Positions 1-46,870 of a DNA stretch of 46,870 nt are shown in pieces. Positions within the stretch are counted from its first letter, which is position 1. The number at the start of each line of letters is the position of its first letter. This DNA comes from a virus, in the IMG/VR virus record IMGVR_UViG_3300009285_002163, positions 1-46,870 of that record; one strand, 5' to 3'. The position numbers were made by a program, and so were the translations under genes. The notes below the pieces were generated by a model that was not told where the DNA came from, made no database searches, and was given only the letters and a program-made list of their open reading frames with translations.

Positions 1-2
1 AT

Positions 3-356
3 ACAATTACCATAACAATACATAAGTATATGTACTGGCAAGAACTTAGCTCATATAAAGAACACCGGAAGAAGGAGGCCGCTAAGGACCAAAAACCGCC
101 GAGAAATCGCCTACATATTGAACCAACCAACCAACCAACCAACCAGCGGATTTTGGAAAAAGTCAAAGATATTTCGCAGGGAATCAAGGAACCAGGGCCG
201 GTCGTTAAAGACGAAAGGACGAGAGAACAGATACTCAAGGACGACCCACCGCGAGAAGTCCTAAGAGACGAAAAGGGAGAGCCGATTATTCCCCTCCGGT
301 GGGCAGACGACGGGACCTTAGTCCTCAAGAGGCCGACAAATGTCAGACCAACTTGA
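3..356 (+). CDS. Replication initiator / helicase loader-like protein, C-terminal part (continues from 46633)
   Basis: This frame is open at the left edge and joins in phase with the frame that runs off the right edge (46633 to 46870), giving one 197-residue protein. The first ATG here (position 30) has no ribosome site, so the fused reading is better. Residues next to the junction contain an Ile/Thr-rich strand followed by HKYMYWQEL, typical of the end of the winged-helix domain in phage O-like or DnaD-like initiators. The remainder is rich in Lys, Glu and Pro and is probably disordered. The gene overlaps dnaB by 17 bases, and initiator plus helicase is the usual pairing. The initiator role is inferred from architecture and position. 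Confidence 0.7.
   Translation, partial: TITITIHKYMYWQELSSYKEHRKKEAAKDQKPPRNRLHIEPTNQPTNQRILEKVKDISQGIKEPGPVVKDERTREQILKDDPPREVLRDEKGEPIIPLRWADDGTLVLKRPTNVRPT
121..144 (+). repeat. (AACC)6 tetranucleotide repeat inside the initiator gene
   Basis: Six perfect AACC units read as Pro-Thr-Asn-Gln repeated twice within the C-terminal half of the initiator-like gene. Because the unit is four bases, gain or loss of one copy by polymerase slippage would shift the reading frame. Confidence 0.9.
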
Positions 357-1719
357 CGCCGAGCGGTCGGTTTTGGGACTAATCCTAAAAGGGGCTAATT
401 TCGGTACTGTTTTGGCTATTGTCAAAAACGCTGATTTTCTGTCGGTCCCAAAGCATCAGTACATTTTCGATGCGATGGAAAGCCTATATCGGTTTGGCGA
501 ACCACTGGATGTAATTACCGTCAAGAACCAACTTAGGTTGAATCAGAAAATTGACGACTGTGGTGGCGCCGCCTATCTTGTCGAATTAGCCGATTCAGTA
601 TTCACAGACTGGAATATCGAGGCCCATGCGGAATTGATCGCCGAACAATTCCGGCTTCGGTATCTAAAAAAATCCCTTGCCGACATCAGTCTGAAACTAA
701 CCACTAACGGAACGGAGTCCTCTGAGATAATCGGCCTCACCTACCAAGCCATTAACGAAGTAGAAGCCACCAAGCGATTACGGGCGGTTAAGTTGTCGGA
801 TATCGCTGGCAAGCACATAAACAGCGTTCTCGCCGGACCACAGAAAGACGGCGGGCGCTTGATTCAAACCCGCTTACCGGACCTTGACGACAAGATAGGC
901 GGTCTGTTTAGGGGTGAGATGGTTATCATCGGCGGCCCGGCATCTATGGGAAAAACGATGCTGGCGGTTGATATTTGCTTGTGGAACCAGAACTATGGGC
1001 GAGCTTGTTTCATCGTATCAATCGACCAAACCGAAGAATCATTGGTTATGCGTATGATTACAAACATGACCGGCGTTTCAAAAACAGACATGAAGCGGGG
1101 ACTTAGCAAAATCCAGCAGGATTTAGTCTCACACGAAGCGGCGGTATTGGCCACCTACGCCAATGTGACTATTTCCGACAGCGCGGAGCAGACAATTCTC
1201 GATATTCGGGCGATGGCCCGACAGATTAAGCGTCAGTGTGGCCTTGATATTCTTGTCGTGGATTATATTCAGATGATTCCCGACCACAAGAAAGCGGAGC
1301 GGCGCGATTTGGGACTTGGAGAAATCAGCCGTCAACTAAAAGCGACAGCGAAGGAGCTTGATTGCGTCGTGTTGTGTATTTCACAGATCAACCGACAATT
1401 TGCCCTTCGGAATATCAATCCCAACAAGGGGGAATGGGCGTTCCCCCGACCGAGCGACCTAAAAGACTCCGGTGCATTGGAGCAGGACGCGAATATGATA
1501 ATCTTCCCCTGGGTGCCGGAAGAACTGGTCAAGAAACACTATGGGGAAACCAGTGACCAGTACAAAAACCTATGTCGAGACATACCTAACTTTTCTCAAC
1601 TTGCTTACATGGTTGTAGCCAAGAATAAAGACGGGTGGACAGGGATAGTCGAATGTCGCAGGGATGCGGCCCACCAAAAGTTTTACTGTGAGGACAGGAT
1701 ACATGTTGGACGAGACTAA
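340..1719 (+). CDS. dnaB: Replicative DNA helicase, DnaB family
   Basis: This is the hexameric 5'-3' helicase that unwinds the phage replication fork. The 459 residues are a normal DnaB length. The N-terminal helical domain (about 1 to 100) starts with LDAERSVLGLIL, matching the first helix of DnaB proteins. The RecA-like C-terminal domain has Walker A GGPASMGKT near residue 200 and Walker B LDILVVDYIQM near 302 to 312, followed by the SRQLKATAKEL and ISQINR segments typical of the family. The start at 340 has GAGG seven bases upstream and overlaps the initiator-like gene. It probably depends on that protein for loading. Confidence 0.96.
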   Translation: MSDQLDAERSVLGLILKGANFGTVLAIVKNADFLSVPKHQYIFDAMESLYRFGEPLDVITVKNQLRLNQKIDDCGGAAYLVELADSVFTDWNIEAHAELIAEQFRLRYLKKSLADISLKLTTNGTESSEIIGLTYQAINEVEATKRLRAVKLSDIAGKHINSVLAGPQKDGGRLIQTRLPDLDDKIGGLFRGEMVIIGGPASMGKTMLAVDICLWNQNYGRACFIVSIDQTEESLVMRMITNMTGVSKTDMKRGLSKIQQDLVSHEAAVLATYANVTISDSAEQTILDIRAMARQIKRQCGLDILVVDYIQMIPDHKKAERRDLGLGEISRQLKATAKELDCVVLCISQINRQFALRNINPNKGEWAFPRPSDLKDSGALEQDANMIIFPWVPEELVKKHYGETSDQYKNLCRDIPNFSQLAYMVVAKNKDGWTGIVECRRDAAHQKFYCEDRIHVGRD

Positions 1720-1876
1720 AAATCTCAAGCACTTACTCCGCTTGGCGGGCATTCCCGAAAAGAGCCACGACTGGCAAGATTACGAACGGGCGAAGCGATT
1801 GCTTGGCGGCAGGTGGATGGAGCCGTGGCATTATGAGCGAGCAATTCAAATCATAACCGAATACGTAGGAGTGTGA
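1703..1876 (+). CDS. Small hypothetical protein (57 aa)
   Basis: The frame is open from 1664, but the ATG at 1703 is preferred because GAGGACAGG lies just upstream and inside the dnaB 3' end. The predicted protein is a compact, charged helical protein with several Trp residues (for example GGRWMEPWHYERA). I recognise no family. It overlaps dnaB by 17 bases and is followed two bases later by the next start, so it is translated as part of the replication operon. Confidence 0.65.
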   Translation: MLDETKNLKHLLRLAGIPEKSHDWQDYERAKRLLGGRWMEPWHYERAIQIITEYVGV

Positions 1877-1878
1877 GT

Positions 1879-2259
1879 ATGGCGACATTTATTGAAGCGA
1901 TGAAGTGGCTCAGCGAGGGGAAGAGGGTGACGCAACCCTGGTTGGGAGATGTTTTTTTCTCTACCAGAAAAGCAAAAGTAATTGGGTTTCAACGCGACAA
2001 GCATCCAGCCTTCCTACCTGCATATTTTACGCAACAACAAACAAGAGCAAATGACTGGAAGCTTTACGAATCGCCCGTCCGCTACTTTGATGGGGCTGAG
2101 GCGATACGGCTGATGAAAGAGGGGAAAACGGTTATGTGTGGGGGCCATGAGTTCTCTCTTCGTGATAATAGGCTTTATAGTTACAACAGACAGATTGACG
2201 CCCTGATAGTAGATTTCCTTGTTTCCGAGAGGTGGCACCTTGCGAAGGCGATGGACTGA
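1879..2259 (+). CDS. Tandem-duplicated small domain protein, Tad2/DUF2829-like
   Basis: The 126-residue protein contains the same short architecture twice. Residues about 3 to 64 start FIEAMKWLSEGKRV and end NDWKLYE; residues about 69 to 124 start FDGAEAIRLMKEGKTV and end RWHLAK. The pattern 'F.(E/G)A...L.EGK.V' followed by a 'W.L' strand is that of DUF2829-type phage proteins, a group that includes Tad2, a sponge protein that binds the Thoeris signalling nucleotide. Family membership is by eye and the anti-defence role is only a possibility. The ATG at 1879 is chosen over the upstream in-frame GTG because TAGGAG is eight bases before it. Confidence 0.55.
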   Translation: MATFIEAMKWLSEGKRVTQPWLGDVFFSTRKAKVIGFQRDKHPAFLPAYFTQQQTRANDWKLYESPVRYFDGAEAIRLMKEGKTVMCGGHEFSLRDNRLYSYNRQIDALIVDFLVSERWHLAKAMD

Positions 2260-2336
2260 TGGATGTTCGTCAATTCGCCTACGACGGGATGTATGGGCGA
2301 CGTACGATGCGAGATTCGTTGAGGCCATGTTTGTGA
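2259..2336 (+). CDS. Possible 25-aa micro-ORF coupled to the preceding gene
   Basis: A TGATG overlap with the preceding stop opens a 25-codon frame (MDVRQFAYDGMYGRR...). There is no separate ribosome site. It may be a degenerate gene start or simply a translational bridge across the 105-base gap to the resolvase gene. Confidence 0.25.
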   Translation: MDVRQFAYDGMYGRRTMRDSLRPCL

Positions 2337-2364
2337 CCGCCGATTTCAACGGATTGGGGTGCGC

Positions 2365-2748
2365 ATGATAACGCTCGACCTGCCCATTAATCTCCCGTCC
2401 GTTCGCTCGGACCCACGATTCAACAAGTACCGGTTGGCGAAGATTCGCAACATCCAGATTGCCAACTGCGCGGGACAGTTTCTTTTGGTTATGAAAGCGC
2501 ATGGACTGAGTAAGATAGCGGAACTGTTTCCTGTGTGGGGCAAAGTGAAGATTCACGCCGACGTATATCGAAAGCGCACATTGGACGATGACAACCTGTT
2601 GATGTCTGTAAACAAACTCTTGATAGACCCGATGGTCCGCGACAAGATGCTGACCTCGGACGCAAAAAGCAAGGTGAGGCTGACTGCGACGTGCATAACG
2701 TCAAAAGACCCACATATCACTTTAATCTTTTCACAATGTGAGGAATGA
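2365..2748 (+). CDS. RusA-like Holliday junction resolvase
   Basis: The 127-residue protein has the layout of RusA endonucleases: an N-terminal strand (MITLDLPINLPS), a central KVKIHADVYRKR strand, then the acidic signature TLDDDNLLMSVNKLLID followed by further Asp residues (VRDKMLTSD). In RusA, separate conserved Asp residues of this kind bind the catalytic metal. Such enzymes resolve branched DNA before packaging, which fits the RecT and exonuclease genes on the opposite strand. The ATG at 2365 is chosen; an in-frame GTG at 2359 adds two residues. The assignment is by motif and length only. Confidence 0.6.
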   Translation: MITLDLPINLPSVRSDPRFNKYRLAKIRNIQIANCAGQFLLVMKAHGLSKIAELFPVWGKVKIHADVYRKRTLDDDNLLMSVNKLLIDPMVRDKMLTSDAKSKVRLTATCITSKDPHITLIFSQCEE

Positions 2749-2749
2749 A

Positions 2750-2938
2750 ATGCCGAAACACAAGAAACTGCCAAGTCAGATATTCGTCTATCTCGAAGAA
2801 GATGGGGAGAGCGAATATTTCTTAGCGCATGAGACTGTTGCCGAGGTTGACGAAGCAACACAAAACGACGGACGACCCGTTGGCGTATACAAACTTGAAC
2901 GTACAATCCATCTGAAGCGGAAAGTAGAGATCAAATGA
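2750..2938 (+). CDS. Small conserved phage protein (62 aa)
   Basis: The start at 2750 lies two bases after the resolvase stop, with GTGAGG as ribosome site within the resolvase 3' end. The protein (MPKHKKLPSQIFVYLEEDG...) looks like a small beta-strand domain: a segment similar to 'YLEEDGESEYFLAHETVAE' followed by 'VGVYKLERTIHLKRKVEIK'. Proteins of this shape are common beside phage replication genes, but I know of no function. Confidence 0.7.
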   Translation: MPKHKKLPSQIFVYLEEDGESEYFLAHETVAEVDEATQNDGRPVGVYKLERTIHLKRKVEIK

Positions 2939-2942
2939 ACGT

Positions 2943-2975
2943 ACTGGCTGACGCAAATCAAGCGCGATGAAATTG
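2943..2975 (+). repeat. Diverged partial copy of sequence at 3072-3106
   Basis: The gap between two genes carries ACTGGCTGACGCAAATCAAG and following bases, which match 3072 to 3106 inside the next gene with two substitutions and a short indel. The 14 bases at 2935 (ATGAACGTACTGGC) also recur at 3354 with one change. This looks like the residue of a local duplication. Confidence 0.6.
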
Positions 2976-2988
2976 TAGGAGTGGAAGA

Positions 2989-3357
2989 ATGAACAAGGAC
3001 CGAGTAGAAAAGGTCACACGAACGCTTCGTTGTGACCTAACGAATGATGAGCGGCTGAAGTTTGGAGGGGAACTGGCCGACGCGAATCAAGCGCATATTG
3101 AAATTGACGCCGATAAAACAGAAGCAATGGCCGATTTCAAGGTGAGACTGTCAACACTTGAAGCCGAGATTGTCAGATTGTGCCGTATCGTGCGAGACGG
3201 TTATGAGTTACGGCCGATTAAATGTGAAATGCGTTTTGATGTCCCAGATATTGGCCGCGTGTCGATAATTCGGTTAGACAACGAGGAAATCGTTACCGAG
3301 CGTGCTATGAGTGAGGATGAATTACGAGAAGCGATGCAATTAGAGGAGCAGAGATGA
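2989..3357 (+). CDS. Conserved phage hypothetical protein (122 aa)
   Basis: The protein opens with RVEKVTRTLRCDLTNDERL and has a central helical, probably coiled-coil segment (AMADFKVRLSTLEAEIVRL), then a paired-strand tail (YELRPIKCEMRFDVPDIGRV) ending in a Met/Glu-rich helix. I recall this organisation from many phage genomes, where it is an uncharacterised early protein; it is not an enzyme I can name. GTAGGAG and GGAAG precede the ATG. Part of its coding sequence is repeated in degenerate form just upstream. Confidence 0.75.
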   Translation: MNKDRVEKVTRTLRCDLTNDERLKFGGELADANQAHIEIDADKTEAMADFKVRLSTLEAEIVRLCRIVRDGYELRPIKCEMRFDVPDIGRVSIIRLDNEEIVTERAMSEDELREAMQLEEQR

Positions 3358-3410
3358 ACGTATTGGCAAAGGAAATCTGTGACCAGCTTATCAAGGGCGA
3401 TCAGTGGTGA
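3354..3410 (+). CDS. 18-aa micro-ORF or truncated gene start
   Basis: An ATGA overlap with the preceding stop opens an 18-codon frame (MNVLAKEICDQLIKGDQW). The beginning MNVLA is shared with a shorter frame at 2935. It probably is what is left of a gene cut off where the minus-strand P63C-like gene begins to overlap; function unknown. Confidence 0.3.
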   Translation: MNVLAKEICDQLIKGDQW

Positions 3411-3711
3411 GGATTTCTTTGTCTCGGCACTGTAAGAGAAACTCACATAGATCGGTTAAAACTGTGGCCTCGTATCCGTAAGCTGATCGTCCCCCATGTG
3501 GGGGCTGAAAGAGAATCGGATTATTCAAGCGCGCCACTAATTCTTTGGCTTCTATGCCCTTAACCTCAAGACGACCCGTTAAGTTGATTAATCTGCGCGC
3601 GCCGGTCTCTACGGCACCTCCCGATGACATGCCTATGCTTCTTTGAAGACCCCGCTGGGAAATAACTCGTGTTTCATCTTCGGACTGTCCCAGATTAAGG
3701 TAGTAGGCCAT
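3391..3711 (-). CDS. P63C-type N-terminal domain protein, copy 1 (C-terminally short)
   Basis: The 106-residue product matches by eye the N-terminal half of P63C-domain proteins: EDETRVISQRGLQRSIG, then a 'P I L F Q P P H G G R S A Y G Y' segment and EATVLTDLCEFLLQCRDKEIL. In the full-length proteins I remember, this region continues into a helical section and the P63C domain proper, both missing here. A second copy sits at 4282 to 4614. I take the ATG at 3711; the frame is open further upstream but would run into the ImmA/IrrE gene. It diverges from that peptidase gene. Function unknown; a DNA-binding regulatory role is conceivable. Confidence 0.6.
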   Translation of the reverse strand: MAYYLNLGQSEDETRVISQRGLQRSIGMSSGGAVETGARRLINLTGRLEVKGIEAKELVARLNNPILFQPPHGGRSAYGYEATVLTDLCEFLLQCRDKEILTTDRP

Positions 3712-3734
3712 TAAATGATTGACAAGTTGCTCAG

Positions 3735-3769
3735 TATAATACGAGATTGTCCTTTGGTTGGAAGGACAA
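3735..3769 (+). promoter_or_regulatory. TATAAT box and 8-bp inverted repeat over the ImmA/IrrE ribosome site
   Basis: A perfect TATAAT lies at 3735 to 3740, followed by TTGTCCTT (3747-3754), a seven-base loop and AAGGACAA (3762-3769). The right arm contains the AAGGA ribosome site of the GTG start at 3775. The repeat could be an operator or an RNA hairpin that hides the ribosome site. A TTGACA at 3719 is only 10 bases from the -10 box, so no normal -35 is visible. Confidence 0.55.
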
Positions 3770-3774
3770 AAGGT

Positions 3775-4305
3775 GTGAGTCACGATTTTGATTTGAGTGA
3801 AACAAAGCAAGCAGCCCAAAACGCCGCCAAAGAAATGCTAAAAGCTTGTTGGGCGCCAGAGAAGTTCCCGGTTGACCCCTACTCCATAGCGGAGAAGGCG
3901 GGAGCGCAAGTAACGTTCATAGAATTGCCGAACGATGTTGCCGGTGGGCTATTGAAAGAGCCCGATTCAACGCCAATTATTTTCATCAATCAGGCCGATC
4001 ATCCAAACCGGAAAAGATTCACTTGTGCTCACGAGCTCGGTCACTTCTATAAACGATTTACGGATAAGCACTATGAATACTATGACAATCGCAATGCGAT
4101 GTCTTCAAGCGGCGAAAATGTCGAAGAGGTTTTCGCAAATCAATTTGCCGCCAATCTGTTAATGCCTGAAGAAGCCGTAAAAGCGAAATTCTCCGAGCTT
4201 CGAGCCGCTCACAATGAAACCATAGCCGCCATAGTCTCGACCTCCCACTTTGGCGTTTCCCAAGAAGCACTGAATTTTCGGCTAAATAACCTTGGACTCA
4301 TCTGA
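3775..4305 (+). CDS. ImmA/IrrE-family zinc metallopeptidase
   Basis: The 176-residue product has the family layout: a helical N-terminus, a strand region ending in TPIIFINQADHPNRKRF, the zinc motif AHELGHF (HELGH at about 86 to 90), and the third-ligand helix VEEVFANQFAANLLMP (Glu near 118). Relatives cleave or inactivate XRE-type repressors, as ImmA does for ImmR in ICEBs1. The frame opens at 3715, but the GTG at 3775 has GGAAGGA in front and lies behind a TATAAT box, so I take it as the start. No XRE repressor is visible next to it; the neighbours are P63C-type genes on the other strand. Confidence 0.88.
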   Translation: MSHDFDLSETKQAAQNAAKEMLKACWAPEKFPVDPYSIAEKAGAQVTFIELPNDVAGGLLKEPDSTPIIFINQADHPNRKRFTCAHELGHFYKRFTDKHYEYYDNRNAMSSSGENVEEVFANQFAANLLMPEEAVKAKFSELRAAHNETIAAIVSTSHFGVSQEALNFRLNNLGLI

Positions 4306-4614
4306 ACAACAAATTCCCGATGAAACCTGTTGCGCTTCCGTCAAAGCGCCCTTTTCTCGCGCTTTAAGCCAGATATTACAAACTTCCGGTAAGAGTGTTG
4401 CCGGAATACCTTGAGCCTTGCCTCCCGTTTTGGTTATGTAAGTTATTGGCGTTAAAAGCGTTTCGCGGACATTATCGGTGATGTATGGAGCAAGATTCTT
4501 TGCTGAAATATACTCCGGAAGCAAAGCGCCTTTTTCGCCGCCTTCTCGCTTCTTTTTCCAGTGCGCACCACTACCTTTTCTGCCAAGCGAATTTGCGACA
4601 TTATGTTCAATCAA
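4282..4614 (-). CDS. P63C-type N-terminal domain protein, copy 2 (possibly frameshifted)
   Basis: The 110-residue frame contains GRKGSGAHWKKKREGG, LLPEYISAKNLAPYI and an ATLLPEVCNIWLKAREKGALTEAQQ run, as in the N-terminal half of P63C-domain proteins, and then stops, like copy 1. Family-like sequence (GFEIGCANLDDGTRIL) continues upstream in frame to 4665 without ATG, GTG or TTG. A strong GGGAGG instead serves a 14-codon frame (TTG 4655 to TGA 4611) whose stop overlaps the TTG at 4614. The gene is therefore either translated by reinitiation from a leader or broken by an old frameshift. It overlaps the ImmA/IrrE gene tail to tail by 24 bases. Confidence 0.55.
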   Translation of the reverse strand: MIEHNVANSLGRKGSGAHWKKKREGGEKGALLPEYISAKNLAPYITDNVRETLLTPITYITKTGGKAQGIPATLLPEVCNIWLKAREKGALTEAQQVSSGICCSDESKVI

Positions 4615-4679
4615 TATTCTCGTGCCATCATCGAGATTGGCGCAGCCGATTTCAAATCCTCCCTTTCAAGCAACTGTTT

Positions 4680-4717
4680 TGTGTCAAAAATGACACACCT
4701 GTGTCAAATTTGCCACA
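4680..4717. promoter_or_regulatory. Two tandem 18-bp palindromic operators
   Basis: TGTGTCA-AAAA-TGACACA (4680-4697) is a perfect palindrome. TGTGTCA-AATT-TGCCACA (4700-4717) is a second copy with one mismatch. The copies start 20 bases apart, about two helical turns, so two dimers would bind the same face. They lie between the minus-strand P63C copy 2 and the plus-strand terminase small subunit, which is a repressor-operator arrangement. The cognate protein is not evident. Confidence 0.65.
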
Positions 4718-4723
4718 AATCTC

Positions 4724-4752
4724 TTGACAGATAGCATAAAATCACTTATGCC
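4724..4752 (+). promoter_or_regulatory. Possible sigma70 promoter for the terminase/structural genes
   Basis: TTGACA at 4724 to 4729 is followed after 17 bases by TATGCC, a weak -10. It sits directly downstream of the tandem operators. The -35 is perfect but the -10 matches only three of six, so this is tentative. Confidence 0.3.
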
Positions 4753-4772
4753 CTAAAATTGTGCAAAAGAAA

Positions 4773-5144
4773 ATGGGCAGGCCTAAAAAACCAATCGACT
4801 GGAGTAAGGTCGATGACCTCTGTGGCATCGTCTGCACGGAAGCCGAAATAGTGTCCCTTATGAAGGTCGGAGTCTCAACTCTCGCAAGAGCTTGCGAAGC
4901 CGACCACGGAATGACTTTTGAACAATACTATAAAATCAAAACAGACGGGGCCAAGTCAAGTCTAAGGCGGGCACAGTATAAGCTCGCTCTGGCCGGAAAC
5001 CCTACAATGCTTATCTGGCTTGGAAAGCAGATGCTCGGACAGAAGGATCGAAACGACTGGACTGGCACCTTGCAAGTAACTGACGTTGACTCAATCCGTC
5101 AGGCCAGTATCGAAAGAGCTGTAGAGAAGGCAAGGGCGAAGTGA
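4773..5144 (+). CDS. terS: Terminase small subunit-like DNA-packaging protein
   Basis: The 123-residue protein begins GRPKKPIDWSKVDDLCGIVCTEAEI, a helix-turn-helix region of the kind found at the front of phage small terminases. It continues with FEQYYKIKTDGAKSSLRRAQYKLALAGNPTMLIWLGKQMLGQ, a segment very typical of these proteins (substrate helix followed by 'WLGKQ.LGQ.D'). The C-terminus is basic. It recognises packaging sites and stimulates the large subunit. I prefer the ATG at 4773; an in-frame GTG at 4761 would add four residues, and neither has a good ribosome site. It is 305 bases upstream of terL. Confidence 0.8.
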   Translation: MGRPKKPIDWSKVDDLCGIVCTEAEIVSLMKVGVSTLARACEADHGMTFEQYYKIKTDGAKSSLRRAQYKLALAGNPTMLIWLGKQMLGQKDRNDWTGTLQVTDVDSIRQASIERAVEKARAK

Positions 5145-5449
5145 AACCGTTTAAGCCGTTGATTGATATAGGTTTCTGGCGTGCTATCAAGTTGCAAGCA
5201 GGTTAATAGCAGGGTGGCGGAATAGATTGATGAAATTTGCGGCGCGCCGAATTTCTTCTGGGACTAACTTCAGTGGAGAGAAGAACCAAGACGGGGAACC
5301 AATAGATTAGTTTAGGACTATGTTTCCCCTCCCTATCCCCTTTGAGGTGTATTGAATTAATATTGAATTAATATTAATTAAGGAGATTTTGAAAAGCGTG
5401 TCAACAAAAACTTTTAAGAAAAATGTAAGTCGATGAACGGCAACGTAAA
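5145..5449 (+). other. Intergenic region before terL with AT-rich repeats and coupled micro-ORFs
   Basis: No sizeable gene is visible. A GTG overlapping the terS stop opens a 21-codon frame (VKPFKPLIDIGFWRAIK...). At 5351 to 5380 ATTGAATTAAT occurs twice in tandem and is followed by ATTAATTA, the most AT-rich stretch nearby and a likely promoter or protein-binding site. AAGGAGA at 5380 then precedes two tiny frames (TTG 5389 to TGA 5436; ATG 5433 to TGA 5453), linked to each other and to terL by ATGA overlaps. Confidence 0.5.
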
Positions 5450-6943
5450 ATGACCCCCGCAGAATCTCTTGGCCTTACCGACCTACAGTTCCACATGGTC
5501 CAGTACATGCCGGAGGTCTTTATCGACTACTCGGCAACGTTCCACGCCGAAATGTCAAAGCTGCTGGTTGACTTCTCAGTCGAGAAGCTGGCCATCGAGG
5601 CATTCCGGGGGTCGGCCAAGTCCGCCTACATGAGTAAGGGGCTTCTCTCTTACTGCCCCACCATGCGGGCACCAGACGGCTCCTATCTTCTCGACAAGGC
5701 CTTTGTGTTCACCCAGTCCGGCGGTCCGGGATCGCTGGCCTTTCAGTGGATGGAGTTCTTTAAGTCACTCATATCGGGAGAATTGGATAATCAACGGCTC
5801 TATCAGCATGACTACGGATTCAAGGCGTCTCAGCCCTGGACACAGAGCCATTGCCGGATAACTCGGCCCGGCGGGGCAGACTTTGAGGTGCGAATACAGG
5901 GCAAGGGCGGGTCAACCCGTGGCGCTCGTGACCCCAAAGCCATCATTCTATTGGACGACATTCAGGACGCCGCCGACCAGACATCAGAGGCAATTCTGAC
6001 TTCCGACGAAATGTGGCTGATTAACGATGTTTACCCTATGCTCTTAGCTGGCCAGCCAATGCGGGCAATCGGGCAGAACTTGTCCGCCGATTCCATTATG
6101 TCGAGGATAGAGCGGATGCCGAGCTTCAAATATGTGCGGTTCCCGATAGAGACCTTTGTTGGCTCAGGCGTCTCGGTTTGGCCAGGCCACTATTCGGATG
6201 TCTGGCTCGAAGCACAGAAAAGGGATATGGGGATCGACAGATTTAACGCCGAGTACAACTGTGTTCCGATGGTGTCGGGGAACCCTATTTTCCGCAAGGA
6301 CTGGTTCAAGACATACGACCCCAACTCAGTTCAATGGGAGCGTATCAAGAACGGTTATCTCTATACGGTTATGGGGTTTGACGGGGCAGACAGCAAGTCG
6401 GAAGCCGCCTGTGAGACGGCCATCATCGTCGTCAGTGCTACTGCCGATGCCGACCCTGATGTCTACCTAAGAACCGTTAAGCACGACCATTGGACCCTGA
6501 AACAGGCGGTCGGTCAGTTATTCCAAACCGCAAGGGACATCGAGGTACATTCTACCCAAGTCGAAAGCAGAGTGAAAGAGGGGAATATGGGGCCGTACGA
6601 AGAGGAAATCAGGTCACAGGAGGCCTTGCTTCGCGAGTCCCTGAACGCAACCTATGTCCGGCCGACCCACGACAAGGTAACGCGGGCGCTGTACGCCCAA
6701 CCGATAATTCAGAGGGGTAAGTTCCACTACAATCCCCAAGACCAGTCTCATGTAGCTTTCGTTACGCAGATGTGCATGTTCACGGGCACGCAACGGTTCC
6801 CGGCGGACATGGTAGACGCTGGGGTGCATGCGTTGACACAGATAAAAGAACATAGTGGTAAATCAACGAAACGTGTGACCGGCGGTATTGTTGCTCCCCA
6901 CGCGGTTGCCCAAAGGGACGAACATACGGGGATACTGTTGTGA
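5450..6943 (+). CDS. terL: Terminase large subunit
   Basis: This is the ATPase-nuclease motor that packages DNA into the prohead. The 497 residues contain a Walker A variant FRGSAKS near 50 to 56 (compare the RG..KS form in T7-type terminases), Walker B IILLDD near 165 to 170, and the RNase H-type nuclease domain starting with GFDGADSK near 308, whose Asp would be the first metal ligand, with another acidic site in the C-terminal VDAGVHAL helix. The ATG overlaps a micro-ORF stop (ATGA) and has no ribosome site of its own, so translation is probably coupled. It is followed by a small gene and the portal, as usual. Confidence 0.93.
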   Translation: MTPAESLGLTDLQFHMVQYMPEVFIDYSATFHAEMSKLLVDFSVEKLAIEAFRGSAKSAYMSKGLLSYCPTMRAPDGSYLLDKAFVFTQSGGPGSLAFQWMEFFKSLISGELDNQRLYQHDYGFKASQPWTQSHCRITRPGGADFEVRIQGKGGSTRGARDPKAIILLDDIQDAADQTSEAILTSDEMWLINDVYPMLLAGQPMRAIGQNLSADSIMSRIERMPSFKYVRFPIETFVGSGVSVWPGHYSDVWLEAQKRDMGIDRFNAEYNCVPMVSGNPIFRKDWFKTYDPNSVQWERIKNGYLYTVMGFDGADSKSEAACETAIIVVSATADADPDVYLRTVKHDHWTLKQAVGQLFQTARDIEVHSTQVESRVKEGNMGPYEEEIRSQEALLRESLNATYVRPTHDKVTRALYAQPIIQRGKFHYNPQDQSHVAFVTQMCMFTGTQRFPADMVDAGVHALTQIKEHSGKSTKRVTGGIVAPHAVAQRDEHTGILL

Positions 6944-7158
6944 CCGAAGAAGTTAAAGTTGAGGAAGAAATAGCGTCGTATCTGACCGAGGATGACTACC
7001 GGATTATCATCAAGGACAGCATGCAGAGAAACATTGGGAATCTTATGGTACCGCGCGGCATGATACTGAATGACCACAACCTCTTGGACAACATAGCCAA
7101 AGCCGTGTTTGCCCGCATCTACAAGCACCAGAAACGAGGCGGCAATGGAACTCATTGA
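6940..7158 (+). CDS. Small protein between terminase and portal (72 aa)
   Basis: A GTG overlaps the terL stop. The acidic, helical product (MTEEVKVEEEIASYLTEDDYRIIIKDSM...) ends in a basic tail. It overlaps the portal start by 14 bases. No family is recognised. Its position suggests a packaging or head role. Confidence 0.65.
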   Translation: MTEEVKVEEEIASYLTEDDYRIIIKDSMQRNIGNLMVPRGMILNDHNLLDNIAKAVFARIYKHQKRGGNGTH

Positions 7159-8944
7159 TCTTGATAAGGCCGACGCCGTTTCGGTCGTAAATGACTTTTA
7201 CTGGATAGCAAAAGAGTACCAAAACCCTCGCTTCGTCCAGTCCCGGAGGGATTATATGGCTTACCATGCCATCAGGAACCTGTCCGGTGCCGACATGACT
7301 ACCCCCAATGTGGCGATCCCCAAACTCTTTTCGGTGGTTGAGTCTGAAACGCCCTCCGAAATGAAGGGTTTGTTTCCCCGGCGGCCGTATGCCGAGTGGG
7401 AGGCCATGCGGAAGAAAGATTATGGTCTCTTGTCTCAGTGGCAGAATCAGCTTTTGGACTTTTACCTTGAGACCGGCGGGTTTATGGTCGAGATGTTTTT
7501 GGCCATGAAGATTAAGCGGCTGTACGGTACGGCATTTATGGAGGCAGTTCCGTATTACGAAACAATCACCGAAGCTGGGGGGACAGTCAATGCTTGGGGC
7601 GGGTTGGACATCACCAAAAAGCAGGTTGAGCGGCTTAGGTTTCGGCACGAATGCTTTGCGCCTTGGGACATATTCTTTCACCCGTTGACTCGGAACCTGG
7701 AAGACAAGAAAGGCTGTCCGGGCCTTCTCAAGTTCCGGCTGATGTCAAAGCGGGATATCATTCGGGATGCACCGAAATACTATCCCCAGATGGATTTGCA
7801 GAAAGCCCGGCAATCGGACTGGTCACAGTTCCGCGACCATGAAGGGTATAAGATACTCCGAGAGTGGGGGCTTGATGAGCCTCAGTACGATTCTGATTTC
7901 GCTCTGGTGGTCAGTCTTGAGACGCCTGACAGGTATGCGGATATTCTGAATGGTACGTTGCTTATGAGGGAATCGACGAGCAACCCCTTCAATCACGGGA
8001 AAGTCAATCTGAGTCGAGTAATACATACCGTTGACCCGCATACTCAAAACAGACTGTGGGGCATAGGAGAGGCGAAACCTTCTGAGGCCATGACTCACTT
8101 GCTCAATGTCTGGTGGTCTCTCATGCTGGCCAAACAAGCCTTTGAGTCTCAACCGGTTGTGTTTTTCGACGAAGACAGGTTGAACAAAGAGGACTTGCGG
8201 TGGACGCAGCATAACCGAATCCCCGTTAAAAGAGACGCGACAATGGCCACGCGGCCAATCTCGGACTCTTTCTATGTTCATTCCGGCACGGGTGTTCCGG
8301 CGTCCGAGTTTGCGATTGTAGACAAAATCGAGCGGCAGATTGATGAGGCGGCTGTCTTTTTCAATCCCCGTCCTCAGGAAAGAGGCGCGCAGAATCCCAC
8401 CGCCACAGAGGTTATGAAGGCAGATAGTAAGGGATCGGCTAAACAGGAGTACATGGTATGGCTTGCCGAACAGGTTTTCATCAAAGAACACACCTCGAAA
8501 CTGATGTCGTCGATTGACCAGTTTTCCACGATTGACGACAAGGCCGAGGTGTTGGGGCCGGAGATAGCCGGGTTTGTGGCGACGGTCAACCCGCAGGAGA
8601 TACCGGGCGGGTCGAGGTTTCTTTTCAAGGGGTCTGGCAGGCTGGCGAATCAGATTATCAAACAGCAGAACCTCATGGCGCTTAATCCGATTATTCAGTC
8701 AACGACGAATATGCCCTACCTTAGACAAACCCTTGAAGCCTTTGACTTTACGGCCGAGGAAATTCAGGAAGTTCTACAGTGGAAACAACAGGAGATGATG
8801 GCTCAGGCGCAAGCGGCCCAGATTGAGGCTGAGACAAGCGCCGTGGTGGCCCGGTCGAAGTTGAATCCTCCGACAAAAGCTACCGATGACACCGGAGCTG
8901 AGCAGAGAGGGATGCAGAGAACGGCGGAAAGGGCTTTGGCATGA
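7145..8944 (+). CDS. Portal protein
   Basis: The 599-residue product lies directly after terL and before the scaffold and capsid genes, where portals lie. It has the expected mixed alpha/beta body, the 'IGEAKPSEAMTHLLNVWWSLML' long-helix region (about 300 to 325), the 'NPTATEVMKAD' segment near 417 that many podovirus-type portals share (N.TATEV), and a Gln/Ala-rich C-terminal helix (KQQEMMAQAQAAQIEAE), as in the barrel helices of other portals. The frame opens at 7109, but the ATG at 7145 has GAGG in front and is preferred. It would form the dodecameric ring through which DNA is packaged. Confidence 0.85.
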   Translation: MELIDLDKADAVSVVNDFYWIAKEYQNPRFVQSRRDYMAYHAIRNLSGADMTTPNVAIPKLFSVVESETPSEMKGLFPRRPYAEWEAMRKKDYGLLSQWQNQLLDFYLETGGFMVEMFLAMKIKRLYGTAFMEAVPYYETITEAGGTVNAWGGLDITKKQVERLRFRHECFAPWDIFFHPLTRNLEDKKGCPGLLKFRLMSKRDIIRDAPKYYPQMDLQKARQSDWSQFRDHEGYKILREWGLDEPQYDSDFALVVSLETPDRYADILNGTLLMRESTSNPFNHGKVNLSRVIHTVDPHTQNRLWGIGEAKPSEAMTHLLNVWWSLMLAKQAFESQPVVFFDEDRLNKEDLRWTQHNRIPVKRDATMATRPISDSFYVHSGTGVPASEFAIVDKIERQIDEAAVFFNPRPQERGAQNPTATEVMKADSKGSAKQEYMVWLAEQVFIKEHTSKLMSSIDQFSTIDDKAEVLGPEIAGFVATVNPQEIPGGSRFLFKGSGRLANQIIKQQNLMALNPIIQSTTNMPYLRQTLEAFDFTAEEIQEVLQWKQQEMMAQAQAAQIEAETSAVVARSKLNPPTKATDDTGAEQRGMQRTAERALA

Positions 8945-9342
8945 TTACCGAGTTCATGCGGAAATTACAGGAAACGATGTCTTACGTAAAGCCAAAGCGG
9001 TTTGGTAAGGACATTGACAAGCATTTCAGGGAGATTCAAGAGGGAATCAAGCAGAGTCAGTCGATTCGGGAAATGAGACAACACCCCGGATGGATTGAAG
9101 CGAGGGAACGGTTTCTTTCGCAAATTCTGCGGTGTGACAGGATGCTTGTAACTTTGGCAATTGACGAGAAAGCGGATAAAGAAAGACAGGTGCTATGGGC
9201 GGTTCGCGAGTCGATGGTGCGTCTTATCGCCGTTATCGACGGTATTGACGCCGACCTTGAAACGCAGATAGCCGAAATAGAAGCAACCATTCAATCTATG
9301 CAGGAGATAACCGCTAATGAGAGTGGCCTGAACCTGAGATAA
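8941..9342 (+). CDS. Helical head-region protein (133 aa)
   Basis: The gene overlaps the portal by ATGA. The product is almost wholly helical and heptad-rich (for example AIDGIDADLETQIAEIEATIQSMQEI), so it probably forms a coiled coil. It stands between portal and scaffold, which suggests a head-assembly role, but I cannot name a family. Confidence 0.7.
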   Translation: MITEFMRKLQETMSYVKPKRFGKDIDKHFREIQEGIKQSQSIREMRQHPGWIEARERFLSQILRCDRMLVTLAIDEKADKERQVLWAVRESMVRLIAVIDGIDADLETQIAEIEATIQSMQEITANESGLNLR

Positions 9343-9415
9343 CGGACCCGCAAGGACAATCCGTTCTCAGCAGTAGGATAACCGCAGCACGAGCGGCCTT
9401 CACGCAGGAGAGACT

Positions 9416-10309
9416 ATGCCAGACGAGGACAAAGTAACAGTTGGTCAGGTGATTGCCGATCCGACGGGTTCTGATGTGACTCCGCCGGTTGAAACAGTCC
9501 AAGAACCGCCGAAACCCGACGAAAAGACGCCGGAAACGCCTCTTGAACCGATAAAGGAAGAGCCGAAGACGGAAATTCCGCCTGAAATGGCTCAGAAGTT
9601 GGCTCAATATGAGGCACGACAGGCCTTTTTACAGCAAACGACCGACGCTTTAGCGGGTCGGATGCGACAGGTTGACCCGAATTTCCTTACGGAATTGCGG
9701 AGAAACCAGAAACTTGCGGCGAAACCGATACCGAGAGTTGATATCGACCCCATGTTGGCCAATGAGCCGTACAGCACGTTGACGGTGGCGCAACAGGTTG
9801 AACTCAACGCCAGGACGACCAAGGTGGAAATTGAGCGGCAAGAAATCGAACGGGCGGCAGCACGAGCGGAAGAACTCAATACGGAGTTTCGGTCAACCAT
9901 GAAAGAACGGTGGGACACTGTTGAGGAATGGTGGCGCGATTTACAGACAAGCGGACAGTTCAGTAAAGAGGAATTGGTTGCCGCGTATGCTGAAATCGCC
10001 GACATCCCCCTTGACCAGAACAACCCCGATTCTCCGCTCAAGATGACCAAGCTGGTTATGAAAGAACTCAACCGTCAGACCGAAGCAAGAAAGCGAGAGA
10101 CGGGAGCGCCGATAGCAGCCAGTCGAGCGGCTGTTGATGCGGCGGCTAAGGCAAAGCAGGTTGCGGCTGTGGGGCATCCACCCGGAGTGCCTGGATCGGC
10201 AAGGGCTACGATGCTGGCCGATCAATTATCACAGGAAAAGAAAAAGATAGCCGATGAAATCGGCGGGCCGGACGAAGTATACGTTCCGCCCAAGTCTTTT
10301 TCGACGTAA
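9416..10309 (+). CDS. Probable scaffolding protein
   Basis: The 297-residue protein starts after a CAGGAGAG ribosome site and directly precedes the major capsid gene. Residues 1 to 60 are acidic, Pro/Glu-rich and disordered (PPVETVQEPPKPDEKTPETP). Residues 60 to 200 are helical and highly charged with many Gln and Glu, and the C-terminus is mixed basic/acidic with an Ala-rich stretch. This composition and position are typical of phage scaffolds, which shape the prohead and then leave. The sequence alone does not give a family. Confidence 0.75.
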   Translation: MPDEDKVTVGQVIADPTGSDVTPPVETVQEPPKPDEKTPETPLEPIKEEPKTEIPPEMAQKLAQYEARQAFLQQTTDALAGRMRQVDPNFLTELRRNQKLAAKPIPRVDIDPMLANEPYSTLTVAQQVELNARTTKVEIERQEIERAAARAEELNTEFRSTMKERWDTVEEWWRDLQTSGQFSKEELVAAYAEIADIPLDQNNPDSPLKMTKLVMKELNRQTEARKRETGAPIAASRAAVDAAAKAKQVAAVGHPPGVPGSARATMLADQLSQEKKKIADEIGGPDEVYVPPKSFST

Positions 10310-10327
10310 CAAAGGAGCATTTGATAT

Positions 10328-11503
10328 ATGGCTGGATTCGGCAGCGTAACACCGATTACAGTCGGCGGCTCGGCAAATCTGCCAGCTACCGCTGAACTAA
10401 TCGTCGATGTTAGCGCAAAACGATACACGCCGTACAATGCCGCACTCAATCCGCTCAACACGATTTTGTCCAAACTCGGCAAAGAGGGTGCGAAAAATTT
10501 TCGTGTTGACGTTATCGAGGCGGGGGAGAACCCCTACAAGTTCAAGGTGGCTACGGCATTGGCTGCGGCTGGTACAACCTTGAGCGTCCACGATAACGCG
10601 GAAGCCTGTGTGGCAGGTACGGTACTCTATAACCCGGAGCGTGATGACTATGCGTCAGTCGATACGACTCCGACCACTAATGATATCACCGTGACCCGCA
10701 ATGTCGCCGGGGCTACCGGCGTCGCGTGGGTAGCGGGTGATATCATCATTTCACTTGGTCCTCTGCTTCCCGAGAACGACACGACCTATCGCCCGTTTTC
10801 GGTGGCAGACACCAATGTCTACAACCTCTTGCAGTTGTGCAAAAAGCAATTCGCCGTCACGAATATGATGGATGCTCTGCCGACTGCCTATGGTGGGCCT
10901 GGTTCAAAAACGGCAGCTCTGAAAGCTGAGATGTTCCGTGATTTCATCCGCACGGCTGAATTGCAGACCATTCTCGGCGGAAGGGCTTCCTCCGGCACCG
11001 CGCCCGCAACCGTTCGTATGGGCGCGGGACTGAAGTATTTCCTGAAGTCCGGCACGCTGTACAAGAATTTCGGGGGCGAGTTCACTATCAGTGGTTTGCG
11101 TAGATTCTTCGGGGATTACTACGATCAGAATCCCGACGCTACGGACGTAACTTTGATTACGGCCGGGGCGGTGGTTGATGCTATTGGGGCATCGGCCATG
11201 AACAACCTGCAACTGAACGCCGACTCGACCAAGTACGGTCTGAATATCTGGAGCTATCAGATACGGGGCCGGAATATCAAGTTGGTAGTGGAACCGCTAT
11301 TCACCGACGGTGCTCTGCGTGGGTGGGGATTTATCCTCGACCTGGAACGCATTCGCCGGAAAGAACTGGACCCGCTGACTTACTACCCGTGGGACCGCAA
11401 TAAGGGTCAGGGAGAAATTCAGTATCACAGCTACCGCGAGGTAGCAACACTTCAACTGGCCAACGAGTCGCGTCACGCGATGTTCGAAGGCGCACTACTG
11501 TAA
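10328..11503 (+). CDS. Major capsid protein (HK97 fold expected)
   Basis: The 391-residue product follows the scaffold gene behind AAAGGAG. It has features of HK97-fold capsids: an N-terminal arm (about 1 to 60), an Ala/Gly/Thr-rich E-loop-like region (90 to 150), a spine-helix-like part (ALKAEMFRDFIRTAELQTILGG) and a beta-rich A/P domain ending with a long Arg-rich strand pair (WGFILDLERIRRKELDPLTYYPW). It is not similar enough to a named capsid for me to place a subfamily; an SU10/DUF5309-like relation is possible. The next gene has a perfect ribosome site, suggesting both products are abundant. Confidence 0.85.
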   Translation: MAGFGSVTPITVGGSANLPATAELIVDVSAKRYTPYNAALNPLNTILSKLGKEGAKNFRVDVIEAGENPYKFKVATALAAAGTTLSVHDNAEACVAGTVLYNPERDDYASVDTTPTTNDITVTRNVAGATGVAWVAGDIIISLGPLLPENDTTYRPFSVADTNVYNLLQLCKKQFAVTNMMDALPTAYGGPGSKTAALKAEMFRDFIRTAELQTILGGRASSGTAPATVRMGAGLKYFLKSGTLYKNFGGEFTISGLRRFFGDYYDQNPDATDVTLITAGAVVDAIGASAMNNLQLNADSTKYGLNIWSYQIRGRNIKLVVEPLFTDGALRGWGFILDLERIRRKELDPLTYYPWDRNKGQGEIQYHSYREVATLQLANESRHAMFEGALL

Positions 11504-11517
11504 AGGAGGTGATTCGC

Positions 11518-12366
11518 ATGTCTGACCAGATTGTTGATTTTCCGGTTGGAAGTCATTCGGCAAAGCCGAAAATCTTCTCACTGACTGCAATCACCGCTTG
11601 GCCGGTAATGCAGCTTCAGTACGTTGGGGCACAACTGTTTTCCAAGGTAACAGTCGCGGCCTCCGGCGCCTCTATAACTGTCTATGCGGATGATGTGGAC
11701 GGAGCTACAACGTCCTATTATACCGCCGACCTGTCAACTCCCGCTGCGGCGAGAGATACCTTCGGAGAGTTGGCGGCGGAAATGAACGCTAAAGCCGATA
11801 TTCGCTGTTTCCTGATTGGCGTTCTGCCTTCGGAATCGACCGACGGCACGCTTGCGGCGGTTACGGGTGGGGACATTCGCACGGTTAATGGCTTGACTCT
11901 CTATGGTAACGCGGCGGTCCTGCTCGACCAGGGCTTTGCCATCACCAACGAGAAGTTTACCGTTCGTCCGACGGGCGGCTGGGCCACCAAGCATGTTGGT
12001 TGGGAGAGAAACAGGGGTGAGGGCGTTAATGGTCCGTTCAACGTCATTAACTACCTCTGCTACCTGGAATCAACCATCACGAACGTCAACGCCGGTACGA
12101 CTACCATCTACTGGGTTGACGAAGTGGAGGCGACTTCGGGTACGTTGTATACGGCTGCGGCCTATACGTCTGCCACCAAGCAGACGACTGGGGCTACGCC
12201 GTCTCCTATGGACCCGTTCATTGCGACCCCGCCCGGCAAACGGTTGGTCGTGAAGTTCAACATTGTTGACACCGCGATGTCGGTTGCGGTTATATACAGT
12301 GTCGGCTTGACTAAACACCTGAATGGTGAGGTCGTGCCGAGCGCGAACTATACGGGTTGCGCATAA
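11518..12366 (+). CDS. Virion structural protein after the capsid gene (282 aa)
   Basis: A near-perfect ribosome site (AAAGGAGGTGA) precedes the ATG at 11518, so the protein should be made in quantity. It is Thr/Ala/Gly-rich and looks all-beta, with a repeated layout: 'TVAASGASITVYADDVDGATTSYYTAD' near 45 and 'NVNAGTTTIYWVDEVEATSGTLYTAA' near 190 resemble each other, which suggests two similar beta domains. A decoration (cement) protein or other capsid-surface protein would fit place and strength; the function is not proved by the sequence. Confidence 0.7.
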   Translation: MSDQIVDFPVGSHSAKPKIFSLTAITAWPVMQLQYVGAQLFSKVTVAASGASITVYADDVDGATTSYYTADLSTPAAARDTFGELAAEMNAKADIRCFLIGVLPSESTDGTLAAVTGGDIRTVNGLTLYGNAAVLLDQGFAITNEKFTVRPTGGWATKHVGWERNRGEGVNGPFNVINYLCYLESTITNVNAGTTTIYWVDEVEATSGTLYTAAAYTSATKQTTGATPSPMDPFIATPPGKRLVVKFNIVDTAMSVAVIYSVGLTKHLNGEVVPSANYTGCA

Positions 12367-12375
12367 TCTGTAACA

Positions 12376-12401
12376 GTGGGGCGGGGTAATACCCGCTCCA
12401 C
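12376..12401 (+). other. 10-bp stem-loop between structural genes
   Basis: GTGGGGCGGG (12376-12385) pairs with CCCGCTCCAC (12392-12401) across a six-base loop with a single G-U. No T-run follows, so it is more likely an mRNA stabiliser or attenuating hairpin after the highly expressed capsid pair than a full terminator. Confidence 0.5.
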
Positions 12402-12416
12402 ACTAAAGGACGAACG

Positions 12417-12626
12417 ATGGCTGATTTCATTCTGCAACAGGGCGAATTACAGAAAACCTGTATCGTCAAGAAGGTTCAGGGGATTGGCTTTGCCCTGTAC
12501 ATTGAGGGGGCCGAGAAAAACGGTCCTTTATGGACTGCCGATTCATTGAAAGAACTTGAGGCGCGATATACCAAGGCGGGATGGGAACGCATTGAAATCG
12601 AGAAATCAAAAAAGAGGAAGAAATGA
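12417..12626 (+). CDS. Small head-region protein (69 aa)
   Basis: AAAGGA precedes the ATG. The product is a small alpha/beta protein (MADFILQQGELQKTCIVKK...) with a very basic tail (EKSKKRKK). It stands in the head-tail junction gene group and overlaps the next gene by ATGA. No family recognised. Confidence 0.7.
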   Translation: MADFILQQGELQKTCIVKKVQGIGFALYIEGAEKNGPLWTADSLKELEARYTKAGWERIEIEKSKKRKK

Positions 12627-12952
12627 ACGAGGCACAAGAACCACAGGTTTTGGGGATTTACTGGGCACCGGCAAGCAAATACCAGTTGGCGAACTGGAAG
12701 AAAGAAACACGCGGAGCCACCGGACAGATATTGACGCCGGAACAACCGCTCCAATTCTTTGAAAACATATTTGTGGCAAAGACGAAGAAGGAAGTTGACT
12801 TTATTGAGAAGTCCGACGCTTTCGAGAAGGGGCAGATCGTGAAATGCGAGGATATGGCGGCGGCTCGTGTACGTTCATTAGGACGAAAGGCAAGCAAGAC
12901 CGCCACGGAATTGACTTCAACCATCGATGAAACTATGACGCTTAGAAAATGA
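12623..12952 (+). CDS. Small head-region protein (109 aa)
   Basis: GAGGAAG in the 3' end of the previous gene serves as ribosome site, and the genes overlap by ATGA. The product reads as a compact alpha/beta N-terminus followed by a long polar helix (EDMAAARVRSLGRKASKTATELTS). It also overlaps the adaptor-like gene by ATGA, so three genes are strictly coupled. No family recognised. Confidence 0.7.
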   Translation: MNEAQEPQVLGIYWAPASKYQLANWKKETRGATGQILTPEQPLQFFENIFVAKTKKEVDFIEKSDAFEKGQIVKCEDMAAARVRSLGRKASKTATELTSTIDETMTLRK

Positions 12953-13668
12953 CCACACCGGAAATTGTCTCTCAAATCCTGATGTTGCCGGAAATCGCCG
13001 ATATGTCGAGGCGAAGACTGGCGAATGACGGGAAAGTTGTTTACGAGCCTGTGCCCTTAACCACGAAGCAACAGGCCGTGGAGCGGTTTCTGCCGATGGT
13101 GGTCAGGGCTACGGCCAGAAAACATCCGTTCAGTTTTCTTGTGTCTGAAACAACTTTTACGGGGGGCACTACGGCCTCAACGGCTGATTATGAACTTCAG
13201 GGGGAAGCTTCTGATGCGGCCGATATTCTGATTATTCAGTATGGAGATAATGAGGTTCCGTTGACCTACAAGAATTACAACGACCTGTTGGTTTTGAAAA
13301 CACAGGTGTCGGTTGATGAGGTCAAGTACTGGTCGATTAAGAACAAATCTGTTTCGGGGTATCCAGTTGTTACGATAACGGCAACGCCGACGACTACGGG
13401 TGAACAGATAAAGTATCGGTATCTGCGAAACGACTACAATGTCCAGATGTGGGATGATGACTTTATTGCCGCCCTTATCTGTGGCGTGGCCTCGTTTCTG
13501 GTCCCGAAAGCAGTTCGTGATTATCATAGGGAATGGGCCGACCGCTTGGCGAGTATCATGGAAGATGAGGCGAGCGAGAAATCACCGGGGGATCAGATAC
13601 CGCAAGACCCGTCGTATGTGGCGCAGATGATAGAGCTTAATTCGCTCGGAAAGTTCGGTCAGGCATGA
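12949..13668 (+). CDS. Head-tail adaptor-like protein 1
   Basis: The 239-residue product has the features of podovirus head-tail adaptors of the T7 gp11/P22 gp4 kind: an N-terminal helical part (TPEIVSQILMLPEIADM), a long beta-hairpin-rich middle (residues 70 to 155), and a helical C-terminus (DDDFIAALICGVASFLVPKAVRDYHREWADRLAS) in the position where these proteins pack against the portal. It has no signal peptide, unlike the next two genes. Assignment rests on shape and gene order: capsid, small proteins, adaptor, nozzle. Confidence 0.6.
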   Translation: MTTPEIVSQILMLPEIADMSRRRLANDGKVVYEPVPLTTKQQAVERFLPMVVRATARKHPFSFLVSETTFTGGTTASTADYELQGEASDAADILIIQYGDNEVPLTYKNYNDLLVLKTQVSVDEVKYWSIKNKSVSGYPVVTITATPTTTGEQIKYRYLRNDYNVQMWDDDFIAALICGVASFLVPKAVRDYHREWADRLASIMEDEASEKSPGDQIPQDPSYVAQMIELNSLGKFGQA

Positions 13669-14375
13669 AACGATTATGGTTTTTACTCCTGTTGGTAATG
13701 GCCGTTGAGGTGCGTGCCGATGTGCTTGATTCGACGGCCCAGTATTACCTGAAGGTGAGACAGAACCTTGGACTTGCGACGACGAACACGACGACTCTGC
13801 CAAATGCGGAGATTGAGGACTATCTCGATGAGGCGGTGTTGACAATCTGCCAGGGCATGAAAATCATCAGAGCGGACAAGACGGCGCTTACGACAGTACG
13901 AGTGAGTACGTATGCGTTTACGGCTTTCGACAGTTTGGCAATCGGAGTTATAACCGTATTGATGCAGAAGGCAGACAGTCTGAAGACATTGATCTATCGC
14001 CCGCGCGAACAGTGGTTTTCTTCATCGCAGACAGACGAGGAAAAACTGGCCGGTTCTGGAACATTGTGGGCGCGATGGCCACTCTATTATGATTATTCCA
14101 CGACCCACATTTTTCTGTATCCACCGCCGGGAGCAAGTAACGATACAATCAAAGTCGGAGCTATCCTCAAACCGCCAGGTCTGGCTTCCAACACTCTCTT
14201 GACGACTATCCCGACTCAATTCCGGCACCTTGTTTTGACATACACTACGTGGTTGGCGGCGGCGGCGAAACAAAATCCCATGTTGCCTGTGATTTTCACA
14301 CGGTTACAACTTGAACTCTCAGCTTTAGGATGGAAACTCGATGCTTCGGGTGCTCTTATGCCTCTTGGCCGTTAA
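13665..14375 (+). CDS. Adaptor-like virion protein with an N-terminal signal peptide
   Basis: The 236-residue protein begins with a textbook Sec signal (MKRLWFLLLLVMAVEVRA, cut before Asp-19). After it comes a head-tail-adaptor-like body: helix 'IEDYLDEAVLTICQGM', strands, then 'LVLTYTTWLAAAAKQNPM' and a final helix. The order of a helix-rich start, central beta part and a C-terminal helix pair resembles small adaptor or gp6-like proteins. The gene overlaps its left neighbour by ATGA and its right neighbour by 35 bases. A signal sequence on a cytoplasmic assembly protein is unexpected. Confidence 0.55.
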   Translation: MKRLWFLLLLVMAVEVRADVLDSTAQYYLKVRQNLGLATTNTTTLPNAEIEDYLDEAVLTICQGMKIIRADKTALTTVRVSTYAFTAFDSLAIGVITVLMQKADSLKTLIYRPREQWFSSSQTDEEKLAGSGTLWARWPLYYDYSTTHIFLYPPPGASNDTIKVGAILKPPGLASNTLLTTIPTQFRHLVLTYTTWLAAAAKQNPMLPVIFTRLQLELSALGWKLDASGALMPLGR

Positions 14376-16920
14376 TGTGCTGGCGCAGGAGAAGGTTGTT
14401 CCACTCCACGATTTCAGCGGTGGGCTGAACACTATTGCGTCTGATTTCTCCATTCAGCCGAATGAGTGCAGACTTGCCAACAACATTGACTTTAGTCGCA
14501 ATCTCGGTGCGCTGACCAAAAGATGGGGCTACGATTCCATCGCTACTAAATCAGCCACTGATTCCTTCCGGGGCATGCTCGGCATTACATGGGAAGACGG
14601 TACAAGTCAATTGGTTGTGGCAACAGACGACTCCGCTAAAGGATACGGCGGTATCTATCTCCTGCCTAAATCGTCGGTGAAACTCGATAGTGCTCAGAGG
14701 ATATGGGATTACTGGTCGGCACAGGGACAGACGAACTTTCTGGTCTTTCAGGATAGACTCTATGGAGTGAACGGATACCAGAAAGGGTTCGTCTACGAGA
14801 GGCAGGGCGAGACGGACATCGTGCGGTCGTTACCAATTCAGGCGCCAGGGGAACCGCTTATAACCCCGATTTCATGTAGTGACACTGCAACGTATAAGCT
14901 CTCAGGTGAATACCGTTACACCTTTCGCGTGAAAGCCGAATCGGCAAATGTCTGGGTGACGAGGACAACCGGCTATATCGCGGGTCCGGTCAAAATCAAT
15001 GGGCGTGCGGTTATACGCTTCGCTCCCTTCGCCCAACAGGACACCACCCAATACCCCTATGACGTTACCGATAGTGTCCGCTGGCAGGTGTGGAGAACAA
15101 AGGCAAACCCCGGACGGCTGGACAAACTGGACAAGTTCTATCGCGTCGGTTATGGGGATACCACGAGCATCGGCGGCACCAGTTTCGCCTCGAAGATATT
15201 CATAGACTCTGTGCCGGATTCTCTCTTGTCTTCGACGGATACGTTCAGCGTTGATGCCATTGACGCCTATGTCGGGCGCGATTCGCTCAAGGTGAACGTA
15301 AATTACCGATACGGCGCGCCAGGATTCAAGTCTTGTTCATCGGCCGTCTACACAGGTGCCCTTGACTCAGCTAAGACGCATGGCGTTTTCTTTGGCCTTC
15401 CCTACTGTACGGATTCGTCCAAGTATGAGAAGTACATCTATGCCGTCGCATATAGTGTGACTTTCTTCGATTCTCTCTTGAATATGGAATCAGACACGGG
15501 AAGGTCTCTTTTCGTCTATGACGATTCGGGTACTCTCCCCATTCGTAAGATTCGGGTATCCATGCCGAAACGACCGGACAGCGTGACGAATCTTCATCTT
15601 CGTCTTTATCGGGCGCACCTGATGGCTGTTGCGCGGGATACGAATATCCTTCTGTTGGAAGGCGATAACAGTATTTTGGATATAATCAAAATACGAAAGA
15701 TGTTCGGCAAGCCATACACTTTGGGCAACCCCCCTCCCGAAACCTTTGTCAGCTGGAATGACGCGACGAAACACTGGAAACTGTTTCTCAAGGCATTAGT
15801 TAACGACACTATCATGCTCGGTCCGTATCATTTATTGGCACAACTGCCCGGCAATACGGCGTTGTTTACCGATTCAGTGCGCTATGATTCACTTGTGAAA
15901 AATCCAATCTTCCACCGTTCCGTACCGCCGCCGTTACTCAAGTATTTGTTCTCATACGACAATAGAGTTATCGGGTTTGCCGGTTCGGGAGAACATTGGT
16001 CATTCCCCGATACCGGCGGGGCATGGGGAACGTTCGCCTCGGTTGAGATTAATCCGGGTGACGGTGAACAGATAGAAGCATCGTTTCCGGCGCGTAACGT
16101 CATTCGCATAATGAAAAGCCGCTCAAGCTGGAACCTGTATCAAGATGCTAATTTAGAGTGGTCGCTGACAGAGGTGGCCGCAAGGACCGGATGTATCGCT
16201 ACAAACTCATACCAGCGTGGCGCCGGTGGGCACTACTATTTTTCCGAGTACGGCGTGATACAAGAAAACGAGGGGCAGTATCTCGATCGCACCCAACAGG
16301 CGGGCTTAATCTCGTCCAAGCTCAAGAACTTCGATGCCCTGCCAATTACCACAAAGAGAACCGCCAAGTCTTTCTATATCGACCAGACCTATCTTCTTAA
16401 CATCGGTGACACAACCTATGCGTTCTTTGAAAAGGCGGGGGCATGGGCTACCTGGACCAACTTCAAGATTGGTGGTGCTACGCTTTTTCGGAAGGCGAGT
16501 CAGGTTGACTTCATTGCCCCCGACACAATGTACTTCTACAAGCCTAACGGAAAGACGCTCTTTCGCTATAAGTCAAGCGAGAGCGACAACGGCGCGGAGA
16601 TTCTCTGGCAATGGAAGTCGGCACTCTTGTTGACATCCCCAACATGGAAGCAGATAACGGGGTTTGTACTGTACTCCGAGTCAGATACGGGTACGGTATT
16701 ACCGTCTGTCATCACGAATCAGGACGGGGATACGCTTGGCGGCGTCGGCGTACACATTAGCGACAGTCTGAGCAATTACATACGATTCAAGGGTGCACCA
16801 TCGTCTCTTGGCGGGTACGGGTTTTCGATTATGCCCTATCACAACACGCCAAAAAGACTGGTGATTCACGGCATAGATGTTTACTACACCGAACACGGGA
16901 TTGGCTTGCAGAGAAAGTAG
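14341..16920 (+). CDS. Tail nozzle / tail tubular protein B-like, with a signal peptide
   Basis: The 859-residue protein carries, right after its leader, the motif DFSGGLNTIASDFSI.PNE...NNIDFS...GALTKRWGYDSI, which is the standard beginning of podovirus nozzle proteins (T7 gp12, P22 gp10 group). The rest is beta-rich with many Asp/Ser/Thr, consistent with a beta-propeller-like nozzle. The leader is MLRVLLCLLAVNVLA with Gln at +1. AGGATGG seven bases upstream supports the ATG at 14341; a GTG at 14377 would remove the leader but has no ribosome site. Tail nozzles normally attach in the cytoplasm, so the leader is odd. Confidence 0.75.
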   Translation: MLRVLLCLLAVNVLAQEKVVPLHDFSGGLNTIASDFSIQPNECRLANNIDFSRNLGALTKRWGYDSIATKSATDSFRGMLGITWEDGTSQLVVATDDSAKGYGGIYLLPKSSVKLDSAQRIWDYWSAQGQTNFLVFQDRLYGVNGYQKGFVYERQGETDIVRSLPIQAPGEPLITPISCSDTATYKLSGEYRYTFRVKAESANVWVTRTTGYIAGPVKINGRAVIRFAPFAQQDTTQYPYDVTDSVRWQVWRTKANPGRLDKLDKFYRVGYGDTTSIGGTSFASKIFIDSVPDSLLSSTDTFSVDAIDAYVGRDSLKVNVNYRYGAPGFKSCSSAVYTGALDSAKTHGVFFGLPYCTDSSKYEKYIYAVAYSVTFFDSLLNMESDTGRSLFVYDDSGTLPIRKIRVSMPKRPDSVTNLHLRLYRAHLMAVARDTNILLLEGDNSILDIIKIRKMFGKPYTLGNPPPETFVSWNDATKHWKLFLKALVNDTIMLGPYHLLAQLPGNTALFTDSVRYDSLVKNPIFHRSVPPPLLKYLFSYDNRVIGFAGSGEHWSFPDTGGAWGTFASVEINPGDGEQIEASFPARNVIRIMKSRSSWNLYQDANLEWSLTEVAARTGCIATNSYQRGAGGHYYFSEYGVIQENEGQYLDRTQQAGLISSKLKNFDALPITTKRTAKSFYIDQTYLLNIGDTTYAFFEKAGAWATWTNFKIGGATLFRKASQVDFIAPDTMYFYKPNGKTLFRYKSSESDNGAEILWQWKSALLLTSPTWKQITGFVLYSESDTGTVLPSVITNQDGDTLGGVGVHISDSLSNYIRFKGAPSSLGGYGFSIMPYHNTPKRLVIHGIDVYYTEHGIGLQRK

Positions 16921-16926
16921 GGCGAT

Positions 16927-17541
16927 ATGGCATACGGCGATTACGGTCAAGATTACGAAACATGGCGGGCTGACCCGTATGGCAATTTGAATCGGCAATA
17001 CCCCACCATGTCGGGAGGCATTGGTGGAGACACGGACCAATACGCCGAGCTTCTCAAGCGGCTCCAGAAACTCCTGCAAGGCGGGGGATTCGGTGGTGGG
17101 CAAGGTGGTGGTATAGGTGATGCCCTCCAACAAGGCGGTGGGGCGGCCATGATGGCAAATCCCATAGTAGGCGCTGGCATGATGGCCGGTGGTACTCTCT
17201 TGAAAGGTCTTGGTTTGAGCGGCCAGCCGCAATCAAGCAAGTACGCCAAGCAGATGTATGGTCAGTTGGGTAGTATGGAAGGACAGAAGATTCTCCGACC
17301 GATGGAATATGCGAATCAGGCGTACAGCAGCATTGGGCGGCACATGCAGCCACAAGCCGAACGGATTGGACAACGACTCAACCTTGATTCCGGCGCGGCA
17401 CAGGGAGAGATTCTCCGTCTTCTGGCACAAGGGAATCAGGACTGGTTGTTGAACGCTTTACCACAGGCTGACGTTGCGAACGCCAACTACAATCTGGACA
17501 TAAAACGGCTGAAAGCGGCCCTGTTAGGATACATCCAGTAA
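16927..17541 (+). CDS. Gly-rich internal virion-type protein (204 aa)
   Basis: Residues about 50 to 105 are Gly/Met/Ala-rich (GGGFGGGQGGGIGDALQQGG, then NPIVGAGMMAGGTLLKG), a hydrophobic glycine-zipper-like segment as in small ejected proteins (T7 gp14, P22 gp7/gp20 type). The C-terminal half is helical and Gln-rich (AERIGQRLNLDSGAAQGEILRLL). It begins six bases after the nozzle gene and opens the group of ejection-type genes. Such proteins leave the capsid and help form the channel through the cell envelope. Confidence 0.6.
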   Translation: MAYGDYGQDYETWRADPYGNLNRQYPTMSGGIGGDTDQYAELLKRLQKLLQGGGFGGGQGGGIGDALQQGGGAAMMANPIVGAGMMAGGTLLKGLGLSGQPQSSKYAKQMYGQLGSMEGQKILRPMEYANQAYSSIGRHMQPQAERIGQRLNLDSGAAQGEILRLLAQGNQDWLLNALPQADVANANYNLDIKRLKAALLGYIQ

Positions 17542-17550
17542 GGAGGGGCC

Positions 17551-18318
17551 ATGTTAAGCGCACCGGATACATTTTTGAAACAACTGGCCTTCGCTCTTGG
17601 AGAAGGTGTGCAGAGTCTTCCCGACCGCTACCGTCAGGCGCAATCGGATAAGATGACCTATGGGATGAATGAGATGAAGTTGTTGTCTGAGGCTCTGAAC
17701 CAACAGAGAGAGGGACAGCGATTCGGCATGGAATCGGAAACGGAACGGTTAAGACAGGATCAGTATCGGGCGCAGACTCAAAAGGCTTTACGACCCGATG
17801 CAGAGGGTGAGACTGATTTCAAGGCGCGGATGTTAAAAATTCTTTGGCCAACCCTGACACCGGAAGAACAGGCACGGTATCTTGGCACGGCAGCGAAACA
17901 GGACATGACGCCGAACTACAGTCCCGCCGGGGTCAAGAAAGCCTATGAGGAAAGCGGTGGATTCGTGCCAAGCGGTTGGACACGGCCAGCGCAAGCAAAG
18001 ACTGGCCCGACAGGTTTGCAGAAGACTGGCCTGACAGGCTTGCAGAAGACTGGCCTTATCAGTCAGATATTGACTGAACGTCGGCTCCAGTTCCCCCAAT
18101 ATAAAGGAGTCTATGAGGATACGGCAGGGTACAAAGCGACGTTTACGCCACAATATCGAAAGAACATATCCGACAGTCTGCAATTCCTCAGACCGGAAGC
18201 ATTTGGCGAAGATGTTTCACGTGAAACGCCACCTCCCGAAAATGACGGGTCTATGACACCGCAAGAATATGAACGATTCAAACAGGCATGGTATACTAAT
18301 CGTTTGTGGGAAAAGTAA
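17551..18318 (+). CDS. Internal virion-type protein with an 8-residue tandem repeat (255 aa)
   Basis: AAGGAGGGG precedes the ATG. The product is polar, Gln/Arg-rich and helical in the first half (SDKMTYGMNEMKLLSEALNQ), with a flexible middle in which an 8-residue unit (KTGLTGLQ) is repeated about three times (residues 150 to 170), then another helical part. It is probably a companion of the Gly-rich and the 1389-residue proteins in DNA ejection. No homologous family can be named from the sequence. Confidence 0.6.
   Translation: MLSAPDTFLKQLAFALGEGVQSLPDRYRQAQSDKMTYGMNEMKLLSEALNQQREGQRFGMESETERLRQDQYRAQTQKALRPDAEGETDFKARMLKILWPTLTPEEQARYLGTAAKQDMTPNYSPAGVKKAYEESGGFVPSGWTRPAQAKTGPTGLQKTGLTGLQKTGLISQILTERRLQFPQYKGVYEDTAGYKATFTPQYRKNISDSLQFLRPEAFGEDVSRETPPPENDGSMTPQEYERFKQAWYTNRLWEK
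17998..18060 (+). repeat. 24-bp tandem repeat (about 2.6 copies)
   Basis: Units begin at 17998, 18022 and 18046 with AAGACTGGC; the first two differ at three silent or near-silent positions, and the third is partial. It encodes KTG(P/L)TGLQ and looks like a recent expansion in a linker. Confidence 0.85.
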
Positions 18319-21300
18319 ATGACCCTCAAAGAACAATACGGGCAATATCTTCCTACTACTTGGGATCGACAGCCCCATGAGATTGAGACCATGCTGGAAG
18401 CGCCCCCGCAAGTAAGTGATGTGACGGGCGTTTCCCCGATGGCGATCTCCGGCGCTCGGAAGGCGTATCCCAGCAGGGAATACTCATCAGCCATACAGCA
18501 AGGGATGGAAGAATTGCTTGGTCCGATGGAATCTATGGCCCAAGATGAGAAGGTCATTCCAGTAACCAGAAACCTTGTACGCGGTATTCTGTCTGCTGTC
18601 CTGACAAGCCCTGCCGCTATGGTTGAAAGTCCACTGACCATTCCAGAGGATGTGTTGGGAATGCTCGCGAGTGCGGGCAAAAACTTATATGGGGCAGTTG
18701 GCTCCCCAATTGATTTTAGCAAAACCCCGTACCGCCTATCAAAAAAAAGCGTGCCGAGGTCATATCCTATGTTCAAAGGGGAATCGGAATCGAATATCCA
18801 GCCGAGTCTTACAGCCGAAACGCCCCGAAAACTACCGAGCCTGACAGAAAGTTCATGGGTGCCGCTCCCAGAGACGGACACTACCCAACAAGCGGCCCTG
18901 CATCGGATTGGAGAGAATCCTGCCGAGATTCCGTTGGCTGCCCTAACCCTTCTCGGTATCGCCAAAGGACTAAGGGGTCCCAAGATGCGGGTGACCAACC
19001 TAACCGAGCGGATGGCTGAGGTGTCCCCTGAGGCCCCTATCGGCCCCGTAGAGGCAGCCAAAATCGAGCCGACTCCTACCCCTAAAGCCGAACCTACCGT
19101 GCCCACGGAGGTCCCGAAGCCCCTTCAACCTCCCTCCCAAGTCGAGGCGGTAAAGGGTAAAGAGCCGTGGGAAATGACGAGGAATGAATTTAGAAAATTA
19201 ATGGTTGAAGGTCGGAAAGAAGAAGTCCAGAAATTTGAAAAACAGTATCGGGCAGTATCTTCTTTTGAAAATGCTACTCTTCCCGAGGCAATGAACCAAT
19301 ATGCTGTTGATTTTTCTTATGAGAATAAGGCGCTTGTCAAGAGATTCCGTAACATCAAACCAGAAGACGATGTGATATTATATCGTTCTATAAGTATTCT
19401 TGACCCGGAAAAGACAATTGAACCTGGTGACTGGGTGGCGCTTGAACGTCAATATGCTTCTATGCATGGGCAACTCGGTGAACAAAAACCGCGCATGATA
19501 ACCAAAAAAGCAAAAGCAAAAGATGTGGTTTGGGCGGGTACTTCTGCTGATGAATACCTTTATGCCCCAGAACGCTTCAAAAATAAAGATATTCATTCGA
19601 CGCATGAGATGGTCATAAATGATGCCTTACAATCTGGCAAACCTGTCCCCCCTGAAATCATAGCCGATTATCCCGACCTTGCGGCAAAGTACGGGGAGCC
19701 GCCCGCCAAACCGCCGACCGAGCCATTGACGCCAAAGGCTCCCAAAAGTCCTGAAGCTATTGGTCTGAGGGTCAAAGACATTGAGGAAATACGGTCGGAA
19801 ATGGGCATGCCGCCGATTCCAAAGGCCAAACACCCGAAACTGGCCGAATCACGACAAACCGCCATTGACGAACAACTTCCCGCGAAGGCCAAAGATATAG
19901 CCGATGATGTGATGAAAACCGGCCGGACGATTACGGAAGAAGAACATGCGGGCATGGTGTTGCGGACGGACGAATTGAGGAAAGAGTTTGCTTCTGCCGA
20001 GGCCGAGGCCGTCAAATTGGCTGAAACCGGTAATGAAGGTGGTGCCGCTTTAGCTCGGTCCAGACGGGATATGTTCATGCAGGAAATAGAGGAAATCACA
20101 CAGGCCGCCCGTCAGTCAGGTGGAATTGTCGGCAGTCAACTATCGACTATCCGGCTTCGCATTAACCCCGAAAATATGGAACTTGCCACGATTGTACGGG
20201 AAGCGCGGGAAGTTTCCGGCAGAAACCTATCTGAGCCGGAAATCGCCCAGTTCAGGGACATTGCCGATAAATACAAGGTTCTTGAAAAGCAGATTCTTGA
20301 GTTTCAGCAAAGAGACGAAACGGCTTTTATGCGAGGATTGAAAAGCCAAGCCGAGTCTGTTGCCCAACTGGAAATCAAGAAGGCCCGTATCTCCATGAAG
20401 GCCGCCGGTCAGCGCGAACGTATTTTACTCGAACGCACCGAAATCAAAAAGCAATTGCAGGACCTGGGCTATCGGTTGAACGACGTGACCGGAGTGACTC
20501 TTGAAGGCTCTTATCTCATAGGCAAACTGGCCGTTAACTACATCAAAGAAGGAGTAGTTGACTTGGCCGAGGTTGTCCGGAAGGTCATGGCGGATATACC
20601 TGGTATCGCCGAAAGGGATGTCTGGCAGGGAATGAATGCCCGTGACCCAAAACGGATGGCCATTGAACGGACCGTGAAACAAAGGCAGTTATCCAATCTC
20701 AAGACTGAATCTCGGTTACTGGACGAAATAGACAAGGCTTCTCAGGGGATTTTCAAAGAGACAAAACCCCGCCCTGAAATGCCGTCAAGAATCAGGGCTT
20801 TGCAGAATCAGTTGTCAGAACTTCGCCGACAAGCCTATGTTCGTGACCCGTCCGCAAAGGTAGACCGCGCCATACAGACGATTAACGAGCTGACTGACCA
20901 GTTAGAAGGATTCAAGAGAAATGTCAGAAGACGGAAACCGATTGATCCTCCTGAATTAACAGCTTACAAGGCGAAAATTGTTGACCTGAGAAAGCAAATG
21001 CGCACACAGGATAACATCCTTGATTTAGAGGAACAACTGCGTACCGGAAACTTGAAGATTGACCCGAAGCGTGAATCGGTAGTTTCCGAAGCCACAATGA
21101 AATTGCAGATTGAACAGAAGAAACTCCGACTGAGAAAACGAGACGCCGTTGAGAATCTGAGAAAGCGGACCATGCTTCAAAAGGGTGGGGAGCTAATCAA
21201 TCTCTCCCGAACAGCGAAAACCATCGGTGATGTTTCAACGACCTTCCGGCAGAATCTTGTTTTAGTGTCGAAACGAATGTTTACCGACCCTGGGCGGCTC

Positions 21301-22488
21301 GGCAAGGATTTCGGTAAATCGGTCAGGGCCATGTTCAGCGATGAATACGCTATGAGGCTTGACCACGAAATGAGACAGGAGCCAAAACAGTTCTTGAGAG
21401 ACCAGGCCAAACTTGAGTTACCGGAACCGGACGGACCTGTTTCGACGAGAGAGGAGTTTTTCAATTCTCGGCTTGCCGAAAAGATTCCCGTCTATGGTTC
21501 TATTGTCAGGGGTTCGGCCCGACACATGAGAGTCTTCGGCAACCTGATGAGAAAAACCGAATTTGACCGTTATCTCGATATATTCCCGGACGCCTCAATA
21601 GAGGAATTACAACACTGGGCGAATGTCATCAATGTCTTTTCCGGTCGCGGGGATTTGGGCAAGTGGAGTCCGCAGGGGGCCAGTACGATATTCTTTGCTC
21701 CCCGTTTCGCCATGAGCCGTATTCAGACTCCGTACATGATGATAAAATACCGGAAGAACCCGCGCATGCGAAAAGAGATAGCCAAATACTATGCCTCTCT
21801 CGGTGCGCTTGCAACCGGGGTTATGGGGCTGGCTAAACTCTCTGGTTATGATTTGAGCGACGACCCTACCGACCCGGACTTTGGGAAGATTAAAGTCGGC
21901 AACACTCGTTTCGATATATGGGGCGGATATCAGCAGCCAATGAGACTATTGGTGCGATTAGCGAACTTTCCCGCCGCCAGGGCCGGATTGACTGAGGCTG
22001 AAAAGGCCGATCCGCTGGAAATAGTCTTTCGCTTTGCGGCTTTCAAGATGTCCCCCGCGATAACTATACCGAGGGAACTGATGACAGGAGAAGATATTGT
22101 TGGCCAACCGACATCAGTTTTGAAGACAATGGCGAACACTGTTACACCTCTTGTTCTCGACGATATACGAGACGCTTACAAACTTGAGGGCGGGAAAAGA
22201 GCCTTTGCGGTTGGGTTGGCAACCGAGTTTGGTATCGGTGCGACAACATATGTTCAGAGCCGACGGACAACCCTGCAGAAGACAAGAGAGAGATTCCGGT
22301 CGGGGGATATTGAAGGAGCGATGAAAGACATGCGGGACTTCAATAAGACGAAGCCGCCCGATTCGCTGATAACTCTCAATCAGCTTGCGGTCCCGCCGGA
22401 AGATGCGACTAAAGAAGAAGTGCGAAGACTCATGGAACTGCGAGATAAAGCATTGGAACTGGAACGGATAACTCAAAGGGGTAAGTGA
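18319..22488 (+). CDS. Large ejection / polyvalent virion protein (1389 aa) with ADP-ribosyltransferase-like segment
   Basis: The size, place and composition match large internal virion or polyvalent proteins injected with DNA. Residues 200 to 300 are Pro/Glu/Lys-rich linker. Residues about 314 to 425 (VILYRSISI ... IEPGDWVALERQYASMHG ... KDVVWAGTSADEYLYAPE) resemble the ADP-ribosyltransferase-like domain recurrent in phage polyvalent proteins. Residues 520 to 960 are long Lys/Glu/Arg-rich helices. The last 350 residues contain WANVINVFSGRGDLGKW and ASTIFFAPRFAMSRIQTPYMM, a conserved C-terminal region common in such proteins, with hydrophobic Ala/Gly stretches (LGALATGVMGLAKL) that may enter membranes. 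No transglycosylase motif is seen. The catalytic function of the ART-like part is inferred only. Confidence 0.7.
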   Translation: MTLKEQYGQYLPTTWDRQPHEIETMLEAPPQVSDVTGVSPMAISGARKAYPSREYSSAIQQGMEELLGPMESMAQDEKVIPVTRNLVRGILSAVLTSPAAMVESPLTIPEDVLGMLASAGKNLYGAVGSPIDFSKTPYRLSKKSVPRSYPMFKGESESNIQPSLTAETPRKLPSLTESSWVPLPETDTTQQAALHRIGENPAEIPLAALTLLGIAKGLRGPKMRVTNLTERMAEVSPEAPIGPVEAAKIEPTPTPKAEPTVPTEVPKPLQPPSQVEAVKGKEPWEMTRNEFRKLMVEGRKEEVQKFEKQYRAVSSFENATLPEAMNQYAVDFSYENKALVKRFRNIKPEDDVILYRSISILDPEKTIEPGDWVALERQYASMHGQLGEQKPRMITKKAKAKDVVWAGTSADEYLYAPERFKNKDIHSTHEMVINDALQSGKPVPPEIIADYPDLAAKYGEPPAKPPTEPLTPKAPKSPEAIGLRVKDIEEIRSEMGMPPIPKAKHPKLAESRQTAIDEQLPAKAKDIADDVMKTGRTITEEEHAGMVLRTDELRKEFASAEAEAVKLAETGNEGGAALARSRRDMFMQEIEEITQAARQSGGIVGSQLSTIRLRINPENMELATIVREAREVSGRNLSEPEIAQFRDIADKYKVLEKQILEFQQRDETAFMRGLKSQAESVAQLEIKKARISMKAAGQRERILLERTEIKKQLQDLGYRLNDVTGVTLEGSYLIGKLAVNYIKEGVVDLAEVVRKVMADIPGIAERDVWQGMNARDPKRMAIERTVKQRQLSNLKTESRLLDEIDKASQGIFKETKPRPEMPSRIRALQNQLSELRRQAYVRDPSAKVDRAIQTINELTDQLEGFKRNVRRRKPIDPPELTAYKAKIVDLRKQMRTQDNILDLEEQLRTGNLKIDPKRESVVSEATMKLQIEQKKLRLRKRDAVENLRKRTMLQKGGELINLSRTAKTIGDVSTTFRQNLVLVSKRMFTDPGRLGKDFGKSVRAMFSDEYAMRLDHEMRQEPKQFLRDQAKLELPEPDGPVSTREEFFNSRLAEKIPVYGSIVRGSARHMRVFGNLMRKTEFDRYLDIFPDASIEELQHWANVINVFSGRGDLGKWSPQGASTIFFAPRFAMSRIQTPYMMIKYRKNPRMRKEIAKYYASLGALATGVMGLAKLSGYDLSDDPTDPDFGKIKVGNTRFDIWGGYQQPMRLLVRLANFPAARAGLTEAEKADPLEIVFRFAAFKMSPAITIPRELMTGEDIVGQPTSVLKTMANTVTPLVLDDIRDAYKLEGGKRAFAVGLATEFGIGATTYVQSRRTTLQKTRERFRSGDIEGAMKDMRDFNKTKPPDSLITLNQLAVPPEDATKEEVRRLMELRDKALELERITQRGK

Positions 22489-22757
22489 TGACGAAGAACA
22501 GTGTGACGTGGAAATGGTTGGCGGTAGGCATTTTGCTTCCGGTTGTCGGCTTTGGCGGCGGCCTTGCTCTAAGCGAGAAAATCAAAGAGGACCGCAAACA
22601 GAACAGGGAAATCGAACAGTTGAAAATAGACGCGGCATTCAATCAGGCGGTCATCAAGAGTATAGTCGATAAATTGGCTGAAATAGCTCCCGCGGTTGAA
22701 CGTACAGACAAGCGCACGGAATCACTGCTGGTGGTTATCTCGGAGAGACTGCGATAG
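22488..22757 (+). CDS. Membrane-anchored coiled-coil protein (i-spanin-like or accessory)
   Basis: The 89-residue protein has one N-terminal membrane segment (WKWLAVGILLPVVGFGGGLAL) followed by a charged coiled coil (EKIKEDRKQNREIEQLKIDAAFNQ ...). The N-in, C-out topology with a periplasmic coil is that of an inner-membrane spanin subunit, but it lies far from the lysis genes, between the ejection protein and the fibres. No outer spanin is visible nearby. The ATG at 22488 overlaps the previous stop as TGATG. Confidence 0.6.
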   Translation: MTKNSVTWKWLAVGILLPVVGFGGGLALSEKIKEDRKQNREIEQLKIDAAFNQAVIKSIVDKLAEIAPAVERTDKRTESLLVVISERLR

Positions 22758-22771
22758 AGAGTGAGGCATAG

Positions 22772-25700
22772 ATGAAACGGTTACTGTATCTCCTGTTGTT
22801 GGTGTTGGCGGCAACGTCAGTCTTCGGACAAGGGTCTCCCCCTGCTCCCGACCGATGGAAAAAGACTGGCACCGTTCTTTCTCCAAGAGGAACACCGACC
22901 GAGGTGCGTATTCGGGTTATCGGAGATTCGGTCGTTTTCTACGGCTTAGGAAGTGGATACATAGACCCGACTATGCTCTTGAACGATTTCCGCGTTTTGG
23001 ATGGAAACATTGTTGAGAGCGATACCCTGTATGTAAAAGCGGCTGGCTACCTGTACGTCGGTGGGAACTACATCACCGACTTTGTGACCACCACCGATAA
23101 CGGGTTGAAGATTAGTGGCTCCGGTGTGGTGGGGACAATACTCGGTGACAGTGTTTCCGGCGGGGAGGTTAACCGCTACACACTTCAGAAGGTCAACTTT
23201 GATTCGACTCAAACAGTGACCTGGGCGGCGATATATCTGGCAAGTGGTGGGGCAGGGGACTCACTGAATCGGGTGATGAACAAGAAATACATCGATACAA
23301 CTCTTGCCGGTCTGCACATAGAGAACAGTCCTACACTCAACTACGTGCTCAAGCGAACGGCAACGGGAGCCTCATGGCAGGCTGATGTAGGAGCGGCTTC
23401 CGGTGACAATGTTGTAGTCATCGACTCTAACGGTACAACCCGCGATATGTCCCCGGCAGTGTTTATGGCTCTTGATGCCAGTATGAAGTTGGGCGTCTCG
23501 GCAGGGTTGGATACGGTCTACCTCCGTTCGGCTGGTGGTGCTGGTGGGATTGACACGACGCATTTCCTGAACATCACGGTCGGCGATACGGTTGCGGGTA
23601 CGCGCACGTTCAACTGGGGTGCGGCGAGATTTGATAGTCTTGGTTCTCTTGATGTTGACAGTATTAGAGTAGACCGTACTATCAGTTTTTCTGGTGGAAG
23701 CGTCTATTCGATGGCTGATGTAGCGGGAATTAAAAGTGCCGCTGGTGGTAGTGGTGGAACGGCGTTGGTTTTGTATGGACTGAATGCGGCGGGCGGTAAT
23801 GCGAGCACTATCACCTTTAATTATAGTACCGATTCAACAATTACCTTGCAAATTGGAGCTAACCCGTGGCGTTTCCGTCACGACACCATGACCTACCTGG
23901 ATGGCATTACTCCCCATAGGGGAAAGATATTCGGAACGTTCATGTCCACCGACTCCGCTACCATCGCCGGTCAACTCCTAAACGATGACGACGACATTGT
24001 TTCCGTCGCTGAACTCCCCGACCTTATGGCGTTTTCACAGGCGGGGGCTACGAGGGACAGCTTCGTCTACAAGAACGCTTCAGGTACGGCGGTGGGCTTT
24101 CTCTCCTATCGAAGCAGTGTCTTCTCCATCGGTTCGATGGCCGGTTACACCCTGAATCTGGTTGGCGGGTCGAGCGGGTCAATCAACCTGGGCGGCAACA
24201 ACATCGACTCGGCCGGGGCGATACATGCAGACCGAATAAAGGTAGACTCCTTCGCATATCTCGGAGCTTTCAATGCACCACAGACTCGCGGCATCAATAT
24301 GCGCGCTCCGGTGGCAACCTATACGACCAATCAATTGATTCTGCCAATTCCGAGCACCGGCTCTGACGGATATGTCCTTGCCAAGACCGCTACGGTTAAC
24401 GGTGACTCAACCTATTGGATTGCTCAATCGGGCGGAGGTGGTGGGGGAAACCCGATCTATATTGACAACGGCTCAACTATAACCGTGGCAGACTCGATTG
24501 CGTTCAAGGGTACAGGTGGAATTGTAGTTACATTGGCGCAAAAGACAGGAGTGGATACGGCGACCATTGCGGCTACGGGATTAACGGAATCGAACTTTGC
24601 GACGGATGCCGGAATAGCGACTGAGGCTGAAGTTGGTGACACTGCAACGGCTATCACCGCTCGTCTACCGTGGGCTTTCAAGGGAACCGGAAACGGCAAA
24701 GATACAACCTATTGGTCCGGCATTACGGCCAATGAAGTGATGATGTACCGTAGAGCCGGGACAATCGCAGATTCATTTATGTTGCGGCCGTCCTCGGCGA
24801 GCGACGTATTAGTTCTTGGCGGTAGTCCTGGTTTAATCAAACTGGATACGGCCGCTATAGCACAGATGTACTATAAGGCGGTGGTGACGGCCGACTCTGC
24901 ATTAGTGACGGTTGGGGCCATGACTGCTTCGTCTGTCGGAACTAAAGACTCGGCGGCCGTGAACGTTGGTGGTTCGACGCGAATTTATCCTATTAACAGG
25001 GTCATCGTATGGGACGACGGTATTGGGACGGCTCTTGTGCGAACGGCCGTGAACGGGACAACCGACTCCATCAATATCGACCTGAACTACGACAACAGCA
25101 CCATCGGCATCAACGGCTCAGACCAATTATATGTCAAGGCCGGTGGCATTGCTACGGGACAGATTCTTGACGGGACCATACTGGCGGCCGACCTGAATGC
25201 GACAATGGGTAGCGCGGTAACGATAAACTGGGCTCAATCCTCATTTGGTAACCTCGATAGTTTAGGTGCCGATACGGTTCACACCCAGTTCCTTCGGATG
25301 GCGAAACAGGGGACCATTGAAGCCGATAGCGGGTCCATCAGGCAGTTGGACAGTCTTGGCTTCACCAATGTTGCAGTGAAGGTGAAGATCAATCTCGGAA
25401 CCTCTGGTGGTCACATAAAGGGTGTTGGGAATGTGTATAGTGGTGGTGACGGTATGAACTTCATTGTTGACACCACTCAGGCACAGGCCGTTGCGGAGGG
25501 GTTTACATTCGGACTACAGAGTCACAGTGCTACGTGGGGCGACCCGTCTCTGTGGTACTTTTACGGTATCAACCCAACAAGTGCATTGGATAGCTTTGCG
25601 TTCAGGATGTACTGCGATACGTTGTTTGCCAGCCCGACACGTAAGGGATATCTCAAGAACTTCAAAGGTGCATACATAGATACCCTACACGGCAAGGCAG

Positions 25701-27544
25701 ACTCCGCGAAGATGGCCGACAGCGCCAAAACGGTCAGGGCGAATGTGTTGGATTCAACCAATCTCAAGGACGCCTCTATCCCACTTGTGAAAATACATCA
25801 GAGTGGGGCGACTCTTGGACAGTTCTCCAAGTGGGACGGCAGTGACTGGGTCCCCGCCGATGTTTCAATAGGTGCCGATCCGACTTTCTATGGTGACGTG
25901 ACGTTCTTCGGTTATCCGCGCGTGCAGAATGTGTCAAGCCAATGGGACTTAAATAAAGCGGTTGCCATGTACGCCGATACGTTTCTGACAATTCATGTAG
26001 GAGATACGATTAAAGACATCTGCATCGGAGAAGATACTACTTCGGCGGTCTACTCACAATACTCCTGGGTGCATCTTGGGGGGGTCTACATCCCGAACGG
26101 ATGGAATGGTTATAATCGCTGGATGGCTGGAACGCCGTATACGTGTGGTCCCGCGTCTGAACTTCCGGTGATGCGTGTATCCAATGACGGCATTACGTGG
26201 ATTGCCGTTCCTGGAGCGGCAAAACTGATTGCTTTCAAGACTGAATGTGATACAGCCCACGGTGACACTGCGAACTATCTGTCTGACATTGAGTTGGTAA
26301 TTGGAGCAGACGGGAAACAATGGGTCTACTGGCGGTCAACGGATTACATTGATTCTATTTTCACTGACGGGTGGAATTATACTGTCGCTTCTTCTATATG
26401 GTGTAAATCAACCACTAACGGGACAACGTGGTCAACAGCCAGAATGGTTGTGCCGTGGGATACGGCGGGTAGTATTACTATCAATCAGTCAGGTCTCTCT
26501 CCTGCGGTATGGCTTGACAGTAACAGTACATATAAGATGATGTTCGTATCAAACACCACCACCGCCCTCTGTCTATGGCAGGCCCCGCAACCGGACTCTG
26601 GTTGGGCCTTTGTTGACTCTGTGAAGAAAGAGGGAACCTCTGATTATCTCGGTCTGAGCAATTCGGGGATTTTCGACAGTTTACCGACCGGTGCGGCTTT
26701 CTGGCATCTTGAAGTAATACCCGTGGCAGGTGATGAAAAAATTCTTCTTCTAACGGCCAAGAATCCGACGGTTGATGTCACTTGCCCGTTCCAAACATTT
26801 ATTGGCAGAACGAGAGATAACGGAGTAAGCGTCTATCTGCGGGCCAAGTGTATCTTTCCAGAAAATTATAATATGGATACAATCAAAACCACTTCTCCGT
26901 GGGATGCTGGTGGTCAATATCGTGGTACGGGATGGGTGGCTGACAGGGGATATGGGAAAGAAATTGAATACATCTATGTCGGCTATAATGCTAAGATCGG
27001 AGCAAGCCCCGGATTTAAGCCTGGCCGCACGTTCATTCGGTTTGACAAAGACTACGAGACGGTTGACCTGAATCTGGTGGCAAGTAAACAAAGATGGGCA
27101 CGAACAGATTCGCTCTACCTGACTCTGGATGTAACCGACTCTCTGACGCAAGACACGGCTTACCTGCTTGAGAACTACACCGCACAAGGCAGTGATGCGG
27201 ACACGTTTTCGGTCTACGGATTCGTCTCTGATACATTTCAGGTTGATAGTGTTATCATCTCCTACTCGACATCAAATGGCACAACTACAAACGTCAAGAT
27301 CGATTCAGTGGCCTTCAAGAAGAACGGAGCACAAGGGGACCAGTGGGGGACGATGGTGAGCAATGTTTGGTGTGGTTCTGGCACTGACCGGGCCAATACA
27401 TCCCTGACGCGATTAGCTCTGCCGTGGCGGTTTACCATGCTGACACCGGGGGACAGGGCGGCAATCAAGTTCTTCACAAACCTCAGTCAAGACGACTCAT
27501 GGTTGAGAATAGAGAAGGTCCAACTGTACGGGTACAAACTATGA
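22772..27544 (+). CDS. Tail fibre with sialidase-like C-terminal propeller and signal peptide (1590 aa)
   Basis: The leader MKRLLYLLLLVLAATSVFG with Gln at +1 is a classic Sec signal. Residues 100 to 1010 are Gly/Ser/Thr/Asp-rich fibre sequence with repeated 'DSxxxD', 'GDTV' and 'I.GSD.LYVKAGGI..GQI' elements usual in phage fibre shafts. From about 1050 the sequence changes to a Trp/Asp-rich domain with Asp-box-like motifs (VSNDGITW near 1136; STTNGTTW near 1212), which suggests a sialidase or glycosidase-type beta-propeller. The last 130 residues form a separate beta-sandwich-like domain. A receptor-binding and possibly glycan-cleaving role is inferred. Confidence 0.7.
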   Translation: MKRLLYLLLLVLAATSVFGQGSPPAPDRWKKTGTVLSPRGTPTEVRIRVIGDSVVFYGLGSGYIDPTMLLNDFRVLDGNIVESDTLYVKAAGYLYVGGNYITDFVTTTDNGLKISGSGVVGTILGDSVSGGEVNRYTLQKVNFDSTQTVTWAAIYLASGGAGDSLNRVMNKKYIDTTLAGLHIENSPTLNYVLKRTATGASWQADVGAASGDNVVVIDSNGTTRDMSPAVFMALDASMKLGVSAGLDTVYLRSAGGAGGIDTTHFLNITVGDTVAGTRTFNWGAARFDSLGSLDVDSIRVDRTISFSGGSVYSMADVAGIKSAAGGSGGTALVLYGLNAAGGNASTITFNYSTDSTITLQIGANPWRFRHDTMTYLDGITPHRGKIFGTFMSTDSATIAGQLLNDDDDIVSVAELPDLMAFSQAGATRDSFVYKNASGTAVGFLSYRSSVFSIGSMAGYTLNLVGGSSGSINLGGNNIDSAGAIHADRIKVDSFAYLGAFNAPQTRGINMRAPVATYTTNQLILPIPSTGSDGYVLAKTATVNGDSTYWIAQSGGGGGGNPIYIDNGSTITVADSIAFKGTGGIVVTLAQKTGVDTATIAATGLTESNFATDAGIATEAEVGDTATAITARLPWAFKGTGNGKDTTYWSGITANEVMMYRRAGTIADSFMLRPSSASDVLVLGGSPGLIKLDTAAIAQMYYKAVVTADSALVTVGAMTASSVGTKDSAAVNVGGSTRIYPINRVIVWDDGIGTALVRTAVNGTTDSINIDLNYDNSTIGINGSDQLYVKAGGIATGQILDGTILAADLNATMGSAVTINWAQSSFGNLDSLGADTVHTQFLRMAKQGTIEADSGSIRQLDSLGFTNVAVKVKINLGTSGGHIKGVGNVYSGGDGMNFIVDTTQAQAVAEGFTFGLQSHSATWGDPSLWYFYGINPTSALDSFAFRMYCDTLFASPTRKGYLKNFKGAYIDTLHGKADSAKMADSAKTVRANVLDSTNLKDASIPLVKIHQSGATLGQFSKWDGSDWVPADVSIGADPTFYGDVTFFGYPRVQNVSSQWDLNKAVAMYADTFLTIHVGDTIKDICIGEDTTSAVYSQYSWVHLGGVYIPNGWNGYNRWMAGTPYTCGPASELPVMRVSNDGITWIAVPGAAKLIAFKTECDTAHGDTANYLSDIELVIGADGKQWVYWRSTDYIDSIFTDGWNYTVASSIWCKSTTNGTTWSTARMVVPWDTAGSITINQSGLSPAVWLDSNSTYKMMFVSNTTTALCLWQAPQPDSGWAFVDSVKKEGTSDYLGLSNSGIFDSLPTGAAFWHLEVIPVAGDEKILLLTAKNPTVDVTCPFQTFIGRTRDNGVSVYLRAKCIFPENYNMDTIKTTSPWDAGGQYRGTGWVADRGYGKEIEYIYVGYNAKIGASPGFKPGRTFIRFDKDYETVDLNLVASKQRWARTDSLYLTLDVTDSLTQDTAYLLENYTAQGSDADTFSVYGFVSDTFQVDSVIISYSTSNGTTTNVKIDSVAFKKNGAQGDQWGTMVSNVWCGSGTDRANTSLTRLALPWRFTMLTPGDRAAIKFFTNLSQDDSWLRIEKVQLYGYKL

Positions 27545-28905
27545 CCAAGTATATTCTCTTACTTTTACTGATACCCACGCTTTTATTGGGAGCGGGGACA
27601 GAGTACGACTCCACAACTAATCCGGCATGGGAGTGGCCGGATACGGTGACAACTGTCAACACATCTGGTCGAGATTTCAGGGGATATAGCCAACATCTTT
27701 GGATAGACTCGTCGGGAGCATTGTTTTGTCTCTATCCGTGGGGTTCGTCTGGTCTGTTTCACTTCTTTGGCACCTACAACAATTTCACTTCGGTCTGGAC
27801 GAATGCGGCCGAACCGAACCTTGGTGTTGCCGCTGGTGCATCATTCGGTGATAGCTCATTCATCATGTACCATTCGGGAACGGGGGGGGTCACGGCCCGA
27901 TGTTTCTTTGCTAAATACAATGATAGCGCTCGTGTTGTGCTTGATACCATAGAGACAAATACTGGAAGTTCGACGACGCCGAATTTCTGGTTGGTTGGCA
28001 ATACAATGTTGGCCTATCACCGTCGCAACTTAGATGTGAATCAGACAGGGATTCTCTACAAGGCGGCCTCGGCCATACCAGCCACGACACCCTGGACTAT
28101 AGTAGACAGTCAAAATACTGGTGGACAACAATGGGGTTCGGGTTTCCGTTGGGGTATGCCGGGGGGAATCTGTATATATCTCGATGCTCAAGACTCAATT
28201 ATTTACGCCGACTCAATCAATGGCTTCGATACGCTCTCCGGCACAGCTATCGGCATCAGCCCTCAGGTTACGTATGGGACCGCACAAGCGGCTCTTACTT
28301 ACGACATAGACTGGTATCGCGGGGACACTCTGCATATCGCCTACATGAGAAGTGAATCGCTGTACTATGCCAAGTTTTATCGGTCGGGGACATTTAATTC
28401 TCAGACGATAACACTTATCGGTAGTCGTGTGTGTCTTGAGGATTCAACACAGGTTATCACGCCAATTGCAAGTGGAACGCCTGGATTCCTCTACTCTCTT
28501 CCACAACTACAAATCTCGACGGTTGGGCGCGGCGATACGGTGTTCGTATTCTACCTTCTCCATCCCGATCAGGCATCACCGAGACTACCTGCCATCTATT
28601 ACAAGATGTCAACTAACGGTGGGACAAGTTTTGGAGCGCGAACACTTTGGAAAGATTCGACTTCAACTCGGAAATATCACCAGTTGACGACGCCATCAGT
28701 GATACCGAGAAACTATCCGGCGACAGGACAGATACGTCTTGTTGCGGCTTACAAGGACTCTACGGATACAGCAGCGCGTGACATCATCCGGTTCTATACG
28801 GAGATATTGAGTAGCAGTAGTGGGGCACCGGGACATCGACACGAACCACGCGGGACAGCCGTTCACCATAGCCCACAGGGCAGCACGGCGAGACACAAAC
28901 CATGA
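27541..28905 (+). CDS. Signal-peptide-bearing propeller-like tail protein A (454 aa)
   Basis: The start at 27541 overlaps the previous stop as ATGA; a longer frame from 27424 lies inside the fibre gene and is rejected because the 27541 ATG begins directly with a signal (MTKYILLLLLIPTLLLGAG). The mature part is Ser/Thr/Trp-rich beta sequence with an Asp-box-like STNGGTSFGA near residue 355, similar in style to the C-terminal region of the fibre. The C-terminus is His/Arg/Pro-rich and disordered. It is a paralogue of the next gene. A role in receptor or glycan binding is inferred. Confidence 0.65.
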   Translation: MTKYILLLLLIPTLLLGAGTEYDSTTNPAWEWPDTVTTVNTSGRDFRGYSQHLWIDSSGALFCLYPWGSSGLFHFFGTYNNFTSVWTNAAEPNLGVAAGASFGDSSFIMYHSGTGGVTARCFFAKYNDSARVVLDTIETNTGSSTTPNFWLVGNTMLAYHRRNLDVNQTGILYKAASAIPATTPWTIVDSQNTGGQQWGSGFRWGMPGGICIYLDAQDSIIYADSINGFDTLSGTAIGISPQVTYGTAQAALTYDIDWYRGDTLHIAYMRSESLYYAKFYRSGTFNSQTITLIGSRVCLEDSTQVITPIASGTPGFLYSLPQLQISTVGRGDTVFVFYLLHPDQASPRLPAIYYKMSTNGGTSFGARTLWKDSTSTRKYHQLTTPSVIPRNYPATGQIRLVAAYKDSTDTAARDIIRFYTEILSSSSGAPGHRHEPRGTAVHHSPQGSTARHKP

Positions 28906-28915
28906 GGAGCGATAA

Positions 28916-30298
28916 ATGAAAAGGATATTTAGTATGAAATATCTGATTTTGCTGCTGTTGCTCCCGACTCTTTTGACTGCGGGGACGTTGTATGAACCTG
29001 CAACAACTTCGGCCACCACTATTGGTACTGCGACTGAGGGTAAGGGCGGCTTCGGGAAAATGGGATTCAAGGTAGCCGTTGAAAGTACGGGAACGGGATG
29101 GGGGTTTCTCATGGGACATGGCTCCAGCAATATAAAGTTGCTTACGTACAACGGTTCTACCTGGACGATGAATACTGCCTTTTTTGGATTCACTGGTGAC
29201 GATGGCTCTTCCTACTATGGTATTCAGGCATATGGAGATTCAATGTTCGCCTACGGCCAGGAGGGCGTCAATGCGAATCTCACTATCAAGAAGATTGTTG
29301 GTGTGACCCCCGCAACAACAGGAAATGATACTGTTGCTGCTGCTACTTCGGCCGTTCGTGCTGGTCTTGTTTTGCTTAATAGCGGTCGTTCAGGGAAGAC
29401 CGGCACCGACAGTATTATGATGCAATTCCGATGGGAAACTACTACAACGGATACCAACTGGGTCGTCAAGAACAATGGGGCTTTGGCCTCAAGTAACACC
29501 TACACAAAGACAGACACCAACACAACGATTTTCCCCGAAGGGCCTCGCATCCCATACTGGTACGGGAACGCACTTCTAATTTTTGACGAAGAAGGTCTTG
29601 ACCTATTTATCGAAGATTCGACCGGTCATAGAAGTACATTGACGACCGCTCTCTTTGACATGGGTGCTCCCCCAAATCAGTGGCCAGGCATTGCCAGCTT
29701 GGACCAACTTCAATACACGATGGTGACAAAGGCGGACACTCTCTATTTAGCCTGGCAGGACGCGGAGGTCTGCTATGTGAAGCGCATGAGGATCAGCGGC
29801 TCTCCGCCGACAACTCTGACCCTGATTGATTCGACTATCATTCTTGCGGCCGCCGATATGCCAACTCCGGTCGTGGCAACTAATCCGGGTTATCTAACGA
29901 CCTTCTGGGAACCACAATTCACAGTCGTTGCTGATACGGTTTATCTCTTTGGCCACTGGTGGGCAGACCAGGCGAATCTGGATTCAGCCGATATTTGCTA
30001 TTGGAAGGGCGTGGGTGCTTCATGGGGAGAGAAGACAATACTACTTGCGGCCGTCAATCAACGGGCATGGTGGAGGTTACAAGCACCGCCCTTTGTTCCA
30101 ACAAATGGTGGAGCGTACACTATCCCGATTGCTCTCTGTGACAGTTCATCGGGATCAAATCAGGACTCTCTCTACGTGTATGCGGAGACATTTGGTTCCG
30201 GTGGCGGCGGAACTCCCACAACTAATTTGGTGGTGCGGGGTGGTGTCATCCGTACAGGTGTTCTTCGCAACCGACCGGAGATACTATGGCGCGACTGA
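28916..30298 (+). CDS. Signal-peptide-bearing propeller-like tail protein B (460 aa)
   Basis: GAGGAG precedes the ATG at 28916; a second ATG at 28934 begins MKYLILLLLLPTLLTAG. It parallels protein A closely in leader and in the first mature residues (AGTxY.xxT) and has the same beta-rich Ser/Thr/Trp composition and length. It ends in a Gly-rich linker and VVRGGVIRTGVLRNRPEILW. The two genes probably arose by duplication and may bind different surface sugars. No catalytic residues can be named. Confidence 0.65.
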   Translation: MKRIFSMKYLILLLLLPTLLTAGTLYEPATTSATTIGTATEGKGGFGKMGFKVAVESTGTGWGFLMGHGSSNIKLLTYNGSTWTMNTAFFGFTGDDGSSYYGIQAYGDSMFAYGQEGVNANLTIKKIVGVTPATTGNDTVAAATSAVRAGLVLLNSGRSGKTGTDSIMMQFRWETTTTDTNWVVKNNGALASSNTYTKTDTNTTIFPEGPRIPYWYGNALLIFDEEGLDLFIEDSTGHRSTLTTALFDMGAPPNQWPGIASLDQLQYTMVTKADTLYLAWQDAEVCYVKRMRISGSPPTTLTLIDSTIILAAADMPTPVVATNPGYLTTFWEPQFTVVADTVYLFGHWWADQANLDSADICYWKGVGASWGEKTILLAAVNQRAWWRLQAPPFVPTNGGAYTIPIALCDSSSGSNQDSLYVYAETFGSGGGGTPTTNLVVRGGVIRTGVLRNRPEILWRD

Positions 30299-32046
30299 TA
30301 ATAGCTGTTCTCATCTTTTGTTTGTCTCAGTCGGTTGGCGCGTCGACCTACTATCTCAAGAAGACCGGCAATAACTCAAACAGCGGTAAGAGTTGGGCGA
30401 ACGCATGGCTGGATTTCACCAAGACCAATTCCACTATTGCCGGTGGTGACACAGTTGTTGTGGGACCTGGTTCATATTTTGGCACTATGATTGTGCCTCC
30501 TGCCAACAGCAATCCGCTTGACCGAACCGTCTATATGGCTGGGGATAGTACGACGGGGGACAGTGGTTCTGTGCCGGTCCTGAATGATCCCGGTATCGCC
30601 TACTACAACGGGTTGAGCAATCCGACACGGCTTGACTTCGAGGCCAGCATTGCGATGGCCAAAGAGTGTACGGTATCGGCAGCGACGACAATAGCGTCAG
30701 GGAGTGCGTGGACACTCTATTCTGGGACTGTTTACCAGTTCACTATCGCCGTCCCCGAATGGACTGAGTATCCAGGCAAAACCCCCGCCATTGCCGGACA
30801 AGACACGCTCAAAATCAACGCCTATTCTGACTTGGCAACTTTGACCGGAGCAAGTGGAGCAGGGCTGTTTTACAACATTTCCACCGGAGTTGCTTACGTT
30901 CGCACCAGTACGGGCGCATCTCCCACGGGATTCAACGTCTATCTTAGTCGCAGGCCGACTATTTCAACGTACTTTGTGAACACAGCCAATTATGTAACAG
31001 TGCTTGGCTTCGATGTCCGATGGTCACAATTTGGCGGCTTCAATCTCGGTAATTCGCCCTATTCGCCTGATTCGTGCTGGCTTGACCATTGCCGAGTAAC
31101 GAGGGTTTCGGAATTGACCGTTTCCAATGAGGGAGCGATGTCGTCAAGGGGTGGTGGAACTTGTTATGGGAATCGAGTCCGGGCCTGCTATGTTCGCTAT
31201 ATCGACGAGAATGCTGGCGGTCCCAATCGCGCCACTGTTCATACTACCTATGCACAGGACAATTTTGTTGTGGAAAGTTGTTTGGTTATAGGAATCAACG
31301 GCGTTGACTTCAAAAATCAGGGTGGCACCCCGCAGGGACGCAATAATTGTTTCAAGTTCAACACCGTGGTTTCCCCTCCGGCTTACTGCTACTCCATGCT
31401 CGGCAACCAAATTGACGACTCTTGCTATGGGAACTACTTTTTGAATTGGGAGAGTAACGGAGTGCAGATGGGGCACGACCCCGGCTATGGCGGAAATGCC
31501 TGCTATGGTCATTTCATTCAGAACAACAGTTTTTACAGCACATACGCTGGGAGCAAGGGTGCGATGGTGATGTCGCAGGATGGGAGTATGGTTCCAGCAA
31601 CCCCGTCTAATGACTTCTGGCGGTATAACATTATTCAGGGATGCGCCGACCGTCCCGTCATTACGACAATTACAGGATACGATACCTCGTGGTTGTGTGC
31701 TACGAATCGATATTGGAATTCGGAGAATGAGTTTTTGTATGGCGGGGGGCCAACCTTCACTGCGTGGTCAGCGTATGCTTCTGGTGTCTGGGCGGGTAGT
31801 GTCTTACAGGAAATTGGCTCGACCTTCTCCGTAACTCCGCCAACTCCTGCGGTTGGTGGCTATAACGACCCCGCGAATGGCGACCTCTCACGACCCAACT
31901 CATCTCAGGAAATAGACGTGACTTACGGCGGTGTACGTTGGACTCGTATCGGCGCGTGGCAACCAACGGCCGCTCTCACTGAAAAGACGAAGGCTTCGGG
32001 GACTATCACTGTCCCGTCGGGTTTAGGAGGTATCAATTTCAAATGA
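30286..32046 (+). CDS. Right-handed beta-helix tailspike-like protein with signal peptide (586 aa)
   Basis: After the leader MARLIIAVLIFCLSQSVGA the protein starts STYYLKKTGNNSNSGKSWANAW, with GGDTVVVGPGSYFGTM following. This is the usual opening of pectate-lyase-like or DUF1565-type parallel beta-helix proteins ('YYVs..GnDsnsGtsw..aw..i..GDTv.v.pGtY'). Repeated short strands with Asn and Gly turns run to about residue 480, then a smaller C-terminal part. The likely role is binding or depolymerising a surface polysaccharide. It overlaps the previous gene by 13 bases and the next by ATGA. Confidence 0.75.
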   Translation: MARLIIAVLIFCLSQSVGASTYYLKKTGNNSNSGKSWANAWLDFTKTNSTIAGGDTVVVGPGSYFGTMIVPPANSNPLDRTVYMAGDSTTGDSGSVPVLNDPGIAYYNGLSNPTRLDFEASIAMAKECTVSAATTIASGSAWTLYSGTVYQFTIAVPEWTEYPGKTPAIAGQDTLKINAYSDLATLTGASGAGLFYNISTGVAYVRTSTGASPTGFNVYLSRRPTISTYFVNTANYVTVLGFDVRWSQFGGFNLGNSPYSPDSCWLDHCRVTRVSELTVSNEGAMSSRGGGTCYGNRVRACYVRYIDENAGGPNRATVHTTYAQDNFVVESCLVIGINGVDFKNQGGTPQGRNNCFKFNTVVSPPAYCYSMLGNQIDDSCYGNYFLNWESNGVQMGHDPGYGGNACYGHFIQNNSFYSTYAGSKGAMVMSQDGSMVPATPSNDFWRYNIIQGCADRPVITTITGYDTSWLCATNRYWNSENEFLYGGGPTFTAWSAYASGVWAGSVLQEIGSTFSVTPPTPAVGGYNDPANGDLSRPNSSQEIDVTYGGVRWTRIGAWQPTAALTEKTKASGTITVPSGLGGINFK

Positions 32047-32942
32047 AAAAAGAAGATAAACTCGTTAAGTGGGCAGGGACTATTCTGGTTGGCCTCGCAT
32101 TTGTGGGTGGTCTGTATTTGAGCGTCTACGGAACTACCGTTGTAGTGCAGGCAAGTTGGAACTTCCCGACACAGAAGATTATCTACACCCAAGAGGCTGA
32201 TGGCTTGCTCATTTTCCAAGACACCATCACCGATGGTTCACAGTCGGTCAACTTGTCAACTACGGGACGCGATGACAGCCTGAACATTTGGCATTTCAGG
32301 TTGTGGGAAGATACGACCGGATTACCCTGGAGCTTTCTCTATTACCGCGACTTGAACGCAAGTGCTGACGCGTCTGAGTCATGGAACGTGGATACCCTCT
32401 ATCTGCCCGATACTGCCGACACGGTAAAACGGTTGCTTTTAAGAGACGGGACGACAATCAACACCCGCACGTACACGAATGTCGCCGCCATTCCCGAAAC
32501 AACGTACACGGTTGCAAGCGGCACGTTTAGCGAAGTTCTCTATCAAATCAAGTACGACGCGACGGATACTTTCAGCACCTTTAACCTCGCGTATGACTTG
32601 CTCGGTGACAGCGTTTCGGGAGGCGGCATACCTTCAACCGGCCACGCATGCAGAGTAACCGTTGTAGTGAAGACCTTCCAAGAACTACCTGATTCAGGTC
32701 GGACGATAACGGTCTATCCTGTGAGGAACTTTGTCAAGGATTCTACGGGGCAGGTGATAACCATGCAGCCGATAAAGAGCACGACCAATGCCTTAGGACA
32801 GGCCAGTTTTGACCTGATGTGGTCGAACTACTTTATCCCGCCGCTCAACTACGTGTACGTCATGGTGACACCCTATGGGAGTCTGAGAAAAATAGATAGC
32901 GTACCGTCAACAACAACATATACATTCTCATTGATTCGTTAG
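32043..32942 (+). CDS. Membrane-anchored beta-rich tail-cassette protein (299 aa)
   Basis: One hydrophobic segment (WAGTILVGLAFVGGLYLSVYG) after a charged start fits a signal anchor or uncleaved leader. The body is beta-rich and Thr/Asp-rich, and the last 100 residues (RVTVVVKTFQELPDSGRTITVYPVRNF ... GQASFDLMWS) resemble an Ig-like or carboxypeptidase-regulatory-like fold. It closes the fibre cassette and is followed eight bases later by the holin-like gene. The function is not known. Confidence 0.65.
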   Translation: MKKEDKLVKWAGTILVGLAFVGGLYLSVYGTTVVVQASWNFPTQKIIYTQEADGLLIFQDTITDGSQSVNLSTTGRDDSLNIWHFRLWEDTTGLPWSFLYYRDLNASADASESWNVDTLYLPDTADTVKRLLLRDGTTINTRTYTNVAAIPETTYTVASGTFSEVLYQIKYDATDTFSTFNLAYDLLGDSVSGGGIPSTGHACRVTVVVKTFQELPDSGRTITVYPVRNFVKDSTGQVITMQPIKSTTNALGQASFDLMWSNYFIPPLNYVYVMVTPYGSLRKIDSVPSTTTYTFSLIR

Positions 32943-32950
32943 GAGGTTCT

Positions 32951-33193
32951 ATGACAACATTCTTCAAAGAGAACGGGACTTTGCTGACCATCCTGATTCT
33001 CGGCAGTCTGTTCATCATCTTTGCGGGCATGGCCATGCTCAAGGGATTATTGGGCCCCGATGTGTTCTTACAGTGGGCTGGCGGTATCTTCGGTGTCGGC
33101 TCAGGAATCAAGTTGGCCCATAGCAACGCCAAGAAACTGGCCGATTCCTATCCGACCCCTCTTGCCGGACCGTATGCAGAGAAGAAGGACTGA
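32951..33193 (+). CDS. Holin-like small membrane protein (80 aa)
   Basis: AGGAGG precedes the ATG. The protein has two hydrophobic segments (LLTILILGSLFIIFAGMAML and VFLQWAGGIFGVGSGIKLA) with a short loop and a charged tail, as in class II holins. It overlaps the endolysin start by TGATG, which strongly supports a lysis role: it would form holes that let the endolysin reach the wall. Confidence 0.7.
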   Translation: MTTFFKENGTLLTILILGSLFIIFAGMAMLKGLLGPDVFLQWAGGIFGVGSGIKLAHSNAKKLADSYPTPLAGPYAEKKD

Positions 33194-33603
33194 TGCTGAG
33201 CGTAGAATCAGAAAAGAAACTGAGTCAGTGTCATTCATTGCTTCAAGCAGTGATTCGCCATGCGGCCAGAGAGATGGACATGAACGTCTCTTGTGGACAC
33301 AGAGAACAGGACGAACAAGACGCAGCTTTCACGTCCGGCAAATCAAAGGTCCAGTGGCCGAACGGAAAACACAATTCGCTCCCCTCTCTTGCCGTCGATG
33401 TCCAACCACTAATCAATGGGAAAATCATTTGGGGAAACACGCCTCGTGAAATGTTCCAGATTGGTTACATGTCGGGTCGGATTATGCAGGCGGCAAAGGA
33501 TATGGACGTGAAGGTTCGGTGGGGTGCGGATTGGGATGGTGACATTGACACAATCGAAACCGACTTTCTCGACAGTTTTCATTTCGAGTTAGTCAAACCA
33601 TGA
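33193..33603 (+). CDS. M15-family peptidoglycan peptidase (endolysin)
   Basis: The 136-residue protein has the zinc-ligand set of M15C L-alanyl-D-glutamate peptidases: His60 and Asp69 in KHNSLPSLAVDVQP, and His130 in DSFHFEL, with HREQDEQDAAF before them as in related endolysins. It has no signal sequence, so release depends on the holin-like protein of the preceding gene. The length is normal for a single-domain M15 endolysin without a binding domain. It would cut cross-bridges at the stem peptide and cause lysis. Confidence 0.9.
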   Translation: MLSVESEKKLSQCHSLLQAVIRHAAREMDMNVSCGHREQDEQDAAFTSGKSKVQWPNGKHNSLPSLAVDVQPLINGKIIWGNTPREMFQIGYMSGRIMQAAKDMDVKVRWGADWDGDIDTIETDFLDSFHFELVKP

Positions 33604-33614
33604 AAGGAACCTAT

Positions 33615-33677
33615 ATGAAGAAGGGTCAGAAGAAGCCGAAACCGATGCCGAAGAAGAAAGGCATACCGTATGCGTAA
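33615..33677 (+). CDS. Lys-rich mini-protein (20 aa)
   Basis: AAAGGA precedes ATG 33615, and the frame MKKGQKKPKPMPKKKGIPYA ends inside the start of the next gene (8-base overlap). Nine of 20 residues are Lys. A start at 33600, overlapping the endolysin stop, would add five residues. Tiny proteins of this composition occur in other phage genomes, where they are usually not annotated. Its role is unknown; a membrane- or DNA-binding peptide is possible. Confidence 0.5.
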   Translation: MKKGQKKPKPMPKKKGIPYA

Positions 33678-34173
33678 AGTCGTACTTATTATTACTCTCG
33701 GACTGGTGGCGGGGTCGGCGTTCGGACAGTTCCAAGCCAACACTCTTGGGTCCGGAGGGGTACTTTGGGACAAGGCTGGGATAGGGCATTTCGCCCTTTT
33801 CGCCGGAGCTGAATCAGACTTTGGTTTGGTCGTCAACGACTCACAGGGGTACGACCTCGTGTTCAGGGCGGGCTATTTCCACGTTCGGGGCGATAATCAG
33901 ATTCAGGCCATCAATGGATTCCTCGTTGCCAAGAAGTCTCTTGGCATCTGGAATACGGCCGATTGGTTTGTTGCTCTGGGTGGCGGCGGGACGATTCAAC
34001 TACGCGATGAGGCTGACATATCAAAGTCGGGACTGAAATTCGAGACAGGAATAACCGTATGGAAGAAACTGAGTGTTTTCGCTGGGTGTGATTACTATCC
34101 TATTGAGGCTGGCAAAGACCCTGTATTCGCGTATCTTGGATTCGACTTTGCGCCAAGAGTAGTGAAAAAGTAG
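33670..34173 (+). CDS. Secreted outer-membrane-like protein (167 aa)
   Basis: The leader MRKVVLIITLGLVAGSAFG with Gln at +1 is followed by alternating hydrophobic/polar strands (FALFAGAESDFGLVV, YDLVFRAGYFHV, WFVALGGGGTIQL, LKFETGITVW, KLSVFAGCDYYPI, FAYLGFDFAP). The pattern of amphipathic strands fits a small beta-barrel of about six to eight strands. It is the last gene before the terminator and follows the lysis genes. It might alter the host surface, for example superinfection exclusion, or assist outer-membrane disruption; neither is shown by the sequence. Confidence 0.6.
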   Translation: MRKVVLIITLGLVAGSAFGQFQANTLGSGGVLWDKAGIGHFALFAGAESDFGLVVNDSQGYDLVFRAGYFHVRGDNQIQAINGFLVAKKSLGIWNTADWFVALGGGGTIQLRDEADISKSGLKFETGITVWKKLSVFAGCDYYPIEAGKDPVFAYLGFDFAPRVVKK

Positions 34174-34206
34174 CCCTCCTTACGGAGGCCCTTTCCTCTA
34201 CGTGAA

Positions 34207-34240
34207 CCCCCCAGCAGTCAAACTGGGGGGATTTTTATTT
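34207..34240 (+). terminator. Rho-independent terminator of the late operon
   Basis: CCCCCCAG (34207-34214) and CTGGGGGG (34223-34230) form a perfect 8-bp stem with an eight-base loop, followed by ATTTTTATTT. It ends the long plus-strand structural/lysis operon. A smaller CCTCC-TTAC-GGAGG hairpin sits at 34175 to 34188. Confidence 0.9.
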
Positions 34241-34309
34241 GCGGTCGGGGACGGGTCGTCCATCGACAGAGGATGCTGATAGGCAAACGAGCGCCGTCCC
34301 GCGAACCGC
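34241..34309 (-). terminator. Imperfect inverted repeat at the end of the minus-strand operon
   Basis: GCGGTCGGGGACGG (34241-34254) is nearly the reverse complement of CCGTCCCGCGAACCGC (34294-34309), with two single-base bulges. It lies just beyond the last minus-strand stop (34314). No T-run follows on that strand, so it may be a 3'-end stabilising structure or a Rho-dependent/weak terminator. Confidence 0.4.
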
Positions 34310-34313
34310 TATA

Positions 34314-34412
34314 TCAATCCTCCGGCAACTTTCCGTATCTAATCAGGCTCCACCACACCATACCCACGATGCCGACAAAGGAGAGGAAGGTCAAAAGGGC
34401 GCCCCTCATCAT
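34314..34412 (-). CDS. Small single-span membrane protein (32 aa)
   Basis: The frame reads MMRGALLTFLSFVGIVGMVW... with one hydrophobic helix (residues 5 to 24) and a short polar tail (IRYGKLPED). GGCAGGTGG immediately upstream gives a usable ribosome site for the second ATG. It is the last gene of the minus-strand operon. The clean helix and the basic residue at its start support translation, but there is no family assignment. Confidence 0.5.
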   Translation of the reverse strand: MMRGALLTFLSFVGIVGMVWWSLIRYGKLPED

Positions 34413-34433
34413 CCACCTGCCCTGAATGATTGA

Positions 34434-34670
34434 TTATTCACACGACCTATGGACAAGGGGAATCTTTCTCCATGCAGCGGCTTCTTTCAATACGTCATCA
34501 TGTACCTCTAATCGAGACTTTGGGACGCCATTCTTGTCCTTGTTGAACGGATTGACTGTCTTGCAGAACGTCTTTGTCAACTTTCCATGCCTGCCACAGA
34601 CGGAACACTTCCCCGACTTGAATGTCCGCACCGTCACTCGCTCAAACGTAATACTCTGTGAGTATGACAT
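34434..34670 (-). CDS. Zinc-ribbon phage protein (78 aa)
   Basis: The N-terminal half contains KCSVCGRHGK and then a Cys in TKTFCKTVNPFNK; the last pair is probably completed by the C-terminal HRSCE. The segment 'FCKTVNPFNKDKNG' followed by an Ala-rich amphipathic helix (DVLKEAAAWRK) belongs to a small-protein family I have seen repeatedly in phage early regions. Nucleic-acid or protein binding is probable. It begins three bases after the preceding gene ends. Confidence 0.75.
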   Translation of the reverse strand: MSYSQSITFERVTVRTFKSGKCSVCGRHGKLTKTFCKTVNPFNKDKNGVPKSRLEVHDDVLKEAAAWRKIPLVHRSCE

Positions 34671-34673
34671 ACT

Positions 34674-35291
34674 TCAGTCCCTGAACCACCAAATGTTCTT
34701 ATCGCCCGTGCTCGTGACGACAGTATCTTCATCCCAGTCGTATCTCTCTCCATGCTCATAGTGAGCGGGCATGGGAATTTTACAACCATCCGCCTTAATG
34801 ATGATTCGATTTCCCGCCCCCTCGCTCTCGTCGCAGTGAAATGAGTCAATGATAGCCGGACAGTTCATATAGAAGATTTTCCGTCCCCCAAGTTTCTCCA
34901 ACTCCCAAAGATGGGCAGGGCTGTCTGCCAATTCTTCGAGACGGCGAGCCGCCTTACGTAACCCGTGGTCAGCTTCACGGATAAACTCGGCCCAGACAAG
35001 AATGTCATTGAAGTAGATTTTGAACTGACCACCCTTGCGCACTTGATTCCCCGACAAGTCCGAACATTTCAGATAATTGAACGTCCTCAACTCGACCCGC
35101 GTCAGAATACGGTGCCCAGCAAATCCCTCAATAGTTCCGTTTTGCAGACGTGCATACATTCGGTCATCTTGTCTGCTGTGAGGATGCTCTCCCCAAATCA
35201 ATTCAAACTCTTGGCCATCATCGAATCGACCCGTCTCAAACGCTTTCGAATCGGCCTTGTTGCCGACGCCCCATTCCCATTCATTACTCAT
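34674..35291 (-). CDS. Hypothetical early protein (205 aa)
   Basis: The ATG at 35291 is used because AGGAG lies just upstream; the frame itself is open to 35339. The protein starts MSNEWEWGVGNKADSKAFETG and has a mixed alpha/beta layout with Trp- and Asp-rich segments (GERYDWDEDTVVT, NIWWFRD). I recognise no domain. It is part of the tight minus-strand operon between two zinc-ribbon proteins. Confidence 0.6.
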   Translation of the reverse strand: MSNEWEWGVGNKADSKAFETGRFDDGQEFELIWGEHPHSRQDDRMYARLQNGTIEGFAGHRILTRVELRTFNYLKCSDLSGNQVRKGGQFKIYFNDILVWAEFIREADHGLRKAARRLEELADSPAHLWELEKLGGRKIFYMNCPAIIDSFHCDESEGAGNRIIIKADGCKIPMPAHYEHGERYDWDEDTVVTSTGDKNIWWFRD

Positions 35292-35293
35292 AC

Positions 35294-35479
35294 CTACTCC
35301 TTTATTGGTTGTCCAAGCATCTGCCCGCATTCGGGACATTCAAGGCCGCTCTCGGTTCCGACTGGTGCGACCGCCTGCCATTCATAGCCGCAACTGAGAC
35401 AACGAACTGATGCCGTCCAGTGCGGCGTATCCTCGATGTTATCGTCGTCGTGTACCATCATCTGCCTGCCATGCGTCAT
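35294..35479 (-). CDS. Small zinc-ribbon protein (61 aa)
   Basis: Two Cys pairs, CLSCGYEW and CPECGQML, separated by about 20 residues form a classic zinc ribbon, with an acidic N-terminal start (MVHDDDNIEDTPHW). The gene overlaps the stop of the gene before it (ATGA). Proteins of this size usually bind nucleic acid or a host polymerase. No target is known. Confidence 0.75.
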   Translation of the reverse strand: MTHGRQMMVHDDDNIEDTPHWTASVRCLSCGYEWQAVAPVGTESGLECPECGQMLGQPIKE

Positions 35480-35712
35480 GAGGTCAATCGCCGCCTATGG
35501 TCTTGAGCCATTTCTCGCTTAAGTTCCCGCTCCAACCGTTTTTTGCATCGTTCGCATACGAGAGTGTGACTGCCATGCGGTTGATAATATTCGTCCTTTG
35601 GGTTTCCGACCATATCCGTCTGCTCGCACCATCGTCCACAATCACAACAACACGGACACTCCATTCGGCCTGGGTCAGGATTGAATCCTCTTCTCATTTT
35701 CTGCTTGCTCAT
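35476..35712 (-). CDS. Cys-rich small protein (78 aa)
   Basis: The first half carries CPCCCDCGRWC and a later CERCKK, enough for one or two zinc sites, followed by a very basic helix (RLERELKREMAQDHRRR). This suggests nucleic-acid binding. It is coupled on both sides by ATGA overlaps. The family is not recognised. Confidence 0.7.
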   Translation of the reverse strand: MSKQKMRRGFNPDPGRMECPCCCDCGRWCEQTDMVGNPKDEYYQPHGSHTLVCERCKKRLERELKREMAQDHRRRLTS

Positions 35713-36272
35713 AAGATATTCTCAATCTCCTTTTCAAGGTAAACAATCCCCTTGCCCGTCCTCTTGGCGTGCTCAATCTCCTTGCGCGTCGATTCACCAA
35801 TGTATCCGCCGACATTCAGCACCACTACTTCATCGGCCAGGTCTATCTTGCGTAAGTGTAGTTCATCCAACCGGACCTTGAGTTCAGGATCGCAATGCTG
35901 TGGGTCGTCCTCGTGGGTCTGAGTAGTCACAATTTCGATGCTCAAGACGATATTCCCCGCAACGGTCAATCGTTTTTGCCATTCGGTGAAATGGTCTACA
36001 AATCGGGTTGAGCCACAGAGACAGACGATTTTTGGAAATCCAACTGGCCGCCGTACCTCCTTCACCAGTGCCTCGAACTCAGCGCGGGTAAGGGAAATGC
36101 TCTTTGTTCTTTCTGCTTCCGGGACTGGACGACGGCAATTCTCGCAATAATAACGTGGCGGTAATTGACAATCAGGCCAGTCAACGTATTGACAAACCAC
36201 ACGATGGCCTTTCCCACAGGTGGAGAATCCGTGCGTTTCTACTAACTTTTTCCATAGCTCATCTACAATCAT
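35709..36272 (-). CDS. Nucleoside 2-deoxyribosyltransferase-like protein with Cys-rich N-terminus (187 aa)
   Basis: Residues about 80 to 185 (KIVCLCGSTRFVDHFTEWQKRLTVAG ... DELHLRKIDLADEVVVLNVGGYIGESTRKEIEHAKRTGKGIVYL) show the Rossmann-like pattern of nucleoside 2-deoxyribosyltransferase-type phage proteins: the 'CGSTRF' loop, the 'H..KI..ADEV.VLN..GYIG.ST..EI..A' helix and a final strand. Residues 1 to 75 hold His and Cys pairs (CGKGHRVVC, YYCENC) that look like a separate zinc module. The enzyme group handles nucleosides or nucleotide-derived ligands; the real substrate here is unknown. Confidence 0.75.
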   Translation of the reverse strand: MIVDELWKKLVETHGFSTCGKGHRVVCQYVDWPDCQLPPRYYCENCRRPVPEAERTKSISLTRAEFEALVKEVRRPVGFPKIVCLCGSTRFVDHFTEWQKRLTVAGNIVLSIEIVTTQTHEDDPQHCDPELKVRLDELHLRKIDLADEVVVLNVGGYIGESTRKEIEHAKRTGKGIVYLEKEIENIL

Positions 36273-36529
36273 GGTTTCATCTTCTCGATCAGCACGTCGA
36301 TGTCGGCCATTGCTTGGCCAAGTTCTTTGTCAGCTTGTTGCGAATAACCCTGTGCTCCAGCAATTTGTTCTCGTACTCGTTTCAGCCCCTCCACCACCCC
36401 CTTGTCGCACTCGGAGTAGACGGCGCGGATAATTGGAGCTATTTGGTTTCTAAAAAACAGCGTAGAAAACCCGTATTCTTCAAGTGCTCTCACCATTTCT
36501 TCCGCTGCCCGTTCTGCCGCGTCACTCAT
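36269..36529 (-). CDS. Small helical protein (86 aa)
   Basis: The ATG at 36529 overlaps the previous stop (ATGA) and has GGGAGAAG upstream; the longer frame to 36541 lacks a ribosome site. The product is helical and Ala/Glu-rich (MSDAAERAAEEMVRALEEYGF ...). It ends in KP, like several of its operon neighbours. The family is not recognised. Confidence 0.65.
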   Translation of the reverse strand: MSDAAERAAEEMVRALEEYGFSTLFFRNQIAPIIRAVYSECDKGVVEGLKRVREQIAGAQGYSQQADKELGQAMADIDVLIEKMKP

Positions 36530-36720
36530 GGCTTCTCCCATTTTGTTTTAGCTTTCAGAGCGGCGTCCCATTGTCGTGCCAGTGTGGTCAGGGTCTCTAT
36601 CTCCAACATCAGATTGCGACGCTTGGCATCAGTCGCGCCAAGTTGGCCCAATAGTGTGAGGCGTCGTTTTTCATTCGGCAGAGCACCGAATTGCTTCTTG
36701 AACCATTCTCTGAATGTCAT
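36526..36720 (-). CDS. Small basic helical protein (64 aa)
   Basis: MTFREWFKKQFGALPNEKRR leads into a coiled-coil-like helix (DAKRRNLMLEIETLTTLARQWDAALKAK). It is bounded by ATGA overlaps at both ends, and the terminal codons GAG AAG CCA TGA form the ribosome site and start of the next gene. I have no family for it. Confidence 0.65.
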   Translation of the reverse strand: MTFREWFKKQFGALPNEKRRLTLLGQLGATDAKRRNLMLEIETLTTLARQWDAALKAKTKWEKP

Positions 36721-37070
36721 GGCTTCTTCTTGATCTGAACGTCTCTACCACCCCCGAAGACGCGCCCGACATTTTCTGCCGTGACAATGGTTCTCTGTTC
36801 GTCGTGATCGAGAAACGAATGGCTCTCTCCGATTACTCCATCATCGTTAAAGTCGATATCTCTGAGAACAGGTTTGCCAACCGCTTCTCCCATCTTTTCG
36901 AGAATCCACATAAGCGACAGCACAACGTCTTCTTCGACGACTTGCACGATAGCGGGGTTCTCAGTGTACCTGATTGGTCTTCCGTTCTCGTCATAGTATA
37001 CCTCATGTATCTCAAAAAATTGAGCACCCATCGGCGTAACAAATTCCATCACTCGATAATTCCAACTCAT
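36717..37070 (-). CDS. Conserved phage hypothetical protein, SWNYRV type (117 aa)
   Basis: AAAAGGAGT sits nine bases before the ATG at 37070, so I prefer this start to the open frame up to 37133. The beginning MSWNYRVMEFVTPMGAQFFEIHEVYYDENGRPIRYTENP is a pattern I recognise from many phage genomes (small alpha/beta protein of unknown role). The C-terminal 40 residues (DIDFNDDGVIGES ...) appear to be an extension. It is the first gene after the DUF5131 gene. Confidence 0.75.
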   Translation of the reverse strand: MSWNYRVMEFVTPMGAQFFEIHEVYYDENGRPIRYTENPAIVQVVEEDVVLSLMWILEKMGEAVGKPVLRDIDFNDDGVIGESHSFLDHDEQRTIVTAENVGRVFGGGRDVQIKKKP

Positions 37071-37090
37071 CAACATACACTCCTTTTCAC

Positions 37091-38035
37091 TTATGGCTTC
37101 TCCATGACCAGTAGGTCTGGTTTCTGGTCCCACAGATTTCCGTCCAGCAGACGGTGCTCACCAAGCACCTTTGCATATCTGCCGTGCCTGAACATATCCC
37201 CCTGCTTTTCGTGAGTCTTCCAATCCCGATATGGATGCGTGACCCATTCACCCCATGCCTTAAAGTGGAACGGCACCCCCGCCGCAACGCACTGGTCACG
37301 GAGAGACCTAACCCAATCAGGGTGCATAGGCCGAGCGCCAGGGCCACTCTCTCCGCCGACTATTGTCCAGTCAATACCGGGATATGAATCGTCGTACCCT
37401 TCTGGCGGCTCATGCGGTGAGCCAACGGTCGTACCGCCATGTTTGATTACCGCTGGTCCTTCAAGGATTCCATCAGAGGTATCAAATAACGTGATCGGGG
37501 CGAGTAGCGGCTCAAGACTCACGAACCTCTTGGCCGCTGCTATCGAAAGCAGTATCGGTATCCTCTCGTCCGCCCGTTCCTGATTCTCCGCAGTCACGCC
37601 AAGCCAGACGTTGGGGATTGGGAGGGGCCACGTTTTGGAGTCAACAGTCGTAAGTTGGTCGAAGAACATCTTCATTCGCTCTGGTCTCTTCGTCAATAAC
37701 ATGAATGTGCAGTTGGGGCACGCGGCTGCCCGGTCGATCACAAGATGAATGAGACCGAACGGCACATTCTCATGAAACAGGTCGCACATACTCGCCACGA
37801 AGATCGTGCGCGGCTTCCGCCAGTGGAGCGGCTGCGCCAGTATGCGCTCGTCGAGATAGAAGTCCGTCGGCTTGTACTGGTAGTCGTACTCGCGGCCAGC
37901 GAAAAGGCGCTTGTTCATCCGACTCGCATAGCAGTTCAGGCACCCTTCGGACACCTTCGTGCAGCCAAACCCACCAGACCGTACCTTGAGCGGATTCCAG
38001 GTGTGGGAGGCCCATTCGATTTTAGTTTTCCCCAT
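37091..38035 (-). CDS. DUF5131 / phage Gp37-Gp68 family protein
   Basis: The ATG at 38035 has GGAGGG seven bases upstream and gives 314 residues, a normal length. The start MGKTKIEWASHTWNPLKV is diagnostic. Cys25, Cys32 and Cys35 (CTKVSEGCLNC) form a CX6CX2C cluster, and later blocks are FVASMCDLFHE, FMLLTKRPERM, NVWLGVTAENQ, ERIPILL, RFVSLEPLL and WTIVGGESGPGARPM, ending with FHFKAWGEW. The cluster suggests a metal or iron-sulfur site, as in radical-SAM-like enzymes. The reaction is unknown. The family is frequent in phages and mobile elements. Confidence 0.9.
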   Translation of the reverse strand: MGKTKIEWASHTWNPLKVRSGGFGCTKVSEGCLNCYASRMNKRLFAGREYDYQYKPTDFYLDERILAQPLHWRKPRTIFVASMCDLFHENVPFGLIHLVIDRAAACPNCTFMLLTKRPERMKMFFDQLTTVDSKTWPLPIPNVWLGVTAENQERADERIPILLSIAAAKRFVSLEPLLAPITLFDTSDGILEGPAVIKHGGTTVGSPHEPPEGYDDSYPGIDWTIVGGESGPGARPMHPDWVRSLRDQCVAAGVPFHFKAWGEWVTHPYRDWKTHEKQGDMFRHGRYAKVLGEHRLLDGNLWDQKPDLLVMEKP

Positions 38036-38288
38036 TACCGTTCCCTCCGAGTTCAGGGGGTGGCTCTTTGCCATGCTGTCCCTCTCCGCATTGCGCGTCC
38101 ACATCCTTGATGTAGATGGTCAGATGGACGGCACGGGCGCAATGACCGTATCGACGAAAGCCGCCGATTGATCGGGACAATGAAATATCATTGAATGATG
38201 ACACCTTATGCGTTAACCCGTCATCCATGAGAACCCCGTAGCCCTCCGCCATCCTCGTCCCGTCCGGTAGTGTCGTGACTTTAAGCAT
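38022..38288 (-). CDS. Hypothetical protein (88 aa)
   Basis: The ATG at 38288 has GAGGA six bases upstream and lies in the 3' end of the previous gene. The product starts MLKVTTLPDGTRMAEGYGVLMDDGL and has a mixed beta-strand body with a Gly/Asn-rich tail (GGNGNGEN). It overlaps the DUF5131 gene by 14 bases. The family is not recognised. Confidence 0.6.
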   Translation of the reverse strand: MLKVTTLPDGTRMAEGYGVLMDDGLTHKVSSFNDISLSRSIGGFRRYGHCARAVHLTIYIKDVDAQCGEGQHGKEPPPELGGNGNGEN

Positions 38289-38499
38289 TGGGGTCCTCGC
38301 GTCGGGCCGCTGTGTATGCTCCCAATAGGGCCGTATATCGTTGGCGGCAATCTTCAAGTTCTTTCTTGAGTAGTGCATTCTCCGTTTCTGCGGACACAAG
38401 GCGTTCGTGTATGTCCATCATTTTCGGGAGTAACTCCATGAACTCTGTACTCTTCACTTTCCTTCCTCGCTCTCTGTCGATGTTGTAGCTCACTGCCAT
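38281..38499 (-). CDS. Small coiled-coil protein (72 aa)
   Basis: GGAAGG directly before the ATG at 38499 actually suits the in-frame GTG six bases further on, so the start may be 38493. The C-terminal two thirds (MDIHERLVSAETENALLKKELEDC) form a leucine-rich coiled coil. It overlaps the small membrane protein gene upstream by 10 bases. No family recognised. Confidence 0.6.
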   Translation of the reverse strand: MAVSYNIDRERGRKVKSTEFMELLPKMMDIHERLVSAETENALLKKELEDCRQRYTALLGAYTAARREDPNA

Positions 38500-38645
38500 C
38501 CTTCCATAAATATCAGTATCAGCACTATCGCACCGTAGAACGCCGCCACCAGGATCGCCGCTTTGCCCAACTGAATCAGACACTCACCCCACGAACGGTA
38601 CATGCCGCACTTGAGATGCTGGAAACCGGTTGCACTCACTGACAT
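38490..38645 (-). CDS. Small membrane protein (51 aa)
   Basis: AAGGAGTT lies immediately before the ATG at 38645. After a polar start (MSVSATGFQHLKCGMYRS) comes one strong membrane helix (AAILVAAFYGAIVLILIFM) and a short EGWQ tail. It overlaps its upstream gene by 10 bases and its downstream gene by 10, filling an otherwise empty stretch. The good ribosome site, membrane helix and tight packing argue that it is real. Confidence 0.7.
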   Translation of the reverse strand: MSVSATGFQHLKCGMYRSWGECLIQLGKAAILVAAFYGAIVLILIFMEGWQ

Positions 38646-38836
38646 AACTCCTTGAGATGTTCATATTTCAAAAGGACCTTAGACTCATCTGCGACTGTCT
38701 CAATAGCCTCAATATATTCCTCCACTGCCCTTGCTATGGCTATCAGTTGGTTGTAGTCGGCCGCTTCAAGGGTCTTTCGTCCAAGCGGCTCCGGCAATAT
38801 GGCCGTTCTCTGTTCAATCTCATCAATGATGCTCAT
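38636..38836 (-). CDS. Small helical protein (66 aa)
   Basis: GGAGG eight bases before the ATG at 38836 sets the start; the frame is open to 38893. The product is acidic and helical (DYNQLIAIARAVEEYIEAIETVADESKVLLKYEHLKEL), probably a small dimeric protein. It overlaps the next upstream gene by ATGA. No family recognised. Confidence 0.65.
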   Translation of the reverse strand: MSIIDEIEQRTAILPEPLGRKTLEAADYNQLIAIARAVEEYIEAIETVADESKVLLKYEHLKELCQ

Positions 38837-39363
38837 TTGCGCCTCCAGTAGCCCCACTCTGCTTGTCCATCCTTGTTCACGCGGAGAATGCACCGAGCAC
38901 TAAGACCTTCCTCACAATCCATTATCAGGGACCCGTTGGGAGCAAAGACAGCCATACAGACCCGCACCCATTCGCTGTCGGGCTGGGGACCCCATAGTGT
39001 TGTTGTACCGCTCAATGGGGTAATGACGTATACTGTATCGCCTACAAGGGCAGTGTTTGATTGTTTCGGCTGTAAGCGTTTCTCTATCGCCGTTACTCTT
39101 TTCTCCAGTGAATCAAGACGGGAACGGAGAGAGTCGGATGGTGTTTTTATTCGACGTATGGTCGGGTCAATCCACCAACCGAAAAGATCACTACAAGTAT
39201 CACACCACTTGAAGCACTTGACTCCATCATCAAATGCCTGTAGGATAAATCCTTTTGGGCACTCATAACAAGCCGTATCAGCCGATGGCCATTGTGCCCC
39301 AAAGCAACTCCCCGCCAGAAACAGGAGCGCAAATAACAGTCTCATTTCACCGTATTTGTTCAT
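38833..39363 (-). CDS. Secreted Cys-rich early protein (176 aa)
   Basis: The ATG at 39363 overlaps the previous stop (ATGA); a second ATG at 39345 starts MRLLFALLFLAGSCFGA, a Sec signal with Gln at +1. The mature part has two Cys pairs (ACYECPKGF, CFKWCDTC), then a coiled coil (SLRSRLDSLEKRVTAIEKRL) and a C-terminal beta-rich region with further Cys. It would act outside the cytoplasm, where the Cys could form disulfides. No family recognised; a spanin-like or surface-modifying role is possible. Confidence 0.6.
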   Translation of the reverse strand: MNKYGEMRLLFALLFLAGSCFGAQWPSADTACYECPKGFILQAFDDGVKCFKWCDTCSDLFGWWIDPTIRRIKTPSDSLRSRLDSLEKRVTAIEKRLQPKQSNTALVGDTVYVITPLSGTTTLWGPQPDSEWVRVCMAVFAPNGSLIMDCEEGLSARCILRVNKDGQAEWGYWRRK

Positions 39364-39728
39364 TTGACCGTCCTCGCAATCCACTTGGCTATGCTTGCGG
39401 TGTCATTCTTCAACTGCCCCGACCGCACTGCTCCGAACATGAGTATATTCAAGAGTACATTCTTCTCGTCAACCCGCAGTTTCAGTGTGTCGGCTTTGAT
39501 AGAGACTGATTCGTAAGCGACCCAGACTGTGTCATGAGAGCGAACAGCGATAGCTTTTCCATCAGCTCTCACCGAATCAATGACCCAACGACTTGAATCA
39601 ATGAGCTTGTAACAGGCAATGGTGTCCTGACATTCTTTTGAGATGGTTGTAGTGCCGAATAACAGATTGTAAGGCAGGACAGTGAACAGAACGATGAGCA
39701 GAATAACTCGTTTCATTTCAAAACTCAT
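39360..39728 (-). CDS. Secreted small early protein (122 aa)
   Basis: The start overlaps the RHH gene stop by ATGA; a second in-frame ATG at 39716 begins MKRVILLIVLFTVLPYNLLFG, a signal peptide or N-terminal anchor. The mature part has two nearby Cys (SKECQDTIAC), a beta-strand body and a short C-terminal helix. It is paired with the next secreted gene, so two exported proteins are made together under the RHH-linked promoter. Confidence 0.6.
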   Translation of the reverse strand: MSFEMKRVILLIVLFTVLPYNLLFGTTTISKECQDTIACYKLIDSSRWVIDSVRADGKAIAVRSHDTVWVAYESVSIKADTLKLRVDEKNVLLNILMFGAVRSGQLKNDTASIAKWIARTVK

Positions 39729-39868
39729 ATCTTCCCCTCGCTTTCATTCGCAATCAACCGCCGGACAATCTCGGAGCGACTACAGGCAAACCGTTTCGCC
39801 AACTTACTCAGCTTTTTGTCGCTGGTGGTATCAAGGTGAATCTTCTTTGGTTTTACTGTTTCTGACAT
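39725..39868 (-). CDS. Ribbon-helix-helix (CopG/Arc-type) transcriptional regulator (47 aa)
   Basis: The product is a minimal RHH protein: strand KPKKIHLDTT, helix 1 SDKKLSKLAKRFA, turn CSRSE and helix 2 IVRRLIANESE, ideal for a homodimer that reads DNA with its paired strands. AGGAGATC precedes the ATG at 39868; the frame extends to 39919 but that would run over the promoter. An ACCGG-CT-CCGGT palindrome lies between the -35 and -10 of its own promoter, so it is likely autoregulated and probably controls the two secreted proteins downstream. Confidence 0.85.
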   Translation of the reverse strand: MSETVKPKKIHLDTTSDKKLSKLAKRFACSRSEIVRRLIANESEGKI

Positions 39869-39889
39869 CTGATCTCCTTTCTCTGCCTT

Positions 39890-39919
39890 ACTATACGGCA
39901 CCGGCTCCGGTCCCGTCAA
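39890..39919 (-). promoter_or_regulatory. Sigma70-type promoter with palindromic operator upstream of the RHH gene
   Basis: On the minus strand TTGACG (39919-39914) and TATAGT (39895-39890) are 18 bases apart, each matching consensus at five of six. The spacer holds a perfect palindrome ACCGG-CT-CCGGT (39900-39911). A protein bound there would block RNA polymerase. The RHH product just downstream is the obvious candidate. Confidence 0.65.
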
Positions 39920-39985
39920 CTAAAATCTTTCAACTTCCTCAAGTTTTTTCTACTCCCGCCGATACTATCTGTGAAAGGAGGTTGT

Positions 39986-40177
39986 ATGAATCAGGCCCGA
40001 AAAGAATATCTTGAGATGAGAAAGCCCAAAGCATTGGTCGCTGAAATCGAGCAGCTTGAGTGGCGGTTGGCCCGAACAACAACAGCCCTTGAGTCCGCCC
40101 AAGCCGAAGCATACGCCTTCCGCAAGCTGGCGGTGTCGTGGTGGCGACAATGTAAGGAGGCGAAGTCACAGAGGTAG
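39986..40177 (+). CDS. Small coiled-coil protein on the plus strand (63 aa)
   Basis: AAAGGAGG before the ATG at 39986 is a strong ribosome site. The product is a helix-rich protein (EIEQLEWRLARTTTALESAQAEAYAFRK) with a basic end. It is the only clear plus-strand gene inside the minus-strand early block, diverges from the RHH gene and ends 12 bases inside the methyltransferase gene. Its regulation may be linked to the RHH operator region. Function unknown. Confidence 0.65.
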   Translation: MNQARKEYLEMRKPKALVAEIEQLEWRLARTTTALESAQAEAYAFRKLAVSWWRQCKEAKSQR

Positions 40178-40858
40178 CTCCCTTTGCTTTAATCGCTCAA
40201 CCGCTATGGCACAATACTTTTCCTCGATTTCGATGCCGATGAATTTCCGCCCAAGCTGTTTCGCCGCGACAGCCGTTGTGCCGGAACCGAGGAAGGGGTC
40301 AAGGACGGTCTCGCCGAACAAAGAGAATATGTCCAGAATCCAGCAATTCATATCTAAATTGTCCGGACATGGATGGTTAAGATGTTTATACTTGTGATTG
40401 AGAGAATCAAATGTCACTACATCCCGCTGGATACGTTTCACCGCTTTGTCATAGACCAACAACGGTTCCCAACAATTATATCCGCCAAAGCGATTAAAAC
40501 TCGGTGATGATGGCTTGTGAATTACGATTGTCCAGATTGATTCGGGATATTTTTCAATATGAAGAACCCCTGGGGTGAGAACAAATCTTTTGGAAACAAA
40601 GCGGGATAGATTCCACCATTTACTACAAAACGAACGGTATTGTTCGGGCGATAGATTATCAGAGAATGATTCGTAACGCTTTGAATATACCCCGATACCA
40701 CGAGTCGCATTAAACGGAGGATCGGCATAGACCAAATCAATCGACTTGGCCGGTATCTTCGGCAGGATGTCCACGCAGTCGGCGTTGTATATTATCCCGT
40801 ACTCATCCTCGTAGTACGGCGTGACGCCGATGGCGGCTACAATTTCCTGCAAAGTCAC
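40166..40858 (-). CDS. Beta-class DNA methyltransferase (N6-adenine or N4-cytosine)
   Basis: The 230-residue protein has the catalytic motif DPPF (46 to 49) first and the SAM-binding motif DPFLGSGTT (187 to 195) near the C-terminus, the motif order of beta-class amino-methyltransferases. The target-recognition region lies between them. The length is typical of phage orphan enzymes. No restriction partner is visible, so it probably protects phage DNA from host nucleases or has a regulatory role. The first ATG at 40858 overlaps the previous stop by ATGA. The target sequence cannot be read from the protein. Confidence 0.92.
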   Translation of the reverse strand: MTLQEIVAAIGVTPYYEDEYGIIYNADCVDILPKIPAKSIDLVYADPPFNATRGIGVYSKRYESFSDNLSPEQYRSFCSKWWNLSRFVSKRFVLTPGVLHIEKYPESIWTIVIHKPSSPSFNRFGGYNCWEPLLVYDKAVKRIQRDVVTFDSLNHKYKHLNHPCPDNLDMNCWILDIFSLFGETVLDPFLGSGTTAVAAKQLGRKFIGIEIEEKYCAIAVERLKQRELPL

Positions 40859-41523
40859 ATCATCCCTGCTTCCTCGGCCAAGTGGAACAGAACGTCCGGC
40901 CGATAAAGTAACAACCCCTTAGTCGTGGTCAGCCGCGCGCCCTCGATTTCGGGCTTGTACTTTTTCACCCACTTCTCAAGCTCGATGTCTTTCTGCTCAT
41001 CGGGCAAGAGAGCGGGCGCAAAGGCAGATCGGTAGGCTTCAGTGTGCTCGATGAACTCGTGCTCGCCCATGTTCTCGAATTTCAGGCTGTGATAGACAAT
41101 GTGATTTTCGGCCGGTCCATAGAATCGAGTGTGAGGTTTGAGGTGAAGACTATGCCCTCCCGATTCTATTTCAACGCTTGATAGTTGTGTCGCAAACTCA
41201 AACCGCAAATGATGAACGGCCGCCATTTCACCGGTATCGGGACAGACAAGGAAACTTTCCGTATCGTGGTCGTGCATGGCGGCGGAATCGTAGTAGTGGT
41301 AGACCATATAGAGAAGATACAGACTCCCCTTCTTCGCTTTCCGCGCCGAAAAGTACAACGGTGGCTCAAAGTTTATTTGGTCTGTCTTGTCCGCACCAAT
41401 GCGGCAGATAAAGTCTTCTGGCCCCCTGATGCACTGACGGATGATAGGGCAATGTTTCTCTGCCAACCGCTTTGCTTCAGGGGCATAAACTACGGGCAAG
41501 CGTTCAAGTTGGAAGTCGGTCAT
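40855..41523 (-). CDS. Hypothetical protein with His/Asp-rich motif (222 aa)
   Basis: The central region contains [20 protein letters not shown], and further His follow ([21 protein letters not shown]), which would suit a metal site in a beta-sandwich. The remainder is mixed alpha/beta with a helical C-terminus. I know a distant resemblance to Vps62/NPP1-like 'H.HD.E' proteins but would not assign it. GGGAGA lies before the ATG at 41523. It is next to the DNA methyltransferase. Confidence 0.6.
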
Positions 41524-42194
41524 TGGGTCTCCCTAATGCCAAGTTCTTTTAGGTCTTTCTCTCCGACAATCGTGCAACGGAAAACGCGAAACTTCCCATC
41601 ACTGCCAATCGGAATCGCCGCAATGTCTTTAGCCGTAAACTCGGCAACCAGAACTTTGAACCCCGTCTTGTAACGGCGCAAACACCAGTCCAGCGTCGCG
41701 AGGTTAATCCCGTTAGCACAATCAACACTCTCGTCGGTATTGGCCGCGCCGACCTCGTAAGATTTACCCATCTCATAGGTGATGCCGCCATTGTACGGCC
41801 CAACGCTATTCTCATTAACAAGTTTATAGGCTCGTATGAGACCAGGTTGGTCGAGCAGCAGATACAGTGGAGTAGTTATATATTTTGTGACACCCATAGT
41901 ACCGGACAGGTTGGCACCGGACAGGTCGGCATAGAGCAGGTTGGCACCGGACAGGTCGGCATAGAGCAGGTTGGCACCGGACAGGTCGGCACCGGACAGG
42001 TTGGCATAGAGCAGGTTGGCACCGGACAGGTTGGCACCGGACAGGTCGGCACCGGACAGGTTGGCATGGGACAGGTTGGCATAGGACAGGTGGGTACCGG
42101 ATTTTATTGCCGCTTCAACAGCCAGTCGAAGCATCTTAGCCTCAACACTAAAGAGTATGGCACCCGTAAATCTGTGTTTGATTTCAAATTTCAT
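41520..42194 (-). CDS. Pentapeptide-repeat protein with DUF5758-like C-terminal domain (224 aa)
   Basis: Residues about 35 to 98 are an unbroken run of A(N/D)L(S/L)(G/Y) pentapeptides, 13 units that would form a right-handed quadrilateral beta-helix. The second half ([65 protein letters not shown]) is a conserved domain that often accompanies such repeats in phages (DUF5758 by memory). Some pentapeptide proteins mimic DNA and block gyrase, but this one has no clear such signal. The start overlaps the previous stop within a repeated junction motif. Confidence 0.9.
41901..42100 (-). repeat. 15-bp tandem repeats encoding the pentapeptide run
   Basis: About 13 units of a 15-base element (plus-strand form GACAGGTTGGCACCG with variants) tile this stretch. 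Several units are identical, which points to recent expansion and possible copy-number variation. Confidence 0.9.
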
Positions 42195-42562
42195 TGGGTC
42201 TCCTTGTACGCAAACTCAATCTGCAAGACGTTCGTATCTTTCGCTCTGAAAGCCCTCGCGTCACTGTCCCCGTTGGCTATCTTTAATCGCTCAAACAGTG
42301 AGGGACAGTTGAACTGGAAATAGCCATGATTGTTGTTGTCAATCAACAGAACGTCAGCCTCGGCCAGTTCGCCTTTGGCAACCTCGGTTAGCCGCATCAG
42401 GTTTGGTTTGGGAATAGAGACGGAGAATCGCATACCGTCAACAATTCCCGCCATTTCAGACAAGCCTCGTGACAGCGAGATTCTCCGGCCAGAGCCAAAG
42501 GTGACGTAGATTTCATGTCCGGGCCGTCGCGGGGTGCGTATGTTAGTCAGGGGTTTATCCAT
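42191..42562 (-). CDS. Hypothetical early protein (123 aa)
   Basis: The product begins [40 protein letters not shown], a strand-turn-strand start, with a middle [26 protein letters not shown] and a C-terminal [11 protein letters not shown]. It looks like a two-part alpha/beta protein. It stands between the HNH nuclease and the pentapeptide protein, overlapping the latter by ATGA. No family recognised. Confidence 0.65.
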
Positions 42563-42993
42563 TATATCGGTTCCTTTCTTTTCAATTCCTCAAGTGCTTC
42601 GGCCCATCGAAATTCTGCCTTCTTTTTGTGCTGGCCGAGCAGCCATATCATAAACCGTCTGCCCGTCACGCGCCTTCGCTCAATGTCGTAGTAGCCTTCC
42701 TCAGCAAAGTTGTGACAAGTGGGGCACAGGGTAATCCCGTTTTCCACAACATCCAAGTCGGGTTGATTGGGCCGCTTCTTGATGATGTGATGTGCCTCTA
42801 ACGGCTTGCGCCCAGGGATGATTTGGCGCACCTGTAACGCCTGGGTCATATCACGGGCAAGACTTCGGCATTGCAGATTCGCGCACCTGAATCCATCGGC
42901 TTCTAAGACAGCCCAGGCAAAGGCGTCACGACGGAGCTTACGACGACTCTTTTCCCCTTGCCGCTCTTTTCTGGTGTTGGGCTTCTCTATCAC
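42562..42993 (-). CDS. HNH endonuclease
   Basis: The 143-residue protein has the complete HNH signature: first Cys pair (C37, C42), EAHHIIKKRPN (His68/His69), DVVENGITLCPTCHN with Asn85, Cys90, Cys93 and His94. A basic N-terminus (KERQGEKSRRKLRRD) could bind DNA. It follows RecT in the operon with a 4-base overlap. HNH enzymes here may cut host DNA, assist recombination or packaging; which applies is not shown by the sequence. Confidence 0.9.
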   Translation of the reverse strand: MIEKPNTRKERQGEKSRRKLRRDAFAWAVLEADGFRCANLQCRSLARDMTQALQVRQIIPGRKPLEAHHIIKKRPNQPDLDVVENGITLCPTCHNFAEEGYYDIERRRVTGRRFMIWLLGQHKKKAEFRWAEALEELKRKEPI

Positions 42994-43901
42994 TTGACTT
43001 CACCCTTCTCAATATCTCCGAGCCAGCTTGACTGTTCAAGTTCTTTCTTCCCGTTCAGCTTTTCGGCCAGCGCGTCGGTCTTGGTCTTGGGAATCAGCCC
43101 TAACTCCCCGCGTAGTTCAGCGGCGGCATCGGAAGAAACTTCGCCCTCGATAGCCTCAATCACTGGCGGGACTTGTATTTCACCAGCTTCGCTTTGATTG
43201 TCAAGATGAACAGCCTCGACAAGGTTGGTTGTTCCAAGTGGAACGGTCTTGATATTCCGTTTTATAGAAGACTTGAGGGCCTGGGGCATCGGCCATTTCA
43301 CCCACGGCGTTTCTCTTTGCTTGTCGGCGGGAATCCGTGAAAGAGCGGCATCCCGAATCTGTCTCAATTCGGGAATGGTTAGGACATTCATCGAGGGACG
43401 GTTCGGCATCAACTTGTTGTAGAGAGCGGAATAGATATGAATCACATCCCCTTCTTCCCACGTGGTCAAATCCCCGTTATCAAACTTGGGGACGTGTCGA
43501 TACCAGACCTGTTCGGTGTTCCGCTCAAACTCCCAAATGTCATCTTTACGCACCGGCGAAACCTCGGCTCCGGTGATAACGCCATCCCTGAATCCCATGT
43601 AAAGAAGCCCCTTATATCCGGGGATCAGTTGAATCTTGTCCTTGAACGGAACAAGATAGGCATGCTGGGCGGTCGTGTTTGGGAGTAATCCCCATTGAGC
43701 GCATTGCAGGACTGCCGTGACAAAACTCATTATCTCACAAGCCGCCAGTTTCGGATTGTCCCGAACGGCCATCATTGCGGAGCGCACTACGACCGGCATA
43801 GGGAAATACTTCTCATAAATCGGTTTCGCATAGTTGGCCCACTGAGTCATGGCCTTATCAAGTTGGGCGAATCGGGTCATTACTTCGTTAGTCTGCTCCA
43901 T
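42990..43901 (-). CDS. recT: RecT-family single-strand annealing protein
   Basis: The 303-residue product carries the family landmarks: an N-terminal helical part, NPKLAACEIMSFVTAVLQCAQWGLLPNT, then AYLVPFKDKIQLIPGYKGLLYMGFRDG, SAEVSPVRKDD-like acidic segments and WVKWPMPQALKSSIKRNIKTVPL. Together with the exonuclease encoded immediately upstream (TGATG overlap) it forms a Red-like recombination pair that can make the concatemers needed for packaging. The C-terminal 60 residues are acidic and flexible. AAGGAGAAG precedes the start at 43901. Confidence 0.94.
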   Translation of the reverse strand: MEQTNEVMTRFAQLDKAMTQWANYAKPIYEKYFPMPVVVRSAMMAVRDNPKLAACEIMSFVTAVLQCAQWGLLPNTTAQHAYLVPFKDKIQLIPGYKGLLYMGFRDGVITGAEVSPVRKDDIWEFERNTEQVWYRHVPKFDNGDLTTWEEGDVIHIYSALYNKLMPNRPSMNVLTIPELRQIRDAALSRIPADKQRETPWVKWPMPQALKSSIKRNIKTVPLGTTNLVEAVHLDNQSEAGEIQVPPVIEAIEGEVSSDAAAELRGELGLIPKTKTDALAEKLNGKKELEQSSWLGDIEKGEVK

Positions 43902-44857
43902 CACTTCTCCTTTTTCCAGTATGACCTTATTACGCGGCTATGTTTGGTGAACTTTTCAATCAGCGAATGAGGTGCGTTCAGTTCTTCGGCCACGTTCTTC
44001 CAACTCACTGCCTGTTGAGGCTTGAAGGTTATCTTCCCAAACCCCCCGGTTACGCAGGCGGTTGCACCCATAGCGGCGGCTACCTGATTCTTGCACTCCT
44101 GTTCCTGAACCTCAAGTTGACTGATGGTTTTGGCACAAATCTGCCACTTGCTGATAATGGGCAGTAAGTGTTCCGGGGCTTCGATTTCCTCCCCCGTAGT
44201 TTCAGGGTACATCCGCTTGATGGTTTCGGCGGTGGAGTCGGCTCCGGTGATTTCGGGCGGTTCCCCTGCATCTAACAGTCTCTTGAACTCAGCATAGGCG
44301 GGAAGGGCAATGGCCATGATTTCAGGCTTGTGGGGTAATTGGAACACCTTGAGGCGGTTCCCACCCAACAAGGCCACCAGATACGCCAGAATCGGCTCCG
44401 AGGTGCCTTCTTGGGCAACATAGCGCTGGTGTTGGACCTGTAAGTTGTACTGGTCGGGGACTGAATCTGACCACTCATCTCCCCAGTCTGACATATTGAA
44501 ACTGCCAATGTTCTTAACCTCAACGGTCGCAAGGATTTTGCGGTCCTCCCCAAATATCAGGCCGTCAAACTGGCAGCCGATGTACGGAACTTGGTCCGAA
44601 ATGCCAAACCAGCCGGTTTCAATGGTGGTCCCAATTTTCTTTTGGGCTTCCTCGATGATGATGGGTTCAAGGCGGCGGCCCCAAAACATCGGCTCATTGT
44701 CCGCGTCCGGCTCAATCAGTCCTTTTTTGAGGCAGTAGAGGTCGTAGGCCGTTCGGTACTTGTTCATACCGAGAATTGTTGCAGCGTCACTGGCCCCGAT
44801 AACCGAGTGGTGCAGTTCGAGGAAATGGCCCTCGTTTTCAATCTTGATTAGTTTCAT
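43901..44857 (-). CDS. YqaJ / lambda-exonuclease-like recombination nuclease
   Basis: The 318-residue protein shows the YqaJ pattern: HSVIGASDAATILGMNKYRT, FWGRRLEPIIIEEA, VPYIGCQFDGLIFG and ATVEVKN (the Asp...Glu-x-Lys active-site core), then PDQYNLQVQHQRYVA. It degrades double-stranded ends to give single strands for RecT. The C-terminal third has a coiled-coil part (ISQLEVQEQECKNQVAAAMG) as in related phage enzymes. It heads the recombination set and overlaps the small Cys-rich gene before it by ATGA. Confidence 0.93.
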   Translation of the reverse strand: MKLIKIENEGHFLELHHSVIGASDAATILGMNKYRTAYDLYCLKKGLIEPDADNEPMFWGRRLEPIIIEEAQKKIGTTIETGWFGISDQVPYIGCQFDGLIFGEDRKILATVEVKNIGSFNMSDWGDEWSDSVPDQYNLQVQHQRYVAQEGTSEPILAYLVALLGGNRLKVFQLPHKPEIMAIALPAYAEFKRLLDAGEPPEITGADSTAETIKRMYPETTGEEIEAPEHLLPIISKWQICAKTISQLEVQEQECKNQVAAAMGATACVTGGFGKITFKPQQAVSWKNVAEELNAPHSLIEKFTKHSRVIRSYWKKEK

Positions 44858-45054
44858 GGGTTTCCCTTCTTCGTAAATCCGTCACACGATTCAAGCCAAA
44901 TGGGGTCAAAATTGAAGGGCCAAAAAAACCACCCACTTGCTCTGCCATGCGGATTCCCGGTTACGTTTGCGTTAGTGTTTGCGCACTCACTATGGCAATC
45001 GCCAGGGATTGACCGCCGGTGCAAGCATTCATAACAATTCGGTTTTGTACTCAT
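44854..45054 (-). CDS. Conserved Cys-rich phage protein (66 aa)
   Basis: The protein reads MSTKPNCYECLHRRSIPGD and later GWFFWPFNFDPIWLESCDGF; the 'CYECxHR..IPGD.HS.C' and 'GWF.WPFNFDP.WL..C.GF' blocks belong to a family I recognise from many phages. The four or five Cys and a His probably bind zinc. Function unknown. It overlaps both neighbours by ATGA. Confidence 0.85.
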   Translation of the reverse strand: MSTKPNCYECLHRRSIPGDCHSECANTNANVTGNPHGRASGWFFWPFNFDPIWLESCDGFTKKGNP

Positions 45055-45227
45055 GGCTTCTCCTTCGGATAGTCGGCAGGGCGTCCTCTCGTAATTTCGT
45101 CCGTTGTTCGCAGGTCGTTCTGATTGGCCAAGCCCATATCCAATAACAATTCGATTAACTCGTCAGCAGGCGAACCAACCAAAACGAGGGTGGGGCCGTC
45201 GTGGATTTTGACCGTAACTTTCCTCAT
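45051..45227 (-). CDS. Small conserved protein (58 aa)
   Basis: The ATG at 45227 has AAGGA six bases upstream, so the in-frame extension to 45248 is not used. The product (MRKVTVKIHDGPTLVLVGSPADELIELLLDM ...) is a small alpha/beta domain, strand-turn-strand-helix. It ends in PKEKP, and its last codons carry the ribosome site of the next gene. Confidence 0.65.
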   Translation of the reverse strand: MRKVTVKIHDGPTLVLVGSPADELIELLLDMGLANQNDLRTTDEITRGRPADYPKEKP

Positions 45228-45400
45228 ACTTTTTCCTTCATTCTGCAAATTCCGGCTCCGCAGGTATCGGGTTTATGGTTGTTGACGTGGGTGCACTGTT
45301 TCCCACACACAGGACAGACGGCGCGATTCATCCGTTCGATGTCTTTCTCGGTGGCACCCTTGGCCCGCAGTGTATCTTTCGTCTGATCAGTCAGGGTCAT
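45224..45400 (-). CDS. Zinc-binding small protein (58 aa)
   Basis: GGAGA precedes the ATG at 45400. The N-terminal half is helical and charged (LTDQTKDTLRAKGATEKDIERM), and the second half contains CPVCGKQC, a His-containing spacer (THVNNHKPDTC) and a last Cys (GAGIC), enough for a zinc finger-like fold. It overlaps its downstream gene by ATGA. Its family is not known to me. Confidence 0.75.
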   Translation of the reverse strand: MTLTDQTKDTLRAKGATEKDIERMNRAVCPVCGKQCTHVNNHKPDTCGAGICRMKEKV

Positions 45401-45439
45401 TGGTTTCTCCGTGCTTTGATTCTGGCATGGTCAAGCTCC

Positions 45440-45610
45440 TTACATGTTCTCAAGAGCTTCTTCGGCTTGTTCTCTGGTATCAAACGGACCGGCGAGTATC
45501 ACATATCCGCACTCGTTGTCCGGCGTTGGCTCATGATCCAGGTCCCATCCTAAGATATGGATTGTACCCTCGTATGGGTCTTGTCCGATATAGAATCTAT
45601 CTCGTGCCAT
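45440..45610 (-). CDS. Small acidic protein (56 aa)
   Basis: AAAGGA lies seven bases before the ATG at 45610; an ATG at 45616 would add two residues. The product MARDRFYIGQDPYEGTIHIL continues with WDLDHEPTPDNECGYVILAG and FDTREQAEEALENM, an alpha/beta layout with a final helix. A 13-codon frame (45428 to 45387) with its own AAGGAG lies between it and the next gene. Confidence 0.65.
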   Translation of the reverse strand: MARDRFYIGQDPYEGTIHILGWDLDHEPTPDNECGYVILAGPFDTREQAEEALENM

Positions 45611-45643
45611 ATTCATTCCTTTCCTGCTGGCATGACCAGCGTG

Positions 45644-45952
45644 TTATCTAAGATAGTTGACTCCCCATTCACCGAAGCACTTATCCCAAGTTGATGGAGC
45701 ATATAGTTCTCCGCGTTTGTGTTTAGCGGGCGTGGACCAAGATGCGGGCTTGAAAATATCCCCACTCTTTACTTCGCCAAGAGCCTTATTGGTAAGGTCG
45801 TATTCGGCGATAAAGCAGTGCACCGAGGCTTGACCCCCTTGACCCCCGACGATTCGGTAAAACTTGTTGAGCCGCTTGTAACTGTATGGTGCTAAGTTGG
45901 GTCGTTTAGTGTTGAGCCATTCGACTAAGACTTGGACTTCTGCGTCTGTCAT
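45644..45952 (-). CDS. Conserved phage hypothetical protein (102 aa)
   Basis: The segment RLNKFYRIVGGQGGQASVHCFI and the later 'KSGDIFKPASWSTPAKHKRGELY' block form a pattern I recall in many phage early regions ('...GD.YKPASWK.PAKH.RG...'). The protein starts with helical MTDAEVQVLVEWLNTKRP. The ATG overlaps the stop of a 14-codon micro-ORF. No biochemical function is known to me. Confidence 0.8.
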   Translation of the reverse strand: MTDAEVQVLVEWLNTKRPNLAPYSYKRLNKFYRIVGGQGGQASVHCFIAEYDLTNKALGEVKSGDIFKPASWSTPAKHKRGELYAPSTWDKCFGEWGVNYLR

Positions 45953-46012
45953 TTCCTCTGCTCCTTTCTGTTTGGTGTGTGTTTTGATGGCATGGTTATT
46001 TGTTCAACTCCT

Positions 46013-46327
46013 TCATTTCACTGGTTGAAAACCTTCGGCCAAGCGAGCATCTATCTTGGCCAGCTGTTCTTTTCGGTAGGCGTTATATGCCTCAATCGTG
46101 ACAATGCGCGTCCCGCCGTGTCCTTTATAGACGGGCGAAATCATTACGGAGGGAATCCAGTACGAGCCAGTGCGCTCGGTATGGTCGCGCTCTTTGTAGT
46201 CGTCTGGCAGTATGCTGTACAGTGTTCCCCATTTGCCCGTCTTAACTTCTACAACGGTTCCGAAGTGGCTTGTATTCGCCATATCCCCATGATTGTAGAG
46301 GCGTTGACCGGTGTTGAGTGTTTCCAT
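46013..46327 (-). CDS. Conserved phage hypothetical protein (104 aa), first gene of the early operon
   Basis: AGGAAA precedes the ATG. The N-terminal part METLNTGQRLYNHGDMANTSHFGTVVEV looks like a small beta-barrel, with WIPSVMISPVYKGHGGTRIVTIEAYNAYR afterwards; the 'GHGGTR.VT.EAYNAYR' block is familiar from phage genomes. It is the first gene transcribed leftward from the promoter at 46368 to 46396. Unknown function. Confidence 0.8.
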   Translation of the reverse strand: METLNTGQRLYNHGDMANTSHFGTVVEVKTGKWGTLYSILPDDYKERDHTERTGSYWIPSVMISPVYKGHGGTRIVTIEAYNAYRKEQLAKIDARLAEGFQPVK

Positions 46328-46367
46328 TTTCCTAACCTTTTGATTTGTGGTTCCTCTGTCTACCCCA

Positions 46368-46396
46368 AGTATCGGTCAACGGTCCATATAAGTCAA
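46368..46396 (-). promoter_or_regulatory. Candidate early leftward promoter
   Basis: On the minus strand TTGACT (46396-46391) and GATACT (46373-46368) are 17 bases apart, about 40 bases upstream of the first early gene start at 46327. The -35 matches five and the -10 four of six consensus positions. The same 305-base region must also hold the rightward promoter of the replication genes, but I see no clear candidate there. Confidence 0.5.
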
Positions 46397-46451
46397 GGGG
46401 AAAATTGTAGATAACGAAAATAAAGGTTAGTAGATTGGCACGAGAGGTGCT

Positions 46452-46622
46452 ATGGTCAAAAAGCTGAAGATTCTGCTTGCGTGGGGTATTGTTGAGCGGT
46501 ATGCTTGGCGCATGATAAGGTTGATTGTAATTACAAATTTCCCAGTACCGAAAGCCGTAAGAGCCAAGATGGTCCACGTGACCAGCCTTATCATCTCTTG
46601 CGGCTTTTCGGTCACTGGTTGA
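46452..46622 (+). CDS. Possible small basic, hydrophobic protein upstream of the initiator (56 aa)
   Basis: AGAGGT lies just before the ATG. The product MVKKLKILLAWGIVERYAWRMIRLIVITNF and following residues is basic and hydrophobic, with a possible short membrane segment near the end (VTSLIISCGFSV). It occupies the gap between the divergent early genes and the initiator. The opposite-strand frame covering the same bases is unconvincing. Coding status is moderate: the ribosome site is fair and the codon use ordinary. Confidence 0.45.
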   Translation: MVKKLKILLAWGIVERYAWRMIRLIVITNFPVPKAVRAKMVHVTSLIISCGFSVTG

Positions 46623-46632
46623 GGGGTCACGG

Positions 46633-46870
46633 ATGGCTGAATACGTCAAGGTGTGGAATCGCGTAACCGGTGAAGAATGGTTCCAATCGTTGTCCTGTTT
46701 GGAACGGGGATTCTGGTTTCAAGGGCTGATCCTTGCTAAAAATGCTGGAGATTCCGGTGACTTTTCATGCGCGTCGGCCTCACAGTTGGGCAAAAACATG
46801 GGTTGTGACGGGTCTACGGGGCGTAAAATTCTCCGAAAATTCATCTCACTTGGAAAGTGGCAGGTCCGAA
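46633..46870 (+). CDS. Replication initiator / helicase loader-like protein, N-terminal part (runs off the window)
   Basis: The frame is open at the right edge and continues in phase at base 3. The N-terminal domain (KVWNRVTGEEWFQSLSCLERG, WFQGLILAKNAGDSGDF, ASASQLGKNMGCDGSTGRKIL, RKFISLGKWQVR) is the winged-helix pattern of phage replication initiators: a 'W..L...ERG.W..LL..A...D.G.F' helix pair, then a recognition helix and a 'GKW.V' wing. Such proteins bind the origin and bring in the DnaB helicase encoded next. GGGGTCACGG is a weak ribosome site. The origin may be in this gene or in the gap before it. Confidence 0.7.
   Translation, partial: MAEYVKVWNRVTGEEWFQSLSCLERGFWFQGLILAKNAGDSGDFSCASASQLGKNMGCDGSTGRKILRKFISLGKWQVR

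Follow-up and report, generated by a model that had tools for sequence, protein, structure and literature searches.

Two shortened P63C-family genes flanking an ImmA/IrrE protease in a divergent phage genome: a possible decayed immunity cassette

Introduction

The described systems closest to the locus analysed here include the ImmR-ImmA pair of ICEBs1 and MpaR, the protease of the Listeria monocin. Both have an M78 (DUF955) protease with an intact zinc site, as does our phage, which differs from the ImmR-ImmA system in that its record holds no adjacent or recognisable HTH repressor. According to passages of the report describing it, MpaR acts on repressors of other elements (PMC6872733), and this is the mode of action that we favour below for the phage protease.

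The second component, P63C, belongs to a gene family that is widespread among phages and transposons, and for which passages of the literature on the phage/genome domain give no function. Its typical proteins (phrog_2384 plus PF10546) have the N half in common with the two copies described here, in which PF10546 and the upstream site ATGCWWGCAT are missing. In the P22-like immunity regions of SPN9CC and Midgardsormr38, cI is followed by P63C, so that the gene stands in a regulatory neighbourhood as it does in our phage; unlike there, the repressor is intact, the P63C gene is full-length and no adjoining M78 gene is annotated. An element of Leucobacter (found in two collections, loci L056 and L088) is the sole fetched relative in which M78 and P63C lie side by side as in the phage, but all on one strand, with a full-length P63C gene and with an HTH gene and an integrase (gene order HTH - M78 - P63C - integrase). 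This order suggests that where P63C and ImmA meet, the natural substrate of the protease is the HTH gene product.

Genome context of the locus

IMGVR_UViG_3300009285_002163, a virus record from IMG/VR, is 46,870 bases long and was analysed over its full length (henceforth the window). The genes of interest are located after the replication genes and before the packaging genes, with a DnaB-like helicase, a RusA-like resolvase (weak match, E 8e-4) and small unknown genes to the left and TerS (weak match, E 3e-5) and TerL to the right. An earlier note, made from the letters of the window, had described three ORFs here, two P63C-like copies on the minus strand flanking an M78 protease on the opposite strand, and matches to phrog_2384 and PF06114 bear this out (Table 1).

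Table 1. Coordinates, strand and supporting evidence of the features discussed.
Feature	Position	Strand	Evidence
Copy 1, P63C-family N-terminal half	3391..3711	-	phrog_2384 match, alignment, tree
ImmA/IrrE (M78) metalloprotease	3775..4305 (in-frame ATG 3715)	+	PF06114, capP profile, coding score
Dyad TTGTCCTT-7-AAGGACAA, putatively operator-like, separating copy 1 from the divergent protease gene	3747..3769	.	by eye
Copy 2, P63C-family N-terminal half	4282..4665	-	phrog_2384 match, codon scan, coding score, tree
Palindrome TGTGTCAAAAATGACACA, operator-like	4680..4697	.	palindrome search
Second, imperfect copy of the palindrome, TGTGTCAAATTTGCCACA, 20 bp on	4700..4717	.	palindrome search
P63C ORFs of other loci with upstream arrays, starting near	L014 1458; L025 897; L026 1937; L031 3375; L032 4821; L034 4797		

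No lysogeny module or lysogeny genes could be recognised in the window (1-46870), and its TerL had no relative among 50,697 phage records at E <= 1e-5, from which we conclude that the phage is very divergent. Searches with the TerL, protease, capsid and portal proteins found no close relative either. Six-frame searches of the record gave no HTH_3 repressor at E <= 1 and no tyrosine integrase, both families being matched in 14 of 14 control genomes, and the 43 other ORFs of the record contained no repressor family of Pfam at E <= 0.01. The absence of a repressor claimed in the earlier note is thus upheld, and a cognate HTH repressor adjoining the protease is absent. Elsewhere in the window, a minus-strand block with YqaJ exonuclease and RecT genes includes a DUF5131 protein (E 2.3e-83), found in a scan of the window ORFs and placed on 37091-38104 via its sequence.

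Two shortened P63C-family genes

Both copies match only the N-terminal half of phrog_2384, over about 95-110 residues (copy 1, E 7.2e-11, profile positions 66-158 of 338; copy 2, E 6.1e-26, positions 56-161). PF10546, the P63C domain proper, was found in neither, nor anywhere in six frames of the whole record at E <= 10, and no Pfam family matched either copy at E <= 1, the Bro-N and KilA-N models included. In six full-length phage relatives PF10546 follows the N half, and these proteins also lack a Pfam Bro-N or KilA-N match. Of the P63C N-terminal pattern previously reported for both copies, the N half of phrog_2384 is therefore what the profile search recovers, while the P63C domain is not present. 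The further claim of a shared end point in the family alignment was confirmed; the N domain is predicted to end there. In the numbering of a full-length relative, similarity is lost just past the equivalent of residue 109 in copy 2 and at about 106 in copy 1; a model of this relative (mean pLDDT 83.7, pTM 0.52, 50 sequences) has the final helix of the N domain reaching to residue 101 and another, long helix setting in at 107. Beyond its last similar residue copy 2 enters the protease gene at its 3' end, the final 24 bases of copy 2 overlapping that gene tail to tail. On the other side, copy 1 diverges from the protease gene at a distance of 3 to 63 bp.

The two copies are only about 25-30% identical, and a tree of 55 N domains places them far apart in different well-supported clades, which rules out duplication of a single gene as their origin. 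Copy 1 is sister to an Aestuariivirga gene (L094, support 99/98) and copy 2 to the viral locus L011 (support 100/92). Given these distant placements, two different P63C lineages appear to have entered the phage, each losing its C domain.

At the 5' side, copy 1 has an ATG, and the alignment shows that it is without the first beta strand of the N domain ('IxCYVL', with near-invariant Cys, Val and Leu). Copy 2 is bounded by an in-frame TGA just upstream (4666-4668) and does not have a start codon at 4665; its first in-frame ATG, GTG or TTG is the TTG at 4614, inside the domain, and none precedes the conserved core. A good ribosome-binding sequence, AAAGGGAGG, lies upstream and is suitably spaced from an ATC codon, which could serve as the start, although such a start would be very unusual. 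In 63 family ORFs the N domain begins no later than profile position 8, and of these only copy 2 and L011, its nearest relative, have no ATG, GTG or TTG before the domain. Reading the TGA as an amino acid that extends copy 2 upstream was rejected, the score rising only from 92.5 to 92.6 bits and the long genes of the window being open under table 11.

L011 is itself shortened in its C domain. Between copy 2 and L011, dN is 0.37 and dS 1.45, which speaks for selection over most of their separation but gives no such pointer for the recent past. L011 and L012 are one virus (99.98% identical), and hence the pair is unusable as a test of selection. In L011 a tRNA-Arg gene (5602-5671) begins about 30 bases after the end of the shortened P63C gene and is followed by a terminase-like gene.

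P63C relatives

To set the copies against their family, we assembled 56 loci from viral contigs and 28 from genome contigs together with loci from phage collections, leaving 65 after removal of near-identical N domains. Of the 69 family ORFs of these loci and the window, 55 were complete, with a start codon and both the N and the C domain, and most of the incomplete ones were frame-broken, shortened or cut at a contig end. Additional searches of 385 and 395 genomes gave matches in 13 and nine of them, the two centre genomes counted, and 21 new places, 13 complete and eight incomplete, six of the latter with stop codons. Of the open frames met here, one of 310 codons (L139) matches the C half only, and one of 225 codons (L129) has a partial N domain (profile positions 6-91) amid unrelated sequence, which we read as a probable remnant. 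An intact gene consisting of the N domain only was found neither in the 65 non-redundant loci nor in the 780 sampled genomes. One apparent member, L003, was discarded as a false match of 14 residues, its ORFs resembling tail genes.

M78 proteins near P63C were looked for in 94 loci by a motif search followed by Pfam, a procedure whose crude first step could miss proteases, and only the Leucobacter element was found. Of the trio that the earlier note proposed to look for in other phages, then, the M78 and P63C pair exists once among the fetched loci and the trio itself was not found.

The protease

The ORF at 3715-4305 is a Peptidase_M78 (PF06114, E 1.6e-21; 76.8 bits, the family cut-off being 22) with the zinc site FTCAHELGH (HExxH), and its frame has the best coding score. 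Translation probably starts at GTG 3775 and not at ATG 3715, since codon bias in 3715-3774 resembles that of non-coding DNA and GGAAGG lies 9 nt before the GTG. By its sequence it is an intact stand-alone ImmA/IrrE (M78) metalloprotease. The capP profile matches it as well (E 7.4e-28), as do RmrA profiles; M78 domains are so widespread that the capP match is no proof of a CBASS function. Its phage relatives, at 32-41% identity among the matches listed, come from phages of several hosts, and the protease of Escherichia phage vB_EcoM-705R4 is 41% identical. Four of their neighbourhoods were opened: in Gordonia phage Polly an HTH gene (gp32) follows the protease (gp29) three genes on, on the opposite strand, and in the other three no gene is named as HTH, though most genes there are unnamed.

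Upstream sites and the N domain

Many P63C genes share a sequence in front of them. Between 300 bp ahead of the ORF and 30 bp inside it, 29 of 65 loci contained ATGCTTG/CAAGCAT, whereas windows placed at random in these loci gave an expectation of 3.1. It is part of the near-palindrome ATGCWWGCAT, of which at least one match (at least 9 of 10 positions) was present in 18 of 65 loci (background 2.5%) and at least two in 15 (background 0.28%), with four copies about 22 bp apart in several phages. Thirteen complete loci from the later genome searches, held out from motif discovery, had at least one site in six cases (background 3.7%). The other 47 of the 65 loci were below threshold and the site-bearing ones are scattered over several clades of the tree (8 changes), the sites being seen here in part of the family and no established criterion of membership. 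Arrays of two to four copies, often 22 bp apart, extend up to the start codon, for example in L014, L025, L026, L031, L032 and L034 (Table 1). The decamer may possibly be a site of self-control of the family, and its being shared points to DNA binding and autoregulation by P63C proteins. Together with the repressor-neighbour contexts, these sites lend indirect support to a role of P63C proteins as regulators. Among the literature matches listed for the decamer, no title concerned a phage regulator.

Structural comparison of the N domain gave low scores. Its model had weak matches (Z 3.6-4.1) to DdrC, the Swi6 N-terminal domain, Dachshund and Ski-like proteins, several of which are DNA-binding folds; among viral models it weakly resembled the Mx8 phage protein p63, BRO-N and repressor/antirepressor proteins, with E of 0.048 or worse (for BRO-N, 0.08 or worse). 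For neither the N domain nor the full-length model did Foldseek return a PDB match below E 0.5, which is no proof of a new fold.

The window itself has no ATGCWWGCAT site (at least 9 of 10) at 3300-4800 and a single one in total, at 45019. Upstream of copy 2 it carries instead two tandem 18-bp palindromes, the only such pair in the window, with none in 20 shuffles; for the GTGTCA-TGACAC pair alone 0.02 occurrences are expected. Placed between copy 2 and TerS, they could be candidate sites for either. Upstream of other P63C genes these TGTGTCA palindromes had one match, with two mismatches and about 3 kb from the gene. Paired 12-bp palindromes were not found in the 65 loci, a filter that the near-palindromic decamer probably fails.

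Interpretation

The reading that we consider probable, though by no means certain, is that of a decayed immunity-type cassette whose sole intact part, the protease, acts in trans. The region would be a leftover of immunity-type regulatory genes between the replication and packaging genes, in which two P63C-family genes of different lineages have each lost the C-terminal domain, along with some of the 5' end, and probably no longer work. The protease, intact as far as its sequence tells, probably cleaves an HTH repressor like other ImmA/IrrE proteins, and since the record encodes no recognisable one, its target would have to come in trans from the host, from a resident prophage or from a part of the genome that is missing here. 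The tandem palindromes upstream of copy 2 probably form the operator for a regulator that is lost or unseen. Decay, which the earlier note had offered as its alternative, fits best: the relatives are nearly all full-length and no intact N-only gene was found in the loci and genomes searched; copy 2 and L011 stand alone without a standard start, L011 being shortened too; the copies fall in different clades; HTH_3, PF10546 and an integrase are missing from the record; elsewhere P63C often comes after a repressor (SPN9CC, Midgardsormr38, Leucobacter); and the described part of the MpaR case provides a precedent (PMC6872733). Against it, both frames (127 and 148 codons) are open, each the best-scoring of the six, and retain most of the near-invariant N-domain residues; the dN and dS values of copy 2 and L011, and the ribosome-binding sequence and operator-like palindromes upstream of copy 2, also weigh on this side. 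Loss at the same domain boundary in two independent lineages is an odd coincidence for plain decay, and no close phage relative was found for comparison.

Alternatively, the N-only proteins could be working mini-regulators. Their N domain would be of the Bro-N/KilA-N kind, would bind the TGTGTCA palindromes and would govern transcription from the copy 2 promoter and perhaps also the facing TerS gene, with the protease acting elsewhere. Both copies end at the predicted domain boundary, as this explanation would have it. The weak likeness to DNA-binding folds and to viral BRO-N and repressor models is in keeping with it, and the tandem palindromes occupy the place that upstream sites have in many family members. 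However, the structural scores do not suffice to establish the fold, ATGCWWGCAT is absent from the region, copy 1 lacks part of the domain and copy 2 a standard start, and intact N-only genes were not found elsewhere; we regard this explanation as a tentative second.

Less likely still, the protease could be a stand-alone weapon or counter-defence, for instance cleaving CapH-like HTH proteins of the host or of a prophage, with the P63C fragments irrelevant. The capP and RmrA matches agree with such a role, and so do the relatives, which come from phages of several hosts and in some cases have no HTH gene listed beside them, but a domain as widespread as M78 does not make the capP match proof of CBASS function. 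A bolder combination, in which two independently acquired, shortened P63C N domains would be minimal DNA-binding regulators on the TGTGTCA palindromes and ImmA would remove one or both, giving a switch without an HTH repressor, seems improbable to us. Least probable of all is the new type of switch proposed in the earlier note, in which ImmA cleaves P63C-like proteins serving as the repressor: the genes are neighbours, copy 1 and the protease being closely divergent, but the copies look damaged, copy 2 is tail to tail with the protease gene and forms no operon with it, the trio was not found elsewhere, and the one comparable pair, in Leucobacter, has an HTH gene upstream of the protease. A repressor gene in the gap of a relative, which the note itself took as contrary to its switch, is nearly what this element has, the gap there not being orthologous.

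As found, the decayed cassette with one working-looking part is of modest interest. The upstream site of the P63C family matters more, as its presence across several clades makes the function of the family directly testable (does the protein bind ATGCWWGCAT and control its own gene?).

P63C genes in other settings

Pairs of P63C genes occur elsewhere. In L066 two full-length genes of different type lie in tandem (4950-5834 and 6621-7499) with an HTH gene between them, recognised by an HTH_3 match slightly below the cut-off. Eight loci (L078, L089, L072, L076, L075, L092, L070 and L077) have an IS1595 (ISXO2-like) transposase beside P63C, which in seven of the eight is just downstream on the same strand. 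Inverted repeats enclose both genes in L089 (27 nt, 93%, 3865-3891 and 6627-6653) and in L075 (23 nt, 87%), and we read P63C in the IS1595 loci as a passenger gene of the transposon. In three further loci an IS1-like transposase is divergent to P63C, as seen by Pfam in L067 and L081 and by eye in L091.

Follow-up and report, generated by a model that had tools for sequence, protein, structure and literature searches.

In podophages it is normally the tail that closes the DNA-filled head, while both are still in the cytoplasm, and tailed phages are taught as cytoplasmic assemblers. The filamentous inoviruses have Sec-targeted coat proteins but make no preformed head; their virions leave by extrusion across the membrane. 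In Escherichia phage SU10 (Kuravirus; adaptor gp11, nozzle gp17) the nozzle platform contacts the adaptor ring (PMC9509320), and in T7 the filled head is sealed by the tail (PMC6702177). Tailed phages (e.g. JG068) use Sec and lipoprotein signals for SAR endolysins and spanins (PMC3765740), five rumen phages were each assigned 0–2 signal peptides by SignalP (PMC5723332), and phage DGR target proteins have been reported without signal peptides (PMC6199706). Leaders on podophage nozzles or adaptors are unreported in the literature that we searched, a scope outside which most subscription papers fell. By the leader rule used below, we counted leaders on 0 of 43 genes in SU10, 0 of 32 in T7, 2 of 42 in P22 (one being a spanin) and 1 of 39 in crAss001 (a lysis gene), and those adaptor, nozzle and fibre N-termini that we read in these four phages are leaderless.

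The window analysed here is a linear DNA of 46,870 bp comprising an entire virus record, and its predicted gene content is that of a podophage-type genome. It encodes a DnaB-like helicase (340–1719), a small terminase (gene at 4761), a large terminase (5450–6943; phrog_38, E=1.5e-43), a portal (gene at 7109) assigned by position and size alone and matched by no family, a major capsid protein (10328–11503, plus strand; PF17236 SU10_MCP, E=3.2e-14) and an endolysin (33193–33603; phrog_465). Adaptor, nozzle, capsid and portal gave zero tblastn matches among 50,697 phage records, pattern scans of IMG/VR with the adaptor, nozzle, capsid, terminase and helicase returned no close relatives, and PDB sequence searches gave nothing useful. 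Eighty loci from a helicase alignment were discarded as relatives, their virion genes being unrelated to those of the window, and the window was ruled out as Kuravirus (SU10) proper by the absent tblastn matches and a different gene order. One product with an HExxH motif (3715–4305; HELGHFY) has 43% identity to an ORF in phage locus L089; the genome is otherwise an orphan.

A sequence-only reading of this DNA had proposed Sec-type leaders on at least seven plus-strand products, and this was borne out: all seven ORFs begin where it had placed them, and each has a charged n-region, an uncharged core of 8–18 residues and, where signal peptidase I could plausibly cut, small residues. Leader calls were made with a rule-based score and cut sites were read by us rather than output by SignalP. 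On that basis the N-termini show the usual sequence features of Sec/SPI-exported proteins, namely a charged n-region, a hydrophobic stretch of ~7–15 residues and small residues at the cut, with 13665 missed by the strict rule because charged residues precede its cut. The strict rule, which leaves out the N-termini of proteins with further transmembrane segments, found leaders on 9 of 49 window genes (10 counting 13665); among 245 other phage loci, 77 ORFs out of 2433 passed it (3.2%). Ten leader-like N-termini were observed versus 0.7 from shuffles of 50 window proteins, the binomial tail for 10/50 is 3e-6, and by number of leaders the window ranks first and contig L229 (see below) second among 247 sources. 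The reading that suits the leaders best is that of Sec signals which signal peptidase I removes. Other genes flagged by the rule are 22485, 32043, 39360 (minus strand) and 38833 (minus strand, from an internal Met). The last two lie side by side on the minus strand (38833–39384 and 39360–39728) and start with the Sec-type sequences MNKYGEMRLLFALLFLAGSCFG and MKRVILLIVLFTVLPYNLLFG, respectively; the product of 38833 has 10 Cys. A pentapeptide-repeat-like protein is encoded at 41520–42194 (minus strand).

The first of the seven, at 13665–14375 (plus strand), is an SU10-type adaptor with a leader in codons 1–18 (13665–13718; MKRLWFLLLLVMAVEVRA, predicted cut before DVLD). It matches SU10_adaptor PF24175 with E=7.5e-8 and 33.5 bits (curated cut-off 27), and its residues 22–208 align with E=8.7e-8 to columns 6–169 of leaderless adaptors, which would put a cut behind residue 18 within one or two residues of the canonical start. 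By analogy with SU10, a dodecameric adaptor ring between portal and nozzle is expected, and the site next to the nozzle gene fits. The leader-bearing start has no good Shine-Dalgarno sequence and forms an ATGA overlap with the upstream stop, and an internal GTG at codon 20 (13722), with GAGGTG 9 nt upstream, lies where adaptors canonically start. It is plausible from this arrangement that the adaptor is also, or instead, made without its leader. Bacteroidota were considered as the usual home of such adaptors, which is unsupported: one was found in 1 of 296 Bacteroidota genomes, and it is leaderless.

The nozzle gene follows at 14341–16920 (plus strand), with a leader in codons 1–15 (14341–14385; MLRVLLCLLAVNVLA, predicted cut before QEKV) and a predicted mature N-terminus of QEKVVPLHDFSGGLNT. 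Residues 17–139 match a profile of ten leaderless nozzle-family proteins (E=4.8e-6), the product also matches phrog_3287 (E=3.6e-5), and a hexameric nozzle is expected by comparison with SU10; an AlphaFold model (A3), for which a beta-propeller was expected, was too low in confidence (pLDDT 31). Near its N-terminus the protein has the motif of the GGLNT nozzle family, F-x-G-G-L-N-T followed nine residues later by N-E (here F-S-G-G-L-N-T...N-E). Family members have their mature start close before this motif and no leader, whereas a 15-residue leader precedes the canonical start in 14341. The predicted cut leaves QEKVVPLHDFS, 11 residues ahead of GGLNT, where the N-terminal alignment is gap-free, and judged by this alignment it is the canonical nozzle N-terminus after Met removal. 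A DNA pattern for the nozzle motif recovered at least 120 loci from IMG/VR; among the matches listed, the nozzle usually starts 12 residues ahead of GGLNT and in a minority of cases still further upstream, and none has a leader. A second pattern, which required Ala or Gly at the cut position and was scanned through IMG/VR to completion, gave 37 loci, with a leader-bearing nozzle in one (L229). Leaderless homologues with conserved starts near position 20, which the sequence-only reading had named as counter-evidence, are thus what we found for nearly all those sampled. As nearly all are leaderless and start at the cut, the leader should be seen as a derived addition, which is not proof of its absence here. 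The leader-bearing ATG of 14341 has AGGA at 10 nt; a GTG at codon 13, giving a nearly leaderless product, has no Shine-Dalgarno sequence, and other start codons near the cut are absent.

Further downstream, 22772–27544 (plus strand) encodes a fibre-like protein of 1590 aa with a leader in codons 1–19 (22772–22828; MKRLLYLLLLVLAATSVFG, predicted cut before QGSP), whose residues ~1100–1270 have 28–34% identity to annotated minor tail proteins. It is followed on the same strand by leader-bearing proteins of 454 aa (27541–28905; leader 27541–27591, MTKYILLLLLIPTLLLG, predicted cut before AGTE), 460 aa (28916–30298; leader 28916–28981, MKRIFSMKYLILLLLLPTLLTA, predicted cut before GTLY) and 586 aa (30286–32046; leader 30286–30342, MARLIIAVLIFCLSQSVGA, predicted cut before STYY). 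The mature part of 30286 has 12 Cys, as might be expected of a protein in an oxidising compartment; the other proteins are unremarkable in their cysteine content. After the endolysin, a 167-aa protein (33670–34173, plus strand; MRKVVLIITLGLVAGSAFG, predicted cut before QFQA) probably belongs to the envelope and not to the virion. The earlier assignment of five or six of the seven as virion or fibre proteins is firm for 13665 and 14341 and partial for 22772; 27541, 28916 and 30286 are taken as fibres by gene order alone, and 33670 is not evidently a virion protein. On either side of the fibre genes, the products of 22485–22757 and 32043–32942 (plus strand) begin with segments that are longer and resemble anchors more than clean cleavable leaders.

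Ribosome sites had been said to back the leader-bearing starts, and they do so at 14341, 22772 (GAGG at 5 nt), 28916 (AGGAG at 6 nt, strong), 30286 (GGAG at 5 nt) and 33670 (AAGG at 8 nt); at 13665 and 27541 a good Shine-Dalgarno sequence is absent, and the start is supported by an ATGA overlap with the upstream stop. These starts bear on whether leader-bearing copies could go to the envelope or outside as enzymes, decoys or exclusion factors, with the virion built from leaderless copies made at internal starts. The adaptor GTG at 13722, the one supported start found past a leader, is what such an arrangement would use, and 27541, 28916 and 30286, placed by gene order, could be secreted enzymes. 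However, the nozzle, 22772, 30286 and 33670 have no supported leaderless start near the cut, none was seen near the cut of the leader-bearing adaptor of another phage (G565:C176, see below), and it is hard to see what an adaptor or nozzle would do when not built into a virion. In 28916, codon 7 is another supported start, from which the leader is still retained. We consider it quite unlikely that dual products of this kind explain the leaders as a set; a dual start for the adaptor and a display role for the fibres are possible.

The distribution of leaders within the virion gene block separates the outer tail from the head. Leaders fall on 13665, 14341, 22772, 27541, 28916 and 30286, whereas the small and large terminase, the portal, the two genes after it, the capsid and the four genes from 11509 to 12949 (the scaffold included) are leaderless, as are 16927, 17551 and 18319 between the nozzle and fibre genes. 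By taking outer-tail genes (6 of 6 with a leader) against head, packaging and putative ejection genes (0 of 13), we obtained a Fisher p of 3.7e-5, with some of the roles in this comparison inferred from gene order or by eye. The three leaderless genes after the nozzle (16927–22488, plus strand) occupy the position where podophages such as T7 have internal ejection proteins. If the outer tail is exported, the leaders are therefore split as topology would demand, with proteins destined for the inside of the head leaderless amid leader-bearing genes. Within the putative ejection protein at 18319–22488 (1389 aa), the stretch 335–422 matches phrog_2579, named for a ParB C-terminal domain (E=1.2e-9). 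The gene adjoining the adaptor (12949–13668, plus strand) is leaderless and has a weak match to the tail family phrog_394 (E=0.013); an AlphaFold model of its product reached a pLDDT of 34, and the idea that it might be another SU10-type adaptor found no support, as it lies outside the adaptor family.

Leader-bearing nozzles were found in two further phages, the P22-type contig L229 and the SU10-type contig G565:C176. In L229 (14,959 bp, GC 36%) the portal (PF16510, E=8e-74) and the capsid (PF13252, E=7e-33) are both P22-type, and its virion proteins show no significant BLAST similarity to those of the window. A leaderless adaptor (SU10_adaptor, E=1.2e-7) is followed by the leader-bearing gene 8905, with a longer, anchor-like segment, then by the nozzle (MKKLILLFLIILLSQSAYA, predicted cut before DIAG) and by leader- or anchor-bearing genes downstream; the protein in scaffold position (L229:4967–6163) contains a run of PPAGE/PPAGK repeats. 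G565:C176 (35,948 bp, GC 60%; sampled contigs of its genome 61–65%) turned up when sampled genomes were searched with a profile, in the same phylum as a Lentisphaerae MAG, and its host is uncertain because binning errors are possible. It gave no BLAST match to the window. Its portal is SU10-like (PF23899, E=7e-7, 28.5 bits, slightly below the cut-off of 30), and leaders are found on its adaptor (PF24175, E=2.9e-24, match beginning at residue 20), its nozzle (MLQVLFALALAASSARA, predicted cut before VEIP) and a fibre-like gene (MGLWLILLLWAAGPQSAYA, predicted cut before NLGG); as in the window, the genes directly after the nozzle are leaderless. These leaders are weaker by the rule because their n-regions have little or no charge. 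Across the four sampled phyla, this was the one leader-bearing case among the nozzle-profile matches, the others, some of them weak, being leaderless.

Such recurrence bears on whether the hydrophobic N-termini are without function, whether as chance or neutral extensions, as misplaced starts or as signals outcompeted by fast cytoplasmic assembly. The leaders are called by a rule-based score and nearly all sampled homologues do without them, as this would predict; it fits poorly with a small genome that has some ten Sec-like leaders, with supported starts and placed on genes of the outer tail and the lysis side, and with their reappearance in two other phages. Absence of function is thus quite improbable in our estimate. 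A broader claim, which we put forward tentatively and with the odds somewhat against it, is that at least two lineages, one SU10-type and one P22-type, acquired leaders on otherwise canonical tail proteins, and that some podophages assemble in two compartments, with sealed, filled heads in the cytoplasm and the nozzle, fibres and in some cases the adaptor in the periplasm until lysis. Other podophage contigs encode a leader-bearing family of ~360 aa (SLSA, predicted cut before QDFFKFSTIY) close to leaderless nozzle genes (L140:1744–2817, plus strand; L202:6461–7555, minus strand). Leader-like N-termini are also seen on muramidase-like products (KTGKVESGYKYLRQ) adjoining the nozzle in L121 (1535–2092), L127 (3852–4409) and L131 (1113–1670), all on the minus strand, which are possibly signal-arrest-release endolysins.

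We suggest that the best explanation, with a probability of roughly 0.45, is an assembly split between compartments, in which the outer tail is exported by Sec and later joined to filled heads, either in the periplasm or upon lysis. The terminase, head, scaffold and ejection proteins would remain cytoplasmic, while the adaptor, nozzle and fibres would pass the Sec translocon by means of their leaders. Host signal peptidase I would then trim the leaders to leave the same N-termini as in leaderless relatives, and the trimmed proteins would fold in the periplasm. Since the cut restores the normal N-terminus, and since the nozzle platform of SU10 contacts the adaptor, cleavage is more likely than retention. 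A cleaved leader in turn means that the protein has reached the outer side of the membrane, and joining to DNA-filled heads would therefore have to wait until the inner membrane opens, at or shortly before lysis. Because the T7 tail seals the filled head, split assembly would need another seal; until joining, the portal could keep the head shut, perhaps with help from the 12949 product, which is leaderless and a candidate by its position. The periplasmic or membrane-associated tail completion raised by the sequence-only reading thus gains from the confinement of leaders to the outer tail, the canonical cuts and the two other podophages, and it is from these that we infer export, cleavage and the site of completion. 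Against a uniform plan, the adaptor of L229 is leaderless, so the divide between compartments would differ among the three phages.

Alternatively, late or absent cleavage of the leaders might keep the nozzle, adaptor and fibres on the inner membrane, where heads would dock, or uncut leaders might serve as membrane-active N-termini of the virion. No breach of the membrane would be needed ahead of joining, and the anchor-like segments of 22485 and 32043 in the window and of 8905 in L229 are in keeping with tethering. The cores of the seven leaders are nevertheless of signal-peptide length, most with good cut sites, the cut position coincides with the canonical N-terminus, and an uncut leader would sit at the N-terminus of the nozzle, a protein that in SU10 touches the adaptor ring with its platform (PMC9509320). 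Tethering is hence unlikely as the main account, and cleavage that is delayed is possible. If split assembly is correct, part of the virion would be made across the membrane, contrary to the textbook account of cytoplasmic assembly. This would raise the questions of how the head stays closed, when head meets tail and whether disulphides or envelope chaperones help in building the tail, and leaders would offer an easy way to recognise such phages from sequence.

Compared with known systems, the window has its adaptor and capsid Pfam families in common with SU10, but the adaptor, nozzle and long fibre of SU10 are leaderless and its gene order is unlike that of the window. The GGLNT nozzle family of podophages in IMG/VR has the N-terminal motif and its spacing in common with the window nozzle, yet is leaderless in all of the listed loci (at least 120) and in 36 of the 37 loci of the second sample. 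SAR endolysins and spanins are lysis proteins rather than virion parts, and the window endolysin (33193) is itself leaderless. Inoviruses are alike in having virion proteins with cleavable Sec leaders, whereas the window is a tailed phage with terminase, portal and capsid.
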